From: an uncultured Cellulomonas sp.
GTDB lineage: Bacteria; Actinomycetota; Actinomycetes; Actinomycetales; Cellulomonadaceae
Length of the DNA stretch: 64,000 nucleotides
Reading direction: 5' to 3'
NCBI RefSeq assembly: GCF_947494015.1
Contig: NZ_CANLTL010000003.1
Span: 62,001-126,000 of the forward strand
Below the pieces are notes generated by a model, which saw only the letters and a program-made list of their open reading frames with translations, searched no databases and was not told the DNA's origin. This document shows, piece by piece, positions 1 to 64,000 of this stretch. A program made the translations under genes and the position numbers. The stretch's first letter is position 1. The number at the start of each line of letters is the position of its first letter.

Positions 1-428
1 ACCTGCCCGAGGCGTTCGAGCCCGAGGCGCGTCCCCTCGTCGTCGCGGTCACCGAGATCGTCGAGGAGACGCTCGCGCAGGAGAGCGAGGAGCGGATCGT
101 GCTCGCCGGGACCGCGAACCTCGCCCGGGGCGGCAGCGACTTCACCCGGAGCCTCGGCCCCGTCCTCGAGGCGCTCGAGGAGCAGGTCGTGCTGCTGCGC
201 CTGCTGACCGAGATGGCGGAGGACTCGACCAGCGTCGCCGTCCGGATCGGCCACGAGACCCAGCACGAGGGGCTCACCGAGACGAGCTTCGTGACCACGG
301 GGTACGGCGGGGACGGTGATGCGGTCGCCCGGATCGGGTCGATCGGCCCGACCCGCATGGACTACCCCGCCACCATGGCCTCCGTGCGAGCGGTGGCCCG
401 GTACCTGTCCCGGGTCCTGGCCGGGTGA
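1..428 (+). CDS. hrcA: Heat-inducible transcription repressor HrcA, C-terminal part (5' truncated)
   Basis: This is the 3' end of a gene that enters from the left edge; the reading frame is in phase from base 3 and stops with TGA at 426-428. The visible 141 residues match the C-terminal effector/dimerisation half of HrcA (for example the region around ANLARGGSDF and the ending SVRAVARYLSRVLAG). HrcA represses class I heat-shock operons by binding CIRCE. The winged-helix N-terminus lies outside the window. The hrcA-dnaJ-rsmE order that follows is the usual actinobacterial arrangement and supports the call. No CIRCE element is seen in the 181 bases before dnaJ, so dnaJ is probably transcribed from upstream of hrcA. 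Confidence 0.9.
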   Translation, partial: LPEAFEPEARPLVVAVTEIVEETLAQESEERIVLAGTANLARGGSDFTRSLGPVLEALEEQVVLLRLLTEMAEDSTSVAVRIGHETQHEGLTETSFVTTGYGGDGDAVARIGSIGPTRMDYPATMASVRAVARYLSRVLAG

Positions 429-609
429 GCGGCCACCGTCCCGCCCGGCCGCCTGGCCCGTCCCGCCGCTCGCCCCGCGGCCCGGCCGGCAGCGCGTCAG
501 GTCGCCCGCCAGATCGCCCGTGCGGCCACCCGGCGCGGCGACCGCTCGACCGGCCGCCCACCCGGCCCCATCACGTCCCGAGCCACCGTCCCCCCGCAGA
601 GAGTGACCA

Positions 610-1731
610 GTGAGCGACTACTACGAGATCCTCGGCGTGGCGCGTGACGCCAGCCCCGAGCAGATCAAGAAGGCGTACCGCAAGCTCGCCCGTGAGCTGC
701 ACCCCGACGTCGCCACCGGCGACGGCTCCGAGGACCGCTTCAAGGACGTCTCGCGGGCCTACGAGGTGCTGTCCAACCCCGAGAAGCGTCAGGCCTACGA
801 CCGTGGCGGCGACCCGTCGGCCCCCGGCGGCGGCATGGGCGGCGGCTTCGGCTTCCAGGACATCTTCGAGACCTTCTTCGGCGCCGGGCAGGGCGGCGGC
901 CAGCGCGGACCGGTACCCCGCGCGCGCCGCGGCCAGGACGCGCTGGTGCGACTGGAGCTGGATCTCTCCGAGGCGGCGTTCGGCGCCCGCCGTGAGATGC
1001 AGGTCGACACCGCGGTGGTGTGCGGGACCTGCTCGGGCTCGTGCTGCCGGCCGGGTACCTCGCCGCGCACCTGCGACGTGTGCGGCGGCCGCGGCGTCGT
1101 CCAGCGGGTCGCGCGGTCCTTCCTCGGCCAGGTCATGACCTCCTCGCCGTGCCCGGCCTGCCACGGGTTCGGGACCGTCATCCCCGACCCGTGCCCGGAG
1201 TGCTCCGGCGAGGGCCGGGTCCGCTCGCGACGGACATTGACCATCGACGTGCCCGCCGGGGTGGACACCGGCACCCGGATCAAGATGACGGCCCAGGGCG
1301 AGGTCGGACCGGCCGGCGGCCCCGCGGGTGACGTCTACGTCGAGATCCGCGAGCGTGAGCACGAGCGGTTCGTGCGTCAGGGTGACGACCTGCACTGCAG
1401 CGTCGAGATCCCGATGACGGCTGCCGCACTGGGCACGACCATCGCGCTCGAGACGCTCGACGGCGTGCGTGACGTCGAGCTGAGGCCGGGCACCCAGCCG
1501 GCCCAGGTCGTCACGCTGAAGAGCCTGGGGGTCGGGCACCTGCACGTCGGTGGGCGCGGTGACCTGCACGTGCACGTCGACGTCCAGGTGCCGACGACCC
1601 TCGACGACGAGCAGCAGGAGCTGCTGCACCGACTCGCGCAGCTGCGCGGTGAGGAGATGCCGGCGGCGAGCACGTCCCCGGCGCACCCGGGTGTGTTCTC
1701 CAAGCTGCGCGAGAAGCTCGCCGGCCGGTGA
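610..1731 (+). CDS. dnaJ: Chaperone DnaJ (DnaJ2 type)
   Basis: Hsp40 co-chaperone of 373 residues that stimulates the ATPase of DnaK and delivers unfolded substrates. The J-domain is at residues 1-67 with the HPD motif at 31-33. A short Gly/Phe-rich linker follows (about 72-95), then the zinc-binding domain with [24 protein letters not shown] and CPECSGEG, then the C-terminal substrate-binding domain. The first zinc motif ends in Cys instead of the usual Gly, a variant I recall from actinobacterial DnaJ2 paralogues. The start is GTG at 610, within AGTGAGCG, 8 nt after an AGAGAG-like sequence. The stop overlaps the rsmE start by four bases (GTGA), indicating coupling. A second DnaJ (DnaJ1, next to dnaK) is expected elsewhere in the genome. 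Confidence 0.95.
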
Positions 1732-2516
1732 GCGCCCCGGTCTTCCTCGTGGAGGCCGGGGACCTCGACGGCGTCCTGGCGGGGGGCACGTTCCTGCTCG
1801 GCGGTGCCGAGGGTCGGCACGCGGGCGTGGTGCAGCGGCGGGCGCCGGGGGAGCGGGTCGACGTCGTCGACGGCGCCGGGGTGCGCCTGCGGGCGACCGT
1901 GCGGTCGGTGACCGCCGACGGCGTCCAGCTCGACGTCGCCGAGCGCGTCGAGGAGGCTGCGCCGCCGGTGCGGCTCGTCCTGGTGCAGGCCCTTGCCAAG
2001 GGCGACCGCGACGAGCTCGCGATCGAGGCGGCTACCGAGGTCGGCGCCGACGGAGTGCTGCCGTGGCAGGCCGAACGGTCGGTGGTGGTGTGGCGCGGCG
2101 ACCGCGCGGCGAAGAGCCGCGCCCGGTGGGTCGGCACGGTCCGTGCCGCCACCAAGCAGTCGCGCCGTGCCCGGGTGCCGGACGTGGGCACCGCGGTGGA
2201 CACCGGCGGGCTGGTGCAGCGGGTGGGCGCGGTCACCTCGAGCGGTGGGGCGGCGCTCGTGCTGCACGAGGAGGCGCGCACGGCGCTCGCCGCGGCCGCG
2301 CTGCCCGACGTCGAGTCCCACGCCGGTCCGAGTCCGGATGGCCGCGACGTGCTGGTCGTGGTCGGTCCCGAAGGCGGGATCAGCGCTCGCGAGCTGGCCC
2401 TGCTCGAGGAGGCGGGCGCTGTCGCGGTCCGGCTCGGGCCGCACGTGCTGCGGACGTCGACAGCCGGACCCGTGGCGCTGGCGATGCTGGCGGAGCGGCT
2501 GGGGCGCTGGGCCTGA
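1728..2516 (+). CDS. rsmE: 16S rRNA m3U1498 methyltransferase RsmE
   Basis: SPOUT-class, SAM-dependent enzyme of 262 residues that methylates N3 of U1498 in 16S rRNA. The N-terminal PUA-like domain spans about residues 1-75. The C-terminal trefoil-knot domain contains [10 protein letters not shown] and [11 protein letters not shown], the SAM-binding signatures of the family; the usual ETA of the last motif is STA here. The GTG start at 1728 overlaps the dnaJ stop by four bases, so the two are co-translated. Convergent to the DUF222/HNH gene downstream, with 182 bases between the stops. Confidence 0.92.
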
Positions 2517-2698
2517 CGCTTCCGCGGGTGCCTGTGCCGGGACTGTGCTGTGTGCAGCGTCTGTGACGCGCGGGGGCGTCGCGTCCAGGTGCGGGTCGCC
2601 GCGGATTCCTCGCGCATCGCCCCGCCGCGAGCCGACCGGGTTGTCCCCATCGGTGCCCACGCCGGAGGAAGCGTTCTTGCGTTCTTGCCTTCTCGCAG

Positions 2699-4168
2699 TC
2701 ATGCGCTTCTGGTGCCTCGGCCGGATGGTGACCGTGGCCGTACCCGTTCTGGGTCGATCTGGGTGCCGTGGGTGTCGTGGAATGTCCAGTGCTTTCCGTG
2801 GCGGTGGATCTGTATTTCGCGGCGGTGGATGAGGCCGTGGTGGTAGGTGCACAGGAGTATTCCGTTGTCGACCTTGGTGGCGCCGTGGTCGCGGGCCCAG
2901 TGCTGGACGTGGTGGGCTTCGCACACCGGTGGTGGTGCGGTGCAGGTGGGGTATTGGCAGTGCTTGTCGCGGGCGGTGATCGCGGCGCGTCGGTGTCGGG
3001 TGAAGGTGCGTTCGGCGCGTCCGACATCGAGGACCTCGGCGTGGGGTCCGAAGATGATGCGGTTGATCTCGCTGTCGCACGCGATCCGGTCCAGCAGCGC
3101 GCGGGGGACGGGGGTGCGGTCTTCGTACTGCGGCCCACCGGCCACGGCGCGACCGGTCAGCATCGCCGCGGTCACCGCCGGCGGGGTGCTGCCGATTGAA
3201 ACAGGACCGCCCGTGCGGTTCGCCGTCTGCTCGAGCCGCGTGCCCTGCTCGGGGCGGGCGGGGGCGAGTCGTGCCAGTGCGGCCTCGGCGCGGGCGCGGA
3301 AGGTCGGCTCGTCGACCAGGACCGTGACCCGCGGGCGCACCGCCCGGCCGGTCCCGATCAGGCCGTGGTCGAGGGTGATCGTGGCCAGGTCGGCCAGGGC
3401 GTGGGCGCGGCGTTGGGTGGGGGTGCGGTCGTCGTCGACCGCCGGCACCGGGGTGACCGCCGCGAGGGCGGCCTTGAGGGTCTGGCCGTGCTCGATGGTG
3501 AGCTGCCCTTCCAGGTGGTACCCGTCGCCCATGCGTGAGAGCTCGAGGTGTTCGCGGTCGCCGGACTCGACGTAGCCGCGGTCGTCGGCGTCGGGGTCGG
3601 CGTAGGCGGCCCACTGCCGGGCCAGCACCCGCGTCTCGTCCACCGACAACCGCGCCGCCTGGTCGACCAGGAACGCCTCGTTGCACTCGTGCGCCGGGTC
3701 CGCCAGCACCTGGCGGCGCTGCGCCGTGGTGGGCGTCAACGTGGCCAGCACCTGGGCCTGCTCGACCGTGATCGCCCCGGTCGCGGCGGCCGCCGCGGTG
3801 GCGGGCAGGTGGTCGCGCAGGGCCCGGCCCAGGCGCACCTGCGCCCGGGCGGTCTGCACCGACACCTGGTGCTCGTGGGACACCCACACCGGGAACGACC
3901 GGGCACCACTGAGCGCCCACAGCCCGTCGGTGTCGATCACCGGCAGCAGCCGCACCCGGGCCACCACCGCCCGACTGGCCACCACCGCCAACCGGCGCGC
4001 CACCACCGCCGCCACCCGCCCGTCCACCACCGCCACGTCCAGACCAGCCAGCACGTCGACCGCAGCCTCCATCGCCGACAACGCCGCACCCACCTGGGGA
4101 GAAAAGCACGACGCGTCGCCCGACGCGGCGTCCCCCGACGGCGCCGGGACGGTATTGTCGACATTCAT
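2699..4168 (-). CDS. DUF222 / HNH endonuclease domain protein
   Basis: Protein of 489 residues with an N-terminal DUF222 region (about 1-340) and a C-terminal HNH nuclease motif: CQYPTC, then CEAHHVQHW, then DNGILLCTYHHGLIHR. These are the metal and catalytic residues of HNH enzymes. The family (the mycobacterial 13E12-type repeat family belongs to it) is present in many near-identical copies in actinobacterial genomes; its biological role is unsettled. I start at the ATG at 4168, which has GGAAAGGGG a few bases upstream, rather than at the earlier in-frame ATG at 4330, whose extra 54 residues look non-native. It lies opposite to its neighbours inside an otherwise conserved rsmE-HIT-phoH block, suggesting a later insertion. 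Confidence 0.85.
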   Translation of the reverse strand: MNVDNTVPAPSGDAASGDASCFSPQVGAALSAMEAAVDVLAGLDVAVVDGRVAAVVARRLAVVASRAVVARVRLLPVIDTDGLWALSGARSFPVWVSHEHQVSVQTARAQVRLGRALRDHLPATAAAAATGAITVEQAQVLATLTPTTAQRRQVLADPAHECNEAFLVDQAARLSVDETRVLARQWAAYADPDADDRGYVESGDREHLELSRMGDGYHLEGQLTIEHGQTLKAALAAVTPVPAVDDDRTPTQRRAHALADLATITLDHGLIGTGRAVRPRVTVLVDEPTFRARAEAALARLAPARPEQGTRLEQTANRTGGPVSIGSTPPAVTAAMLTGRAVAGGPQYEDRTPVPRALLDRIACDSEINRIIFGPHAEVLDVGRAERTFTRHRRAAITARDKHCQYPTCTAPPPVCEAHHVQHWARDHGATKVDNGILLCTYHHGLIHRREIQIHRHGKHWTFHDTHGTQIDPERVRPRSPSGRGTRSA

Positions 4169-4578
4169 CGCCCGCCCCTTTCCGCCCGGTCCGGCCATGC
4201 CTCGCTGAATGCGATACGGAAAGTCTACGAGGAGCCACTGACATCCCCCGCTGCGGCCCTGGCGGCTGTGGATGAAATGTTGTCGTGAGCGACTGGGGGC
4301 GCATTGACCTGCATGCGCTCCTGCGGTCATTCATCCGGTCGCCAGAGCGTGTGGTGCGAAAGTCGGGCACGGGGGAGGCAGGCGAGCACGACACGGATGA
4401 GCTCGACCGGGCCCACACCTCGCTCGCACCGAGCGGCGTCCACCGGCGCCTCGGGAAAGGGTGCCAGCGCGGTCGCAGCCCGGCGAGGGCTGGGGTCAGC
4501 GCCGTCCTGCACACCCCTCGCGGCGACGCCGGCGCCTGCCCACGGCGCCGTCCGCCACGACCGGGCAGCATGGTGCGC
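4169..4578. other. Intergenic region between divergent HNH and DUF1810 genes
   Basis: About 410 bases without a supported gene. The stretch around 4200-4290 is visibly richer in A/T than the surroundings and is the likely promoter zone for the HNH gene. An open frame in phase with DUF1810 runs through 4285-4578, but the residues it would add are Arg/Pro-rich and do not resemble the family, so I treat it as non-coding. No operator or hairpin stood out. Confidence 0.4.
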
Positions 4579-5013
4579 ATGCCGTCGGACCTCAGTCGTT
4601 TCGTCACCGCACAGGACCAGGGCGGCACGTACGCGACCGCGCTGACGGAGCTGCGCGCGGGCCGCAAGCGCAGCCACTGGATGTGGTTCGTGTTCCCGCA
4701 GGTCACCGGCCTCGGCCGCAGCGTCACCGCTCAGCACTACGCGGTCTCGGGGCTGGACGAGGCGCGCGACTACCTCGCTCACCCGGTCCTCGGCCCGCGG
4801 CTCCTGGAGTGCGCCCAAGCGTTGACGGCGCTCCCGCACAGCGATCCGGTGGCGGTGCTGGGCGCGGTCGACGCCCAGAAGCTGCGCTCGTCGATGACGC
4901 TCTTCCTCCACGCGGCCGTGGACGACATGGCCCACGACGCCCTCGCCGCTGTGCTCGACCAGTACTTCGCGGGTGAGCAGGACGACCAGACGGTGCGCCG
5001 GCTCCTGGCGTAG
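4579..5013 (+). CDS. DUF1810 family protein
   Basis: Small cytoplasmic protein of 144 residues. It carries the DUF1810 signatures: RFVTAQ near the N-terminus, then LRAGRKRSHWMWFVFPQ, GLGRSVTAQHYAV and ARDYLAHPVLGPRL. Length matches the family norm of roughly 140 residues. The start could be the ATG at 4570 or 4579; I choose 4579 because PSDLSRF is where family similarity begins. The molecular function is not established. In this window it sits with the HNH gene between rsmE and the HIT gene, a position that is normally empty. Confidence 0.85.
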   Translation: MPSDLSRFVTAQDQGGTYATALTELRAGRKRSHWMWFVFPQVTGLGRSVTAQHYAVSGLDEARDYLAHPVLGPRLLECAQALTALPHSDPVAVLGAVDAQKLRSSMTLFLHAAVDDMAHDALAAVLDQYFAGEQDDQTVRRLLA

Positions 5014-5053
5014 GCCTCGCCGCGGGCCGACACGCCCCGGCTACCCTGGCGCC

Positions 5054-5395
5054 ATGCCCAGCGACTGCCTGTTCTGCCGGATCGTCACCGGCGAGGTGCC
5101 CGCCGACGTCGTCGCACGGTCCGAGCGCGCGCTCGCCTTCCGTGACATCGACCCGCAGGCGCCCCTGCACGTCCTGGTGATCCCGCGCGAGCACCACGCC
5201 GACGTGACGCAGCTCGCCGCCACGGACCCGGCGCTGCTGGCCGAGCTCGTGGAGCTCGCCGACACGGTGGCCGGGACCGAGGTCGGCGGCCAGTTCCGGC
5301 TCGTGTTCAACACCGGTCCGTCCGCCGGGCAGTCGGTGTTCCACGTGCACGGACACGTGCTGGGCGGCGCCCAGCTCGGCTGGTCGCCCGCCTGA
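5054..5395 (+). CDS. HIT family protein (histidine triad, HINT-like)
   Basis: Nucleotide-binding hydrolase of 113 residues. It has the N-terminal CLFCRIVTGEVPADVV typical of HINT-type proteins and the catalytic triad HVHGHVLGG near the C-terminus. HINT proteins hydrolyse purine nucleoside phosphoramidates and acyl-adenylates. The start is the ATG at 5054; the longer open frame upstream overlaps DUF1810 and is not conserved-looking. Gene order HIT-phoH-ybeY is the normal actinobacterial arrangement. Confidence 0.9.
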   Translation: MPSDCLFCRIVTGEVPADVVARSERALAFRDIDPQAPLHVLVIPREHHADVTQLAATDPALLAELVELADTVAGTEVGGQFRLVFNTGPSAGQSVFHVHGHVLGGAQLGWSPA

Positions 5396-5496
5396 GGGCA
5401 GCAGGCGCCGCCCGGCGGCGCGCTCGGTACGATGGACGTTCCGGCGCACCCACGGCGCCACCGGACCGAGGAGAACGCAGGCCGCCGGCCTCACCC

Positions 5497-6582
5497 ATGG
5501 CAGAGAGCACACCTGAGCGTCGCGACCACCCGTCGGGCGCACGCGTCGAGCACCGCATCACGGTGCCGCCCGAGATCGCCATGGTCGCCCTGCTGGGCCT
5601 GCGCGACGAGGTCCTGCGGTCGATGGAGGAGGGGTTCCCCTCCGTCGACGTGCACGTCCGGGGCAACGAGATCAGCCTGGCCGGACCGGCGGGCGACGTC
5701 GCCCTGCTCGCCCGCCTGGTCGACGAGCTCGTCGACGTCGCGGCGAGCGGCACCCCGCTCACGGCCGACGTCGTGCGCCGCTCGGTGGTCATGCTGACCG
5801 CCGCCACCACGGCGCGGCCAGCCGACGTGCTCACGTTCAACATCCTGTCCAACCGCGGGCGCACCATCCGGCCCAAGACGGCGGGGCAGAAGGAGTACGT
5901 CGACGCGATCGACCGGCACACGGTCACGTTCGGCATCGGCCCGGCCGGTACCGGCAAGACGTACCTTGCGATGGCCAAGGCCGTGCAGGCGCTGCAGGCC
6001 CGGCAGGTCAGCCGCATCGTGCTGACCCGGCCGGCCGTCGAGGCCGGCGAGCGGCTCGGGTTCCTGCCCGGGGGCCTCACCGAGAAGATCGACCCCTACC
6101 TGCGCCCGCTGTACGACGCGCTCCACGACATGGTCGACCCGGACTCCATCCCCCGGCTCATGGAGGCGGGGACCATCGAGGTCGCGCCGCTGGCGTACAT
6201 GCGCGGACGCACGCTGAACGACGCCTTCATCATCCTCGACGAGGCGCAGAACACCTCGACCGAGCAGATGAAGATGTTCCTGACCCGTCTCGGCTTCGGC
6301 TCGCGCGTGGTGGTCACCGGCGACGTCACGCAGGTGGACCTGCCCAGCGGCACGACGTCGGGCCTGCGCGTGGTCGAGGAGATCCTGCGCGACGTCGACG
6401 ACGTCGCGTTCTGCCGGCTCAGCTCGGGCGACGTCGTCCGGCACCGGCTGGTGGGGGAGATCATCGACGCGTACGCGCGCTGGGACGCGCCCGGCGGCGG
6501 CGGGCGCCCCGAGCACCGGGCCGGCCCGGGCCGGGGCTCCCGGGAGCACGGCCGGTCCGCATCCGGGACGGGTGAGCGGTGA
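5497..6582 (+). CDS. PhoH-like P-loop ATPase
   Basis: 361-residue PhoH family protein. An N-terminal KH-like segment (about 15-100) precedes the ATPase domain with Walker A GPAGTGKT near residue 148, Walker [11 protein letters not shown] near 243, and the [13 protein letters not shown] motif. PhoH-like proteins are linked to RNA metabolism; in many bacteria the gene is paired with ybeY, as here. The C-terminal 35 residues are Gly/Arg/Ser-rich and look disordered. Start ATG at 5497, with AGGAGAACG some 20-25 bases upstream. The end overlaps the ybeY GTG by four bases. Confidence 0.92.
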
Positions 6583-7031
6583 GCGTCGAGGTCAACAACG
6601 AGTCCGGTTACGCCGTCGACGAGGCCGAGTTCGCAGGGCTGGCCCGGCACGTGCTCGACGCGATGCACGTGCACCCCCAGACCGAGCTCGCGATCATGCT
6701 CGTCGGCACCGACGTGATGACCGAGCTCCACGTGCAGTGGATGGACGAGCCGGGCCCGACCGACGTGCTGTCCTTCCCGATGGACGAGCTGCGGCCCGGG
6801 ACCCCCGGCGAGGTGACCCCGGCCGGACTGCTCGGTGACGTGGTGCTGTGCCCCGAGGTCGCCGCGCGGCAGGCGCGCGACGCCGGCCACTCCACCACCG
6901 AGGAGCTCCTGCTGCTGACGACGCACGGGATCCTGCACCTGCTCGGCTACGACCACGCGGAGCCCGAGGAGGAGAAGGAGATGTTCGCGCTGCAACGCCG
7001 GCTTCTGCTGACGTTCCTCGCCGACCGATGA
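6579..7031 (+). CDS. ybeY: Endoribonuclease YbeY (rRNA maturation factor)
   Basis: 150-residue single-strand-specific, zinc-dependent endoribonuclease needed for 16S rRNA 3' maturation and ribosome quality control. The zinc-binding motif [11 protein letters not shown] lies near residues 117-127, and the LSFPMDE stretch is also characteristic. GTG start at 6579 overlaps the phoH-like stop, and its own TGA overlaps the next ATG (ATGA at 7028), so three genes are translationally coupled. Known from the family: YbeY works with Era in ribosome maturation; era lies two genes downstream. Confidence 0.95.
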
Positions 7032-8422
7032 CCGCGCCCCTGCTCGTCTCGGCCGCGCAGGGGATGCCACCTCTCGCCCCGGCCCTCGCAGCGCCTCTCA
7101 GCGCAGCGCCCCTCAGCGCGGCGGCCGTGTCCGACGCCGTCACGTCCGGGCTGCCGGTGGGTCTGCTGATCGCCGTCGCCGCCGTCGGGTTCGGGCTCGC
7201 CGCGCTGCTCAGCGCCGGCGAGGCCGCCCTGCTCCAGGTGACCCGAGCGGCCGTCAGCGAGCTCGTCACCGGCGGGCACCCGCACGCGGGGCGGGTGCGG
7301 CGCCTCACCGAGAAGCCGGCCGACAGCGCGGCGTCCGCGGCGTTCGTCCGGCTGATCGCCGAGATGGGCGCGACCGCCTGCGTGACCCTCGCGCTGACGG
7401 CGACCGATCTGGCGTGGTGGGCGGTGCTGCTGCTCGCCGTCGCCGTCTCGGGTGTGGTCGCGCTGGTGCTCGTCCGGATCAGCCCGCGCACCCTCGGCCG
7501 ACGGCACCCGATCCAGGTGCTGACGCTGCTGTCCGGGATGCTGAGCCTGGTCCGGACGGTGCCGATCGGCCGGCTGGCCCCCGACGTTCGCCGCACCGCC
7601 GAGGTGGACGAGGAGGAGCTGCGCGCCATGGTCGCCCGGATGACGGAGTCCGAGGGCATGCAGGAGGACGAGCGGGAGATGTTCCGGTCGGTCTTCGAGC
7701 TCGGGGACACGTTGACCCGCGAGGTCATGGTCCCGCGCACCGAGATGATCACCACCGAGTCCACGACGTCGCTGCGCAAGGCGCTGTCCCTCATGCTCCG
7801 CTCGGGGTACTCCCGCGTGCCGGTGACCGGCAGCTCGGTCGACGACCTGCGCGGGGTGCTCTACCTCAAGGACCTCGTCCGCCGGCTGCAGGACTCCCCG
7901 GGGTCCGCGGACGACCCCGTCGCGCACCTGTCCCGCCCGGCGGTGTTCGTGCCGGAGTCCAAGCCGGTCGACGAGCTGCTCCGCGAGATGCAGGCCGCGT
8001 CGTCGCACATCGCCGTCGTCGTCGACGAGTACGGTGGGATCGCCGGCCTGGTGACCATCGAGGACGCCCTGGAGGAGATCGTCGGTGAGCTCACCGACGA
8101 GCACGACCGCAGCGGGCCCGAGGTCGAGGACCTCGGGGACGGCACCTTCCGGGTCCCGGCGCGCCTGCCGGTCGACGAGGTGGGCGAGCTGTTCGACCTG
8201 GACCTGGAGGACGACGAGGTCGACACGGCCGGCGGGCTGCTCGCCAAGGCCCTCGGCAAGGTCCCGCTGCTCGGGGCCTCCGGCGAGATCCACGGGCTGC
8301 ACCTGACGGCCGAGCGCGTCGAGGGCCGCCGCAAGCAGCTCGCGACCGTCCTCGTGCGCCTCGCTGCCGCCCACGACGAGCACGACGACCAGCCCCAGAC
8401 CACACCAGGAGCCGCCCGATGA
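7028..8422 (+). CDS. CNNM/CorC-type membrane protein (DUF21-CBS-CorC_HlyC)
   Basis: 464-residue integral membrane protein. The N-terminus has hydrophobic segments of the DUF21/CNNM type (about 30-160), including an [14 protein letters not shown] helix. Two CBS domains follow (about 225-355; VPRTEMITT and [20 protein letters not shown]), then a CorC_HlyC domain. Family members are implicated in Mg/Co efflux or homeostasis. The ATG at 7028 overlaps ybeY and gives a good membrane N-terminus; an earlier frame inside ybeY is excluded. It ends in an ATGA overlap with era. Confidence 0.88.
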
Positions 8423-9324
8423 CCGAGTTCCGATCCGGCTTCGCGTGCGTGGTGGGCCGCCCCAACGCCGGCAAGTCCACGCTGACCAACGCGCTCGTCG
8501 GTCAGAAGGTCGCGATCACGTCCGGCCGGCCGCAGACGACCCGGCACACCATCCGCGGGATCGTGCACCGCGAGGACTTCCAGCTCGTGCTGGTGGACAC
8601 CCCCGGCCTGCACCGCCCCCGCACGCTGCTCGGCGAGCGCCTCAACGACCTCGTGCGCGACACCCTCACCGAGGTCGACGTCGTGCTGTTCTGCCTCCCG
8701 GCGGACCAGAAGGTCGGGCCGGGGGACCGCTTCATCGCGGCCGAGCTGTCCCGGCTCGAGGTGCCGGTGGTCGCGGTCGTCACCAAGTCCGACGTCGTGG
8801 GCAAGGGCCGGCTGGCCGAGCACCTGCTCGCCGTCGACGAGCTGGGTGAGTGGGCGGACATCGTGCCGGTCTCCGCGGTCGAGGGGTACCAGGTCGACGT
8901 GCTCGTGGACGTCGTCGTCGGTCACCTGCCGCCCGGCCCGCCGCTGTACCCGGAGGGCGAGCTCACCGACGAGCCCGAGGCCGTCATGGTCGCCGAGCTC
9001 GTCCGGGAGGCGGCGCTCGAGGGAGTTCGCGACGAGCTGCCGCACTCGCTCGCCGTCGTCGTGGACGAGATCGTGCCCCGGGAGGGCGCGGTGCCCGAGG
9101 GCCGGTCACCGATGCTCGACGTCCGGGTCAACCTGTTCGTGGAGCGCGACAGCCAGAAGGCGATCATCATCGGCAAGGGCGGGGAGCGGCTGCGGGACGT
9201 GGGCACCCAGGCCCGGCGCGGCATCGAGGCGCTGCTCGGCACCCGGATCTTCCTCGACCTGCACGTCAAGGTGGCCAAGGACTGGCAGCGCGACCCCAAG
9301 CAGCTGGGGCGGCTCGGCTTCTGA
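8419..9324 (+). CDS. era: GTPase Era
   Basis: 301-residue essential GTPase that binds the 3' end of 16S rRNA during 30S assembly. G1 GRPNAGKST is at residues 13-21, G3 DTPG near 60 and G4 TKSD near 122. The C-terminal KH domain (about 200-290) has the IIGKGGERLRDVG RNA-binding loop. ATG overlaps the stop of the CorC-type gene. It ends the conserved housekeeping block; in many relatives leuA or recO follows soon after, whereas here an 18-kb accessory segment intervenes. Confidence 0.95.
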   Translation: MTEFRSGFACVVGRPNAGKSTLTNALVGQKVAITSGRPQTTRHTIRGIVHREDFQLVLVDTPGLHRPRTLLGERLNDLVRDTLTEVDVVLFCLPADQKVGPGDRFIAAELSRLEVPVVAVVTKSDVVGKGRLAEHLLAVDELGEWADIVPVSAVEGYQVDVLVDVVVGHLPPGPPLYPEGELTDEPEAVMVAELVREAALEGVRDELPHSLAVVVDEIVPREGAVPEGRSPMLDVRVNLFVERDSQKAIIIGKGGERLRDVGTQARRGIEALLGTRIFLDLHVKVAKDWQRDPKQLGRLGF

Positions 9325-9409
9325 CCGGTCGCCCGACGACGCCGGCCGGGCGCAGCCCAGCGGATCCCGGCCGGCCGGGGCCCACCTCGCCGGAGCCTAG
9401 GATCTGCGG

Positions 9410-11002
9410 ATGCTGTTCCGGACCACCGCCACCGCCGCCGCGGGCGCCGTCGCGCTGGCGTTCCTGGGGGCGGTCATGGGACCCAGCTGGGACCCGGAGC
9501 CCGTCGTCGACGTCCCGGTGGTCGACACGGCCGACACGACGGTCGCGCCGGGCGTGGTCACCGAGCCGGCGCCCGGCGCGGGCACCGACCCGGCCAGCCC
9601 CGCCGACCCGGCCAGCCCGGCCGACCCCGGTGTCGACGTGGGACGGCGGCCCAGCGGCGTCGCGCCGGTCGGCACGTACCCGGTGACGCGGACGGTGGTC
9701 GACGTCGAGCTGGACGGGGCCGTCGTCCAGGCCCAGATCACCCAGCCGGTCGGGGCGGGTGACGACCTGCCCGGCATGGTGTTCGTGCACGGGGCGGGGA
9801 CCGGCAGGTTCGCCGACGCGTTCCGCGCGCAGGCCCGCGCGCTGGCGACCGCGGGCATCGTCACGATGGTCCCGGACAAGCGTCTGGACACCTACTCCAC
9901 CGTCCACCGCGACTACCCGGCCATGGCGCGCGACTACGCCCGGTCCGTCGACGTGCTGCGCCGCCGGCCGGGGGTCGACCCGGCCGCCGTCGGGGTGTAC
10001 GGGGAGAGCGAGGGGTGCTGGATCGTCCCGGTGATGACTGCCGAGGACCCGCTGCTGGCGTTCGCCGTCCTGGTGTCCGCGCCCGTCGTCCCGCCCCGTC
10101 AGCAGGCCGCCTTCGCGGCCGGGGCCTACCTGCGCAACACCGACGTGCCGTCGGGGGTGTTCCGCGCCATCCCGCGCGCCGTGGGGCTGGGCTTCCCCGG
10201 GGACGCCTTCGCCTACGCCGACTTCGACGTGTCGCCCTACCAGCGACGGACCACCCAGCCGGTGTTCATGGCGTACGGCACCGGGGACGCCTCCATGCCG
10301 CTGGTCCAGGGGGTGCAGCAGCTGCGCGCGGACCTCGCGGCCGGCGGCAACGACGCGCTGACGGTGCGCTACTACGCCGGTGCCGACCACGGCATCCGCC
10401 GGGACGGCAGCGTGGTCCCCGCACTCGAGCGTGACATCGCCGCCTGGGTCGGCGGCCTGCCCGCCACCGCGACGGCCGCGCCGTGGATCGCCGGTGCGCA
10501 GCCGGTGCAGCTGTTCCGGGCGGACCCGCTGCCGAGCCCGCGGTGGTTCGGCACGGTCGACGCGGTGCTGACCACGGTCGTCACCGCTGCCGTCGCGCTC
10601 GTGGTCGGGGCCCTCGCGCTGCTGACCGCACGGGTGCTGCGCCGCCGGGGCCACGGGCTCGCGCCGGGCCTCGCCGAACCGCTCGTCGGGCTGGTGCTCG
10701 GGACCGTGCTGACGGTCGGCGCGCTGGTCGGCTACCTGGTGTCGGTCGCGCGGCTCGCGCTGGACTACGAGCGCAACACCTGGGTCGTGCAGGGCGGCTG
10801 GATCGGGGTCCGCGTCCTGGGCCTGGTGGCCGTGGTGGCGGGTGCCGTCCTGGTCCAGCGGATCCGCGACGTGCGGGCCGACCCGCAGGTCCGTGTGGCG
10901 CGGGGCGCGATCGCGGGGATCGGCCTGTGGTCCTTGGCCGCCGGCGCCGTGATCCTGCTGGTCACCCTCGCGTACTGGGGCGTCTACCAGCTCGGGATCT
11001 GA
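9410..11002 (+). CDS. Membrane-anchored alpha/beta-hydrolase, secreted catalytic domain
   Basis: 530 residues. An N-terminal hydrophobic segment (about 5-25) is followed by a Pro/Ala/Asp-rich linker with repeated DPASPA units (about 30-80), then an alpha/beta-hydrolase fold with oxyanion-loop FVHGAG and nucleophile elbow GESEG (Ser200). A likely acid/His pair sits near YGTGDASMP and YYAGADHGIR. Four hydrophobic helices close the protein (about 385-530), so the catalytic domain should face outside. The substrate is not predictable. It is the first gene of the island and has no repeat-type promoter like the oxidase genes, so its membership of the regulon is uncertain. Confidence 0.75.
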   Translation: MLFRTTATAAAGAVALAFLGAVMGPSWDPEPVVDVPVVDTADTTVAPGVVTEPAPGAGTDPASPADPASPADPGVDVGRRPSGVAPVGTYPVTRTVVDVELDGAVVQAQITQPVGAGDDLPGMVFVHGAGTGRFADAFRAQARALATAGIVTMVPDKRLDTYSTVHRDYPAMARDYARSVDVLRRRPGVDPAAVGVYGESEGCWIVPVMTAEDPLLAFAVLVSAPVVPPRQQAAFAAGAYLRNTDVPSGVFRAIPRAVGLGFPGDAFAYADFDVSPYQRRTTQPVFMAYGTGDASMPLVQGVQQLRADLAAGGNDALTVRYYAGADHGIRRDGSVVPALERDIAAWVGGLPATATAAPWIAGAQPVQLFRADPLPSPRWFGTVDAVLTTVVTAAVALVVGALALLTARVLRRRGHGLAPGLAEPLVGLVLGTVLTVGALVGYLVSVARLALDYERNTWVVQGGWIGVRVLGLVAVVAGAVLVQRIRDVRADPQVRVARGAIAGIGLWSLAAGAVILLVTLAYWGVYQLGI

Positions 11003-11102
11003 ACGGCGCCGTCGTCCTCCGCGGGGCCGGGGCGGGGCGTCGCCGCCGCCCTTCTCCCCGCCCTGCGCCGCCGTCCTGCGCCACCGCCCGACGCCGACGC
11101 GA

Positions 11103-11142
11103 CGGCGCCCCGTCCACGCGGGTGGGCGTGGACGGGGCGCCG
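11103..11142. terminator. Strong bidirectional hairpin between convergent genes
   Basis: Perfect 15-bp inverted repeat (11103-11117 with 11128-11142) around a 10-base loop, almost entirely G/C, placed between the stops of the hydrolase gene and the convergent secreted-protein gene. No U-tract follows. Confidence 0.8.
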
Positions 11143-11185
11143 GGCACCGGTGCGAGGCCGGTACGGCCCGCTCCGTCGGGGGCAC

Positions 11186-11737
11186 CTACTTCTTGGGCAC
11201 CGCGACCGGTGCGACCGCCTCGGTGCCGTTGCTCACGACGTAGGTCACGTCGTACACGGCGGTCGCGTTGACCCCCTGGTACGGCACGCTGCCGGTGTTG
11301 CCGGTGCTCTGGTTCGGGATGTTGGCCGCGAGCCCGACCACGTCGGCGATGGTGACGGTCTTGGTCTCACCCGGCAGCAGCTGCAGCGGCACGATGTTGC
11401 CGTTGGTCGGGTTGACGCCGGCCGGAGCGAGCGCCGGCGCCGCGACCAGGTACTGCGTCAGGTTCGGCGTGGTGGTGTCCCAGCGGTCGAAGACCACGTC
11501 GGTGACGCGGGTCGGCACCTTGTTCGGGTTGGTGAAGGTGAGCGTCGCGTCCTCGAGGTAGCCCGGGTAGAGCTCGTCGGGCACGGTCACCTTGACCTCC
11601 ATCACCTTGACGGTGCCGGTCTTCACCGGAGCGTTGAGCTCACCGGACGCCAGGAACGCCGCCGAGGCGACGGTGCCGAACGCCACCAGGCCGACCGACG
11701 TACCGACGACCACGCCACGGAACTTGGACTTCTGCAT
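11186..11737 (-). CDS. Small secreted protein with SipW-type-like signal peptide
   Basis: 183 residues. It starts MQKSKFRG followed by a hydrophobic segment and SAAFLASGE, a layout like signal peptides of SipW-dependent surface proteins (TasA/camelysin-like). The mature part is a predicted beta-sandwich with ELYPGYLEDATLTFTNPN; an LYPG-then-TNPN pattern is, to my knowledge, common in secreted actinobacterial Ig-like proteins. Start ATG at 11737 has GAGG nine bases upstream; 39 upstream codons of open frame are rejected. It is transcribed away from the giant oxidase gene and has a repeat-type promoter at 11847-11878 matching those of the oxidases. Function unknown; I infer a structural or accessory surface protein. 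Confidence 0.7.
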   Translation of the reverse strand: MQKSKFRGVVVGTSVGLVAFGTVASAAFLASGELNAPVKTGTVKVMEVKVTVPDELYPGYLEDATLTFTNPNKVPTRVTDVVFDRWDTTTPNLTQYLVAAPALAPAGVNPTNGNIVPLQLLPGETKTVTIADVVGLAANIPNQSTGNTGSVPYQGVNATAVYDVTYVVSNGTEAVAPVAVPKK

Positions 11738-11846
11738 CTCGCTCGCCTCTTTCGTGCGGCCGGGTCTCGCTGCCTGGCCCTCGGACGACCGGGGGCGGTT
11801 CCCCCGGTCCAGGTCACCGAGGTGGTCTCCCCGGCGTTGCAGGACG

Positions 11847-11878
11847 ACCCTCACCGGCCGGCGTCAACGACCGATAAA
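11847..11878 (-). promoter_or_regulatory. Putative SARP-dependent promoter of the secreted-protein gene
   Basis: Reading the minus strand from 11878: heptamer TTTATCG, four bases, heptamer TTGACGC, eight bases, then -10-like GAGGGT at 11852-11847. The spacing is identical to the other four sites in this island. The first heptamer is the weakest of the set. The predicted transcript starts about 100 bases before the ATG at 11737. Confidence 0.55.
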
Positions 11879-11906
11879 CACGCCGGTCGCCGGGCATGGC
11901 GAAGCA

Positions 11907-11931
11907 CCGGCGCGCGCGACGCGCGCGCCGG
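11907..11931. terminator. GC hairpin upstream of the secreted-protein promoter
   Basis: Perfect 11-bp inverted repeat of pure G/C with a 3-base loop. It would block read-through from the minus-strand unit at 12197-12352 into the promoter at 11847-11878. Confidence 0.5.
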
Positions 11932-12145
11932 GTGGCGCTCGGTCCGATGCAGGGGTCGGCGCACGTGTCGCCGGTCCCTGCGCGGGGAGCTCGCGCCGGA
12001 CACCGCTCAGGCCGGGCGGGCGCGGCCACTCGCCGCTCGGGGTCGACGACGTCGCACGGGGCGGCGACGTCCCACGACGGGCCGACGACGCGAGCTCGCA
12101 CCGTGCCCGGTCGTGGGGACCGGTGCGCGGAGGTGGCCGAGCGGA

Positions 12146-12176
12146 GGCGCCCGCTGTCGTGGGTCGACCGGGCGCC
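12146..12176 (-). terminator. Hairpin after the cryptic small ORF
   Basis: Perfect 8-bp stem GGCGCCCG/CGGGCGCC with a 15-base loop, starting 21 bases after the stop of the minus-strand small ORF at 12197-12289. It is placed where a terminator would be expected. Confidence 0.4.
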
Positions 12177-12196
12177 CGCACGCGGATGAGCGGGTA

Positions 12197-12289
12197 TCAG
12201 AGGTGACCGCCCCGGGACGGGGGCGCACGGGGGAGTCGCGGCAGGTGCCGACGGTCTCCCCGGGAGGCGTGGGGACGGGGACGCTGCAC
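12197..12289 (-). CDS. Candidate small ORF, 30-residue Arg/Pro-rich peptide
   Basis: The GTG at 12289 is preceded by a full AAGGAGG at 12300-12294 with four bases between, one of the strongest ribosome-binding sites in the window. The ORF encodes 30 residues rich in Arg, Pro and His and stops with TGA at 12199-12197. A promoter-like element identical in layout to the oxidase promoters lies 32 bases upstream of the start codon (12321-12352), and a hairpin follows (12146-12176), so promoter, RBS, ORF and hairpin form a complete unit. The peptide resembles nothing I recognise, and Arg/Pro-rich sequence is what random GC-rich frames give, so it could instead be a regulatory RNA. Confidence 0.35.
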   Translation of the reverse strand: MQRPRPHASRGDRRHLPRLPRAPPSRGGHL

Positions 12290-12320
12290 GGGTCCTCCTT
12301 CGCGGGTGCGTGGATCGTCG

Positions 12321-12352
12321 ACCGTCCCGAACGGCCGTCAAGCCGCCGACAA
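12321..12352 (-). promoter_or_regulatory. Putative SARP-dependent promoter of the small ORF
   Basis: On the minus strand from 12352: heptamer TTGTCGG, four bases, heptamer TTGACGG, eight bases, -10-like GACGGT at 12326-12321. It diverges from the promoter of the giant oxidase, with 110 bases between the two sites. Confidence 0.5.
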
Positions 12353-12462
12353 ACGCCGCCCCTGGGTGGTCGGACGCCCGGGTGGTGGGTGGTCGGCCCC
12401 CGACCGCCCCGACGGCCGGCCACCGCACGGGAGCGGACCGGTGCGCGGCGTCGCCGCGCGGG

Positions 12463-12494
12463 TTGACGCGAGGTTCACGGGGTCCCCGCAGGGT
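12463..12494 (+). promoter_or_regulatory. Putative SARP-dependent promoter of the giant multicopper oxidase
   Basis: Heptamer TTGACGC at 12463, four bases, heptamer TTCACGG at 12474 (11-bp period), eight bases, -10-like CAGGGT at 12489-12494. Transcription would begin near 12501, giving a leader of about 50 bases before the ATG at 12554. Confidence 0.6.
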
Positions 12495-12553
12495 CGGGGC
12501 CGGGGACGAGCGTGACCGCCGGCACCCCGCCACCGACCACGGAGGAGTCGACG

Positions 12554-15500
12554 ATGCGCAGGCCGCACCGAACGAGCAGCAGCACCGGTCACCCGCGGCG
12601 CGACGCCGCACTCGGGGCGCTGGCCCTCGTGGTGACGACGACGGTCCTGCTGGCTGTGCTGGCGCTGCTCGCGCCGGTCGGGGACGTGGCCGGCGTCGTC
12701 GCCGACCTGCCGATCGCGCTGGCCGCGGTCGCGGCAGCAGCGGCGGCGGCGCCGCGCGCAGCCGCCCCCGCGGGTGGGGTCGTCGTCGCGCGCGCCGGGC
12801 TGGCCGCCGCGGGCGGAGCCGTGGCGGTCGGGGTCGCGTGGGCCGTCGCGACCGCGGCGGACGGCGGCGCGGGCGTCGCCGCCGAGCTCGGGCAGCTGCC
12901 CGCTCAGGCCGGCGCCGCGCTGCTGGTCACGGCGGTCGGCACGGCCCTGCAGCGGCGCCCCCGTGGCGGTACCCGTCCGGGGCGGGCCCGGCGTCTCGTC
13001 GCCACCGCGCTGACCACCAGCGTGGTCGCCACGCTCCTGGTCGTCCCGGCGCAGACGGCCACGGCCACCTCGGCAGCCGTCCCCGGCAGCCCCACCCCGT
13101 GCACCAGCGGCCAGGAGGTGCGGCGCTACGCCGTCGCCGCGGCCACCGTGGACGTCCCGTTCAACCGGTGGGGGGCGACGCTGCGCAGCGCCCGCATCTT
13201 CGTCCTCGAGCAGGACCTCGCCGCCACCACGCACTGGTCGCGACCGCTCGCGGCGGACCCCGCGACGGACCCCGCCAACAACCGGCGCCTGCGCCCGCGG
13301 CCGCTGGTCCTGCGGGCCAACGAGGGCGAGTGCATCAAGGTCACGCTGACGAACCGGATGTCGGCGGAGGCCGCGCACGGGCTGCCGGCCTCGCCGCGCG
13401 TCGGCATCCAGGCGGCCGGGGTCGTGGTGGACGTCCGGGTGGACGGCGGTGTCCGGGCCGGGTTCGACGCCCAGCCGACCGTCGGCATCGGCGAGAGCGT
13501 CTCGTACTTCTGGCGGGTCCCGGCCCAGGAGGGGCTGTTCCTGTTCCAGGACATGGCCACACCCGCCGGCGGTGAGCACGACGCCGGCTCCCGCGGCGTC
13601 GGCCTCTACGGCGCGCTCGCCGTCGAGCCGGCCGGCTCCACCTGGACCGACCCGCGCAGCGGCAAGCTGCTGTCCGGCACGGTCGGCGCCCCCGCGTCGA
13701 CCTACGCCGCCGTGCGGACGCAGAGCGGCGACCTGTATGTCGAGGCGGACATCCACCCACCGAACGCGCCGTCGTTCCGCGAGAGCGTCCAGCTCGCCCA
13801 GGACGAGATCACCGGCATCGGCATGGGCTTCAACTACGGGTCCGAGCCGATGGCCGACCGGGAGGCGAGCGCCTGCCCCGACTGCCTCGGCGAGGAGACC
13901 TGGCTCTCGTCCTGGCCCTACGGCGACCCGGCGCTGGTGAAGCTCGCCAGCGGACCCGGCCCGTGGCTGCCCACCGGCGGGGCGGGGGCGGCCCGGCAGG
14001 AGAAGGAGGACTGCGGTCTGCCCGAGTCCTGCTTCGTGTCCAACGTCGTCCACACCTACACCGGCGACCCGACCAAGATCCGGTTCGGCCTGTCGGGGGT
14101 CAAGGAGACCCACGTCTTCCACCTGCACGCCCACCAGTGGCTCGCCGACCAGCGCAACACCGCCCTCACCGGGGACGGCCCCGACGCGCAGCCGCAGTCG
14201 AGCACGATCGACTCGCAGAGCTTCGGCCCCGGCGAGGCCTACACCGCCGACCTGCTCTACGGGGCCGGCTCGAAGAACGGCACGTTCGGGGACTCGATCT
14301 TCCACTGCCACCTGTACCCGCACTTCGCCGAGGGGTTCTGGGCGCTGCTGCGCGTGCACGACGTCCTGCTCGACGGCGGTGACGCGACCCCGGACGGCGT
14401 CGCCGTGCGGCCGCTGAAGGTGCTCAAGGTGTCCAACGGGCAATCGCGGCCGCCCGCCCCGTCCGCGGACAACCCCGGCTACCCCGGGATGATCCCCGGG
14501 ACCTACGGCTGGCGGGCGCCGCAGCCGCCCGGCTCGATCACCGAGGGCGGCGTCCTGGGGACCCCGGAGCGGCCCGCGCCCCGGCTCGTCGCGGGCCGGA
14601 CCATCCCCGCGGCCAAGCTCGCCGTCGAGCAGGCCGTCAGCCAGCGGCACAACGGCGGCCGCGCCGCGCCGCGGGGTGCGCCGTTCGCCGACCCGTGCCC
14701 GACCGGGGCCCGGGTGGTCGAGTACGACGTCACGGTGCTGCAGCGGGACCTGGTCTACAACGAGGCCGGCCACCACGACCCGCAGGCCCGGTTCATGGTG
14801 CTCACCAAGGACGTGCCCGACATCCTGGCCGGGACGAAGAAGGCCGAACCGCTGTTCCTGCGCGTCAACGCCGGGGACTGCGTCGACTTCTCGCTGACCA
14901 ACATGGCCCCGAACTGGACCGGCGGCGACGCCTTCCAGCAGCTGGCCCAGACGAACATGGCCGGCGGGCACGTCCACCTGGTCAAATTCGACGTCACCGC
15001 GTCCGACGGCGGCTCGAACGGCTGGAACTACCAGCAGGCCGCCTTCACCCGGGACCAGGCCGAGCTGACCCGCCAGCAGGCGGCCGGCCTGACCACCTGC
15101 GCGGCCGGCACGCCGTTCTACGGCGGCCAGAGCACCGGCTGTCGCCTCGCCGACCCGGCCGGCTGGACGCCACCGGTGGACTCCGCGGGCCTGTGGGGCC
15201 AGACGATCCACGAGCGCTGGTACGCCGACTACGAGCTGCGCACCGTGTTCACCCACGACCACCATTTCGCCGCGCTGGTGCAGAACCACGGGCAGTTCGG
15301 CGCGCTCATCGTCGAGCCGAAGGGCTTCGACGTGCGCGACCCCGCGACCGGCCGGTACCTGCAGCCGGTGAACTCGCCCGCCAACGGCACGGTCTGCGCG
15401 ACCCGCTGCGTGGGCGACGCGGTCGGCGAGCAGGTGGACGTCGTCGGCCCCGGCGCCAACGACGACTACCGCGAGTACGGGATCGCCATCGCCGACTTCG

Positions 15501-18500
15501 TCCCCCTGGTCAAGCGCGGCGGCGACCCGCGCAACCCCCACGACGTCGTGTCGCCGCCGGGTGCCCCGGAGCACTACCCCGACGACGACCCCGGGACCTT
15601 CGCCATCAACTACCGCAACGCGCCGCTGGTCGAGCGCCGGGTGTTCGGCGGCCAGGCCGTCGACCCCGCGCACCGGTTCAGCTCCTACGTCTTCGGCGAC
15701 CCCATGACGCCGCTGCTGCGCGGCTACGCACGGGACAACATCAAGCTGCGGGTCATCCAGGGCTCGCAGGAGGAGCAGCACCTGTTCCAGGTGCACGGCC
15801 TGCGTTGGCGCGAGGAGCCGGACGACCCGGGCTCGCCCCTGGTCAACGCCCAGACGATCGGCATCTCCGAGGCCTTCAACGCCGAGCTGCCCGGCTTCGA
15901 CTGCCGGTCCACGGACACCCCGTGCCGCGGCGACCACCTCTACGGCGGCACCAGCATGGACGACCTGTGGAACGGCATGTGGGGGATCATGCGCGTCCAC
16001 GGCAGCCTGCAGCCGGACCTGCGCGCGCTGCCGGACAACCCCGTGGCGACCAACGCGACCGCCGTGACGCCGAAACCGCGCTCCCGGCTCGCACCGCCGG
16101 CCGCGCCCTCGCCCGGCACGGCGTGCCCGACGACGGCCCCGGTGCGGAGCTACGACGTCGTGGCGATCACCCGCGACCTGGTCTACAACGAGCACGGCGA
16201 CCACGACCCGCAGGGGCTGATGTACGTGCTGGCTCAGGACAAGGACGCCGTCCTGGCCGGCACGAAGGCGCCCGAGCCCCTGGTGATCCGCGCCAACGCG
16301 GGCGACTGCGTCCGGGTCGCCCTGACCAACGCGCTGCCCGAGTCGTACGCCGCCGGCACGCCCAACGGCGTCGACGGCGACCCGGCGCTGGTGCTCGAGC
16401 CGCGCGGCGGCAGCCGGATGGGCACGCGGGTGTCGATGCACCCGCAGCTGCTGCGGCACGACGTGCGCCTGTCGGACGGCGCCGCGATCGGGTTCAACCC
16501 CGACTCGACGGTCGGCATCGGCGGCACGATCCGCTACGAGTGGTACGCCGACACCGAGCTCGGCGCGACCAACCTGCTGGACCACGGCGACGTCCGTGGG
16601 CACCGCCAGCACGGGCTCGCGGGCGCGCTCGTCGTCGAGCCGCAGCACGCCACCTACCACGACCCGTTCACCGGCGCGCCGATCAGCAGCGGCGTCACCG
16701 CGGACATCCGGGTGCCCGGTCAGGAGGACTTCCGCGAGATGACCCTGGTCTACCAGGACGGGCTCAACCTGCGGGTCGCCGGTACGAACGCCCAGGTCCC
16801 GGACAAGAAGCTGGCCGACGTCGGTCCGGACGGGGAGCCGGTCGACGAGGTGGAGCCCGACGGCGGTGACGTGCACGCCGGTGGCCACGAGGACGCGGGG
16901 GAGAAGGGCGTGAACTACACCAACGCCCCGCTGCACCGCCGGCTGGGGGCCGCCCCGGGGCAGTTCGCCGCCGCGACCAGCGACGCGTGGGCGGACGTGT
17001 TCTCCTCCGTCGTGCACAAGGACCCGCGGACGCCGATCGCGCGGGCCTACGAGGGCGACCAGCTGCGGGTGCGCGTCCTGGGCGGCAACCGGCCGCGGCA
17101 GATGGGCTTCGCGCTGGACGGCGCCGCATGGCGCTCGGAGCCGTACGACCCCGGCAGCGACCTGGTCGGCGTGCAGGGGGGCATCGGCACCGGAAAGGCG
17201 GTCAACGCCCACGTGCGCCTGCCCAGGTCCGGTGACCACCTGTGGTCGTCCCCGACGACGTTCGGTCTGCCGGACGGCGTGTGGGGCCTCGCGCGGGTCT
17301 ACCCGCGACCCGACGCGACCGCCGGTTTCAGCCCGGCCGCGCGGCGGGTCTCGGACAACCCCTTCGCGGCCGGCAACGCACCCCTGCAGCCGCTCGAGCG
17401 CGCGTCGGCGACGGTCCGGGTCTTCACCGACTCCGACGGCGACGGCACCCGAGACCCGGGGGAGGACCCGACGCCCGGGGTGGAGGTGCGGCTGCTCACC
17501 ACCGCGGGTGCGCCGGTCCTGACGGCCGCCACCGGGCCCGACGGGACGGTCACGTTCTCCCCGGCCCGGGCGTCCTACGACGTCCAGGTCGTCCCGGCCG
17601 GTGGTGGCGTGGTCGTCGGCGCCGCCACCCGGCGCATCGACCTCGGCACCGACGGAGCGCAGGCGGACCTGTCCGTCGCGGTGACGGCGACGAGCGCGGT
17701 GACGGCGGCCGTCTTCGAGGACCTCGACGCCGACGGGGTCCGCGACGACGGCGAACCGGGCGTCGCGGGCTGGACGGTCACGCTCACCGGCGGGTCCGCC
17801 GTGGCACCCGGCCTGACCGGCGGCGACGGCACGGCCGCCTTCGCCGGCGTCCCCGCGGGCAGCTGGTCGGCCGCGCTCGCGCCGCGCACCGGCTGGCGGG
17901 CCACCACCGCGCTCCCGCTCGCGTTCACCGTGGCGTCCGACGGCGCCCGGGTGGCCCTCGGGGTGGCGCGGACGCCCGGCTACCCCGTGCGGGTCGTCGA
18001 CGACGCGGACGAGGACGGCGTGCTGGACGACGGCGAGCCGCCCGTCGACGGCGTGCTGGTGCGCGCGACGCCCGACGGCGGCAGCCCGGTGACCGTCCGC
18101 GCCGGCCCCGACGGCGTCGTCGTCGACCCCGGCGGCCGGCCCGCGCAGGTGGGTGCCCTGCTCCCGGACACCCTGATGGCGTGGGTGTGCTCGACGGCGC
18201 TGGTCACCACCCCCACCGGGACGACCCCGGTGCCGTGCTCGCCCGACGGGACCGTCGCGGTCCCGGCGGACGCGACCGACGTCGCCCTGCTGGGTGCCTT
18301 CACCGGGGGCGTGGTCACCACCGAGCTGTTCGCGGACGCGGATCGCGACGGTCGGCGCGACGCCGGGGAGGCGGCGCTGGTGGACTGGCCGGTCGAGCTG
18401 GTGACGCCCACCGACCACGTCGTGGTCGCGCGGACGACGACGGACGCGGACGGGCTCGCGGGCCTCGTGGCCGCGCCCGGCCGCTACGAGGTCGTGCCGC

Positions 18501-19645
18501 AGCCGCCGACCGGAGACGTCGCCTGGACGCACACGGCCGGCGAGTACGCCGTCGAGGTGGCGCGCGGTCGGGGCGTGCGCAGCGTGGGCGGCTGGGTCCA
18601 GCCGGGCACCGTGTCGGTGAGCGTCTACCACGACCTCGACCGCGACGGCGTCCGGGAGGACGGCGAGGGCCCGCTGGGCGACCGGACCGTCACGCTGCTC
18701 GACGCCGCCGGCACCGCCGTGCTCGCCACCGCCTACACCGACGGCTCGGGACGGGCGGCGTTCCCGACCCAGGCCGGGACGTCGTACCGGGTGCGGGTCG
18801 ACGTGCCGCCCGGCTGGCAGCCCACCGGTCCGCAGCAGGGGACGACCGTCCTGACCACGGTGCCGGTGACGGCGCCCGCCGACGGCGGGCCGGCCGGGGT
18901 CGACGTCGGCCACTACAACACCGTGGACCGCATCGCGCCCCTCGCGCCGGTCATCACGCCCGGCGGGCCCACGACGGTCGCCCTGGAGGTGCCCACGCTG
19001 ATCACGATCACCGGCGAGACGTCGGCGACCGTGCGGTACACGCTCGACGGCACCCTGCCGACGGCGACCCGCGGCATGGTCTACGCCGGGCCCGTGCGGG
19101 TCTCCATGGACCGGACGCTGCACGCGGTCGCCGTGGACGGCGCCGGGAACGTCTCGCCCGTCGCCGCGGCGCAGTTCGACCTGCCGTGGGCGGGGACGTC
19201 CGCCACCGTCACGCCGTCGTCCTGGTCGGTCACGTCCGGCGGGGCGCCGCGCGGCGGCCCCGCCCAGACGGCCGCCGACGACGGGACGCTGCTCGCGGTG
19301 GCGTCGGTGCCCGTGGCGTCCCGCCCGACCGTCGACGTGACCGCCACGGTCCCGGTGCCGGTGGACCTGCGGGCCGCTCGGGCGGTGAGCCTGACCGCGT
19401 CCCTGCGCTCCACGGCGCGCTCCACCCGGGTGCGGGTGCAGTACTGGGACGTCACGGCGGGGCTGTGGCGCCAGGCGACGACCACCACCCAGGGTCTGGA
19501 CGAGGCCCGGGTGGACGTGGACCTGGGGGCGGTCGCCAACCTCGTGGACCGGGCCGGTGCCGTGCGCGTGCGCCTCGTCGCCGACAACGGCAGGCCGTTC
19601 GACCTGCAGGTCGACCACCTGGGGCTGTCGCTGGTGAACCGGTAG
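12554..19645 (+). CDS. Giant MnxG-like multicopper oxidase with SdrD_B-type repeats
   Basis: 2363 residues. The N-terminus has about four hydrophobic segments and then an Arg-rich signal-like helix (about 20-170). Three homologous blocks follow (about 182-713, 714-1189, 1190-1600), each opening with a CPT...V.YDV..L.RDLVYN-type strand and ending in WGxxRVH, consistent with six cupredoxin domains. All copper ligands are visible but in permuted order: HVFHLHAH (H520-H527) and HCHLYPHFAEGF (H584, C585, H586, H590; axial position F595) precede HVH (H806, H808) and HDHH (H901, H903). This layout resembles MnxG-type Mn(II) oxidases. Then five SdrD_B-like repeats with DxDxDGxxDxGE loops (about 1617-2110), a chitobiase-like Ig segment (about 2145-2210) and a C-terminal beta domain. 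ATG at 12554 has GGAGGAG six bases upstream and is preferred to the GTG at 12512. Mn oxidation is inference. Confidence 0.8.
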   Translation: MRRPHRTSSSTGHPRRDAALGALALVVTTTVLLAVLALLAPVGDVAGVVADLPIALAAVAAAAAAAPRAAAPAGGVVVARAGLAAAGGAVAVGVAWAVATAADGGAGVAAELGQLPAQAGAALLVTAVGTALQRRPRGGTRPGRARRLVATALTTSVVATLLVVPAQTATATSAAVPGSPTPCTSGQEVRRYAVAAATVDVPFNRWGATLRSARIFVLEQDLAATTHWSRPLAADPATDPANNRRLRPRPLVLRANEGECIKVTLTNRMSAEAAHGLPASPRVGIQAAGVVVDVRVDGGVRAGFDAQPTVGIGESVSYFWRVPAQEGLFLFQDMATPAGGEHDAGSRGVGLYGALAVEPAGSTWTDPRSGKLLSGTVGAPASTYAAVRTQSGDLYVEADIHPPNAPSFRESVQLAQDEITGIGMGFNYGSEPMADREASACPDCLGEETWLSSWPYGDPALVKLASGPGPWLPTGGAGAARQEKEDCGLPESCFVSNVVHTYTGDPTKIRFGLSGVKETHVFHLHAHQWLADQRNTALTGDGPDAQPQSSTIDSQSFGPGEAYTADLLYGAGSKNGTFGDSIFHCHLYPHFAEGFWALLRVHDVLLDGGDATPDGVAVRPLKVLKVSNGQSRPPAPSADNPGYPGMIPGTYGWRAPQPPGSITEGGVLGTPERPAPRLVAGRTIPAAKLAVEQAVSQRHNGGRAAPRGAPFADPCPTGARVVEYDVTVLQRDLVYNEAGHHDPQARFMVLTKDVPDILAGTKKAEPLFLRVNAGDCVDFSLTNMAPNWTGGDAFQQLAQTNMAGGHVHLVKFDVTASDGGSNGWNYQQAAFTRDQAELTRQQAAGLTTCAAGTPFYGGQSTGCRLADPAGWTPPVDSAGLWGQTIHERWYADYELRTVFTHDHHFAALVQNHGQFGALIVEPKGFDVRDPATGRYLQPVNSPANGTVCATRCVGDAVGEQVDVVGPGANDDYREYGIAIADFVPLVKRGGDPRNPHDVVSPPGAPEHYPDDDPGTFAINYRNAPLVERRVFGGQAVDPAHRFSSYVFGDPMTPLLRGYARDNIKLRVIQGSQEEQHLFQVHGLRWREEPDDPGSPLVNAQTIGISEAFNAELPGFDCRSTDTPCRGDHLYGGTSMDDLWNGMWGIMRVHGSLQPDLRALPDNPVATNATAVTPKPRSRLAPPAAPSPGTACPTTAPVRSYDVVAITRDLVYNEHGDHDPQGLMYVLAQDKDAVLAGTKAPEPLVIRANAGDCVRVALTNALPESYAAGTPNGVDGDPALVLEPRGGSRMGTRVSMHPQLLRHDVRLSDGAAIGFNPDSTVGIGGTIRYEWYADTELGATNLLDHGDVRGHRQHGLAGALVVEPQHATYHDPFTGAPISSGVTADIRVPGQEDFREMTLVYQDGLNLRVAGTNAQVPDKKLADVGPDGEPVDEVEPDGGDVHAGGHEDAGEKGVNYTNAPLHRRLGAAPGQFAAATSDAWADVFSSVVHKDPRTPIARAYEGDQLRVRVLGGNRPRQMGFALDGAAWRSEPYDPGSDLVGVQGGIGTGKAVNAHVRLPRSGDHLWSSPTTFGLPDGVWGLARVYPRPDATAGFSPAARRVSDNPFAAGNAPLQPLERASATVRVFTDSDGDGTRDPGEDPTPGVEVRLLTTAGAPVLTAATGPDGTVTFSPARASYDVQVVPAGGGVVVGAATRRIDLGTDGAQADLSVAVTATSAVTAAVFEDLDADGVRDDGEPGVAGWTVTLTGGSAVAPGLTGGDGTAAFAGVPAGSWSAALAPRTGWRATTALPLAFTVASDGARVALGVARTPGYPVRVVDDADEDGVLDDGEPPVDGVLVRATPDGGSPVTVRAGPDGVVVDPGGRPAQVGALLPDTLMAWVCSTALVTTPTGTTPVPCSPDGTVAVPADATDVALLGAFTGGVVTTELFADADRDGRRDAGEAALVDWPVELVTPTDHVVVARTTTDADGLAGLVAAPGRYEVVPQPPTGDVAWTHTAGEYAVEVARGRGVRSVGGWVQPGTVSVSVYHDLDRDGVREDGEGPLGDRTVTLLDAAGTAVLATAYTDGSGRAAFPTQAGTSYRVRVDVPPGWQPTGPQQGTTVLTTVPVTAPADGGPAGVDVGHYNTVDRIAPLAPVITPGGPTTVALEVPTLITITGETSATVRYTLDGTLPTATRGMVYAGPVRVSMDRTLHAVAVDGAGNVSPVAAAQFDLPWAGTSATVTPSSWSVTSGGAPRGGPAQTAADDGTLLAVASVPVASRPTVDVTATVPVPVDLRAARAVSLTASLRSTARSTRVRVQYWDVTAGLWRQATTTTQGLDEARVDVDLGAVANLVDRAGAVRVRLVADNGRPFDLQVDHLGLSLVNR

Positions 19646-19682
19646 GCGCGGCACTCCCCGCGAGCGCGCGCGGATGCGGACG

Positions 19683-19711
19683 CCGCACCCGGCGGCGGTG
19701 GGCGGGTGCGG
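19683..19711 (+). terminator. Hairpin after the giant oxidase
   Basis: Perfect 9-bp stem (19683-19691 with 19703-19711), 11-base loop, 38 bases past the stop. It separates the giant oxidase transcript from the next promoter. Confidence 0.55.
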
Positions 19712-19733
19712 TGACGGGCTGCGGGCACCGGTG

Positions 19734-19765
19734 TTGACGCTCGGTTGACACCGGTCCCGCAGTCT
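19734..19765 (+). promoter_or_regulatory. Putative SARP-dependent promoter of the DUF4352-CopD pair
   Basis: The clearest of the five sites: TTGACGC at 19734 and TTGACAC at 19745 (11-bp period), then eight bases and -10-like CAGTCT at 19760-19765. The leader to the GTG at 19804 would be about 32 bases. Confidence 0.65.
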
Positions 19766-19803
19766 CGTCCTGGTCGGGACAGGCCCGCGACCGGGAGGCG
19801 AAC

Positions 19804-20592
19804 GTGGACCAGCTGGTGATCGAGCGGACCCCACGGGGACGCGTGCGCGGCGGCGGACCGGGCGTCGAGCCGACGCCGGCCACCTCGTCCGTCGCGCCGG
19901 GGGCCACCGCGAGAGCGGTGCCTGTCCGGGCGCGCCAGTGGCGCACGGTCGGTGCGGTCTGGGCGGGTGTCGCCCTCGTGCTGCTCGCGGCGGCGTGGTC
20001 GGTCCTGCACGGCTGGGGCCGCGGCCCCGTCCCGGGACCCGGCGAGCTGGCGCTGGGCGACGGCCTGGTGCGCGTGGACGCCGTCGTGTCCGCCGCCCGG
20101 CCGCAGCACGCCATGCCGGGCATGGGCACCGACGAGGACCCGGTCGCCGCGGGGGACCGCCGGGTGTCCGTCGACGTCACCCTGCTCGCCGGTGCCGGGC
20201 CGCTGGAGTACGCGGCGGACAGGTTCGCGCTCGCGGTCGACGGCGCCGCCGCGGATCCGCTGCCCCACCGCGCCGTCCTGCCCGGCGACGTGCTGCCCGC
20301 CGGCACGCAGCTGTCCGGGACGCTCGTCTTCGACGTCCCGGTCGACGCCACGTCGGCCACCCTCAGCTACCGGGGAGCCGGGTCGACCGACGTCGCGCTG
20401 CCGCCCGAGGCGTCCGGGCCGGCCGGCGCCGACCCGTCATCCGCCGGCGGTCACGACCTGGCCGGCCACGGCCCGGCCCAGGGGGACTCGGCCGGGGATG
20501 ACGCGGCCGGGGATGACGCGGCCGGCGACGGCCCGGTGCCGGCCGGCGACCTGCCCGCCGAGGTCGCCGCGGACCCGGAGGAGGGGCGATGA
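19804..20592 (+). CDS. Membrane-anchored DUF4352-like protein, possible copper carrier
   Basis: 262 residues. A cytoplasmic N-terminus of about 45 residues is followed by one transmembrane helix (VGAVWAGVALVLLAAAWSVL), then an extracellular DUF4352-like beta domain (LGDGLVRVDAVV ... GTQLSGTLVFDVP). HAMPGMG within this domain is a His/Met cluster of the sort found in extracytoplasmic copper proteins. The C-terminal 60 residues are low-complexity Asp/Gly/Ala with GDDAA repeats and further His. GTG start has GGGAGG five bases upstream. Its stop overlaps the CopD-family ATG, so the two are co-translated. I infer that it hands copper to or from the CopD-like partner; the DUF4352 family itself has no single function. 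Confidence 0.65.
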   Translation: MDQLVIERTPRGRVRGGGPGVEPTPATSSVAPGATARAVPVRARQWRTVGAVWAGVALVLLAAAWSVLHGWGRGPVPGPGELALGDGLVRVDAVVSAARPQHAMPGMGTDEDPVAAGDRRVSVDVTLLAGAGPLEYAADRFALAVDGAAADPLPHRAVLPGDVLPAGTQLSGTLVFDVPVDATSATLSYRGAGSTDVALPPEASGPAGADPSSAGGHDLAGHGPAQGDSAGDDAAGDDAAGDGPVPAGDLPAEVAADPEEGR

Positions 20593-21749
20593 CCACGGTG
20601 ACGACCCCGTCGGGCGCGACCGGCCCGGTGACCGTGCGACCCGACCCGCAGCCGGCATCCGAACCCGTCCCGCGCCGGGTCGCAGGTCCGGGTCCCGCGG
20701 GCACCACCGCGCTCGCGGTGCTCGTCGTGCTCGGCGTGCTGGTGGGTGCGGCCCAGGTCGGCGGAGCCGCCGACCCGGTGAGCATCGGCGACCCCGGCCC
20801 GGTGACGCGCTGGGGGCTGCTGGTCTCGCGCACGGTGTACGACCTGACGGCCATCGGCACGCTCGGCACGCTCGTCGTCGCCGTGCTGCTGCTGCCGCGC
20901 GACGGCGACGGCTTCGGGCCCGACGCCGCCCGGCTCGTCCGGGTCACGACGCGGTGGTCGGCTGCGTGGGCGGTCACCGCGGTGACCACGATGCTGCTCA
21001 CGCTGTCCGACGTCGCCGGTCGGCCCGTGCTGCAGGTGCTCGCCCCGGACGTCCTGCCGCTCGCGCTGGACCTGGACACCACCCGGTCGCTGCTGTCGTC
21101 CGCGTGGCTGGCGGCCCTCGTCGCGGTCGGGACCCGGGTCGCGCGGTCGCCGGCCACCGGGCTGCTGGTGCTGCTCGCGGCCGTCGGAGCCGTGGTGCTG
21201 CCCCTGCTGACCGGGCACGCCGGGCACGGGGAGCTGCCCGCCCTGACCGCGACCAGCCTCGCCCTGCACGTGGTCGCCGCTGCGGCCTGGGTCGGCGGGC
21301 TCGCGGCTCTTGTGCTGCACGTGCGCCGGTCGGGTGCCGCGCTGGCCGTCGCGCTGCCGAGGTTCAGCAGCCTGGCCCTGGTCTGCTTCGGCCTCGTCGG
21401 CGTCTCGGGCGCGGTGACCGGGTGGGCCTCGCTGGGCGGGCTGGGTGACCTGTGGGCGTCGTCGTACGGCCGGCTGCTGCTGGCCAAGCTGGCCGTGCTC
21501 GTCGGGCTCGGGCTCGCCGGTCACCTCCACCGCAGGCGCACGATCGCCGCAGTCCTGGCGCGACGTCCGCGCGGCTTCGTCCGGCTGGCGGCGGGGGAGC
21601 TGGTCCTCATGGGGGCCGCGGCGGCCCTGGCCGTGGCGCTGTCCCACACCCCTCCGCCGGTGCAGCCCGACCACGCGGCGCCGGCCGCCGCCTCGGCGCC
21701 TGCTGTCCCGGTCGTCGCTGCCGCGCCCCCGCTCCCGGCCGCCCGCTGA
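20589..21749 (+). CDS. CopD family copper transport membrane protein
   Basis: 386-residue polytopic membrane protein with about eight hydrophobic helices, matching the CopD/PcoD family involved in copper movement across the inner membrane. Visible family features are the LLTGHAGHGELPALTATSLALHVVAAAAWVGGLAAL helix pair (with its conserved His and WVGG, about 208-245) and the YGRLLLAKLAVL helix. ATG at 20589 overlaps the upstream stop by four bases. The C-terminus is Ala/Pro-rich. In this setting it could supply copper to the exported oxidases rather than confer resistance; that is inference from neighbours. Confidence 0.8.
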   Translation: MTTVTTPSGATGPVTVRPDPQPASEPVPRRVAGPGPAGTTALAVLVVLGVLVGAAQVGGAADPVSIGDPGPVTRWGLLVSRTVYDLTAIGTLGTLVVAVLLLPRDGDGFGPDAARLVRVTTRWSAAWAVTAVTTMLLTLSDVAGRPVLQVLAPDVLPLALDLDTTRSLLSSAWLAALVAVGTRVARSPATGLLVLLAAVGAVVLPLLTGHAGHGELPALTATSLALHVVAAAAWVGGLAALVLHVRRSGAALAVALPRFSSLALVCFGLVGVSGAVTGWASLGGLGDLWASSYGRLLLAKLAVLVGLGLAGHLHRRRTIAAVLARRPRGFVRLAAGELVLMGAAAALAVALSHTPPPVQPDHAAPAAASAPAVPVVAAAPPLPAAR

Positions 21750-21765
21750 CGGCGTCCAGCCGTCA
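21747..21765 (+). terminator. Small hairpin at the CopD stop
   Basis: Perfect 7-bp stem TGACGGC/GCCGTCA with a 5-base loop, beginning in the stop codon. Short, so attenuating at best. Confidence 0.35.
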
Positions 21766-21786
21766 ACAACGCCCGGAATGTCCCTT

Positions 21787-21818
21787 TTGACGCTGCCTTG
21801 ATGGTCCGCCTCGACGGT
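21787..21818 (+). promoter_or_regulatory. Putative SARP-dependent promoter of the Tat multicopper oxidase
   Basis: TTGACGC at 21787 and TTGATGG at 21798 (11-bp period), eight bases, -10-like GACGGT at 21813-21818. Start site near 21825, leader about 45 bases. Confidence 0.55.
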
Positions 21819-21870
21819 GGTCCCGGACGGACGCTCTCGGTCCGAAGGTCGCACAGCAAGGAGATGTGAG

Positions 21871-23565
21871 ATGAACGTCAGTCGTCGCGAGGCACTCGGC
21901 CTGGGCGCGCTGGGTGCGCTCGGTGTGGCCGGGCTGACCCTGCCCATGGCGGGTTCCGGGGTCGAGGCGGCCTCGATCAGCAAGCTGGCACCGCGCAACA
22001 TGCCCAAGCCGTACGGCGTCAAGCTCGTCCGCCCGCCCGTGCTGCCGTTCGCGGACATGGAGGACAAGGACGGCCGCTACCGGCTCTACACCGTGACGGA
22101 GCAGGCCGGTCTGGCCAGCATCGTGCCGGGCCTGAAGACGCCGGTGTTCGGCTACAACGCGATCGCGCCCGGCCCGACGATCCGCGTGCCGCAGAACATG
22201 CGGGTCAAGCTGCGGGTGCGCAACCAGCTGCCGGCGCTCAACCCGATCAGCGGCGAGACCTTCAACACCTCGACCCACCTGCACGGCTCGGCCTCGCTGC
22301 CGCAGTACGACGGGTACGCCGACGACGTCGCGCACAAGGACGACTACAAGGACTACTGGTACCCGAACTGGCAGCCGGCCCGCACGCTCTGGTACCACGA
22401 CCACAACGTGCACACCACGGCGCAGAACGCCTACTCGGGGCTCGCGGCGCAGTACCACCTGACCGACCGGGCCGAGCGCGAGCTGCTGCCGCAGGGCCAC
22501 TACGACGTGCCGCTGACCATCACCGACGCGATGTTCGCGGCGAACGGGTCGCTGGCCTACGACGACAACAGCCACTCCGGGCTGTGGGGCGACGTGATCC
22601 TGGTCAACGGCCGGCCGTGGCCGGTGCTGCAGGTCAAGCGCAAGATCTACCGGTTCCGCGTGCTGAACGCGTCGATCGCCCGGTCCCTGCGGCTGCGGCT
22701 GAGCAACGGCGCCCCGCTGGTCATGGTGGCCACGGACGGCGGCCTGATGCCCAAGGCGCGGCCGGTGGCCGACTACCGGCACGCGGGCGCGGAGCGGTAC
22801 GAGTGGCTGGTCGACTTCTCCCAGTACCCCGTCGGCACCACCATCGACCTGCAGAACCTCAGCAACAAGAACAACGTCGACTACGACAACACCAACAAGG
22901 TGATGCGGTTCGAGGTCGTCGCGGACACCGCCCTGCCACCGGACAGCGCCGCCAGCAAGACGCTCAGCCAGATGCCCGACACGCTGGTGAGCAGCGACGC
23001 GATGAGCCTGACCAGCGCCGACTCGACCGGCAGCTTCTACATGCGCCTCGAGCGCGACGACGTGACCAACCAGTTCCAGATCAGCGGCAAGTCCTGGGAG
23101 GACGTGCAGGCCAGCGGCCACCAGGCCCTGCTGACCCGGGTCCAGCCCGATCAGGTGCAGATGTGGACGGTGGAGAACCGGACCGGTGGCGGATGGTTCC
23201 ACCCGCTGCACATCCACCTGGTGGACTTCCAGATCTTCTCGCGCAACGGCCGGGCGCCCTTCGACTACGAGCGGGGCCCCAAGGACGTCGTCTACGTGGG
23301 CGAGGACGAGACGGTCAAGCTGCTCATGAAGTTCACCCTGCAGAAGGGCGGCGGCAACACCGTCAACGCCGGCGGACGCTACATGGTCCACTGCCACAAC
23401 CTGCCGCACGAGGACCACGACATGATGCACCAGTTCGCCGTCGGCGACCCCGCCGTCAACGACCCGATCCTCGCCGCCCCGTGCAAGGAGGACTACGGCG
23501 AGTACCCCGACGACGGCTGGCCGTACGGCAGCGGCGACGGCTCCGGCGACACGGCCGACGCCTGA
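21871..23565 (+). CDS. Tat-exported multicopper oxidase (CotA/bilirubin-oxidase-like)
   Basis: 564 residues. The twin-arginine signal SRREALGLGALGALG begins at residue 4 and implies export in folded, copper-loaded form. Three cupredoxin domains carry the four canonical motifs in normal order: HLHG (H136, H138), WYHDH (H176, H178), HPLHIH (H444, H447, H449) and HCHNLPHEDHDM (H507, C508, H509, H513, axial M518). A Met axial ligand is typical of CotA/CueO-type enzymes of moderate type 1 copper potential, in contrast to the Phe of the giant oxidase upstream. ATG at 21871 is preceded by AAGGAG. The next gene, a signal peptidase, starts three bases after the stop, so they form one transcript. The physiological substrate is unknown; metals, phenols and bilirubin are all possible for the family. 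Confidence 0.88.
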   Translation: MNVSRREALGLGALGALGVAGLTLPMAGSGVEAASISKLAPRNMPKPYGVKLVRPPVLPFADMEDKDGRYRLYTVTEQAGLASIVPGLKTPVFGYNAIAPGPTIRVPQNMRVKLRVRNQLPALNPISGETFNTSTHLHGSASLPQYDGYADDVAHKDDYKDYWYPNWQPARTLWYHDHNVHTTAQNAYSGLAAQYHLTDRAERELLPQGHYDVPLTITDAMFAANGSLAYDDNSHSGLWGDVILVNGRPWPVLQVKRKIYRFRVLNASIARSLRLRLSNGAPLVMVATDGGLMPKARPVADYRHAGAERYEWLVDFSQYPVGTTIDLQNLSNKNNVDYDNTNKVMRFEVVADTALPPDSAASKTLSQMPDTLVSSDAMSLTSADSTGSFYMRLERDDVTNQFQISGKSWEDVQASGHQALLTRVQPDQVQMWTVENRTGGGWFHPLHIHLVDFQIFSRNGRAPFDYERGPKDVVYVGEDETVKLLMKFTLQKGGGNTVNAGGRYMVHCHNLPHEDHDMMHQFAVGDPAVNDPILAAPCKEDYGEYPDDGWPYGSGDGSGDTADA

Positions 23566-23568
23566 CCG

Positions 23569-24051
23569 GTGGCCATGTCCAGGCGGGTCCTCGTCGCGGC
23601 GGCCGGGGTGGCCGGGGCGGTGCTGCTGGTCCGCGGCACCGCCCTGGAGCCCCGGGTGGTGACGTCGCCCAGCATGGAGCCGACGCTGGGCGTCGGGACC
23701 GTGGTGCTGGTGGACAAGCTCAGCGTCCGCTGGGACGAGCTCCGCGTGGACGACCTGGTCGTCTTCACCAGCCCGCAGGACGGCGACGACGCGGTCAAGC
23801 GCGTCGTCGCCGTCGGCGGGCAGACCGTGGCGCTGCGCGACGCCGTCCTGCACGTCGACGGCGAGCCGGTGGACGAGCCGCAGGTCGACCTCAGCCGGAT
23901 CGACGGCACGTGGTTCGGGCCGGTGACGGTGCCCCAGGGGTCGGTCTTCGTCCTGGGGGACTCGCGGTCGGGGTCCATCGACTCCCGGGTCTACGGAGCC
24001 GTCCCGGTCGACGCCGTCCGGGGGCGCGTCGTGCTGACTCTCCCGTCCTAG
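23569..24051 (+). CDS. Signal peptidase I (S26 family)
   Basis: 160-residue membrane serine protease. One N-terminal helix (about 5-20) is followed by the catalytic Ser in SPSMEPTL and the general-base Lys in VKRVVAVGGQTVAL, then GDSRSGSIDSRVYGAVP. The Ser/Lys dyad makes it a bacterial P-type enzyme, not a SipW-like Ser/His type. It is short compared with housekeeping LepB. The start may be GTG at 23569 or ATG at 23575. Operonic position after the Tat oxidase suggests a dedicated peptidase for the island's exported proteins. Convergent with the SARP gene, only seven bases apart. Confidence 0.85.
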   Translation: MAMSRRVLVAAAGVAGAVLLVRGTALEPRVVTSPSMEPTLGVGTVVLVDKLSVRWDELRVDDLVVFTSPQDGDDAVKRVVAVGGQTVALRDAVLHVDGEPVDEPQVDLSRIDGTWFGPVTVPQGSVFVLGDSRSGSIDSRVYGAVPVDAVRGRVVLTLPS

Positions 24052-24058
24052 CCGGCCG

Positions 24059-27000
24059 CTACCCGGCGCTCTCCTCCCGGGGGCCGGTCCGCACCATGGC
24101 CAGGGTGCGGGGCAGGTCGACGCGGACGTGCTCCGCGCGCTCGCGGCGGGCGCGCGCCGCGAGCACCTGCAACCCGTGCTGGTGCGCCAACGAGCTGGCC
24201 TGGGCGCACGCGTCCGCGGCGCCCTCGTGGTCACCGCGGGCGGCCCGGACCGCCGCCCGCGCCATGCGGCGCCAGAACTCCTCCCGAGGCCCGCCCAGCG
24301 CGGCACCCACGATGTCGTCGTAGACCTCGAAGGCCGCCCGCGCGGACGCGGGGTTGTTGCTCGCCTCGAGCACGACCAGCCGTGCCGCGGCCTCCGGGAC
24401 GAGCAGCGTGCAGCCGGCCGCGGGCCCGTCCTCGACCACCGACCGCAGCTGTTCGGTGGCGTGCCGGTGGTCGCCCATCGCGCCGGCCAGCTCCGAGCCG
24501 GCGAGGCGTGCCAGCTGGTCGACCAGGACGCTGGCCGGGCCGCCGGCGAACGGCAGGTGCTGGGACATCGCCTGCGCCAGGTCGAGCTCCTCGCGCTCCA
24601 CGCAGATGCGCAGCCCGAGGGCGGCCAGCTCGGGGATCAGGTCGTCCACGGCGCCCCGGAGCACCCGGTCCCGCAGCACGCGCCACAGCGCGTCGAACCC
24701 GGGATCGCCCAGGTCGTGCGCGACGACGGCGCGCATGCCGAGCAGCCGCCAGCCCAGGCGCTCGTCCCCGAGGTCGGCCGCGACCCGACCGGCCGCCTCC
24801 AGGGCGCTGTGCGCGGTGCGCGCGCCGCCGAGCAGGACGGACGGGACGTACCGGACCAGGTCCGCGCGCAGCCGGTCCGCCGGCCGCGGGCCCAGTGCCA
24901 CGGCGGCCTCGAGCGTCTCGTGCACGGCGCGGAACTCGCGCCGGTGCAGGTACACCGAGCCGGCCAGCCGGACCCGGGCGTGGAAGCCGGCGCGCCGGTC
25001 GTGCGTCCGGTCGGCCTGCGCGACGGCGTCGAGCAGGGTGTCCTCCAGGCTCCGCTCCGGGCCGGTGGCGGCGGCCGCCGACGCCAGACCGGACAACGCA
25101 CGCGACCACTCCGGGGTCACCGCGTCGGCGGTCTGCTCGAGCGTGCGAGGGTCGCTCACCCCGGTCAGCTTGCGCCGCAGCCGGGCGGCGTCGGGCACGG
25201 CGTCCGCGAGCGCGATGTCGAGCGCGGTCGTGTAGGCCTCCCGCGCCTCGTCGGTCAGCCGGAGCATCGCGCACGCGTCGCCGAGCTGCTCGAACAGCTC
25301 GATCCGGTCGGCCGTGGCGGCCTCGCGCAGGTCGCCCAGGGAGCAGACCTGCAGCAGGTGCGTGCGAGCGCCCGCGTGGTTGCCGCGGGCCGACGCCTCC
25401 TCGGCGGCCTGCAGGGCGGCGACGCAGGCCAGCTCCCGCTCGCCGGCCTGCAGCCAGTGGCCGATGCGGTGCGCCGTCGGGATCGGTGCCTGCTCGGCGA
25501 CCCGTCGGTGCAGCCGCCGGCGCACGGACGGTCGCATCCACGCGCGGGCGGCGTCCTGCAGGCGGGGGTGGCGCCACACGGCGCCGGCCGGCGAGGCCTG
25601 CAGCACGGACAGGTCCACGAGCTGCTCGAGCGCGGTGGTGGCGCGGACCCGCGGCAGGCCCGGGCCGTCGGGCAGCACCGGCGCGAGCACGGAGGGGGTG
25701 AGTGGCTCGTCGATGACCGCGGCGATGTGCAGGGCCTCGAGCGCGTCGCCCTCGAGCCGCGGGAGCGCGCCGGCGAGCACCCGCCGGCCCCAGGGGTCGT
25801 CGCCGGCGGCATCGGCCTCGGGGGCCAGCGCGAGGCCGGCGTCGGTGCCGACCAGGCGGCCGGCCCGCGCCCAGGACTGCACGGTCGCCTCGACCTCGCC
25901 CGGCAGCGCGTCGGACGCCGCGACGAGGGACTCGACCAGGCCGGCGGTGACCGGGCCGGCCAGCAGGTGCCGGGCGAGCTGCTCGACCTCGTCCACGAGC
26001 AGTGGAGGCACGGTCATCGTGCGCACCCCGTGGGCGCTGACCAGCGCGTCCCATGCCGGGTCCTCACCGGGCGCCGGGGTCGCCAGCAGGACGGTGCAGC
26101 TGCCCACGACCGCGGCCGGGTCGGCGAGCAGCCGCGACAGCAGCGGCAGCTCCGCGGCGGTGTCCGGTCGCCACAGCAGGACGCGGGCGCCGGACTCCAC
26201 GGCGACCTGCAGGTCCGCGGCCGTCTCCACGCGGACCGGCCGCAGCCCCGCGTCCTGGCAGGCGACCGTCGCCAGGCGACGTCGGCCGCTGCCGGTGCGC
26301 CCGGCCAGGACGGCGATGCGCGGCCCGGTCCCCGCGACGTCCGCGAGCATGCTGGCCAGCCATTCCAGCTCGGCGTGCCGCCCGACGAAGGGGGCGGGGC
26401 CGCGGGTCGGCGCGCCGCCACCCGCCTGCAGCACCTGCAGGTGCACCGCGCGCGTCTGCGGGGAGGGGTCGACGCCGAGCTCGTCGGCGAGGACCCGACG
26501 GCACCGCTCGTACTCGCGCAGCGCGTGGTGCACCTCGCCCATCCCGGAGTGGCCGAGCATGAGCACGCGGCTGGCCAGCTCGGACACCGGGTCGAGCTGG
26601 AGCAGGCGGGCGGCGTAGTCGACGGCGTCGCGCATCCAGCCCAGCTCGAGGGCCAGCTCGGCGGCCTGCCCGAGCAGCCGCCGGTGCGCCGCGGCGAGGT
26701 CCTCGGAGTGCTGGCGGATCGCCGCGGGGGAGGCCTCCGTGGTGGGCACGTCGGTGAGGTACAGCGAGTCGGCCTCGCGGGCGGCGGCCAGCACCGCCGC
26801 CGGGTCGCCCTCCCGGCGACGGTGGGTCACGTGCTCGGCGATGCCCCGGAACGTGGTGGCGTCCACCCAGGCCGACCGCAGGACGACGTCGGACCCCGAC
26901 CGCTCGATCACCTCGGCGCCCAGGACCCGGCGCAGGTGCGAGACCGCGGTCCGCAGGCTCGCCCGGGCGCGGCTCTCGTCGACCTCCGGCCACAGGCCCT

Positions 27001-27166
27001 CGATCAGCGCCTCCACGGCCACCGGGCGGCCGCCCTCGAGCGCGAGCCACCGCAGCAGATCGGCGTTCTTGCCCGTCCGCCAGTCCTTGTCGCGGATCAG
27101 GTCCCCGTCGGCCGAGCGGACCCGCAGGGGACCCAGCACCCGGATCTCGATCCAGTCGGTCGTCAT
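24059..27166 (-). CDS. SARP/AfsR-type transcriptional regulator (wHTH-BTAD-ATPase-TPR)
   Basis: 1035 residues. The N-terminal OmpR-like winged helix (about 5-95, opening WIEIRVLGPLRVR) and BTAD domain (about 98-245, ending in DPSPQTRAVHLQVLQ) define the Streptomyces antibiotic regulatory protein family. A STAND-like ATPase region begins with FVGRHAEL; its P-loop is AGRTGSGRRR (about 285-295), with Arg where Walker A has Lys, so ATP binding may be weakened. The C-terminal half is TPR-like helical repeat. SARPs bind 11-bp-spaced heptamer repeats just upstream of the -10 element, and five such sites occur at 11.8-21.8 kb. I start at the ATG at 27166, which overlaps the stop of a short upstream ORF; the in-frame ATG at 27238 is the alternative. 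Confidence 0.88.
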   Translation of the reverse strand: MTTDWIEIRVLGPLRVRSADGDLIRDKDWRTGKNADLLRWLALEGGRPVAVEALIEGLWPEVDESRARASLRTAVSHLRRVLGAEVIERSGSDVVLRSAWVDATTFRGIAEHVTHRRREGDPAAVLAAAREADSLYLTDVPTTEASPAAIRQHSEDLAAAHRRLLGQAAELALELGWMRDAVDYAARLLQLDPVSELASRVLMLGHSGMGEVHHALREYERCRRVLADELGVDPSPQTRAVHLQVLQAGGGAPTRGPAPFVGRHAELEWLASMLADVAGTGPRIAVLAGRTGSGRRRLATVACQDAGLRPVRVETAADLQVAVESGARVLLWRPDTAAELPLLSRLLADPAAVVGSCTVLLATPAPGEDPAWDALVSAHGVRTMTVPPLLVDEVEQLARHLLAGPVTAGLVESLVAASDALPGEVEATVQSWARAGRLVGTDAGLALAPEADAAGDDPWGRRVLAGALPRLEGDALEALHIAAVIDEPLTPSVLAPVLPDGPGLPRVRATTALEQLVDLSVLQASPAGAVWRHPRLQDAARAWMRPSVRRRLHRRVAEQAPIPTAHRIGHWLQAGERELACVAALQAAEEASARGNHAGARTHLLQVCSLGDLREAATADRIELFEQLGDACAMLRLTDEAREAYTTALDIALADAVPDAARLRRKLTGVSDPRTLEQTADAVTPEWSRALSGLASAAAATGPERSLEDTLLDAVAQADRTHDRRAGFHARVRLAGSVYLHRREFRAVHETLEAAVALGPRPADRLRADLVRYVPSVLLGGARTAHSALEAAGRVAADLGDERLGWRLLGMRAVVAHDLGDPGFDALWRVLRDRVLRGAVDDLIPELAALGLRICVEREELDLAQAMSQHLPFAGGPASVLVDQLARLAGSELAGAMGDHRHATEQLRSVVEDGPAAGCTLLVPEAAARLVVLEASNNPASARAAFEVYDDIVGAALGGPREEFWRRMARAAVRAARGDHEGAADACAQASSLAHQHGLQVLAARARRERAEHVRVDLPRTLAMVRTGPREESAG

Positions 27167-27225
27167 GCGCCCGGCGGTGTCGTCCGGCCTCGCGACGAGC
27201 GGGTGCTGCGGTGGTAGCTGGTCAT
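27163..27225 (-). CDS. Possible 20-codon leader ORF coupled to the SARP gene
   Basis: ATG at 27225 follows GGGGGAAGG and opens a 20-residue frame beginning MTSYHRSTRSSRGRTT; its TGA overlaps the ATG of the SARP gene (ATGA at 27166-27163). The SARP ATG itself has no clear ribosome-binding site, so translation by coupling is plausible. The alternative is that the SARP protein begins at 27238 and this frame is untranslated. Confidence 0.35.
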   Translation of the reverse strand: MTSYHRSTRSSRGRTTPPGA

Positions 27226-27423
27226 CGCCTTCCCCCATACCGAGGCAAATCGGGACGAACCGGTCGTCGTCGACGCTGTGGCGAGCGTACTCCGCACCGT
27301 TGCGCCCGGACCGCAGCCCGTCGCAAGTTCACCCCGGCGGGCACGTCGGAGCCGGCCGCGGGCCGCCGGCCGGCCCGCTGCTCGGCCGCTCGCGCGGGTG
27401 GGCGGGGACCGGGGGTAAGGTGA

Positions 27424-29298
<1,875 letters not shown>

Positions 29299-29327
29299 CC
29301 GACGGACCTGAGAGGTCCACCGCCCGA

Positions 29328-29365
29328 CCTCCTGCCGGTGTGGCATACGTCACACCGGCAGGAGG
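29328..29365 (+). terminator. leuA terminator hairpin
   Basis: Perfect 15-bp inverted repeat (29328-29342 with 29351-29365) with an 8-base loop, 30 bases after the leuA stop. A smaller 6-bp hairpin GGACCT/AGGTCC lies just before it (29305-29319). It rules out the upstream GTG at 29338 as start for the next gene. Confidence 0.8.
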
Positions 29366-29400
29366 TGTCGGCGCGACCTCCCGGTGCCGATTCAGGAAGG

Positions 29401-31041
29401 GTGAGCGACCCGCGAGCACCGCACCGCCCACCCGGGCGCGACCTCGTGCACCTCGGGGAGTTCGGCCCCTACGACCTGCTCACCGACGTCGCCCACGCGC
29501 TGTCCCAGGACGGTGACGTCGCGGAGTCGATCGAGCAGTGCCACGCCATCGAGGCGCTGTGCGAGGTGGCCGGCGACCAGCGGACGCTGCGGTTCGCGCT
29601 GTACATCCGAGGACGGTCGGCGATCGAGCTGGGCCGATCGACCGAGGCTGCCGAGTGCGCGCACCGGCTGCTCGGGCTCGTCCGCAACGACCTGCGCTCG
29701 TACTGGCACGTCAAGGCGCTCGCGCTCGAGGCCAACGCGCGGGCCGCACAGGGCGACAACGCCACGGCCGTGGACCTGCTCGCGCGGGCCACCGTCATGC
29801 TCGGGCCGATGACCGGGCAGGACTACCACCAGACCTCGGCGAGCGGGGCCATCGCCATCGCCCTGCGGCGCCTCGAGCTGTTCGAGGCGAGCGACGCCCA
29901 GCTGCTGCAGATGGTGCCGCGGCTGACGATGTGGGACGGGATCACCATCGTGTCGGACTCCCTCAACACGGTGGCCGAGTGGGGGCTGGCGCTGCAGGTC
30001 GTGGGGGACGACACCGGCGCGTCGGCGAAGTTCGCGCTGTGCGCGTCCCGGGCGGGCTGGGTGCGGACCCTCGTCGCGACGACCGGCCGGGACACCTACG
30101 GCGTCTTCGCCCTCACCGGAGAGGTCTTCGCCCGGACGATGCTGGGCGAGACCGACGTCGCGCTGGCCGCCCTGCCGGTGCTGCTGCGCAACCCCGCGCT
30201 GACCCGGGCCCGGGTCGAGCGGCTGCTCGCGCTGTACGCGCTGAGCGTCGCCCATGCCCGCGAGGGGCGCTTCGCCCAGGCGCAGGACCACCTCGAGACG
30301 CTCCGCGAGCACGCCGTCGACGAGCACCGGGCGGTGTGGTTGGCCATCGCCGACGCCGCGCTCATGCGGCTGTCGGTCCAGCAGTACGGCGACCACCCCG
30401 CGGTGGGTCGGGCGTCGGCCCTGTACCAGCGGCTCGCGGTCAGCCTGTGGCACGAGCGCATCGCCCGGTTCGACGTGCTGCGCAGCCGGGTGCGCGTGCA
30501 CGAGCTGGTCGCCGAGGGGGAGGAGATCGCCGAGCTGACCCGGACCGACGACCTCACCGGCGTGGGCAACCGACGTGCGCTGGAGGTGGCCCTCGACCGG
30601 CAGGAGGGCACGGTGGCGTCGGTGTTCGTCGACGTGGACCGGTTCAAGGAGATCAACGACCGCTACTCCCATGTCGTCGGCGACCGCGTCCTGGTGCGGC
30701 TCGCGCACATCCTGCGCGAGCAGGTCCGGACCGGGGACACGGTGGTGCGGTTCGGCGGCGACGAGTTCCTCGTCGTGCTCGATCCCCGGGTCGGCCGGGC
30801 CGCGGACGGTGCCGGCGTGGCTGAGCGCCTGGCCCGGCGACTGGTCGCGGCCGCCCGGGACGAGGACTGGTCGCGCCTGGCGCCTGGACTGCGCGTGACG
30901 GTCTCGGTCGGCGCGGTCGCGCGGGTGTCCCCGGTGGCGATGCTCGCGGCGGTGACCGCCGCGCTGCACGAGGCCAAGACCGGTGGCCGGGACCGGGCCG
31001 TCGTGGCCGGCGGGCTGCCGGAGGCGGTCCCGGCGGCCTGA
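29401..31041 (+). CDS. TPR-like sensor diguanylate cyclase (GGDEF)
   Basis: 546 residues. About 360 residues of alpha-helical, TPR-like repeats (for example [22 protein letters not shown]) are followed by a linker helix and a GGDEF domain (about 375-530). The domain has [25 protein letters not shown] and the intact active-site RFGGDEF, so it should make cyclic di-GMP. No transmembrane segment, so cytoplasmic. The GTG at 29401 directly abuts AGGAAGG, a tight spacing; GTG at 29446 (HLGEFG) is an alternative. The helical N-terminus resembles those of other actinobacterial GGDEF proteins and probably senses a protein or ligand. Confidence 0.8.
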
Positions 31042-31091
31042 CCCGCGCGTCGTCGGGCGACGGTGGCGGTGGCCCGGTGGACAATGGTCCG

Positions 31092-31823
31092 GTGAGCCTC
31101 TACCGCGACGAGGCGATCGTGCTGCGCACCCACAAGCTGGGCGAGGCCGACCGCATCGTGACCCTGCTGACCCGGGGCAACGGCAAGGTCCGTGCGGTCG
31201 CCAAGGGCGTCCGGCGCACGTCGTCGCGCTTCGGGTCCCGGCTCGAGCCGTTCATGGTGGTCGACGCCCAGCTTCACCGCGGCCGGTCGCTCGACATCGT
31301 GACGCAGGTCGAGACGGTCGGCGCGTACGGGCGGGCGGTCAGCGAGGACTACACCCTCTACACGGCCGGGACGGCGATGCTGGAGACGGCCGAGCGGCTG
31401 GTCGAGGCCGAGGGCGAGCCCGCGCTGCCCCAGTACCGGCTGCTGGTCGGCGGGGTGCGGGCGCTGGCGACCCGCGAGCACGCCCCCGGGCTCGTGCTCA
31501 GCTCGTACCTGCTGCGGGCGCTGTCCGTCGCCGGGTGGGCCCCGAGCTTCACCGACTGCGCGCGGTGCGGTGCGCCCGGCCCGCACCGCTCGTTCGCCGT
31601 CGCCCAGGGTGGTGCGGTGTGCGGCGTGTGCCGTCCACCGGGGGCCACGGCGCCCGCACCGGAGACGTTCGACCTGCTCGCCGCGCTGCTCGCCGGGGAG
31701 TGGCCCACGGCCGAGGCGAGCCACGAGCGGCACCGCCGTGAGGCGGACGGCCTGGTCGCGGCGTACCTGCAGTTCCACCTGGAGCGGTCGCTGCGCTCGC
31801 TGCCGCACGTGGAGCGGGTGTGA
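31092..31823 (+). CDS. recO: DNA repair protein RecO
   Basis: 243-residue recombination mediator that with RecR loads RecA on SSB-coated gaps. The N-terminal OB fold starts with [20 protein letters not shown]. The zinc-binding cysteines are C156, C159, C177 and C180 (CARC...CGVC). Start GTG at 31092; the GTG at 31077 would add MDNGP. The stop overlaps the uppS GTG by four bases. Confidence 0.93.
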
Positions 31824-32701
31824 GGCGCCCGGGCGCCGGCGCCCGGGCCGGTGCGGCGGGGGAGCGCCGGGTCGTCGCCCCGCCGCCGCACCCGTCCGGC
31901 GCCACCGCGCCGGTCCTGCCCGCCGAGCTCGTGCCGCAGCACGTGGCGATCGTCATGGACGGCAACGGCCGGTGGGCGAACGCGCGCGGACTGCCCCGCA
32001 CGGCGGGTCACCAGGCCGGGGAGGCGTCCCTGCTGGACGTCGTCGCCGGGGCCATCGAGGTGGGGGTCCGGCACGTGTCGGCCTACGCGTTCTCGACCGA
32101 GAACTGGAAGCGGTCGCCGGACGAGGTGCGCTTCCTCATGGGCTTCAACCGCGACGTGCTGCGCCGACGCCGGGACGTGATGAACGACTGGGGGGTGCGG
32201 GTGCGCTGGGCGGGCCGCCGACCGCGGCTGTGGCGCTCGGTGATCGCCGAGCTCGAGGAGGCCGAGCGCCTCACCCGCGACAACGACGTGTGCACGCTGA
32301 CCATGTGCGTCAACTACGGCGGCCGGGCCGAGGTGGCCGACGCCGCCCGGGCGATCGCGCTGGAGGTCGCGGCCGGGCGGCTGGACCCGGCCAAGGTCAC
32401 CGAGAAGACGGTCGCGCGGTACCTGGACGAGCCCGACCTGCCCGACGTCGACCTGTTCCTGCGCACGTCCGGGGAGCAGCGCACGTCGAACTTCATGATC
32501 TGGCAGGCGGCGTACGCCGAGCTGGTCTTCCTCGACGAGCCGTGGCCCGACGTCGACCGGCGGCACCTGTGGCGGGCGGTCGAGACCTACGCCCGCCGCG
32601 ACCGTCGCTACGGGGCCGCGGTGGACGTCGTCGGCGACGGCGAGGCGGGGTCGGCCCCGGAGGCCGGCGACGCAGGGTCGGACGGCGGCGCGGCCGGCTG
32701 A
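31820..32701 (+). CDS. uppS: Isoprenyl (undecaprenyl/decaprenyl) diphosphate synthase
   Basis: 293-residue cis-prenyltransferase that makes the lipid carrier for cell-wall synthesis. Signature motifs are [10 protein letters not shown] (near 46-55, substrate Asp), [10 protein letters not shown] and [16 protein letters not shown]. About 35 extra basic/Ala-rich residues precede the catalytic core and 25 low-complexity residues follow it. The GTG start overlaps recO. recO-uppS pairing is standard in actinobacteria. Convergent to the zur gene, with only four bases between stops. Confidence 0.94.
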
Positions 32702-32705
32702 CCGG

Positions 32706-33122
32706 TCAGGGCGCGGTGCTGTCGGTGCCCGCGGCGTCGGCGCGCCGGCAGTCCCCGCAGGTGCCGAACAGCTCGATCGTGTGCTCGACGTCGGCGTACC
32801 CCTGGGCCGCGCTCACCCGGGCCGCCCACTCCTCGACGTCGGGTCCGTCGATCTCCACGGTGCGCCCGCAGCTGCGGCACACGAGATGGTGGTGGTGCTC
32901 GCGCCGCGCGCAGCGCCGGTAGACGGTCTCGCCGTCGGCGGTGCGCAGCACGTCCACCTCGCCGCCGTCGGCGAGCCCCTGCAGCGTGCGGTAGACCGTG
33001 GCCAGGCCGATGCCGTCACCGGCCGCACGCAGGCGCTCGTGCAGCTGCTGGGCGGACCGGAAGTCCGCGGCGTCGTCGAGCACCTGCGCGACGGCGGCGC
33101 GCTGCCGCGTCATGCGTGCCAT
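32706..33122 (-). CDS. zur: Fur family regulator, probably Zur
   Basis: 138-residue metal-dependent repressor. The winged helix spans about 1-80 (MTRQRAAVAQVL, LATVYRTLQGLADGG). The C-terminal dimer domain carries REHHHHLVCRSCG and a second CGDC pair, the structural zinc cysteines. It is the last gene of the znuACB operon and its ATG overlaps the znuB stop (TGATG), so it is assigned as the zinc regulator by context. A matching operator lies before znuA. Confidence 0.9.
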   Translation of the reverse strand: MARMTRQRAAVAQVLDDAADFRSAQQLHERLRAAGDGIGLATVYRTLQGLADGGEVDVLRTADGETVYRRCARREHHHHLVCRSCGRTVEIDGPDVEEWAARVSAAQGYADVEHTIELFGTCGDCRRADAAGTDSTAP

Positions 33123-34021
33123 CAGGCGACGACCCGGACGTCGTCGGGCAGGTGCGGGTGCGGGTCGTGCGGCCGGCTGCGTCGCAGCAGCGGTCGCAGC
33201 GCCGCCACCAGGGCGTAGACGCCGATCGCCAGCACGACGATGGTCGCGCCGGGCGACATGTCCTGCCAGTAGGTCACCGACAGCCCCGCCAGGCACACCG
33301 TCACCCCGACCACCATCGCCAGGCTCATCGTGCGTCGGAACGAGGAGGACACGAGCTGGGCGACCGCGACCGGCACGATCATCAGCGCGCTGACCAGCAG
33401 CAGGCCGACGACCCGCATCGCGACGGTCACGGTCAGGGCCGCGATGACGGCGATCGCGATGTTGAGCGCCCGCACCGGCAGCCCGGCCGCCCGGGCGAAC
33501 TCCTCGTCGTGGCACACGGCGAACAGCGCGCTGCGCAGGCCGACCCCGACCACGAGGACGACCGACGCGAGGACCACTGTCAGCCACAGGTCGGCGCCGG
33601 ACACGGTCGAGATGGAGCCGAACAGGTAGGCCATGAGGTTGGCGTTCGTGCCGCCGGCCAGGGAGATGAGCAGCACGCCGCCGGCGATGCCGCCGTAGAA
33701 CAGCAGCGCGAGCGCGACGTCCCCGCTGGTGCGGCCCCGCTCGCGGACGAGCTCGATCGCGATCGCGCCGATCACGGCCGCGACCACCGCGCCGGGCACG
33801 GCGAGCGCTCCCTCGACGAGCCCCGTCGCGTTGCCGACCAGCCAGCCGAGGGCGACGCCGGTCAGGGCCACGTGGCCGATGCCGTCGCCGAGCAGGCTGA
33901 GCTTGCGCTGCACGAGGTAGGTGCCCATCACCGGGGCCGCGAGGCCCACGAGCAGCGCCGCGACCAGCGCGCGCTGCATCAGGGGGTCGGTCAGCATGCC
34001 CACCAGCTCGTCGAGGATCAC
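33122..34021 (-). CDS. znuB: Zinc ABC transporter permease ZnuB
   Basis: 299-residue ABC-3 family permease with eight or nine hydrophobic helices, for example PLMQRALVAALLVGLAAPVMG and AMRVVGLLLVSALMIVPVA. The LLGDGIGHVALTGVALG stretch is characteristic of metal-type permeases. I choose the GTG at 34021, which overlaps the znuC stop (GTGA) and has GGTGGGAG upstream, over the GTG at 34030. The C-terminus is Arg/His-rich. Confidence 0.92.
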   Translation of the reverse strand: MILDELVGMLTDPLMQRALVAALLVGLAAPVMGTYLVQRKLSLLGDGIGHVALTGVALGWLVGNATGLVEGALAVPGAVVAAVIGAIAIELVRERGRTSGDVALALLFYGGIAGGVLLISLAGGTNANLMAYLFGSISTVSGADLWLTVVLASVVLVVGVGLRSALFAVCHDEEFARAAGLPVRALNIAIAVIAALTVTVAMRVVGLLLVSALMIVPVAVAQLVSSSFRRTMSLAMVVGVTVCLAGLSVTYWQDMSPGATIVVLAIGVYALVAALRPLLRRSRPHDPHPHLPDDVRVVA

Positions 34022-34827
34022 GGCTCCCACCTCAGTCCGGTCGTCGGCGGGGTCATCGCCGGGTCGTCGTCGTGCGGGTGCACGTGGTCGTGCTCGTCCC
34101 CGCCGTGCTCGTGCGTGGGGCGCGGCGGGGCGCCGTCGTGCACGACGGCGCCGTGGCGCAGCACCACGGCGCGACGTACCAACGGCGCGAGGGCGCCGAG
34201 CTCGTGGAGCACGACCAGGACCGTCGTGCCGCGGTCGGCGAGCCCGGCGAGCGTGGTGGCGAACGCCTGCTGGCTGGGCAGGTCGACGCCGGCGACCGGC
34301 TCGTCGAGCACCAGCAGGTCGGGCTCGCGCACGAGCGCCCGGGCGATCAGCACGCGCTGCTGCTGACCACCGGACAGCTCGCGCACCGGTCGGTCGGCGT
34401 GGTGGTCCAGGCCGAGCGAGTCGAGCGCGTCGTGGACGCGCCGGTGGGCGTCCCGCGGTGGGCGCAGGCGGCGTCCGTGCAGCAGGCCGGAGGCGACCAC
34501 CTCGGCCGCGGTCGCCGGGACCCCGGTGGCGGCGCTCGTGCGCTGCGGCACGTAGCCGATGCGGTCCCAGGCGACGGCGCGACCGAGGGGTGTCCCGAGC
34601 AGCGTGACGGTGCCCGAGTCGACCGGCACCGCCCCCACCAGGGCCCGGACCAGCGTCGACTTGCCCGACCCGTTGGCGCCGAGCAGGGCGACGATCTCGC
34701 CCTCGGCGACCTCGAGGTCGACGCCGCGCAGGATGGTGCTGCCGCCGAGCACGACGCGCACGTCGTGGGCGGCGACGGCGGGGGTGCGCTCGGCCGCGGT
34801 GGCGGCCTGTGTGGTCGCGGCCGTCAT
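34018..34827 (-). CDS. znuC: Zinc ABC transporter ATPase ZnuC
   Basis: 269 residues. Walker A GANGSGKST, signature LSGGQQQR, Walker B DLLVLDEP and the switch His in VLHELG are all intact. The C-terminal tail THEHGGDEHDHVHPHDDD is a His/Asp-rich metal-binding stretch. Start ATG at 34827 overlaps the znuA stop by four bases. Delivers ATP energy to ZnuB for uptake of zinc handed over by ZnuA. Confidence 0.93.
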   Translation of the reverse strand: MTAATTQAATAAERTPAVAAHDVRVVLGGSTILRGVDLEVAEGEIVALLGANGSGKSTLVRALVGAVPVDSGTVTLLGTPLGRAVAWDRIGYVPQRTSAATGVPATAAEVVASGLLHGRRLRPPRDAHRRVHDALDSLGLDHHADRPVRELSGGQQQRVLIARALVREPDLLVLDEPVAGVDLPSQQAFATTLAGLADRGTTVLVVLHELGALAPLVRRAVVLRHGAVVHDGAPPRPTHEHGGDEHDHVHPHDDDPAMTPPTTGLRWEP

Positions 34828-35831
34828 GCGCAGCCCAGCCCGGCCCGCAGCGCGGCCAGGTTCTGCTCCATCACGGCGGCGTAGTCCGCGGCCTCGTCGG
34901 TCTGGCTCTCCAGGGGGTCCAGCACGGCCGTCCCGACGCCCAGGTCGGCGGCCAGCGTCTGGGCGACCTTGGGGTTGACGAGCGTCTCGGTGTAGATGGT
35001 CGTGACCCCCTCGTGGCGGACGACGTCGCCGATGTCGCGCAGGCGGGCGGGGGACGGCTCGGCCTCGGGGTCCAGTCCCGACATGCCGACCTGCTCCAGG
35101 TCGTAGGCCAGACCGAGATACCCGAACGCCTCGTGCGACGTGACGACGACCCGGCGCTCGCAGTCGGCGAGCCCGTCCGTGAAGGCCTCGTCGAGCGCGG
35201 TCAGGTCGGCGACGAGCCGGCCGGCGTTGGCGGTGTACGCGTCGGCGTTGTCGGGGTCGATCTCGGCGAGGGCGTCGGCGACGGGCCCGGCGACGGCGGC
35301 CAGGCGCTGCGGGTCGAGCCAGAAGTGCGGGTCCAGCGTGCCGTGGTCGTGACCGCCGTCCGCGGAGTGCTCGTCGCTGTGCTCGTCGCTGTGCTCGTCG
35401 CTGTGCTCGTCCGCGTGCTCGTCCGCGTGCTCGTCCGCCGCGGGCTCGTCCCCGGCGCCGACCAGGTCGGCGAGGTCGGCGGCGTCGACCAGGTGGGCTG
35501 GGCGGCGGGCGTCCACCGCCTCGTCGACGGCGCCCTGGAAGCCGGAGAGGTACAGCACGAGGTCGGTGTCGCTGACGCCGCGGACCTGGCTGGGGGACAG
35601 CTCGACGTCGTGCGGCTCGGCCCCGGGCGGCGTCAGGGAGGAGACGGTGACGAGGTCGCCGCCCACCTGCTCCGCGACGTACTGCAGCGGGTAGAAGGAC
35701 GCCAGGACCTCGACGGAGCCGTCGTCCGGCGCGGTCCCGGAGCCGTCAGCCGGTGCGCAGCCCGCCAGGACGAGGCCACCCAGGGCGAGGACGGGCAGGA
35801 CACGGGCGGGGCTGCGCGGCATGGGCCCCAT
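34824..35831 (-). CDS. znuA: Zinc-binding lipoprotein ZnuA
   Basis: 335-residue substrate-binding protein of the cluster A-I metal family. A lipoprotein signal ends in LVLAGCAPA. A His/Asp/Glu-rich loop made of six DEHS/DEHA units (nucleotides about 35366-35437 are 12-base repeats) is typical of zinc-specific members. Metal ligands are expected from PHDVELSP, DPHFWLDP, SHEAFGYL and the C-terminal region. Start ATG at 35831 or 35822; no strong RBS, so the message may be nearly leaderless. It heads the operon znuA-znuC-znuB-zur under the box at 35842-35861. Confidence 0.93.
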   Translation of the reverse strand: MGPMPRSPARVLPVLALGGLVLAGCAPADGSGTAPDDGSVEVLASFYPLQYVAEQVGGDLVTVSSLTPPGAEPHDVELSPSQVRGVSDTDLVLYLSGFQGAVDEAVDARRPAHLVDAADLADLVGAGDEPAADEHADEHADEHSDEHSDEHSDEHSADGGHDHGTLDPHFWLDPQRLAAVAGPVADALAEIDPDNADAYTANAGRLVADLTALDEAFTDGLADCERRVVVTSHEAFGYLGLAYDLEQVGMSGLDPEAEPSPARLRDIGDVVRHEGVTTIYTETLVNPKVAQTLAADLGVGTAVLDPLESQTDEAADYAAVMEQNLAALRAGLGCA

Positions 35832-35841
35832 GCTGCGCCAG

Positions 35842-35861
35842 AATGAGAATCATTGTCAATT
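35842..35861 (-). promoter_or_regulatory. Zur/Fur-like operator before znuA
   Basis: The imperfect palindrome AATGAGAATCATTGTCAATT centres 20 bases upstream of the znuA ATG, an A/T-rich island in GC-rich sequence. It matches the general TGAnAATnATTnTCA form of Fur-family boxes. A TTGACA hexamer overlaps it on the minus strand, so binding should block transcription. Confidence 0.8.
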
Positions 35862-35883
35862 CGGGCGCCCGGGGCAGGGTGGA

Positions 35884-36849
35884 TCACCCCCGCCGGGCCT
35901 GCAGCCGCTCGACGGCGTCGGCCTGCGCTCCCCGGTCGCTCTGGCGCACCCGGTACCGGACCCGGTCGCCCTCCTGCAGCGCCTCGCCGCCCCGCACCAC
36001 CGAGACGTGCACGAACAGGTCCGCGCCGCCGTCGTCGGGCGTGATGAAGCCGAAGCCGCGGTCGGCGTCGTAGCGCGCGACCACGCCCTGGCCACCGCGC
36101 GCCGGCCCGCCGCGCACGGGCCCGCGGGACGACGTCGGGGGCGCCGACCGGCCGCGCGGCGGTGCGGCGGGCGTGTGCCGGGCCGCGGGCCCGCGCGCGA
36201 GCCGGACGTCGCGGGCCTGCGGCCCCTTCTCGCCCGCGGCGACGTCGTAGGTGACCCGATCGCCCTCGGCGAGCTCCGTCAGCCCACCGGCCAGCGACCG
36301 GACGTGGACGAAGACGTCCGCACCGCCGGACTCCGGGGTGACGAACCCGAAGCCCTTGGCCGGGTCGTACCAGGACACGGTGCCGTCCGCCCCGTCGGCC
36401 GCCCCGGTGTGCCGACCCGCGTCGGCGCCCAGCGGGAGCAGGTGGTCGGCCTGCGGTCCCTTCTCCCCGTCGACGACCAGGAACGCCACCCGTTGGCCGT
36501 CCCGGATCACCCCGCCTCCCACGATCGCCGAGCTGTGCACGAAGATCTCGGCGCCGCCGCCGTCGGGGGTCACGAATCCGTACCCCTTGGCCGGCTCGTA
36601 CCAGCTCACGGTGCCGAGCACGCCCAGGGGTGCGTCGGCGGCCTCGTCGCCCGTGACCCGGACCCGGCGTGCCTGCGGGCCGCGGTCGCCCTCGCCGAGG
36701 TCGAACTCGACGACCTGGCCCTCACGGAGCAGTCTCGCCCCGTCGTCGACGATCTCGGACGCGTGCACGAACAGGTCCTCGGCGTCGTCGACGGCGAGGA
36801 AGCCGAACCCCCGTTCTGCGTCGAACCAGCGGACGATCCCCTGAGGCAC
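35884..36849 (-). CDS. Protein with four tandem cold-shock domains
   Basis: 321 residues made of four CspA-like domains at about 3-66, 77-141, 153-218 and 255-318. Each has the core G.V.WYD..KGFGFVTP..GGAD.FVH with both RNP-type motifs (for example KGFGFVTP and DVFVH). Domains 1 and 4 are the most divergent (ERGFGFLAV and DRGFGFITP). The linker before domain 4 is basic and Arg/Gly/Pro-rich (about 220-252). Single-domain Csps bind single-stranded nucleic acid and melt RNA structure; a four-domain chain should bind longer RNA. GTG start with AGGGAG upstream. Divergent from glyS. Confidence 0.88.
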   Translation of the reverse strand: MPQGIVRWFDAERGFGFLAVDDAEDLFVHASEIVDDGARLLREGQVVEFDLGEGDRGPQARRVRVTGDEAADAPLGVLGTVSWYEPAKGYGFVTPDGGGAEIFVHSSAIVGGGVIRDGQRVAFLVVDGEKGPQADHLLPLGADAGRHTGAADGADGTVSWYDPAKGFGFVTPESGGADVFVHVRSLAGGLTELAEGDRVTYDVAAGEKGPQARDVRLARGPAARHTPAAPPRGRSAPPTSSRGPVRGGPARGGQGVVARYDADRGFGFITPDDGGADLFVHVSVVRGGEALQEGDRVRYRVRQSDRGAQADAVERLQARRG

Positions 36850-37021
36850 GGTCGGACTCCCTGTGGATGCTCGGTCGGGTGTGCCCCCAGTGTCCCGCAG
36901 GTCGGCCCCCGCGCCGAACCGGGGCCCGCGCCGTCAGCGGCCGGCGACCGGCCGGTAGCCTCCAGGGGTCCGCCCCCGTCAGCCAGGCCGGGGCCCAGCT
37001 CTCGCGAAGGTAGATCTCCCT

Positions 37022-38407
37022 GTGGCTGCACCGTCCCGTCTCGACTCCGTCATCTCCCTGGCCAAGCGCCGCGGCTTCGTGTTCCCCGCCGGGGAGATCT
37101 ACGGCGGCACCCGGTCCGCGTGGGACTACGGGCCCCTGGGTGTGGAGCTGAAGGAGAACATCAAGAAGCAGTGGTGGCGCACGATGGTCACCAGCCGCGA
37201 CGACATCGTCGGGCTGGACTCCTCGGTGATCCTCCCGCGCCAGGTCTGGGTCGCCTCGGGCCACGTCGGTGTCTTCACCGACCCGCTGACCGAGTGCCTC
37301 TCGTGCCACAAGCGGTTCCGCGAGGACCACATGCTCGAGGAGTACGAGGAGAAGAAGGGCCGCGCGCCGGAGAACGGTCTCGCGGACATCGCCTGCCCCA
37401 ACTGCGGCACCCGCGGCCAGTGGACCGAGCCGCGCGACTTCAACATGATGCTCAAGACGTACCTCGGTCCGGTCGAGGACGAGTCCGGCCTGCACTACCT
37501 GCGCCCGGAGACCGCCCAGGGCATCTTCGTGAACTTCGCCAACGTCGTGACCACGTCGCGCAAGAAGCCGCCGTTCGGCATCGGCCAGATCGGCAAGTCG
37601 TTCCGGAACGAGATCACCCCCGGGAACTTCATCTTCCGCACGCGTGAGTTCGAGCAGATGGAGATGGAGTTCTTCGTCGAGCCGGGCACCGACGAGACGT
37701 GGCACCAGTACTGGATCGACACCCGGACCGACTGGTACACCGACCTGGGCATCTCCCGGGACAACCTGCGCCACTACGAGCACCCCACCGAGAAGCTGTC
37801 GCACTACTCCAAGCGCACGGTGGACATCGAGTACCGCTTCGGGTTCACCGGCAGCGAGTGGGGCGAGCTCGAGGGCATCGCGAACCGCACCGACTTCGAC
37901 CTGACGACGCACTCCGAGCACTCGGGCCAGGACCTGTCCTACTTCGACCAGGCGAAGAACGAGCGCTGGGTCCCGTACGTCATCGAGCCGGCCGCCGGCC
38001 TGACCCGGTCCCTGATGGCGTTCCTGGTCGAGGCGTACACCGAGGACGAGGCGCCCAACACCAAGGGCGGCGTCGACACCCGCACGGTGCTCAAGCTCGA
38101 CCCGCGCCTGGCGCCGGTGAAGGCGGCGGTGCTGCCCCTGTCCCGCAACGAGCAGCTCTCGCCCAAGGCGCGGGACCTGGCCGCGGAGCTCCGCAGGAGC
38201 TGGAACGTCGACTTCGACGACGCGGGCGCGATCGGCCGTCGGTACCGCCGCCAGGACGAGATCGGCACGCCGTTCTGCCTCACGGTCGACTTCGACACGC
38301 TCGACGACCAGGCCGTCACGATCCGCCACCGCGACGACATGTCGCAGGAGCGGGTGGCGCTGGACCAGGTCGTGTCCTACCTGGCGCCTCGGCTCGCCGG
38401 GGCCTGA
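37022..38407 (+). CDS. glyS: Glycyl-tRNA synthetase, single-chain class II
   Basis: 461-residue homodimeric GlyRS of the eukaryote-like type used by actinobacteria. Class II motifs are visible: motif 2 [25 protein letters not shown] and motif 3 near the C-terminal anticodon domain ([13 protein letters not shown]). A zinc-like Cys set CLSCHKRF ... CPNCGTRG lies in the insertion. GTG start at 37022 with GAAGGT upstream. A 12-bp terminator follows. Confidence 0.95.
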
Positions 38408-38420
38408 GCCGCCGACCGCC

Positions 38421-38453
38421 GGGGCGTCGTCGGCGCGTGGTCGACGACGCCCC
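38421..38453 (+). terminator. glyS terminator
   Basis: Perfect 12-bp stem (38421-38432 with 38442-38453), 9-base loop, 13 bases past the stop. Confidence 0.75.
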
Positions 38454-38511
38454 CGGGTGGGCACGAGGCCGCGGCCCGGGTTCAGCGGCGGGCGCGGTCC
38501 GACAGGACGGG

Positions 38512-38539
38512 GCCGCCCACGGCGCCGACCGTGGGCGGC
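38512..38539 (-). terminator. Terminator of the GNAT gene
   Basis: Perfect 11-bp stem (38512-38522 with 38529-38539), 6-base loop, directly downstream of the minus-strand stop at 38541. Confidence 0.7.
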
Positions 38540-38540
38540 G

Positions 38541-39119
38541 TCACGGCAGCGCGCGCCGCATGACGACCCGGGGGAAGCCGCCGGAGACCGCGTCGGTGTC
38601 GCAGGCGTAGGTGAAGCCGGCGCGCTCGAACATCGCGCGCGTCCCGACGTAGGCCATCGTCAGGTCGACCCTGCGGTCGCCGTTGTCCACGGGGTAGCCC
38701 TCGACGGCCGGTGCGCCGTGGGACCCCGCGTACGCGACGCAGCCCTCGATCAGGGCGTGCGCGACGCCGCGTCCCCGGTGGCCCGGGCGCACCCGGACGC
38801 ACCAGGCCGACCACACCGGCAGGTCGTCGACGTGCGGGATCCGCACCGACCGGGCGAAGGGCAGCTCCGACCGGGGGGCGACGGCCGCCCAGCCGACGAC
38901 CTCGCCGCCGTCGTAGGCGAGCACGCCGGGTGCGACGTCCCGGCGGCACAGCTGCCGGACGTACTCGCCCCGCGCGGGCCCGACGAGGTCCCGGTTCGTC
39001 CGGGAGTCGAGCCGGTGGCTCAGGCACCAGCACACCGACGACGACGGGTTCCTCGGCCCGAGCATGGTCGCCACGTCGTCGAACCGGTCCGCTGTGGCCG
39101 GCAGGACCTCGATGCCCAT
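38541..39119 (-). CDS. GNAT family N-acetyltransferase
   Basis: 192 residues with the acetyl-CoA pyrophosphate loop VRVRPGHRGRGVAHALIEG and a C-terminal FERAGFTYACDTDAV typical of the fold. An N-terminal Cys-Trp cluster (SVCWCLSHRL) resembles a subgroup of small acetyltransferases of unknown substrate. ATG at 39119. Monocistronic by position, bounded by its own terminator. Confidence 0.82.
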   Translation of the reverse strand: MGIEVLPATADRFDDVATMLGPRNPSSSVCWCLSHRLDSRTNRDLVGPARGEYVRQLCRRDVAPGVLAYDGGEVVGWAAVAPRSELPFARSVRIPHVDDLPVWSAWCVRVRPGHRGRGVAHALIEGCVAYAGSHGAPAVEGYPVDNGDRRVDLTMAYVGTRAMFERAGFTYACDTDAVSGGFPRVVMRRALP

Positions 39120-39463
39120 GGCCGCACGCTACTCGCCGGCACCCACGGCGACGACGGTCCGCAGCACCCCGGCCGCCCGCCTGCTGGGCGCTGGAGGGGC
39201 TCAGGACCAGCTCAGGACCAGACCACCCCGGTGCACTGCGGCTGCTCGTCGTCGCCGCTCACGGTGTCGTCGTCCGTCAGGTCGACCCGCCCGTACAGCC
39301 GGTCCGGCTCAGACCGGGTGGGGTCGGCCGGCGGCGACCGGACGGGACACGGCCCCGGCGCGCGTTCGCCGCATCGATGCCACCATGGCCACCGAGGGGC
39401 ACGCCCCCGACATCGACTGGTCGCGTCCAGCGGGACGTGATCCCGGCAGATCGGGCTCAGCGC
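39120..39463. other. Intergenic region before cydA
   Basis: 344 bases without a supported gene. It includes an 11-base direct repeat CTCAGGACCAG twice in tandem near 39200-39220. On the minus strand a frame ending at 39212 (ending DDEQPQCTGVVWS) has strongly coding-like codon use over about 30 residues but no convincing start. No Rex- or ArcA-like site was recognised. Confidence 0.35.
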
Positions 39464-40891
39464 ATGGACGTGGTCGACCTCTCCCGGTTCCAGTTCGCCT
39501 CGACGAGCATCTTCCACTTCTTCTTCGTCTCGCTGACGGTCGGGCTGGCCTTCGTCATCGCGATCATGGAGACGTTCGCGTACGCCCGGCGCACCCGGGG
39601 CGACGACGTCTACGGGCGGATGACCAACTTCTTCGGTCACCTCTTCCTCATCAACTTCGCGGTCGGCGTGGTGACCGGCATCGTCCAGGAGTTCCAGTTC
39701 GGCATGAACTGGAGCGAGTACTCGCGCTTCGTGGGCAACATCTTCGGGGTGCCGCTGGCGCTCGAGGTGCTCATGGCGTTCTTCCTGGAGAGCACGTTCA
39801 TCGCGCTGTGGTGGTTCGGCAAGGACCGGCTCAAGCCCTGGATGCGGCTCGGCAGCATCTGGCTGGTCGCGATCGGCACGCAGATCAGCGCCTTCTGGAT
39901 CGTGCTGGCCAACGCCTGGATGCACCATCCCGTCGGCTACGAGGTCGTGGGCGACCGTGCCGTGCTCACCGACTTCAGCGCCGTCGTCTTCAACTACAAG
40001 GCGCTGCTCTACTTCGCGCACGTGCAGGGCAGCGCGTGGACGGTGGCCGGGTTCTTCGTCCTGGGCATCTCCGCCTACCACCTGCTGCGCCGGCGCGGTG
40101 TCGACGTCTTCTCCCGGTCGCTGCGCATCGCGCTGGTCGTCGCCGCGGTCGGCACCGTCTTCTCGGCGACCAGCGGTCACCGCGAGGCGCAGGTCGCGCG
40201 GATCGACCAGCCCATGAAGTTCGCCGCGATGGAGGCGCAGTGGGAGACGTCGGACTCCCCGGCACCCTGGTCGATGGTGGCGGTGATCGACGAGGGCGAG
40301 CAGCGCAACCCGTTCTCGGTGGAGATCCCCTACGTCGGCTCGATCCTCGCCTACAACAGCCTCGAGGGCCGCTACGAAGGGCTCGTCCCGCTCAACGAGG
40401 AGTACCAGGAGCTGTACGGCGAGGGGGACTACATACCCCCCGTGACGCCGATCTACTGGTCCTTCCGCATCATGGTGGGGATCGGTTCGCTGCTGCTGCT
40501 GGCCGCCTTCGGCGGGCTGTTCCTGTGGTGGCGACGACGGGAGCGGCTGGACCGCACGCGGTGGTACCTGCGGGCGCTCGTGCTGCTCATCCCGCTGCCG
40601 TGGATCGCCAACTTCGCGGGCTGGATCGTCACGGAGATGGGACGCCAGCCGTTCATGGTCTACGGGCTGCTGACGGTCCAGGAGGGCGTCAGCGCCAACA
40701 GCGTGCCCGAGGTGCTGACCGGCCTGATCGGCCTGTGGGTCGTCTACCTGGCGCTCATCGGTCTCGACATCTTCCTGCTGACGGTGACGGCCCGCGCCGG
40801 CGTCGACCACAAGCCCGAGAAGCAGATCATGGCCGCGCCCGCGCCGAACTACGGCGGCGAGGGCTTCCAGGACTACGACCGGAAGGCCTGA
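39464..40891 (+). CDS. cydA: Cytochrome bd quinol oxidase subunit I
   Basis: 475-residue integral membrane subunit carrying hemes b558, b595 and d. Conserved His18 (SIFHFFF) and His186 (LLYFAHVQGSAW) correspond to heme ligands, and GRQPF marks the quinol region. The Q-loop is of the short type. It forms the high-affinity terminal oxidase with CydB, three bases downstream. The ATG at 39464 has only a weak RBS; GTG at 39437/39438 is not needed for the fold. First gene of cydABDC. Confidence 0.95.
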   Translation: MDVVDLSRFQFASTSIFHFFFVSLTVGLAFVIAIMETFAYARRTRGDDVYGRMTNFFGHLFLINFAVGVVTGIVQEFQFGMNWSEYSRFVGNIFGVPLALEVLMAFFLESTFIALWWFGKDRLKPWMRLGSIWLVAIGTQISAFWIVLANAWMHHPVGYEVVGDRAVLTDFSAVVFNYKALLYFAHVQGSAWTVAGFFVLGISAYHLLRRRGVDVFSRSLRIALVVAAVGTVFSATSGHREAQVARIDQPMKFAAMEAQWETSDSPAPWSMVAVIDEGEQRNPFSVEIPYVGSILAYNSLEGRYEGLVPLNEEYQELYGEGDYIPPVTPIYWSFRIMVGIGSLLLLAAFGGLFLWWRRRERLDRTRWYLRALVLLIPLPWIANFAGWIVTEMGRQPFMVYGLLTVQEGVSANSVPEVLTGLIGLWVVYLALIGLDIFLLTVTARAGVDHKPEKQIMAAPAPNYGGEGFQDYDRKA

Positions 40892-40894
40892 GAC

Positions 40895-41929
40895 ATGGAC
40901 CTCGTGGTGCTGTGGTTCTGGCTGATCGCCCTGACGTTCACGCTGTACTTCTTCCTCGAGGGGTTCGACTTCGGGGTCGACATCCTGCGTCCCTTCCTCG
41001 CCCGCAACGAGGCGGAGGAACGCGCGCTCACCGGGACGATCGGGCCGTTCTGGGACGGCAACGAGGTCTGGGTCATCGCCGCCGCGGGCCTGATGTTCTC
41101 CACGTTCCCGGTCTGGTACGGCGCGGTGTTCAGCGGCATGTACCCGGTGTTCGTGGTCATCCTGCTGTGCCTGCTACTGCGCGGCGTCGCGTTCGAGTAC
41201 CGCAACCAGGTCGACCAGCAGCGCTGGCGCGACCTGTGGGACTGGATGTCGTTCGGCGGCAGCGCGATCCCGTCGTTCCTGTGGGGACTGGTCATGGCCA
41301 AGCTCATCGAGGGACTGCCCCTGAACAGCGAGGCCCGCGTCGAGGCGGGGATCGGTGTGCTGTTCACGCCGTTCTCGGTGGCGGGCGGTGTGGCGTCGTT
41401 GCTGGCCTTCACCCTGCACGGAGCCAACTTCCTGCTCCTGCGGCTGCATGTGGACACCCCGCTGTACGCGCGCGCCCGGCGGGCCGCCCTGGTGTGGGGA
41501 GCCTTCGCGACGGTCGCGATCCTCACGTTCGTCGTCATGGGGTACGTCACCGAGGGCCTGTTCACGAGCTTCGGGCTGCTGCCGTGGGTCTTCCCGTTGG
41601 CCGCCTTCCTCACCCTGATCTCGATCTGGTTCGCGCTGTCCCGCCGGCGCGACACCCTGGCGTTCGTCATGAGCGGCCTGACCATCGTCTTCTCGACGGT
41701 CACGATCTTCATCGCGCTGTTCACCCGGGACGTCGTGCTGCCGTCCACGCTCGACGCCGCGTTCGACCTGACGCTCGCGGAGTCGGCGAGCCAGCACTAC
41801 ACCCTCGTCCTGATGACCTGGGTCGGCGGCATCTTCCTGCCGCTGATCATCGGCTACCAGGTGTGGAACTACTACGTGTTCCGCGAGCGCGTGCGCCCCG
41901 ACGAGGGCGCCCTGGCGCACGGCTACTGA
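40895..41929 (+). CDS. cydB: Cytochrome bd quinol oxidase subunit II
   Basis: 344 residues, eight or nine transmembrane helices. The N-terminal WFWLIALTFTLYFFLEGFDFGV and GPFWDGNEVWVI are the family hallmarks. Pairs with CydA. The stop overlaps the cydD ATG by one base (TGATG). Confidence 0.95.
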   Translation: MDLVVLWFWLIALTFTLYFFLEGFDFGVDILRPFLARNEAEERALTGTIGPFWDGNEVWVIAAAGLMFSTFPVWYGAVFSGMYPVFVVILLCLLLRGVAFEYRNQVDQQRWRDLWDWMSFGGSAIPSFLWGLVMAKLIEGLPLNSEARVEAGIGVLFTPFSVAGGVASLLAFTLHGANFLLLRLHVDTPLYARARRAALVWGAFATVAILTFVVMGYVTEGLFTSFGLLPWVFPLAAFLTLISIWFALSRRRDTLAFVMSGLTIVFSTVTIFIALFTRDVVLPSTLDAAFDLTLAESASQHYTLVLMTWVGGIFLPLIIGYQVWNYYVFRERVRPDEGALAHGY

Positions 41930-43632
41930 TGGCGGCGTCCGCCACGGGGCGGCTGCTGGCCGAGCCCGCGGCCCGCCGTCTGCTGCGCGGGTGCGCCGCG
42001 CTCGCGGCCGCCGCGACCGTGCTGGTCGTGGTCCAGTGGGCCGGTGTGGCCGCGGCGGTGGTGGCGATCGCCGCGGGCGGAGCCGCACCCGCCGACGTGG
42101 TCGTGCCGCTGGCGGTCGCGCTCGCGGCGTGGTGGTGCCGTGCCGAGGTCGTGGCGCGTCGTGACGCGTGGGCCGCGCGGACGTCGTCCACCCTGCGCGG
42201 GGACCTGCGCCGTCGGCTCGTCGGGGGACTGCTGGGCCTCGTTCCGGGGGTCGCCGCCCGGTCGCGAGCCGGTGAGCTCGTCACGACGGCCACGCAGGGG
42301 GTCGGCATGCTCGACCCGCTGATCGCCCGCTGGGTGCCGGCGTCGGCGGCGGCCGGGGCGGGCGCCCCGCTGGTCGCCCTGGTGGTGCTGGTGATCGACC
42401 CGGTCAGCGGCGCCGTCCTGGTGCTGACCGGGCCGCTCATCGTGGTCCTCATGTGGCTGATCGGGACCCGCACGACGGACGCAGCCCACGCACGGTGGGA
42501 GACGCTCGGGCGCCTGGGAGCGCTGCTGGTGGACACCGTGCGGGTGCTGCCGACCCTGGTCGCCTACCGCCGCGCCCGAGCGGCCGCCGCGTGGCTGGGC
42601 GACGTGAGCGAGGCCTACCGCGTCACCACCATGCGGGTCCTGCGGACCGCGTTCCTGTCCGGCTTCGTGCTGGAGTTCGGGGCCACCCTGTCCACCGCGC
42701 TGGTCGCCGTGACCGTCGGGGTGCGCCTGTTCGAGGGGCACCTGGAGTTCGGGCGCGCCCTGCTCGTCCTGCTGCTGACGCCGGAGTTCTACGCGCCGCT
42801 GCGTGCGCTCGGCGCCGAGCACCACGCCCGCCTCGAGGGCGCCCCGGCCGCGACGCGGGTGTACGAGCTGCTCGACACGACCGCGCGCAGCTCCGGCACG
42901 GGCGCGGTGCCGACCGGCGTGCCGGACGTCGTGCTGCGAGGGGTCGTCCTGCGGGCCGACGGTCGCACCCTGCTGTCCGGGGTGGACCTGCACCTGCCGC
43001 CCGGCTCGCGCACCGCCCTGGTCGGGCCCAGCGGCGCGGGCAAGACCAGCGTGGCCCGGGTCCTGCTGGGCTTCGCCGTGCCCGACGCCGGGGAGGTCCT
43101 GGTCGACGGCGTCCCGCTGCACCTGCTGCAGCAGGACGCCTGGCGCTCGCGGATCGCCTACGTGCCCGAGCGGCCCTGGCTCTCGGCAGGCAGTGTGGCG
43201 GACAACGTCCGGCTCGGTCGTCCCGACGCGAGCGACGACGACGTCGCCGAGGCCCTGCGGCGTGCCGGCGCCAGCGAGCTCGTCTCACGCCTGCCGCAGG
43301 GGGTCGACACCCTGCTGGGCGAGGACGCCGCACGCCTGTCCGGCGGTGAGCGGCTGCGCATCGCGCTGGCCCGCGCCTTCGTCAAGGACGCCGCCGTCGT
43401 CGTCCTGGACGAGCCGACGTCGCAGCTGGACGCGGCCACCGAGGCCGCCGTCCTGACCGCGGTGGCGGAGATCGCCCGGGGACGGACCCTGCTGACGATC
43501 ACGCACCGCCCGGGCCCCGTCGCGCTGCACGACCGGGTCGTCCGGCTCGCGGGCGGGCAGGTCCTCGCGGACGACGCCGCGGCGGACCCGGCACCGGCGG
43601 CGTCCCCGGCCGGGTCGGGGGTGCCGCGGTGA
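41929..43632 (+). CDS. cydD: CydD: thiol/heme ABC exporter needed for cytochrome bd assembly
   Basis: 567-residue ABC half-transporter: six membrane helices (about 15-300) then an ATPase domain with GPSGAGKTS, LSGGERLRIALARAF and VVVLDEPTSQLD. CydDC exports cysteine/glutathione-type thiols and is required to assemble the bd oxidase. The nucleotide domain ends in a low-complexity Ala/Pro tail. Start ATG 41929 inside TGATG. The stop overlaps the cydC GTG. Confidence 0.92.
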   Translation: MAASATGRLLAEPAARRLLRGCAALAAAATVLVVVQWAGVAAAVVAIAAGGAAPADVVVPLAVALAAWWCRAEVVARRDAWAARTSSTLRGDLRRRLVGGLLGLVPGVAARSRAGELVTTATQGVGMLDPLIARWVPASAAAGAGAPLVALVVLVIDPVSGAVLVLTGPLIVVLMWLIGTRTTDAAHARWETLGRLGALLVDTVRVLPTLVAYRRARAAAAWLGDVSEAYRVTTMRVLRTAFLSGFVLEFGATLSTALVAVTVGVRLFEGHLEFGRALLVLLLTPEFYAPLRALGAEHHARLEGAPAATRVYELLDTTARSSGTGAVPTGVPDVVLRGVVLRADGRTLLSGVDLHLPPGSRTALVGPSGAGKTSVARVLLGFAVPDAGEVLVDGVPLHLLQQDAWRSRIAYVPERPWLSAGSVADNVRLGRPDASDDDVAEALRRAGASELVSRLPQGVDTLLGEDAARLSGGERLRIALARAFVKDAAVVVLDEPTSQLDAATEAAVLTAVAEIARGRTLLTITHRPGPVALHDRVVRLAGGQVLADDAAADPAPAASPAGSGVPR

Positions 43633-45374
43633 CGGCGCCGGGGGACGGGGTGCTGGGGGACGGGGCGCTGGAGGACGGGGCGCTGGCGGACCGGGTGCTG
43701 CGGGACGGGGTGCTGCCGGACGGGGCAGGGAGCGCCACCGGGGCCACCCGGGCGGTGCTGCGGATGGTCGACCGCCGGCGGGTGACGCTGACCGTCCTGC
43801 TCGGGACCGGCACCGTCTTGAGCGGCACGGCCCTGCTCGCGGTGTCGGGGGCGCTGATCACCCGGGCCGCCCAGCGTCCCGAGGACCTGTTCGTGCTGCT
43901 GCCGCTCATCACGAGCGTGCGCCTGTTCGGGATCTCACGCGCCGCCCTGCGGTACGCCGAGCGGCTGGTCGGCCACGACGTCACGCTCCGGCTGGTCACC
44001 TCGGTGCGGGCCCGCCTGCTGCGCACGCTGATCCCGCTGGCCCCGGCCGCGCTGACCGGCGCCCGCAGCGGCGAGTTGCTCGCCCGCATCCGGGCCGACG
44101 TCGACGAGCTCCAGGGCGCCGTCGTGCGCCTGCTCGTGCCGGCGGTCGTCGCGGTACTGGCCGGCGGGCTCGCCGTGGTGGCCGTCGCCCTGGTCTCGCC
44201 GCCGCTGGCCGCCGTCCACGCGTCGCTGCTCCTCGTGCTGGGCGTCGCGGTGCCGGCGTGGGCCCGTCGGCGGACCCGGCACACCGCGACCGCCGTCGCC
44301 CGGGCGGACGAGGCGTTCGGGGCGGACCTGCTCGACCTGGTGCGGGGCCGCGCGGACCATCTGTCCGGCGACGGGGGGCGCACGGCGGTCCGGATGCTCG
44401 AGGGTCACCTCACCGCCCAGGCGACGGCCGAGCACGCGCAGGCGGCGACCACCCGAACCGCGGTGCTGCTGCGCGAGCTGCTGCCCGGCGCCGGCGTCGT
44501 GGCGGCGCTCGTGCTGGTCGGGTCCCAGGTGGCCGACGGGCGCACGCACCCGGCCCTGCTGGCCGCCGCCGCCCTGGCCGTCCTCGCCTCCTTCGAGGCG
44601 GTCGGCGGGCTCGGTGCCGCCTGGGCGACCGCGGAGAGCGTCCGCTCCGCCGCCCGACGGGTGCAGGGTCTGCAGGCGGTGCGCCCCGCGGTCACCGAGC
44701 CGGCGGACCCCGACCCCGTGCCGTCCGGGTCGGGTCTGCGGTTCGATCGCGTCACCCTCTGGTACCCCGGCGGGACGCGTCCGGCGGTGGACGGCGTCGA
44801 CCTGACTGTCGCGGCGGGGGAGAAGGTCGCCCTGCACGGCCCCAGCGGCGCCGGCAAGAGCACGCTGCTGGCGCTGGCCATGCGCAGCCGGGACCCCGAC
44901 GACGGCCGGGTCACCCTGGGCGGCGTGGACCTGCGGCGCCTGCCGCTCGACGACGTGCGCGGCCGGTTCGCGTGGGCGCCCCAGTCCCCCCAGATCCTGG
45001 GCGGCACGCTCGCCGGCAATCTGCGGCTGGCCGGCGACGACGTGACCGAGCGCGCCATGGCCGCGACGCTGGTCGACGTCGGGCTCGGGGACGTGCTCGC
45101 CGCCGTGCGCCTGGACGGGTGGATCGGCGAGTCCGGGGACCGGCTCTCCGCGGGCGAGCGCTCGCGCCTCGGCCTGGCCCGCGCCCTGCTCAGCGAGGCG
45201 CCGGTCCTGCTCGTGGACGAGCCCACGGCTCACCTGGACCCGGCGCTCGCGGAGCACGTGATCGCGCTGCTGGCCGACCAGCAGCGCACGGTGCTGCTGG
45301 TCACCCACGACCCCGGGCTGCTCGACGAGCGCTGGCGCCTGGTCGGCATCGGCGTGCCCGCCGCCGACGGCTGA
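43629..45374 (+). CDS. cydC: CydC: partner ABC exporter for cytochrome bd assembly
   Basis: 581 residues. Membrane domain about 45-310, ATPase with GPSGAGKST, LSAGERSRLGLARALL and VLLVDEPTAHLD; the signature has SAGE instead of SGGE. Residues 5-34 are six pentapeptide repeats (GDGVL, GDGAL, EDGAL, ADRVL, RDGVL, PDGAG) from a 15-base tandem repeat at 43641-43730. GTG start overlaps cydD. Heterodimer with CydD. Confidence 0.92.
   Translation: MTAPGDGVLGDGALEDGALADRVLRDGVLPDGAGSATGATRAVLRMVDRRRVTLTVLLGTGTVLSGTALLAVSGALITRAAQRPEDLFVLLPLITSVRLFGISRAALRYAERLVGHDVTLRLVTSVRARLLRTLIPLAPAALTGARSGELLARIRADVDELQGAVVRLLVPAVVAVLAGGLAVVAVALVSPPLAAVHASLLLVLGVAVPAWARRRTRHTATAVARADEAFGADLLDLVRGRADHLSGDGGRTAVRMLEGHLTAQATAEHAQAATTRTAVLLRELLPGAGVVAALVLVGSQVADGRTHPALLAAAALAVLASFEAVGGLGAAWATAESVRSAARRVQGLQAVRPAVTEPADPDPVPSGSGLRFDRVTLWYPGGTRPAVDGVDLTVAAGEKVALHGPSGAGKSTLLALAMRSRDPDDGRVTLGGVDLRRLPLDDVRGRFAWAPQSPQILGGTLAGNLRLAGDDVTERAMAATLVDVGLGDVLAAVRLDGWIGESGDRLSAGERSRLGLARALLSEAPVLLVDEPTAHLDPALAEHVIALLADQQRTVLLVTHDPGLLDERWRLVGIGVPAADG
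43641..43730 (+). repeat. 15-bp minisatellite in the cydC 5' end
   Basis: Six imperfect tandem copies of a G-rich 15-mer (core GGGGACGGGGTGCTG). The unit length keeps frame, so copy-number change would only alter the N-terminal tail. Confidence 0.85.
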
Positions 45375-45409
45375 CCGGCCGGACGACGCCGCTGGGGGAC
45401 AATGGCGGC

Positions 45410-46612
45410 GTGACTGATGCTCCCTCCGCCACGACCGACGCACCGGCACCCGCGCGCGCTGCGGCGACCGTGCTGCCGCCGCTGCGCATCGGACCGCTGA
45501 CCATCGACACCCCGGTGGTCCTGGCGCCGATGGCCGGCGTCACCAACGCCGCCTTCCGCCGGCTGTGCCGGGAGAGCGGCGCGGGGCTGTACGTCGCGGA
45601 GATGGTGACGTCCCGCGCGCTGGTCGAGCGCGGCGAGGAGTCGATGCGGATCATCTCCCACGAGCCGGACGAGCGGCCCCGCTCGGTCCAGGTGTACGGC
45701 GTCGACCCCGCGACCGTGGGGGCCGCGGTCCGGCTGATCGCCTCGGAGGACCGGGCCGACCACGTCGACCTCAACTTCGGCTGCCCGGTGCCCAAGGTGA
45801 CTCGCAAGGGTGGGGGAGCGGTGCTGCCCTGGAAGCGGGACCTGTTCGCGTCGATCGTGCGGGCCGCGGTCGACGCCGCCTCGCCCTACGGCGTGCCGGT
45901 CACCGTCAAGATGCGCAAGGGCATCGACGCCGACCACCTCACCTACCTGGAGGCCGGCCGGGTCGCGCAGGACGTCGGCGTCGCCGCGGTCGCCCTGCAC
46001 GCGCGCACCGCCGCCGACTACTACTCGGGCACCGCCGACTGGGAGGCGATCGCGCGCCTGAAGGAGGCGGTGACCGACATCCCGGTGCTCGGCAACGGCG
46101 ACATCTGGTCCGCCGAGGACGCCCTGGCGATGGTCGCGCAGACGGGGTGCGACGGCGTCGTCGTCGGCCGCGGCTGCCAGGGACGTCCGTGGCTGTTCGC
46201 CGACCTGGCCGCCGCGTTCGCCGGCTCCGACGAGCGCGTGACGCCGGGCCTGCGCGAGGTGGCGGGCGTGGTCCGCCGGCACGCCGAGCTGATGGTCGAG
46301 CACTTCGGCGAGGAGAACAAGGCCATGCGGGAGATGCGCAAGCACATGGCCTGGTACTTCAAGGGGTACGTCGTCGGCGGGACGCTGCGCGCCCAGCTCG
46401 GGCTCGTCTCCACGCTCGCCGAACTCGACGACCGGCTCGCCCAGCTCGACCTGGACCAGCCCTACCCGGGTGCCGCCGCCGAGGGGCAGCGTGGCCGGGC
46501 CGGGTCGCCGAAGCGACCGTCGCTGCCCGAGGGCTGGCTGGACTCCCGCGACCTCAGCGAGGACTTCCGCCGGGCGCTGGAGGAGGCCGAGCTGAGCGTC
46601 TCGGGCGGCTGA
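45410..46612 (+). CDS. dusB: tRNA-dihydrouridine synthase (DusB-like)
   Basis: 400-residue FMN enzyme that reduces uridine in the tRNA D-loop. TIM barrel motifs are APMAGVTNAAFRRLCRE, VDLNFGCPVPKVTRKGGG (catalytic Cys) and HARTAADYYSGTADW, with the C-terminal RNA-binding helical domain after about 275. GTG at 45410 is the only fitting start. The symbol is by similarity class; the paralogue type is not certain. Confidence 0.9.
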   Translation: MTDAPSATTDAPAPARAAATVLPPLRIGPLTIDTPVVLAPMAGVTNAAFRRLCRESGAGLYVAEMVTSRALVERGEESMRIISHEPDERPRSVQVYGVDPATVGAAVRLIASEDRADHVDLNFGCPVPKVTRKGGGAVLPWKRDLFASIVRAAVDAASPYGVPVTVKMRKGIDADHLTYLEAGRVAQDVGVAAVALHARTAADYYSGTADWEAIARLKEAVTDIPVLGNGDIWSAEDALAMVAQTGCDGVVVGRGCQGRPWLFADLAAAFAGSDERVTPGLREVAGVVRRHAELMVEHFGEENKAMREMRKHMAWYFKGYVVGGTLRAQLGLVSTLAELDDRLAQLDLDQPYPGAAAEGQRGRAGSPKRPSLPEGWLDSRDLSEDFRRALEEAELSVSGG

Positions 46613-46632
46613 GCGGGTCGGACCGGACGGAA

Positions 46633-46664
46633 GGCCGCCCCCCACCGGCAGGTGGAGGGCGGCC
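46633..46664. terminator. Bidirectional hairpin between dusB and the GH13 gene
   Basis: 14-bp stem with one mismatch (46633-46646 with 46651-46664) and a tight GGCA loop, between convergent stops. Confidence 0.75.
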
Positions 46665-46684
46665 GCCGCTGTCGGGCCGTCCGG

Positions 46685-48472
46685 TCAGGCCGTCCGTGCC
46701 CAGACGGTGACGTCGGTCGGGACGAGCACCGTCTCGCCGTCGGCGTCCACCGCGGCGCTGGCCACCAGGACCTGCACGCCGGCGGGCAGCCGGACCGGGG
46801 TGTCGCCGAGGTTGGTCACGACCAGCACGTCGCGGTTGACCAGTGCGACCACCTGGGACGGGTCGGCGCCCTCCAGGCCGTCGACCCACGCCAGGGAGCC
46901 GGTGCCCAGGTCGAGCTCGCGCCGCACCCGCAGCGCCGTCCGGTAGGTCTCCAGGGTGGAGCCGGGCACGCCGTCCTGGGCGTCGGCCGCGTAGGCGGCC
47001 CACGACGCGGGCTGCGGCAGCCAGGTGGCGCCGGTCGGGGAGAAGCCGAACCCCGGCCTCTGCGCCGCCCACGGCAGCGGCACCCGGCAGCCGTCGCGGC
47101 CGCGCTCGGCGTGGCCCGAGCGGAACCAGGCCGGGTCCTGGCGCAGGTCGTCGTCGAGCGCGGTGTGCTCGGGCAGCCCGAGCTCCTCGCCCTGGTACAG
47201 GTACGCCGACCCCGGCAGGCCGAGGGTCAGCAGGGTCGCGGCCCGGCCGCGTCGCAGGCCGAGCGCCTCGTCGGGCTGCTCGTCGTCGTGGCCGATGCCC
47301 TTGGGCCGCGAGCCGGCGTCGGCCAGGCCGAGCCGGCTCGTGTGCCGCACGACGTCGTGGTTGGACAGCACCCACGTCGTGGGCGCCCCCACGCCGTCGC
47401 TGGCCTCGAGCGACGCGGTCACCACGCGGCGCAGCGCGGCGGCGTCCCACCGGGTGGTGAGGTAGGAGAAGTTGAACGCCTGGTGCATCTCGTCCGGGCG
47501 GACGTAGCGGGCCAGGCGGGTGAGCGGCTCGACCCACGCCTCGGCGACCAGCGCCCGGTCGCCGTCGTACGTGGCGAGCACCCGGTTCCAGGCGCGGTAG
47601 ATCTCGTGCACGCCCTCCTGGTCGAACATCGGGCCACGGTTGCCCGCGCCGGTCGAGGCGCCGGCGCCGTCCTGGTCGGCGACCGCGTCGGCATCGCCGT
47701 GGTCGCCGGGTGCCTCCTCGGTGCCCTCGACCATCGCCACCGTGCCGTCCCAGTCCGGCAGGCCCTGCTCCTTGACCATCCCGTGCGCGACGTCGATCCG
47801 GAACCCGTCGACGCCCTTGTCGAGCCAGAACCGCAGCACCGCCTCGAACTCCGAGCGCACCTCGGGGTGCTCCCAGTTGAGGTCCGGCTGGCGGGTGTCG
47901 AACAGGTGCAGGTACCACTGACCGTCCTCGACGCGGGTCCAGGCCGGCCCGCCGAACACCGACGTCCAGTTGTTGGGCGGCAGGGAGCCGTCCTCGCCGG
48001 CGCCCTCGCGGAACATGTAGCGCTCACGCTCGGCGCTGCCCGGCCCGGCGGCCATCGCGGCCCGGAACCAGGCGTGCTCGTCGGAGGTGTGGTTGGGGAC
48101 GAGGTCGACGATCACGCGCAGCCCCAGCCCGTGGGCGCGCTCGAGCAGCGCGTCGAAGTCCGCGAGCGTGCCGAACAGCGGGTCGACGTCGCGGTAGTCG
48201 GCGACGTCGTAGCCGGCGTCGGCCTGCGGCGACGTGTAGAACGGCGACAGCCACACCGCGTCGACCCCGAGCGCCGCCAGGTGGTCGAGCCGGGCCGTGA
48301 TGCCGGGCAGGTCCCCGATGCCGTCGCCGGACGCGTCGGCGAAGGAGCGCGGGTAGATCTGGTATATGACGGCGTGCCGCCACCACTCGGCACCGGGGGC
48401 GCCGGCCGCGTGCACCGGCGTGGTGCTCGTCGCGGTGAGGTCGGGCGTCGTCACAAGGGCGTCAGAGGTCAC
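46685..48472 (-). CDS. GH13 alpha-glucosidase / oligo-1,6-glucosidase type
   Basis: 595 residues, cytoplasmic (no signal). The (beta/alpha)8 barrel opens with WWRHAVIYQIYPRSFADASGDGIGDL. Catalytic regions are VIVDLVPNHTSDEH, GFRIDVAHG (nucleophile Asp), LVAEAWVEP (acid/base Glu) and LSNHDVVRH. These fit the alpha-glucosidase branch of GH13 acting on small alpha-glucosides. GTG at 48472 has AGGA seven bases upstream; a longer frame running into dgt is rejected. No sugar transporter or LacI regulator adjoins it, so the substrate is not set by context. Confidence 0.9.
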   Translation of the reverse strand: MTSDALVTTPDLTATSTTPVHAAGAPGAEWWRHAVIYQIYPRSFADASGDGIGDLPGITARLDHLAALGVDAVWLSPFYTSPQADAGYDVADYRDVDPLFGTLADFDALLERAHGLGLRVIVDLVPNHTSDEHAWFRAAMAAGPGSAERERYMFREGAGEDGSLPPNNWTSVFGGPAWTRVEDGQWYLHLFDTRQPDLNWEHPEVRSEFEAVLRFWLDKGVDGFRIDVAHGMVKEQGLPDWDGTVAMVEGTEEAPGDHGDADAVADQDGAGASTGAGNRGPMFDQEGVHEIYRAWNRVLATYDGDRALVAEAWVEPLTRLARYVRPDEMHQAFNFSYLTTRWDAAALRRVVTASLEASDGVGAPTTWVLSNHDVVRHTSRLGLADAGSRPKGIGHDDEQPDEALGLRRGRAATLLTLGLPGSAYLYQGEELGLPEHTALDDDLRQDPAWFRSGHAERGRDGCRVPLPWAAQRPGFGFSPTGATWLPQPASWAAYAADAQDGVPGSTLETYRTALRVRRELDLGTGSLAWVDGLEGADPSQVVALVNRDVLVVTNLGDTPVRLPAGVQVLVASAAVDADGETVLVPTDVTVWARTA

Positions 48473-48643
48473 GTGAGGTCCTGCCGTGTGGTGGTGGGCG
48501 CGGGTGGTCCGCCTGCGGTCGCCCTCGTCCGGTGCCGTGCCGGGGGGCCGCCGTCCAGGGTACGGGTGGCGCGGCGGGCTGCGCAGCGCCACCTGCCCGT
48601 GGTGCCCAGCGCACCCTGCGCGGCGGTGGTTAGGGTTGCGGGC

Positions 48644-49942
48644 GTGTCCACGCCGAGCCCCGACCACCGCGCGGGGGTCCCGGTCGAGCTCGCGTACACC
48701 GCCGCGGACCGCGCCCGCTGGGTCACCGAGCAGCCCAAGTCGCGAGCGCGCACACCCTTCGAGCGCGACCGGGCCCGCCTCGTGCACTCCTCAGCCCTGC
48801 GACGGCTCGGGGCCAAGACCCAGGTCCTCGGCCCGGGCAGCGACGACTTCGTGCGCACCCGGCTGACCCACACGCTCGAGGTCGCCCAGGTCGGCCGGGA
48901 GATCGGCAAGGCGCTGGGCTGCGACCCCGACGTCGTCGACACCGCGTGCCTCGCGCACGACCTCGGGCACCCGCCCTTCGGTCACAACGGCGAGCGCGCG
49001 CTCGCCGAGGTCAGCGCTCATATCGGGGGGTTCGAGGGCAACGCGCAGACGCTGCGCCTGCTGACCCGGCTGGAGCCGAAGGTCGTGGACCCGTCCGGAC
49101 GCGCGGTGGGTCTCAACCTCACCCGGGCGAGCCTGGACGCGTCGGTGAAGTACCCGTGGGCGGCGGGCAAGGGCCCGGCCGACGTCGGCGGGCGCGGGAC
49201 GCACAAGTTCGGCGTCTACGGCGACGACGTCGAGGTCTTCAGCTGGCTGCGCGACGGCGCACCGCCCGGGGCCAAGTGCCTGGAGGCGCAGGTGATGGAC
49301 CTCGCCGACGACATCTCCTACTCGGTGCACGACGTGGAGGACGCCGTCGTCGGCGGGCGGCTGGACCTCGCGGTGCTCACCCGACCCGACGAGCGGTCCC
49401 GCGTCGTGGCCTCCGTGCACGGCTGGTACGGGTACACGGCCACCACCGAGGAGCTGCTCGCCGCGATGGACCGGCTCGTCGAGGCGCGGCTGTGGGGGGC
49501 CGGCTTCGACGGCTCCCGGGGCGCGCTCGCGGTGCTCAAGGACGCCACCAGCCAGCTCATCGGCCGGTTCGCCGGTGCCGCGCAGGCCGCGACCCGCGAG
49601 CGGTACGGGGACGGGCCGCTGACCCGGTACGCCGCCTCCCTGGTGGTGCCGCCCGAGACGGTCGCGGAGATCCTGGTCCTCAAGGGTCTGGCGGTGACCT
49701 ACGTCATGGCGCCGCGCGAGCAGGAGCCGCTGTACGGACGGCAGCGCGAGGTCCTGATCGACCTCGTCCGGGTGATCGGCGACCGCGGGCCGGCCGCGCT
49801 CGAGCCGCCGTTCGCCGCCGACTGGGCCGCGGCCGCCGACGACGCCGCCCGGCTGCGCGTCGTCGTGGACCAGGTCGCCTCGCTGACCGACGTCAGCGCC
49901 GTGGGCTGGCACGCCCGGCTGGTGCACCCCCCGCGGCACTGA
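48644..49942 (+). CDS. dgt: Deoxyguanosinetriphosphate triphosphohydrolase (dGTPase)
   Basis: 432-residue HD-domain enzyme hydrolysing dNTPs to nucleoside and triphosphate. The metal ligands are in RTRLTHTLEVAQV and CLAHDLGHPPFGHNGE, with a further Asp in VMDLADDISYSVHD. GTG start at 48644 (VSTPSPDH). Gene order dgt-dnaG is common in actinobacteria and supports the call. Confidence 0.93.
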   Translation: MSTPSPDHRAGVPVELAYTAADRARWVTEQPKSRARTPFERDRARLVHSSALRRLGAKTQVLGPGSDDFVRTRLTHTLEVAQVGREIGKALGCDPDVVDTACLAHDLGHPPFGHNGERALAEVSAHIGGFEGNAQTLRLLTRLEPKVVDPSGRAVGLNLTRASLDASVKYPWAAGKGPADVGGRGTHKFGVYGDDVEVFSWLRDGAPPGAKCLEAQVMDLADDISYSVHDVEDAVVGGRLDLAVLTRPDERSRVVASVHGWYGYTATTEELLAAMDRLVEARLWGAGFDGSRGALAVLKDATSQLIGRFAGAAQAATRERYGDGPLTRYAASLVVPPETVAEILVLKGLAVTYVMAPREQEPLYGRQREVLIDLVRVIGDRGPAALEPPFAADWAAAADDAARLRVVVDQVASLTDVSAVGWHARLVHPPRH

Positions 49943-50391
49943 CCCCGGCCGTCGGTGCGCCCCCGCGCGCGACCCCCGAGCGGTCGAGTGCACCGTTGTG
50001 GACCGTTCGCGTGCCGTGAGCGGTCCGGAACGTCGCACTGGGCTGTGCTGGCGCGTCGAGTGCGACGTTGCGAGCCGTTCGCGTGTCGTGAGTGGTCCGG
50101 AACGTCGCACTGGGCTGTGCTGGCGGGTCGAGTGCGACGTTGCGAGCCGTTCGCGCGTCGTGAGGGGTCCGGAACGTCGCACTGGGCTGTGCTGGCGCGT
50201 CGAGTGCGACGTTGCGAGCCGTTCGCGCGTCGTGAGGGGTCCGGAACGTCGCACTGGGCTGTGCTGGCGGGTCGAGTGCGACGTTGCGAGCCGTTCGCGC
50301 GTCGTGAGGGGTCCGGAACGTCGCACTGGGCCGGTGGGGGATGGGTGGAGTGGCGTGGGGGCGTGGGTGGCGAGACCTAGACTCTGCGACC
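49943..50391. other. dgt-dnaG intergenic region
   Basis: 449 bases, mostly the 72-bp repeat array. The remaining 60 bases before the dnaG GTG contain a G-rich stretch and no obvious RBS. Nothing else is recognised. Confidence 0.5.
49983..50332 (+). repeat. Array of five 72-bp direct repeats between dgt and dnaG
   Basis: Units begin at 49983, 50055, 50127, 50199 and 50271; the last is cut at about 62 bases. Units 2-5 are nearly identical and unit 1 has diverged at its left end. Each of units 2-5 contains an 11-bp inverted repeat, AGTGCGACGTT and AACGTCGCACT, 31 bases apart, so each copy can fold into a hairpin. The 72-base period is a multiple of three, so long open frames in several phases here are artefacts. 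There are no unique spacers, so this is not CRISPR. Confidence 0.95.
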
Positions 50392-52446
50392 GTGGCAGGG
50401 CTGATCCGGCGGGAGGACGTGGACGCGGTCCGCGAGCGTGCCCGGATCGAGGACGTCGTCGGTGAGCACGTCACGCTGAAGTCCGCGGGTGTCGGCTCCA
50501 TGAAGGGGCTGTGCCCGTTCCACGACGAGCGGTCGCCGTCCTTCCACGTGCGACCGCAGGTCGGCCGGTGGCACTGCTTCGGCTGCGGCGAGGGCGGCGA
50601 CGTCATCTCGTTCGTGCAGCGGATCGACGGCCTCGCGTTCGCCGAGTCGGTCGAGTACCTCGCCGCGCGGGTCGGCATCCAGCTGCGCTACGAGGAGGGC
50701 AGCGGCGTCCGCAGCGGTCCCGACGTCGGGACCCGGCGACGGCTGATCGAGGCGCACGCCGCCGCGGCGCAGTTCTACGCGGAGCAGCTGACCACGCCCG
50801 CGGCCGCCGCGGGTCGCGGCTTCCTGGCCGAGCGCGGGTTCGACCGCTCCCACGCCGAGCACTTCGGGGTCGGGTTCGCACCTCAGGGCTGGGACTCGCT
50901 GCTGCGCCACCTGCGCGGTCGCGGGTTCACCGAGGCCGAGCTGGTCGCGTCCGGCCTGATGAGCCAGGGCAACCGCGGCGTCTACGACCGGTTCCGCGGT
51001 CGGCTGGTGTGGCCGATCCGCGAGGTGACCGGCGACGTCGTGGGCTTCGGGGCGCGCAAGCTGTTCGAGGACGACGGCGGGCCGAAGTACCTCAACACCC
51101 CCGAGACCGCGCTCTACAAGAAGTCCCAGGTGCTGTACGGGCTCGACCTCGCCAAGCGGGAGATCGCCAAGGCCCGTCAGGTCGTGGTCGTCGAGGGCTA
51201 CACCGACGTCATGGCCGCGCACCTGTCCGGCGTGCCCACGGCGGTGGCGACCTGCGGCACCGCGTTCGGGTCCGAGCACGCCCGGGTGGTGCGTCGGCTG
51301 CTGGGGGACTCCGCCGGGGCGGGGGGCGTGCAGCTCGCCTCGGGCACGTCGGTGGGCGGCGAGATCATCTTCACCTTCGACGGCGACGCCGCCGGGCAGA
51401 AGGCCGCGATGCGGGCGTTCGGGGAGGACCAGTCGTTCTCCGCGCAGACGTTCGTCGCCGTCGAGCCCAGCGGGATGGACCCGTGCGACCTGCGCCAGCG
51501 CAAGGGTCCCGACGCGGTGCGGGCGCTGGTCGCGAGCCGGCAGCCGCTGTTCGAGTTCGTCATCAGGACCACGCTCGCCGCGCACGACCTCGAGACCGCC
51601 GAGGGGCGGGTCGGGGCGCTGCGCGCGGCGGCGCCCGTGGTCGCCGGCATCCGTGACGCCGCGCTGCGCCCGGAGTACGCGCGCATGCTCGCCGGCTGGC
51701 TCGGCATGGACGCGGCGTCCGTCCGGGACGAGGTGGCCGCCGCGGGCCGGACGGGGGACCGGGCGCCCGGTGGCCCCGGTGGCCCCGCCGGCGCCGGCCG
51801 GCGTCAGCCGGGCCAGGACGGCGCCCGCCGTGGCCGGCCGGACGACGTCGCACGCCAGGCCGGCCCGCCCGGGCACGGGGGCGGACGCGGCGGGCCCGAC
51901 GACGCCGGCCGGCGACCGGGTGCCCCGGCACGCGCCCCGGCGTCGCTGCCGTCCCCCGACCGGCGCGACCCGGTCGCGAACCTCGAGCGGCAGGCGCTCG
52001 AGGTGGCCCTGCAGCAGCCGCTGCTGGTGCCCGAGGACTTCGACCTGCTCGCCCCGGACGCGTTCGCGGTGCCCGCGTTCCGCGCCGTGCACGAGGCGAT
52101 CCGTGCGGCCGGCGGGATGGCGGCCGCCCGGCAGGTCGCGAGCGGCCCGACGGCCGCCGCGGCCTGGGTCGAGCAGGTCAGCGAGGAGGCCGGCGCCGCC
52201 GTCGTGCCGCTGATCACCGAGCTCGCCGTGATGCCGCTGCCGGAGGACCGCCCGGCCGCCGTCGAGACGTACGTGCGCGGGGTCGTCGCCGCGCTGATCG
52301 ACATGGGCGTGACCCGGGAGATCGCCGCTGCCCGCGGCCGGCTGCAGCGGATGGACGCCGACCGGGAGCCCGACGCCTACACGGCCGCGTTCGCCGAGCT
52401 CATCGCGTTGGAGGGTCGGCGGCGAGCGCTGCGCGGGCAGGTCTGA
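50392..52446 (+). CDS. dnaG: DNA primase
   Basis: 684 residues. The zinc-binding domain has C41, H44, C62 and C65 (CPFH ... CFGC). The catalytic core with TOPRIM fold follows (VVVEGYTDVMAAH, FTFDGDAAGQKA), with a 20-residue Gly/Ser-rich insertion before the DGD motif. A long Gly/Pro/Arg/Asp-rich linker (about 450-525) leads to the DnaB-interacting C-terminal helical domain. GTG at 50392 gives the family-typical AGLIRREDVDAV start. Confidence 0.95.
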   Translation: MAGLIRREDVDAVRERARIEDVVGEHVTLKSAGVGSMKGLCPFHDERSPSFHVRPQVGRWHCFGCGEGGDVISFVQRIDGLAFAESVEYLAARVGIQLRYEEGSGVRSGPDVGTRRRLIEAHAAAAQFYAEQLTTPAAAAGRGFLAERGFDRSHAEHFGVGFAPQGWDSLLRHLRGRGFTEAELVASGLMSQGNRGVYDRFRGRLVWPIREVTGDVVGFGARKLFEDDGGPKYLNTPETALYKKSQVLYGLDLAKREIAKARQVVVVEGYTDVMAAHLSGVPTAVATCGTAFGSEHARVVRRLLGDSAGAGGVQLASGTSVGGEIIFTFDGDAAGQKAAMRAFGEDQSFSAQTFVAVEPSGMDPCDLRQRKGPDAVRALVASRQPLFEFVIRTTLAAHDLETAEGRVGALRAAAPVVAGIRDAALRPEYARMLAGWLGMDAASVRDEVAAAGRTGDRAPGGPGGPAGAGRRQPGQDGARRGRPDDVARQAGPPGHGGGRGGPDDAGRRPGAPARAPASLPSPDRRDPVANLERQALEVALQQPLLVPEDFDLLAPDAFAVPAFRAVHEAIRAAGGMAAARQVASGPTAAAAWVEQVSEEAGAAVVPLITELAVMPLPEDRPAAVETYVRGVVAALIDMGVTREIAAARGRLQRMDADREPDAYTAAFAELIALEGRRRALRGQV

Positions 52447-52469
52447 CGGCGCTCACCCGCCCGGCGCAC

Positions 52470-52492
52470 CCGGGCGCGGGGCCCGCGCCCGG
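52470..52492. terminator. Bidirectional hairpin after dnaG
   Basis: 10-bp perfect stem (52470-52479 with 52483-52492), GGC loop, between convergent stops at 52446 and 52496. Confidence 0.7.
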
Positions 52493-52495
52493 CGT

Positions 52496-53335
52496 CTAGC
52501 CGTCGCCGCGCGCGTCGCGGACCAGGTCCGCGCCGGCGGACGCCAGCAGGCCCGCGTCGGTCACGGTCGCGATCCACGAGAACCCGTGCTCGCGCAGGGC
52601 CCGGGCGGCTTCGAGGGTCCCGGCGTAGGCGCCGGCGTGCACGCCGGCCGCCCGGCACGCCCGGATCACGCGGGCCAGCGGTCCGTCGGGGGAGCGGTCG
52701 GCGAGCAGGCTCGCGTGGTCGGTGCCCAGTGCGATCGACAGGTCGAAGGGGCCGACGAACACCATGTCGACGCCAGGGGTGCCGGCGATCGCCTCGACGC
52801 GGTCCAGTGCGGACGGTGTCTCGACCATGACCGCGCACATCACCTCGCGGTTCGCGTCCTCGGTGCCGGGCACGTCGAGGCCCCACACGGCGCCCCACCC
52901 GCCCCAGCTGCGGCCGCCGGCCGGTGGGTACCGGCACGCGCGGGCGGCCGCTGCGGCCTCGTGCTCGTCCTGGACGAGTGGCACCAGCACACCGGTCGCG
53001 CCCGCGTCGAGTGCGCGCCCGATCCAGGCGGAGTCGAGCGCCGGCACCCGGACCAGGACCGGCGACGTGCGCCCGGGGCGCCCCGGGCCGGCCAGGACGG
53101 CGAGGGACTCCACCACCGCCCGGTCGTCGTACAGGCCGTGCTGGGCGTCCAGCAGCAACCAGTCGGCCCCCAGCCCGGCCAGGACCGACGCGGCGGCCGG
53201 CGTGCCGAGCGTCGACCACGCACCGATCGCGACCCCGGCCGCCGGTCCCGGTGCGGCCGGGTCGGGTGCGCCCGGGCCGGGTGCGGTCCCGTCCGGTGCG
53301 GCGGCGTCAGGGGCAGGGCGATCGGCGTCGGTCAT
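52496..53335 (-). CDS. HpcH/HpaI-type 2-keto-3-deoxy-acid aldolase family protein
   Basis: 279 residues. TIM barrel motifs of the class II pyruvate aldolase family are GAWSTLGTPAAASVLAGLGADWLLLDAQHG, VMVETPSALDRVEAI (metal Glu) and MVFVGPFDLSIALG (metal Asp). The usual DxEH of the first motif is DAQH, replacing Glu by Gln. About 35 N-terminal residues are an Ala/Pro/Gly/Asp repeat tail. Start ATG at 53335. The substrate could be a 2-keto-3-deoxy sugar acid or hydroxy-keto acid; not resolved. Confidence 0.82.
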   Translation of the reverse strand: MTDADRPAPDAAAPDGTAPGPGAPDPAAPGPAAGVAIGAWSTLGTPAAASVLAGLGADWLLLDAQHGLYDDRAVVESLAVLAGPGRPGRTSPVLVRVPALDSAWIGRALDAGATGVLVPLVQDEHEAAAAARACRYPPAGGRSWGGWGAVWGLDVPGTEDANREVMCAVMVETPSALDRVEAIAGTPGVDMVFVGPFDLSIALGTDHASLLADRSPDGPLARVIRACRAAGVHAGAYAGTLEAARALREHGFSWIATVTDAGLLASAGADLVRDARGDG

Positions 53336-53481
53336 GGTCCGATCCGAGCACATGCCCCGGCCTTCGTCGAGGCGACACCCGGCACCGCCCGCAGCCCTCC
53401 GCAGTCACGGAACGGGCGCGCAGCCACCCCCAGCGGCCGGTGGGCCCCGCGCACGACCGGACCCGGCGATACCGTGGGCGG

Positions 53482-53991
53482 ATGCCGTCGCTGCGCCGCC
53501 GTCCCCGCCTGCCCACCGCCGTCCGGGCCGGGCTCGACGTGCCCGCCGGCGACGCGGTGATCGCGTCCGCCCAGCTCACCGACGGCTGGGCGGTGGCCAC
53601 CCGGCGGGCGTTGCACCTGGCGACGGACGGGGCGCCGGTGCGGCGGCGTCCGTGGTCCGACGTCGACCGGGCGGCGCTCGACCCCGGGACCAGGACCCTG
53701 TCCGTCATGTGGGTGGACGGCAGCAGGGACGACCTGCACCTGGCCCACGACGAGCCGCGCGGCCTGCCCGAGGTGCTGCGCGAGCGGGTGCAGTCGTCGG
53801 TGGTCCACAGCGAGCCGGTGACCCTGCGCGACGGCCGGCGCGTCCGCGTCGCCCTGCGCCGCGACGAGGACGGGGAACTGCTCACCCAGGTGATCGGCGA
53901 CGGCGGGGTGGACCTGGCCGACCCGGACGTCGCCCGCCGGGTGGACGCCGCCGAGGCACGGGTCCGCGAGGCGGCGGGACTGCCGCTGTAG
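53482..53991 (+). CDS. Uncharacterised protein, possible PH-like fold
   Basis: 169 residues, no signal or membrane segment. After a basic N-terminus, IASAQLTDGWAVATRRALHL ... RRRPWSDVDRAALDPGTRTLSVMWVDG reads as paired beta-strands like small actinobacterial PH-like proteins. The C-terminal helix is VARRVDAAEARVREAAGL. ATG at 53482. It precedes tRNA-Asn by 24 bases. I do not recognise a function. Confidence 0.65.
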   Translation: MPSLRRRPRLPTAVRAGLDVPAGDAVIASAQLTDGWAVATRRALHLATDGAPVRRRPWSDVDRAALDPGTRTLSVMWVDGSRDDLHLAHDEPRGLPEVLRERVQSSVVHSEPVTLRDGRRVRVALRRDEDGELLTQVIGDGGVDLADPDVARRVDAAEARVREAAGLPL

Positions 53992-54015
53992 TCCTGCTAC
54001 AGTTTCTTCTCGCGA

Positions 54016-54088
<73 letters not shown>

Positions 54089-54095
54089 CACACCA

Positions 54096-54133
54096 CAGGG
54101 CCTGACCAGCACACATGTGCTGGTCAGGCCCTG
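54096..54133 (+). terminator. tRNA-Asn terminator
   Basis: Perfect 18-bp inverted repeat (54096-54113 with 54116-54133), the longest hairpin in the window, 7 bases after the tRNA and followed by TTCGTCGTC. It also lies downstream of the convergent EAL/GGDEF gene and may serve both. Confidence 0.85.
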
Positions 54134-54182
54134 TTCGTCGTCCCGGGCAGGCCCCGTAGGCCGTCGCCCGGCCGCCGCCGGG

Positions 54183-56438
54183 TCAGCGCCCGACGGGTGC
54201 CCGGTGGCGCGACTTGGCGGCGTACATGCGCTCGTCGGCCGCATGCAGCAGCCGGTCGAAGTCCGAGCCGTCCGCGGGGTAGGTGCTGACGCCGATCGAC
54301 ACCTGCACACCCACCGTGCCGCCCGCGGTGGTGACCGGCTCGGCGAGGACCTCCGCGAGCTGACCGGCGACCAGGTCGCCCTCGGTGCGCCCGTCGGTCC
54401 GGTCCACGGCCGGCAGGATCACCAGGAATTCGTCGCCGCCCAGCCGGGCGACCAGGTCACCGCGCCGCAGCCGGCTCTCCAGGCGCTCGGCGATGGTCAG
54501 GAGCAGCTCGTCCCCGACCGCGTGCCCGTGCTGGTCGTTGACCTGCTTGAAGCCGTCCAGGTCGAGGTAGAGCACGGCCGCCCCCGTGCCGGCGACCTGG
54601 GCCTGCAGCACGGTGGCGTCGAGCATCTCGGCGAGGCGACGCCGGTTGAGCAGCCCGGTGAGCGGGTCGTGGAACGCGAGCCGCTCGACCTCGCGCAGGT
54701 AGGTCTGGGCCCGCTCGCGCTCCGCGCCCAGACGCTCCTCGGTCCGGACCTGCTCGGTGACGTCGTTCTGCACGCCGATGTACTGGATGAGCCGACCGTC
54801 GTCGTCGAACACGGGCGCGACGTAGATCTCGTTCCACCAGGGCGTGCGCTCGGGGCCGCGGTAGTTCAGCACGCGCACCCGCGCCTCGCGGCCCGCCACG
54901 ATCGCGTCGCGCAGCTGGGCGACGGCGGCCGGGTCGGTGTCGGGTCCCTGCAGGAAGCGGCAGTTGCGGCCGAGGGCGTCCTCGGCGCGCAGGCCCGCGA
55001 GCCGCTCGAAGGCGGTGTTGACGTAGACCAGCGGCTGCTCGGGCCGGGTGACGTCGCTGATCGTGACCCCGTTGACCGTGGCGGCCAGCGCCCGGCGCAG
55101 GGTGCGCTCGGAGCCCCCGACCTGAGCGCGCGTGAGCGCGTCGACCACCTCGGCCGGCGCGGTGCCCGGACCGGTGGCCGCGGCGGCGTCGGGCACGACG
55201 AGGCGGAGCGCGTCCTGGGGGAGCACCCGGGACATCAGCGACTGCGCGGCATCCGCCACGACCTCCCGGTCGTAGGTGAGGGCGAACTCGAACATGCGCT
55301 CGCGGTCCGGCCCGGTGTCGCCCAGGTCGCGCGCCAGCAGGGCCGCCGCGAAGTGCGGGGCGAGCACGGCGACGTCCCACTCGCCGCGGACGGCGTCGTC
55401 GGCGGCGAGGTCGGCCCCGCGGACGCCGGCCACGGGCTCGCTCGGCAGGCCCTCGCCGATCGCCGCGACGAAGCCGACCCGGTCGACGAGCTCGCGGTAC
55501 CGGTGCGCCGTGGCCGGGGTGAAGTGCCGTGCCTCCTGGAAGGTCGCCACGACGGTGCAGGTGGAGCCCAGCCGCATGGCCTCCCGCTCCAGGTGCTTGC
55601 TGACCTCGATGAGCAGCGCCTTCTTCGACCGGCGCAGCGGCGTGCCCTCGGGCAGGCACGCGAACGGCGAGACGTGCTCGTGCACGACCGGCGGCGTGCG
55701 CAGCTGCAGCGCCGCGGTCGGCAGGCCCGGAGCGAGCCGCTCGCTGGGCCGGCCGAACAGCCACCCCTGACCCAGCCGCGCGCCCAGCGCCAGCGCCATG
55801 CTCAGGTGCTCCTCGTGCTCGATGCCCTCGGCCAGCACCACGGTCCCGGACCGCTCCGCCTCGGCGTTGACGGCGTTCATGATCTCGGCGAGCTCGGGAC
55901 CGGGCCGCTGCTGCACCAGGCGCAGGTCCAACTTGACGATGTCCGGGCGCAGCAGCGGCATGAACGCGAGCGACAGGTCGTCCGCGCCGACGTCGTCCAG
56001 GGCGATGCGCCAGCCGGCCGCGCGCAGGCGCTGCACCGTCGCCAGCAGCTCGGCGGGCCGGGCGGCGATGGCCCGCTCGGTGATCTCCAGGACCACCTGC
56101 AGGTCGCGCGGCGCCGCGGCGCTGATCGCGAGCAGCTCCTCGAGCGGGGCCGTGTCGAGGATCTCCGGCTCCACGTTGACGAACAGCGTCAGGGGCGACA
56201 GCACGCCCGCGGTGATCGCGGTCCGCAGGGCGGTGCGGCGGCACAGCTCGTCCAGCTCGCGCAGGCGTCCCGCCGCACGCGCAGCGGCGAACAGCAGGTC
56301 GGGCCGCTCGAGCGGTCCCTGCGGACCGCGCGCGAGGGCCTCGTACGCGACGACGGCGCCCGAGTCCAGGTCGACGATCGGCTGGAACACGCTGCGCACC
56401 TGGCCGTGCGCGAGCACCTCGTCGATACCCGCCGTCAT
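54183..56438 (-). CDS. EAL-DICT-LOV-GGDEF protein (blue-light-responsive c-di-GMP enzyme)
   Basis: 751 residues. The N-terminal EAL phosphodiesterase domain (about 10-250) keeps YEALARG (33-35), NVEPEIL, LEITER, DDVGADD, KLDL and the GQGWLFGRP end, so it should be active. A DICT-like sensory region follows (about 265-420). The LOV domain (about 450-560) contains GRNCRFLQG with the flavin-reactive Cys493 and ends WWNEIYVAPVFDDDGRLIQYIGVQNDVTE. The GGDEF domain (about 580-745) has LAFHDPLTGLLNRRRL and ARLGGDEFLVIL. It can therefore make and break cyclic di-GMP, probably under blue-light control. ATG at 56438 is preceded by GGAGGAGAG. No membrane segment. Confidence 0.9.
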   Translation of the reverse strand: MTAGIDEVLAHGQVRSVFQPIVDLDSGAVVAYEALARGPQGPLERPDLLFAAARAAGRLRELDELCRRTALRTAITAGVLSPLTLFVNVEPEILDTAPLEELLAISAAAPRDLQVVLEITERAIAARPAELLATVQRLRAAGWRIALDDVGADDLSLAFMPLLRPDIVKLDLRLVQQRPGPELAEIMNAVNAEAERSGTVVLAEGIEHEEHLSMALALGARLGQGWLFGRPSERLAPGLPTAALQLRTPPVVHEHVSPFACLPEGTPLRRSKKALLIEVSKHLEREAMRLGSTCTVVATFQEARHFTPATAHRYRELVDRVGFVAAIGEGLPSEPVAGVRGADLAADDAVRGEWDVAVLAPHFAAALLARDLGDTGPDRERMFEFALTYDREVVADAAQSLMSRVLPQDALRLVVPDAAAATGPGTAPAEVVDALTRAQVGGSERTLRRALAATVNGVTISDVTRPEQPLVYVNTAFERLAGLRAEDALGRNCRFLQGPDTDPAAVAQLRDAIVAGREARVRVLNYRGPERTPWWNEIYVAPVFDDDGRLIQYIGVQNDVTEQVRTEERLGAERERAQTYLREVERLAFHDPLTGLLNRRRLAEMLDATVLQAQVAGTGAAVLYLDLDGFKQVNDQHGHAVGDELLLTIAERLESRLRRGDLVARLGGDEFLVILPAVDRTDGRTEGDLVAGQLAEVLAEPVTTAGGTVGVQVSIGVSTYPADGSDFDRLLHAADERMYAAKSRHRAPVGR

Positions 56439-56700
56439 GAGCTCTCCTCCATCAGCCGCGGTGTCCACCGCCGGCGCCACCTGATCCTCTCCTGGATCGG
56501 CACCCCGCGGCCGGACTTGAGCGAGCAGCCGGGTCGCCGACGCCGAGCGGCGCCGGCCGCCCGGATGCGGTCCGGGTGCACCCCGGCGAGACTCGCCGAG
56601 GGGCCGGGTGCACCGGCTCCGGCGGGCGCGTCGCGTCCGCGCCGGCGTCCGGCGCGTCGCGACCCCCCGTCCGGGCGCCGGGCTGACGAAGGAGACCACG

Positions 56701-56751
56701 ATGCCCCGTAGCGCCGCCAGCCCCCGCACGCACCGGGACGGCCTGCGATGA
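56701..56751 (+). CDS. Short ORF translationally coupled to the DUF2382 gene
   Basis: ATG at 56701 has GAAGGAGA seven to eight bases upstream, a strong RBS, and opens a 16-residue frame MPRSAASPRTHRDGLR whose TGA overlaps the DUF2382 ATG. The DUF2382 ATG has no RBS of its own. Its role may be only to load ribosomes. Confidence 0.45.
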   Translation: MPRSAASPRTHRDGLR

Positions 56752-57203
56752 CCGACCGCGAGGACAGCACCGCGTCGACCGCCGAGGTCGTCCGCTCCGA
56801 GGAGCGACTCCTCGCCGCGACCGAGTCCCACGTGACCGAGACCGTCCGCATCGGCAAGCGGGTCGTCACCGAGGAGCGGACGGTCACCGTGACCGTGCGC
56901 CGCGAGGAGCTGTACGTCGAGCGCTCGGCCGGTGCCGGGACGGCCGCGGAGGAGTCCGCGGGGACGTCGGGTGCGGACGGTCGCGACGGCGCGGCTCCGG
57001 TGCTGACCGTGACGCTCAGCGAGGAGGAGCCGGTCGTGACGACGCGGACGGTGCCGCGCGAGGTGGTCCGGGTGTACGTCGACCGCGTCACCGGTGAGGC
57101 CGAGCTCAGCGACGACGTCGCCCGCGAGGTGGTCGAGGTCGACGTCGACGGCCGCGCCGACGGGACGGGCGCCGGGGACCGGTCGGCCGAGCCGCAGCGC
57201 TGA
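56748..57203 (+). CDS. DUF2382 (YsnF-type) stress-associated protein
   Basis: 151 residues, highly charged. It has the DUF2382 pattern of alternating beta-strands, seen twice: RSEERLLAATES ... RRVVTEERTVTVTVRREELYVER-like sequence and then EEEPVVTTRTVPREVVRVYVDRV. Such proteins are induced by general or oxidative stress in Gram-positives; biochemical role unknown. Low-complexity Gly/Ala/Asp linkers separate the halves. Start ATG at 56748 inside ATGA. Confidence 0.8.
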   Translation: MTDREDSTASTAEVVRSEERLLAATESHVTETVRIGKRVVTEERTVTVTVRREELYVERSAGAGTAAEESAGTSGADGRDGAAPVLTVTLSEEEPVVTTRTVPREVVRVYVDRVTGEAELSDDVAREVVEVDVDGRADGTGAGDRSAEPQR

Positions 57204-57209
57204 CGGGGA

Positions 57210-57248
57210 CGAGCGCCGCCGCCCGGTGTCCGGCTGCGGCGGCGCTCG
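57210..57248. terminator. Hairpin between DUF2382 and idnD-like genes
   Basis: 13-bp perfect stem (57210-57222 with 57236-57248), 13-base loop, between convergent stops. Confidence 0.75.
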
Positions 57249-57251
57249 CCC

Positions 57252-58313
57252 CTAGGCGTCCGGGTCCGTGCGGGCGCCGTCGGTCGGCGGCGGACCGAAC
57301 CGCAGGACGACCTTGCTCGAGGCGCGCGCGTCGGAGGCCAGCGCGAAGGCAGCCACGGCGTCGTCGGCGTCCAGCACGTGCGTCACCACGGCGCCGAGCG
57401 CCGGGGTCGCGGCCAGCAGGCGCACCGCGTCGTCGATCTCGTCGTCGAAGCGGAACGCGCCCCGCAGGTCGATCTCGCGGGTGACCAGGTCGGCGAGAGC
57501 GACCGGGGCGGGCTCCCCGGGCAGGATGCCGACCTGGACGACGACGCCGCCGCGGACCGCGGACCGCACCGCCTGGGTGAGCGCCTGGGGCGCCCCCGAG
57601 CACTCGAGCACGACGTCGAACGCCTCGACCGGCACCGCCTGGTCCCCGATGGCGACGGTGTGCTGGGCCCCGAGCGTCCGGGCCAGCGCCAACGGCTCGG
57701 GCAGCAGGTCGCTGACGGTCACCGACCGGGCGCCGAGGGCGACGGCAGCTCCCGCCGCCAGCAGCCCGACCGGACCCGCGCCGCTGACCAGCACCGTCCG
57801 CCCCTGCACGCCGCCGGCGCGGCGGACGGCGTGCAGCGCGACGCCCAGCGGCTCGGCGAGCACCGCACGCTCGAGCGGTAGCTCCGGCGGCAGCACGCGA
57901 ACCTGGTCGGCGCGCGCCGTGAACAGGTCGCTCATGGCCCCCTGGGTGTGCGGGTCGGTCGCGGCCGAGCCCAGGTAGCGGCCGCCGGGCCAGATGCTCG
58001 GGCGGTGCTCGATGCCGGGCCGCGGTGTGCCGGGGGTGGCGGGATGGATCGTGACCGGCGTGCCGGCCGGCAGCGCGTCCGGGTGGTCGGCGCCCCGGCC
58101 GTCCGCCAGCACCGTCCCGACGACCTCGTGGCCCACCACCAGCGGCTCGCGCACCACGAAGCTGCCGACCCGGCCCTTGTGGACGTAGGACAGGTCCGAC
58201 CCGCACACGCCGGCGTAGGCGATCCGGACCTGGACCTCGCCCGGGCCCGGCGGTACCGGCGCGCGCTCCTCCACGCGCACGTCCTGGGCCCCGTGGACGA
58301 CGACTGCTCGCAT
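57252..58313 (-). CDS. idnD: Medium-chain dehydrogenase, probably L-idonate 5-dehydrogenase
   Basis: 353 residues of the zinc MDR superfamily. The catalytic zinc region is CGSDLSYVHKG and GHEVVG; the Rossmann motif is VSGAGPVGLLAAGAAVALGA. The four-Cys structural zinc lobe is absent: where CxxCxxCx7C normally lies there is TPGTPRPGIEHRPSIWPGGR. Divergent from a gluconate 5-dehydrogenase-like SDR, giving an L-idonate to 5-ketogluconate to gluconate pair. ATG at 58313 has AGGAGG six bases upstream. Confidence 0.78.
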   Translation of the reverse strand: MRAVVVHGAQDVRVEERAPVPPGPGEVQVRIAYAGVCGSDLSYVHKGRVGSFVVREPLVVGHEVVGTVLADGRGADHPDALPAGTPVTIHPATPGTPRPGIEHRPSIWPGGRYLGSAATDPHTQGAMSDLFTARADQVRVLPPELPLERAVLAEPLGVALHAVRRAGGVQGRTVLVSGAGPVGLLAAGAAVALGARSVTVSDLLPEPLALARTLGAQHTVAIGDQAVPVEAFDVVLECSGAPQALTQAVRSAVRGGVVVQVGILPGEPAPVALADLVTREIDLRGAFRFDDEIDDAVRLLAATPALGAVVTHVLDADDAVAAFALASDARASSKVVLRFGPPPTDGARTDPDA

Positions 58314-58400
58314 GTGCTGCCTCCTGAGTCGGACGACCGGGGCGTGCCACCTGCGTGGCGGCGCGTTGTCGCGTGCCGGCCCCGCGGATAGTTTCTCCCC

Positions 58401-58445
58401 GTTCCCCCCGTTCCCCGCGTTCCCCGCGTTCCCCGCGTTCCTCCC
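58401..58445 (-). repeat. 9-bp tandem repeat with G-quadruplex potential between divergent promoters
   Basis: Five copies of a 9-mer (GTTCCCCGC core). The minus strand carries five runs of four or more G (including one just left of the array) with loops of about five bases, meeting the usual G4 sequence rule. It lies between the idnD-like and idnO-like starts. Confidence 0.8.
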
Positions 58446-58518
58446 GATCCCCGTTCCCGCGCGGCCGGACGACCGTCCGGCCCGGGGCCGCCGCCGACGA
58501 CGACGAAGGTGTGACGAC

Positions 58519-59289
58519 ATGTCCGCAGAGCTCTTCTCCCTCGACGGGCGGCTCGCGCTGGTCACCGGGTCCACCCGCGGGATCGGCAACGCCCTGGCGC
58601 GCGGGCTGGCCCGGGCCGGTGCCGACGTCGTCCTGCACGGTCGGGACGCCGGGCTGCTGGCTGCCGAGCAGGCCGCCGTCGCCGACGAGACCGGTCGCGT
58701 GGTGCACACGCTGGCCTTCGACGTCACGGACCGCGTCGCGGCCGCCGAGGCCCTGGAGGGGTTCATGGCCGAGGTCGGCGTCCCGGACATCCTGGTGAAC
58801 AACGCCGGGGTGCAGCACCGCGCGCCGATCAACGACTTCCCCGGGGACGACTGGGACCGGGTCGTCGCGACGAACCTCTCGAGCGCGTTCTACGTCTCCC
58901 AGCCGGTCACGCGCCGGATGGCGGAGCGGGGCTCGGGGAAGGTGGTCAACATCGGGTCCGTGCAGTCGATGCTGGCCCGCGCCACGATCGCCCCGTACTC
59001 GGCGACCAAGGGCGGCCTCGTCATGCTCACCAAGGGCATGGCCGCAGACCTGGCGCAGGACAACATCCAGGTCAACGCCATCTCGCCGGGGTACTTCGCC
59101 AGCGAGATGAACCGCGCGCTGTGGGAGGACCCGGAGTTCGACGGCTGGGTCCGGGCACGCACGCCGGCGGGCCGCTGGGGCGACGTCGAGGAGCTGGTCG
59201 GGGCGCTGGTCTTCCTCGCGTCCGCCGCGTCCCAGTTCGTCTCCGGCCAGAACATCTTCGTCGACGGCGGGATGACGTCGGTGGTGTGA
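58519..59289 (+). CDS. idnO: SDR oxidoreductase, probably gluconate 5-dehydrogenase
   Basis: 256 residues. Cofactor motif TGSTRGIGNALA, NNAGVQHR, and catalytic YSATKGG with the upstream Ser of NIGSVQSM. LFSLDGRLALVTGS and FFVDGGM-like ending (NIFVDGGMTSVV) are typical of gluconate 5-dehydrogenase-like SDRs, which interconvert 5-keto-D-gluconate and D-gluconate. ATG at 58519 with GAAGGTG upstream. No idonate transporter or gluconate kinase is nearby, so the pathway is partial here. Confidence 0.78.
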   Translation: MSAELFSLDGRLALVTGSTRGIGNALARGLARAGADVVLHGRDAGLLAAEQAAVADETGRVVHTLAFDVTDRVAAAEALEGFMAEVGVPDILVNNAGVQHRAPINDFPGDDWDRVVATNLSSAFYVSQPVTRRMAERGSGKVVNIGSVQSMLARATIAPYSATKGGLVMLTKGMAADLAQDNIQVNAISPGYFASEMNRALWEDPEFDGWVRARTPAGRWGDVEELVGALVFLASAASQFVSGQNIFVDGGMTSVV

Positions 59290-59322
59290 CGAGCGGCGGG
59301 TGCGGTGCGGACCGACGCGGGT

Positions 59323-59359
59323 GGCGGGAGGACCCGCGGTCGTCGCGGGTCCTCCCGCC
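59323..59359. terminator. Bidirectional hairpin between idnO and copZ-like genes
   Basis: Perfect 16-bp stem (59323-59338 with 59344-59359) and 5-base loop, directly between convergent stops. Confidence 0.85.
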
Positions 59360-59362
59360 GCG

Positions 59363-59704
59363 CTACGGCAGGCGACCGGTGAGCCGGTACCCGGCGCCGA
59401 CGACCGCGTCGGCGACCGCGGCGTCGTCCACCGGTGCCCGGGAGGTGACGGTGACCGTCGACACGCCACCGGCCACGAGGGCGGTCTCGACCCCGGTCAC
59501 GCCGTCCAGCGCGCCGATGCCGCGGCCGACCGCCGCGACGCAGTGCCCGCACGTCATGCCGGCGATGCCGTAGGCCGTCACGACGCCGGTCGCGGCCGTC
59601 GGTGCGTGGGGGGCGGGCGTCGTGGTGCCGCTCGGCGAGCAGCAGCCGCAGCCGGCGCCCGTGGTCGTGCTCACGTCGGTCAGCGGCAGGGTCCGCAGCG
59701 TCAT
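59363..59704 (-). CDS. CopZ-like HMA-domain copper chaperone with extra Cys cluster
   Basis: 113 residues. The C-terminal 68 residues form a ferredoxin-like HMA domain with the metal site GMTCGHC. The 45-residue N-terminal extension contains CGCC, a second possible metal site. ATG at 59704 with AGGAGG upstream. Follows the DUF4396 gene on the same strand (60 bases apart), and both lie behind a CsoR-like palindrome, so copper-responsive expression is likely. Confidence 0.85.
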   Translation of the reverse strand: MTLRTLPLTDVSTTTGAGCGCCSPSGTTTPAPHAPTAATGVVTAYGIAGMTCGHCVAAVGRGIGALDGVTGVETALVAGGVSTVTVTSRAPVDDAAVADAVVGAGYRLTGRLP

Positions 59705-59764
59705 GTCGGTCCTCCTCGTGTGCGGTGCGGGCGAGCTGGGGTGTGCCAGGTGGGACGACGTCCG

Positions 59765-60247
59765 TCAGTGGTACGCGTGGACGACGGCGTGGCCCTTGCC
59801 GCGGCCGATCAGCCAGCGGTTGACGGGCACGGTGACGACGAAGGCGACGGCGAGCGCCACGGCGAGCGCGCCCCAGAACAGCGGGCTGTCGAGGTGGGCG
59901 TCCATCGCGCCCGGCACCGCGAGCACGATCGCGTTGTCGACCGCCTCCATCACCGCGATGGACACCGTGTCGGCAGCCAGGGCGACCGGGACGGCCGCCC
60001 GCAGCGGCAGACCGGACCGCAGCACCGGCACGATCGTGAACGAGTAGCCGAAGACGAAGGCCAAGGCGACGGCCAGCACGATGGTGGGGACGCTGGACCA
60101 GCCGAGCGCCGTCCCGATGACCATGCCGAGCACCTCACCGATGGCGCAGCCGGTGAGGCAGTGCAGCGTCGCCGAGATCGCGAGCCGGGTCAGCGCCCGG
60201 CCGGTGGGGCGCCCGGCGGATGTGGTGCGGTGCGTCGAGTGGTCCAT
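59765..60247 (-). CDS. DUF4396 membrane protein
   Basis: 160 residues, about four hydrophobic helices. A conserved-looking first helix SATLHCLTGCAIGEVLGMVIGTALG has two Cys that could bind metal. The C-terminus is VPVNRWLIGRGKGHAVVHAYH. To my knowledge DUF4396 often occurs next to or fused with HMA copper chaperones, as here. Start ATG at 60247. I infer a role in copper handling or export. Confidence 0.78.
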   Translation of the reverse strand: MDHSTHRTTSAGRPTGRALTRLAISATLHCLTGCAIGEVLGMVIGTALGWSSVPTIVLAVALAFVFGYSFTIVPVLRSGLPLRAAVPVALAADTVSIAVMEAVDNAIVLAVPGAMDAHLDSPLFWGALAVALAVAFVVTVPVNRWLIGRGKGHAVVHAYH

Positions 60248-60273
60248 GCGTGCTCCCGGTGCGTCGCGGCGAT

Positions 60274-60290
60274 GTACCCCCGGGGGGTAC
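60274..60290 (-). promoter_or_regulatory. CsoR-like copper operator
   Basis: Perfect palindrome GTACCCCCGGGGGGTAC, 27 bases upstream of the DUF4396 ATG. CsoR operators have this TACCC...GGGTA form. No csoR gene lies in the window. Confidence 0.7.
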
Positions 60291-60351
60291 CTGCGCCCGT
60301 CCCAACGCGGCCGGGTCGCGAACTATGCCCGGCTGCCGCCGGTCACCTCGC

Positions 60352-61023
60352 TCACCGCCGCCGGGCCCGCAGCACGAGGTCCTGCACGTGGTGCGCGCCG
60401 CCGCCCCCGGTGACCGAGCGCGGACGCCGTTCGTCGACCTCGATCTGCCAGTCGGTGCCCAGCACGGCGGCGACGTCGGCGGGCAGGGCGTACAGAGCGG
60501 GGTCGAAGCCGCCGTCGCGCGCGTGGTCGCCGGAGTGGTCGTCGGCGCCGCCGTGGGCGTGGTCGTGGTCGTGGGCGTAGTCGTGGTCGACCGCGTGGTG
60601 CACGACCAGCAGCGTGCCGCCGGGGGCGACGAGGCCGGCCAGGGTGCGCTCGGCGACCTGACCGGGCGTCCTGCGCAGGACGGCGTACTGCGCCGAGACG
60701 AGGTCGAAGGCGCCGGCCGGCAGGTCCGCCTCGACCAGCCCGGCGTGGACCCAGGTGACCGGCACGCCGGCGTCCCGGGCGTGGCCGGCGGCGCGGTCCA
60801 GCGCCACACGAGACACGTCCAGGGCAGTCACCCGCCAACCCTGCCGCGCGAGCCACACGGCGTCGGCCCCCTCGCCGCAGCCGACGTCCAGGGCGCGGCC
60901 CGCGGGGAAGCCGGCGACCTCGGCGACGAGGGCGCCGTTCGGCTCACCGCTCCAGATCGGGGCGTCGCCGTAGCGCTCGTCCCACTCGGCGGCGTCGGGG
61001 GTGAGGTCCAGGTGCTCGGTCAC
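60352..61023 (-). CDS. Class I SAM methyltransferase with His/Asp-rich insertion
   Basis: 223 residues. The SAM motif is ALDVGCGEGADAVWLARQGW, with VTALDVSRVALDRA and the FDLVSAQYAVLRR region of motif II-III. Between strands 5 and 6 there is an unusual insertion, HHAVDHDYAHDHDHAH, followed by more His/Asp, that looks like a metal-binding loop. I choose GTG at 61023 (TEHLDLTPDAAEWDERYGDAPIW); ATG at 61083 would add 20 residues. Substrate unknown. It lies upstream of the copper pair on the same strand, but the operator between them suggests a separate transcript. Confidence 0.78.
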   Translation of the reverse strand: MTEHLDLTPDAAEWDERYGDAPIWSGEPNGALVAEVAGFPAGRALDVGCGEGADAVWLARQGWRVTALDVSRVALDRAAGHARDAGVPVTWVHAGLVEADLPAGAFDLVSAQYAVLRRTPGQVAERTLAGLVAPGGTLLVVHHAVDHDYAHDHDHAHGGADDHSGDHARDGGFDPALYALPADVAAVLGTDWQIEVDERRPRSVTGGGGAHHVQDLVLRARRR

Positions 61024-61184
61024 GGCGTCAGCGTGGACCGTCCGACCGTGTGTCGCCAAGCCCGCGTGCCGTTCCGGCAACACGGCGACGCGCCGGGTGG
61101 GCGGAGCGGGGGCGCCGTACGGTGGGGGCGGCGGTCGAGCACACCGGCCGCGACATGCCGACCAGACCGCGCACGGGGGTCACG

Positions 61185-61871
61185 ATGGGCGAGCAGGACC
61201 CGCACCGGCGGGCGGCGCAGTACCGGCTGGAGCGGCTCGACGAGGACTCCGACGTCGGTGGTCCGGGTGACGGACGCGCACGGGACGCCGGGCCGCGCGC
61301 GCGGCCCGAGCCGGCGGACGACCCGGTTGCGTCGGGTCCGCGACCCCGAGGGATGGCTGCGCGGGCCGCGTTCGCCGACGAGCTGGTCCGGCAGGCGATG
61401 GCCCGGGGGGAGTGGGACGACCTGCCGCTGGCCGGCAAGCCGATCCCGGGTATCGGTGGCCGCTACGACCCCGACTGGTGGCTCAAGTCGCTCATCGAGC
61501 GGGAGCAGATCACCGGCGTGCTGCCCGAGGCGCTCCAGCTGCGCAAGGACGACGCCGCGCTCGACGGGGTGCTCGACCGTCAGCACGGGCCCGAGGCGGT
61601 CCGCGAGGCCCTCGAGGAGTTCAACGCCCGCATCATCGCGGCGCGACGTCAGCTGCGCGGCGGGCCGCCCGTGGTGACACCGCTGCGCGACGTCGCGGCC
61701 GAGGTCGACCGGTGGCGCGCGCGTCGGGAGGCCCGGGTGGCGCAGGCGATCGCCCGGTCGGCCGAGCAGGAGCGGGTTCGGGCCGAGGAGGCGGCGCGAC
61801 GTGCGGACGGGCGCTGGTGGCGGCGCGTCGCCCGGCGGGCGCGGGCCACCGCGCGCAGCGGCTCCCACTGA
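61185..61871 (+). CDS. DUF1992 (DnaJ-C28-like conserved domain) protein
   Basis: 228 residues, cytoplasmic. The DUF1992 core is RQAMARGEWDDLPLAGKPIPG followed by DPDWWLKSLIEREQITGVLPEALQLRKD. The C-terminus is a long basic helix with many Arg. Start ATG at 61185 preceded by GGGGGT; an upstream ATG at 61155 is possible. Function unknown in bacteria. Confidence 0.8.
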   Translation: MGEQDPHRRAAQYRLERLDEDSDVGGPGDGRARDAGPRARPEPADDPVASGPRPRGMAARAAFADELVRQAMARGEWDDLPLAGKPIPGIGGRYDPDWWLKSLIEREQITGVLPEALQLRKDDAALDGVLDRQHGPEAVREALEEFNARIIAARRQLRGGPPVVTPLRDVAAEVDRWRARREARVAQAIARSAEQERVRAEEAARRADGRWWRRVARRARATARSGSH

Positions 61872-62002
61872 CCAGCGGTGAGCACGGGCCGGTCGGGCGG
61901 CTTGCGCCAGCGGCGCCCAGGTGTTGACCGGGGTTCGACTGGCTGACGAGCGGATGGCCGTGGTGGCGTGCCGTCCGGGTTCCGAGCACCGTGGAGGTCA
62001 TC

Positions 62003-62368
62003 ATGCTGGGTGCGACCGGTGGCGGGGAGCCGATCCGCGACGTCCGCGAAGGGATGCGGGTCGTGGACTCGGCCGGCGACGAGGTCGGCACGGTCTCGCA
62101 GGTCCGCATGTCCGATCCCGGGTCCGCGACGACGGAGGGTCAGGGCATGGGACGCAGCAGCGGGCTGGTCGGGGCCGTGGCGGACGCCTTCGTCGGGGGT
62201 GGCGGGCTGCCCGAGCAGGAGCAGGAGCGTCTGGTGCGGCTGGGATTCGTGCGGATCGACGCCGGTGGGGTCTTCTCCGGCGACCGGTACGCGGCGAGCG
62301 ACGAGATCGCCGCGGTGACTCAGGACGCCGTCCAGCTCAGCGTGGCGCGGGACCGGTTGGTCGGCTGA
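62003..62368 (+). CDS. PRC-barrel/DUF2171-like protein
   Basis: 121 residues. The N-terminal part EPIRDVREGMRVVDSAGDEVGTVSQVRM is like a PRC-barrel strand set, and the end GFVRIDAGGVFSGDRYAASDEIAAV has the DUF2171 pattern. GGAGGT lies 6 bases before the ATG at 62003, so I prefer it to the GTG at 61991. Function unknown. Confidence 0.7.
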   Translation: MLGATGGGEPIRDVREGMRVVDSAGDEVGTVSQVRMSDPGSATTEGQGMGRSSGLVGAVADAFVGGGGLPEQEQERLVRLGFVRIDAGGVFSGDRYAASDEIAAVTQDAVQLSVARDRLVG

Positions 62369-62369
62369 C

Positions 62370-62392
62370 GGCTCCGGGCGGTGCCCGGGGCC
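62370..62392. terminator. Hairpin after the DUF2171-like gene
   Basis: 9-bp stem with one G-U pair (62370-62378 with 62384-62392), 5-base loop, directly after the stop. Confidence 0.5.
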
Positions 62393-62490
62393 TGGCGCAG
62401 CACGCGCGGGACACCGCCTCCTCGGCCGGGCGCGGGGCTGGTGGGGCGTGCCGCGGACGCCGTGGACGGGACCCCGGTCCCGCGGTGCTG

Positions 62491-62934
62491 TCAGTACTCC
62501 TCGAGGATGCGCTGCATCTCGGCGATCTCCTCGCGCTGCGTCTCGATGATGCCGTCGCACAGCTCGATGATCTCCGGATCGGTCAGTGACGCCTCCTGGC
62601 AGACCAGGATGGCCCGGGAGTGGTGCGGGATCATGGAGTGCAGGAACGCCTCGTCGCCCACGAAGGTCTCGGTGCGGCCGAGGACGAACGCGGTCACGAG
62701 CGTCGCGGCGAAGGTGACCAGCAGGCCGGCGTTGAGGCGCTTGTTCGTGTACATGGGTCGCATGACCAGCAGCATCACGACGCCCATCGCGCCGACCATC
62801 ATCAGGCTCAGGTAGAAGTTGCTGATGTTGAAGTAGAAGTGGTCCCACCGGCGTGTCTGGGCCAGGCTCAGGCAGAACATCACCAGCAGGCTCACGCCCA
62901 GCGCGATGCCGAGCCGCGGGTACATGCTCTTCAT
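62491..62934 (-). CDS. DUF305 family membrane protein
   Basis: 147 residues. Three hydrophobic helices (about 6-25, 40-60, 72-92) precede the DUF305 ferritin-like core with FLHSMIPHHSRAILVCQEA. DUF305 proteins bind metals through these His/Met residues and are often found with copper genes. ATG at 62934 has AAGGAGGAG upstream. Confidence 0.85.
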   Translation of the reverse strand: MKSMYPRLGIALGVSLLVMFCLSLAQTRRWDHFYFNISNFYLSLMMVGAMGVVMLLVMRPMYTNKRLNAGLLVTFAATLVTAFVLGRTETFVGDEAFLHSMIPHHSRAILVCQEASLTDPEIIELCDGIIETQREEIAEMQRILEEY

Positions 62935-63007
62935 CGTTACTCCTCCTTGACGGTCAGCAGGGCCGAGGTTGACCTTAGCGACGCCGCGCTGACCCGGCAC
63001 CCGGGCG

Positions 63008-64000
63008 TCACGCCTCGGCCACGACCACCTGGATGGTGTGCCGGCCGGCGGCGCCGTCGGGCGCGACCGGGGTGCGCTGGTCGGTCTGCGTCTCGCCGGT
63101 GCCGTCGCTCGCGCGCACGCTGAGCGTGTGCCGGCCCGGGGTGGCGTCCCACTCCAGGACCCACTGGCGCCAGGTGTCGACGTCCAGGGCGGCGGCCAGG
63201 CGCGCGCTCTGCCACGGGCCGTCGTCGACGCGGACCTCGACCTGCTCGATGCCGCGGGTCGGCGCCCACGCCACCCCCGCGATGGGCTGCCGGCCCGGGC
63301 TGAGCGGCGCCGTCGCCCGCGGCACGTCGATGCGCGACTGGGTCTTGACCGGCCCCTCACGTGCCCAGCCGCGCGGGATCCAGTAGCCGGCCTCGTCCTC
63401 GAAGGTCGTCAGGTCGATGGCGGTGAGCCACTTCGTCGCCGAGACGTAGCCGTACAGTCCCGGCACCACGAGACGCGCCGGGAACCCGTGCCGAGCGGGC
63501 AGCGGCTCGCCGTTCATCGCCACGGCCACCATGGCGTCCTCGACGTCCAGCGCGGTCCGGACCGGGAAGCCGGCGGTGAACCCGTCGACCGACCGGCCGA
63601 GCAGCTGGGTGGCGCCGCGCTGGATCCCGGCCCGGTCGAGCAGCGCGCGCAGCGGGACACCCTGCCAGCGCGCGTTGCCGACCAGCTGCCCGCCGACCTG
63701 GTTCGACACGCACGCGAGGGTGATGTCCGCCTCCAGGTGCGGCATCGCCAGGAGCTCGGCGTAGGTGAGGCGGTACGGCCGGTCCACCATCCCGCCGATG
63801 CTCAGGGACCACGTCGTGGAGTCGACCTGGGGGATCGTCAGCGCGGTGTCGATCCGGTAGAAGTCCTCGTTCGGCACGAACAGCGGCGTCAGCCCGGCGA
63901 TGCCCAGGTCGGCGTCGGCCGGGACCGGCGGCGCGGGCTGCGCCGGCGCGGGCAGTCGCAGCGCGGCGCGGATCTGCTCCACGCGGTCGGGCGACGTCAG
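63008..64000 (-). CDS. Sulfite-oxidase-type molybdopterin oxidoreductase (5' truncated by the window edge)
   Basis: 331 visible residues, reading off the right edge without a start (a GTG lies at 63982 but the frame stays open beyond it). The molybdopterin domain has TLACVSNQVGG with the Mo-ligand Cys, NARWQGVPLRALL and RHGFPARLVVPGLYGYVSATKWLTAIDL. The C-terminal Mo-co dimerisation domain has GVAWAPTRGIEQVEVRVDDGPW. In actinobacteria this type often has N-terminal membrane helices; that part is not visible. Substrate may be a sulfoxide or sulfite. Confidence 0.88.
   Translation of the reverse strand: MTSPDRVEQIRAALRLPAPAQPAPPVPADADLGIAGLTPLFVPNEDFYRIDTALTIPQVDSTTWSLSIGGMVDRPYRLTYAELLAMPHLEADITLACVSNQVGGQLVGNARWQGVPLRALLDRAGIQRGATQLLGRSVDGFTAGFPVRTALDVEDAMVAVAMNGEPLPARHGFPARLVVPGLYGYVSATKWLTAIDLTTFEDEAGYWIPRGWAREGPVKTQSRIDVPRATAPLSPGRQPIAGVAWAPTRGIEQVEVRVDDGPWQSARLAAALDVDTWRQWVLEWDATPGRHTLSVRASDGTGETQTDQRTPVAPDGAAGRHTIQVVVAEA

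Follow-up and report, generated by a model that had tools for sequence, protein, structure and literature searches.

A candidate SARP regulon of exported copper oxidases around an MnxG-like gene in an uncultured Cellulomonas

Introduction

Promoters of SARP regulators are defined by direct repeats with an 11-bp period, the 3' repeat lying 8 bp from the -10 element (PMC10936776). In the afsS promoter the regulator AfsR contacts a T at -38 and another at -27, and the -10 element is CACTGT (PMC10936776). A role for such proteins beyond antibiotic clusters is described in the excerpted text of a report on EmbR, where the genes controlled concern hypoxia, lipids and secretion (PMC9239209). Control of the Mn oxidases of P. 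putida has been attributed, in the portions available of two reports, to MnxS1/S2 and MnxR with predicted sigma-54/IHF sites, and effects of FleQ/c-di-GMP are also described there (PMC11930936, PMC9765421). The first of these, again as excerpted, called both the control of bacterial Mn oxidases and the reason for making Mn oxides unknown in 2025 (PMC11930936), and an extract of another reports a soil Cellulomonas isolate as a Mn(II) oxidiser (PMC3772008). We found no paper treating a SARP together with MnxG in the literature searched.

Here we examined a stretch of 64,000 nucleotides (the window) from an uncultured Cellulomonas sp. (contig NZ_CANLTL010000003.1, positions 62,001 to 126,000). 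A reading made from the sequence only had proposed a candidate SARP regulon of exported oxidases within it.

Results

Boxes and genes of the island

Five 32-bp sites, here called boxes A to E, were observed in the window where the sequence-only reading had located them, each with the layout of heptamer, 4 bp, heptamer, 8 bp and hexamer (7-4-7-8-6). Their 11-bp direct repeats, with the 3' copy 8 bp from the -10 element, are those of SARP target promoters, so that the geometry claimed earlier was borne out. Box A (12463-12494, + strand; TTGACGC-4-TTCACGG-8-CAGGGT) stands ahead of the gene for a giant MnxG-like multicopper oxidase of 2363 aa (12554..19645, +) that carries SdrD_B repeats and a domain of the chitobiase C-terminal type. 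Box B (19734-19765, +; TTGACGC-4-TTGACAC-8-CAGTCT) precedes a pair of genes, P0003 (19804..20592, +), which has a membrane anchor by eye and a weak DUF4352 match below cut-off, and a CopD-type copper membrane protein (20589..21749, +; Pfam PF05425, E 4.4e-16). Box C (21787-21818, +; TTGACGC-4-TTGATGG-8-GACGGT) precedes the genes for P0005, a bilirubin oxidase/CotA/CueO-type multicopper oxidase (21871..23565, +; PDB 2xll, E 1.9e-84), and an S26 signal peptidase (23569..24051, +; Pfam PF10502, E 4.3e-35; TIGR02227 above cut-off). The N terminus of P0005 appeared twin-arginine-like by eye.

On the opposite strand, box D (11847-11878, -; TTTATCG-4-TTGACGC-8-GAGGGT) lies ahead of the gene for a secreted protein of 183 aa (11186..11737, -; signal sequence by eye, no Pfam or NCBIfam match), with 109 nt between the end of its hexamer and the ATG. 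Box E (12321-12352, -; TTGTCGG-4-TTGACGG-8-GACGGT) points in the same direction and is 583 nt from the start of this gene; therefore only box D is close to it, and we are unsure which gene box E drives.

The reading of the targets as exported oxidases was right in that oxidases are boxed, and under-called the giant, whose best solved relative is MnxG (PDB 9bxa; E 4.3e-202, aligned in five stretches). On this alignment the giant is an MnxG homologue; its score with the NCBIfam MnxG model NF041487 (E 2e-120, 403 bits) is below the cut-off of 3100, which leaves it outside that equivalog. The proposal of Mn(II) as the substrate therefore rests on homology to 9bxa, by which the giant is probably Mn(II)-oxidising. 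The same shortfall fits a regulon that is real and SARP-driven but works in copper handling, in construction of the cell surface or in oxidation of the laccase type, as does the presence of CopD, DUF1775, signal peptidase and fn3/chitobiase-type proteins among the boxed genes. We regard this as possible and the less likely reading, in view of the match to MnxG over five stretches and of the Mn oxidase activity reported, in the available part of one paper, for CotA, to which the second oxidase is related (PMC3618234).

The SARP and the boxes across genomes

The island ends with the gene for a large SARP, P0007, of 1035 aa (24059..27166, -), comprising a winged helix, a BTAD domain, a P-loop-like domain in which arginine replaces the usual lysine, and a weak TPR match. 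The winged helix scored 25.9 bits with PF00486, just below the cut-off of 26.2, and was classed as an OmpR-type domain with the help of a phmmer alignment that spans the DNA-binding domains of AfsR and EmbR; the BTAD domain matched the full PF03704 model (E 1.6e-20). No match to the receiver domain PF00072 was found in P0007, placing it outside the OmpR/PhoB response regulators. The SARPs of the host and of Cellulomonas aerilata (genome G179) are identical at all 12 of the AfsR DNA-contact positions compared, and W74, R87 and R94 are kept in each of the six SARPs compared. Two differences count against an AfsR-like activator: P79 is replaced by E in all six, and the base-contacting R92 of AfsR is H in the host and Q in G581, a genome from another family. 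P0007 is a strongly suggested, putative binder of boxes A-E.

A degenerate pattern, TTSACGN5TTSAYGN10ANNNT, gave seven matches with at most one mismatch in the host genome (4.28 Mb). Four were boxes A, B, C and E, two lay on contig C12, each ahead of one of two tandem, paralogous secreted-protein genes, and one was antisense within an ORF on C16. The regulon extends beyond the island to the C12 pair, which makes six boxed units in the host, four in the island and two on C12. At the same threshold we found one match in G180, one in G181, three in G182 and two in G004, where the match at C159:3405(-) does not precede the oxidase and was left out of the box count. With two mismatches allowed the host had 21 matches and the island-less G180, G181 and G182 had 22, 34 and 33; the host count is not above theirs, and therefore only close matches stand out. 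Under a strict pattern with up to two mismatches, 221 genomes of the family gave six matches in the host and eight in C. aerilata, the two with the island, and 67 in the other 219 together (average 0.3; total summed by hand from per-genome rows), including four in G159, which is without such a SARP, and none in G004, which has SARP and oxidase. A box-like layout in G004 was read by eye only, differs from the degenerate pattern by four mismatches and enters none of the counts. By these pattern searches, the genome-wide check on background frequency came out in favour of the boxes for close matches only.

C. aerilata carries an orthologous island, and all 11 of its matches with at most one mismatch are upstream of genes, including the three units of the island and two homologues (70-72%) of the host C12 secreted proteins; one of its boxed secreted proteins has a 35%-identical homologue in G581 that is likewise boxed. 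A DUF1775 operon, a further oxidase pair and tatA-tatC are boxed there as well. The last was rejected as a conserved target, being boxed in C. aerilata alone and not in the host or the other genomes (five compared, strict pattern, up to four mismatches). No box was found at two of the four C. aerilata copies of P0005 or at its second MnxG-like gene. The TGA that had made one oxidase copy there seem broken is codon 549, where the gene ends naturally, and this copy appears intact. Across five orthologous promoter pairs of host and C. aerilata, 59 of 60 core positions (picked from the pattern) were conserved, compared with 48 of the 100 box positions outside the core and 227 of the 600 in the flanks (38%). 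The core was kept at 12 of 12 positions in box A, 12 of 12 in box B and 11 of 12 in box C.

G581 has the island, boxes and a SARP 39% identical to that of the host, and its homologues of the giant oxidase (box A gene) and of the multicopper oxidase (box C gene) are each preceded by a box. It gave seven matches with at most one mismatch, those on C5, C10 and C13 being left outside the box set. The first heptamer begins with TTC in all five G581 boxes and mostly with TTG in the host and C. aerilata.

With E up to 1e-70 for the SARP and up to 1e-60 for oxidase P0005, both were found in the same three of the 221 family genomes. An order-wide SARP search found two of 396 genomes, the host and G581, the C. 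aerilata match having come from the family search instead; a SARP search of genome contigs matched only C. aerilata. Seven MnxG-like loci were compared: the three whose island includes such a SARP are all boxed, and the four without a SARP nearby are all boxless. A general MnxG promoter signal was rejected, with no box (up to two mismatches) at the SARP-less loci of G646, the second C. aerilata copy, G629 and G915, the last two on contigs (14,136 and 4,974 bp) that hold at most about 1 kb ahead of the gene and may miss a SARP or box lying beyond. Because five matching boxes precede genes for exported copper enzymes and recur in relatives carrying the neighbouring regulator, the arrangement has the look of a genuine control circuit, one in which an activator of the antibiotic type would turn on manganese-oxidising machinery.

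OmpR-type proteins bind direct repeats of 11 bp, and a repeat like this one could be recognised by a response regulator of the OmpR/PhoB type. The boxes and regulon may thus be real and be bound by another such regulator, for example a PhoP-like one, with the SARP a passenger or acting elsewhere. Two-component genes adjoin the SARP in G581 and G004, and PhoP also recognises the AfsR repeats at afsS according to the excerpted part of one study (PMC10972967). We consider this unlikely: the boxes follow the SARP across genomes (G004 being an unclear case), the two-component regulator of G004 is of LuxR/GerE type and not OmpR-like, only a receiver domain was seen in that of G581, and Pfam searches of the island genes at 11186-27166 of the window showed no response-regulator domain.

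Matrix, shuffle and spacing tests

A scoring matrix was built from 15 sites outside the host, ten from C. aerilata and five from G581, one of the latter (L028:14126) being a two-mismatch match accepted since it is just upstream of an island gene; the C. aerilata box of locus L101 turned up after matrix building and is outside it. Among about 128,000 positions of the window (both strands) the five boxes ranked first, in the order B (34.5 bits), A (28.8), E (23.7), C (20.7) and D (18.9), and the sixth position scored 5.1. A matrix from the five G581 sites alone also ranked these five highest, by a narrow margin (10.7 bits for the lowest, 9.4 for the sixth position). Both tests are only semi-independent, because the sites of the relatives came from searches with patterns based on those of the window. 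Of 1000 column-shuffled matrices, 991 had no match at 18.8 bits and nine had one, against five for the real matrix, and the reversed matrix reached at most 11.8 bits in the window. When 25 spacing combinations were tried, 4/8 bp gave five matches of at least 16 bits and the other 24 gave none to two each. The relatives-only matrices, shuffles and spacing test rule out a chance alignment of sites. Matrix scanning covered about 0.4 Mb, the remaining genome searches being by pattern. Autoregulation through the box was rejected, no box of the SARP gene being among the 15 best matrix matches of the window. Box D has three mismatches to the degenerate pattern, yet reached its 18.9 bits by matrix; its first heptamer, TTTATCG, had been called poor, a verdict we do not share, as it is the heptamer inside the AfsR repeat CGTT(T/C)ATCGNN in the available part of PMC10972967.

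Ordinary sigma-70 promoters with a TTGAC -35, alike by chance or through shared housekeeping use, are a most improbable source of the boxes and were rejected for wrong spacing: TTGACG is similar to the -35 hexamer, but the spacers to the -10 are 20 bp from the first repeat and 9 bp from the second and not 16-18 bp, the two-repeat layout is rare (the seven matches in 4.28 Mb), the doubled core is kept between species, and 11-bp-period pairs numbered three in 373 kb of sampled host, partly drawn around weak matches and so if anything enriched, versus four, three and three in three islands.

Discussion

The candidate SARP regulon proposed earlier is supported by the phylogenetic footprint, the co-occurrence with the SARP and the further boxes ahead of related genes. 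We observed the boxes, their spacing and conservation, the co-occurrence and the gene families; SARP binding, activation and Mn(II) as substrate are what we infer from them. It is likely, in our judgement, that the large SARP serves as dedicated activator for a regulon of exported copper oxidases centred on a giant MnxG-like, probably Mn(II)-oxidising oxidase. Two SARP protomers would sit side by side on the pair of TTSAYG-like heptamers at -38 and -27 (11-bp period), which overlie a poor -35 and lie 8 bp from a -10 of sAnnGT type, and would hold sigma-70 RNA polymerase at the promoter, as AfsR does at afsS. The SARP could in this way jointly turn on the MnxG-like oxidase and the bilirubin-oxidase/CotA-type oxidase with its signal peptidase, and also the P0003-CopD copper membrane pair and secreted surface proteins within and beyond the island. 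We lean, by a little, towards a broader proposal, that an actinobacterial Mn(II)-oxidation programme has as its master activator a SARP whose recognition helix is altered and whose P-loop lacks the usual lysine. Through one box this SARP would act on both the MnxG-like and the second oxidase, on copper supply, on signal peptidase or Tat export, and on surface proteins.

With a compact regulon defined by its sequence, a candidate activator and a list of genes that would be co-regulated, the control of a Mn oxidase becomes testable in C. aerilata. Some genes on the list encode secreted proteins of obscure function that may join in mineral formation, and natural variation in the recognition-helix residues can be compared with variation in the boxes. 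SARPs would be extended past antibiotic clusters, with a precise DNA code.

The box geometry equals that of the AfsR/afsS promoter of Streptomyces coelicolor (PDB 8hvr, PMC10936776), with two 11-bp direct repeats over the -35 and 8 bp to a poor -10, and the afsS -10 CACTGT recurs at one C. aerilata box. The host SARP shares with AfsR the winged helix, the BTAD domain and several DNA-contact residues. It differs in being 30% identical over the SARP part, in having H for R92 and arginine for the P-loop lysine, and in its targets, which are exported oxidases instead of afsS; with 56.4 bits against a cut-off of 1430 for NCBIfam NF053617, it is not classed as an AfsR orthologue. EmbR of Mycobacterium tuberculosis (PDB 2fez) likewise has SARP-type DNA-binding and BTAD domains, but carries an FHA domain (PMC10936776) where the host SARP has P-loop/TPR parts instead. 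As with MnxG (PDB 9bxa), to which the giant oxidase is homologous, a Mn oxidase gene would be under a dedicated regulator, here a candidate; unlike MnxG, the giant bears SdrD_B and chitobiase-type parts. If the proposed circuit holds, its control by a SARP at sigma-70-type promoters would be unlike that by MnxS1/S2-MnxR or FleQ/c-di-GMP in P. putida, and would give SARPs a role beyond antibiotic synthesis.

Layout of the boxes and gene products of the island

The sequence-only reading had claimed a common 32-bp layout at five sites, and direct reading of each returned it: a heptamer, 4 bases, a second heptamer, 8 bases and a hexamer (7-4-7-8-6). In the window (C3:62001-126000 of a 4,280,562-base genome in 44 contigs, 75% G+C), box A lies at 12463-12494(+) (TTGACGC gagg TTCACGG ggtccccg CAGGGT) upstream of the giant oxidase gene, box B at 19734-19765(+) (TTGACGC tcgg TTGACAC cggtcccg CAGTCT) upstream of the P0003 and CopD genes, and box C at 21787-21818(+) (TTGACGC tgcc TTGATGG tccgcctc GACGGT) upstream of the second oxidase and signal peptidase genes. 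Boxes D (11847-11878(-); TTTATCG gtcg TTGACGC cggccggt GAGGGT) and E (12321-12352(-); TTGTCGG cggc TTGACGG ccgttcgg GACGGT) lie on the side of a gene for a 183-aa secreted protein. A 30-codon GTG ORF with GGAGG ahead of it (12200-12291(-)) is directly downstream of box E and could be its target. By eye, box B overlaps an inverted repeat at 19727-19755 (ACCGGTGT ... ACACCGGT); the orthologous promoter in Cellulomonas aerilata has a different pair, likewise complementary by eye (GGACGGGTGT ... ACACCCGTCC).

The giant (12554-19645) is an MnxG homologue, aligning with PDB 9bxa in five stretches (E = 4.3e-202), and we infer Mn(II) as its substrate. It matched the NCBIfam MnxG model at E = 2e-120, yet fell under the model cut-off, and additionally contains SdrD_B repeats and a chitobiase C-terminal-type domain. 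Bilirubin oxidase and CotA are the closest solved structures to the second oxidase (P0005, 21871-23565). CopD, an S26 signal peptidase, P0003 and the 183-aa protein are the rest of the island, with export signals assigned by eye. The SARP gene claimed for the island was located at 24059-27166(-); its product (P0007) has BTAD and OmpR-type winged helix domains and aligns with AfsR (8hvr, E = 3.5e-13) and EmbR (2fez, E = 1.9e-10).

Pattern and matrix searches

A strict pattern (TTGACGN5TTGACGN9GANGGT) at up to three mismatches had 14 matches in the host genome, compared with three for the reversed pattern; boxes A, C, D and E were four of the 14, and the top two were both inside the island. The degenerate pattern TTSACGN5TTSAYGN10ANNNT, at up to one mismatch, matched A, B, C, E, two sites on contig C12 and one on C16, the last antisense within an ORF. 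The C12 matches precede a tandem pair of genes by ~120 and ~135 bp; the two products are 53% identical to each other, contain fn3 and chitobiase-type domains and appear secreted by eye. Occurrence at background frequency, which the sequence-only reading had named as counting against a regulon, depended on stringency: the degenerate pattern stood out in the host at up to one mismatch (7 matches), whereas its 21 matches at up to two were background, with 22, 34 and 33 in G180, G181 and G182, genomes that lack the island.

To lessen circularity, a matrix was made from relatives alone (10 sites from C. aerilata and five from G581, a genome of another family in the same order). Its search of the window agreed with the proposed sites, ranking A-E first to fifth at 34.5 to 18.9 bits with the sixth match at 5.1, although the test is only semi-independent because the relatives' sites came from patterns modelled on those of the window. 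In a 403-kb sample of the host genome the C12 pair scored 31.8 and 22.7 bits and the next match 14.7; the sample includes a stretch overlapping the window, where box D was found again at 18.9 bits. With a matrix from the five G581 sites alone, A-E were again at the top of the window by a small gap (10.7 vs 9.4). Column-shuffled matrices (n = 1000) gave no match at the A-E level in 991 cases and one match in nine, and among 25 spacer combinations 4/8 gave five matches while the remaining 24 gave 0 to 2.

Conservation of the boxes in relatives

C. aerilata carries an orthologous island (identity: SARP 72%, P0003 59%, CopD 64%, oxidase 55%, S26 peptidase 48%, and 73% across most of the giant), with boxes preceding the same three units as in the host. 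Five promoter pairs (giant, P0003-CopD, oxidase and two secreted proteins) were aligned at the box without gaps. Identity was 59/60 at core positions, 48/100 at other box positions and 227/600 in the 60-bp flanks; the core positions were picked from the pattern, so that their identity is partly built in, which does not apply to the low identity of the surrounding and intervening bases.

All 11 degenerate-pattern matches (up to one mismatch) in C. aerilata are upstream of a gene. Three of the matches precede the island units, and a fourth precedes another oxidase copy. Two more lie before genes whose products are 70-72% identical to the homologous host C12 proteins, one before the gene of a secreted protein encoded on C1, and one before a pair of multicopper oxidase genes, the first of which has a twin-arginine-like start. 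The remaining three precede tatA-tatC, a short ORF that looks membrane-like, and a membrane-like ORF of ~210 codons that seems to have almost no leader and is followed by a gene for a DUF1775 protein. For some of these the longest mechanical ORF begins over or before the box, and the start was set from homology. Two of the four oxidase copies had no box. One copy, in stretch L018, was considered as a broken gene; on checking this was rejected, the copy not being broken. A second C. aerilata island (L021, C1:24000-43900) has a SARP (37-40% identical), an oxidase, CopD and an S26 peptidase, and a box of this kind is absent from it. Its SARP has N88 and R92 and may read another sequence.

The island is also present in G581 (oxidase 75%, giant 65-75% and SARP 37-40% identity to the host), where four boxes were found at up to one mismatch and a fifth at two. 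These precede the giant, CopD, a 751-aa protein, a 795-aa protein and the oxidase. The boxed C1 secreted protein of C. aerilata has a likewise boxed counterpart in G581, at 35% identity. One identical 32-bp string with two mismatches to the pattern occurs three times in G581 (C3:86138, C14:388339, C16:226071) and looks like a repeated element.

Co-occurrence of box, SARP and MnxG

Among 221 genomes of the family, three had the SARP at E up to 1e-70: the host, C. aerilata (3 copies) and G004. The oxidase (E up to 1e-60) was found in the same three, and at E up to 1e-40 the MnxG core was found in two, the host and C. aerilata. At up to two mismatches the strict pattern had six matches in the host, eight in C. 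aerilata and 67 in total in the remaining 219 genomes (maximum 4, in G159; any match in 49; none in G004). With a Poisson mean of 0.31 the chance of at least eight is ~1e-9, a rough figure as genome composition varies. The degenerate pattern without mismatch had 4, 9 and 1 matches in the host, C. aerilata and G581, and none in G180, G181, G182 or G004; at up to one mismatch the counts were 7, 11 and 7, and 1, 1, 3 and 2, respectively.

At E up to 1e-50 the MnxG core was observed in four of 394 class genomes, the host, G629, G646 and G915. The MnxG-like loci of the latter three and a second MnxG-like gene of C. aerilata had no SARP match in the fetched stretch and no upstream box. The box thus tracks the SARP, not MnxG.

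Histidine kinase and response regulator genes stand beside the SARP in G581 (L028:6726-8956) and G004 (L100:2558-4607), and a histidine kinase gene stands beside a boxed secreted-protein gene in C. aerilata (L062:4009-5712). These neighbours are leads to a possible signal input.

Comparison with known regulators

The literature searched, which included few subscription papers, contained no paper pairing SARP with MnxG. By title and start of abstract, matches for SARP with manganese oxidation concerned fungal peroxidases and lignin, and those listed for SARP with multicopper oxidase or copper showed no such link; AfsR was absent from the matches listed for pairings among AfsR, multicopper oxidase and manganese oxidation. 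In PMC9436591 MnxG has one mention, in a figure legend. EmbR is an example of a SARP-type protein acting beyond antibiotic clusters (PMC9239209). Control of Mn oxidases in Pseudomonas has been described in terms of MnxS1/S2, MnxR and predicted sigma-54/IHF sites (PMC11930936), and of FleQ and c-di-GMP (PMC9765421).

The box bound by AfsR covers 22 bp (-40 to -19) and consists of two repeats of 11 bp each. AfsR contacts a T in both, at -38 and -27 respectively, and also engages sigma region 4; the promoter has a poor -35 (TTCAGC) and a -10 of CACTGT (PMC10936776). The proposed match to SARP promoter geometry holds here: with the hexamer at -12 to -7, the heptamers start at -38 and -27, as for AfsR. 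Geometry, linkage, co-occurrence and residue similarity together suggest that the SARP binds the boxes, and it would act as an activator. The P-loop is GRTGSGRR in the host (residues 289-296), GRQGSGRR in the C. aerilata C12 SARP and GAEGSGRT in G581; all three have R where the C. aerilata paralogues (C1, C7) and G004 have K. With R instead of K, ATP control may differ from that of AfsR. The host and C. aerilata SARPs are identical at 12/12 contact positions compared, and all six SARPs in the comparison retain the AfsR residues W74, R87 and R94. T88 and S91 of AfsR are also the same in the host and C. aerilata proteins, whereas R92 is replaced by H and K95 by R; in G581, positions 88, 91, 92 and 95 are N, G, Q and K.
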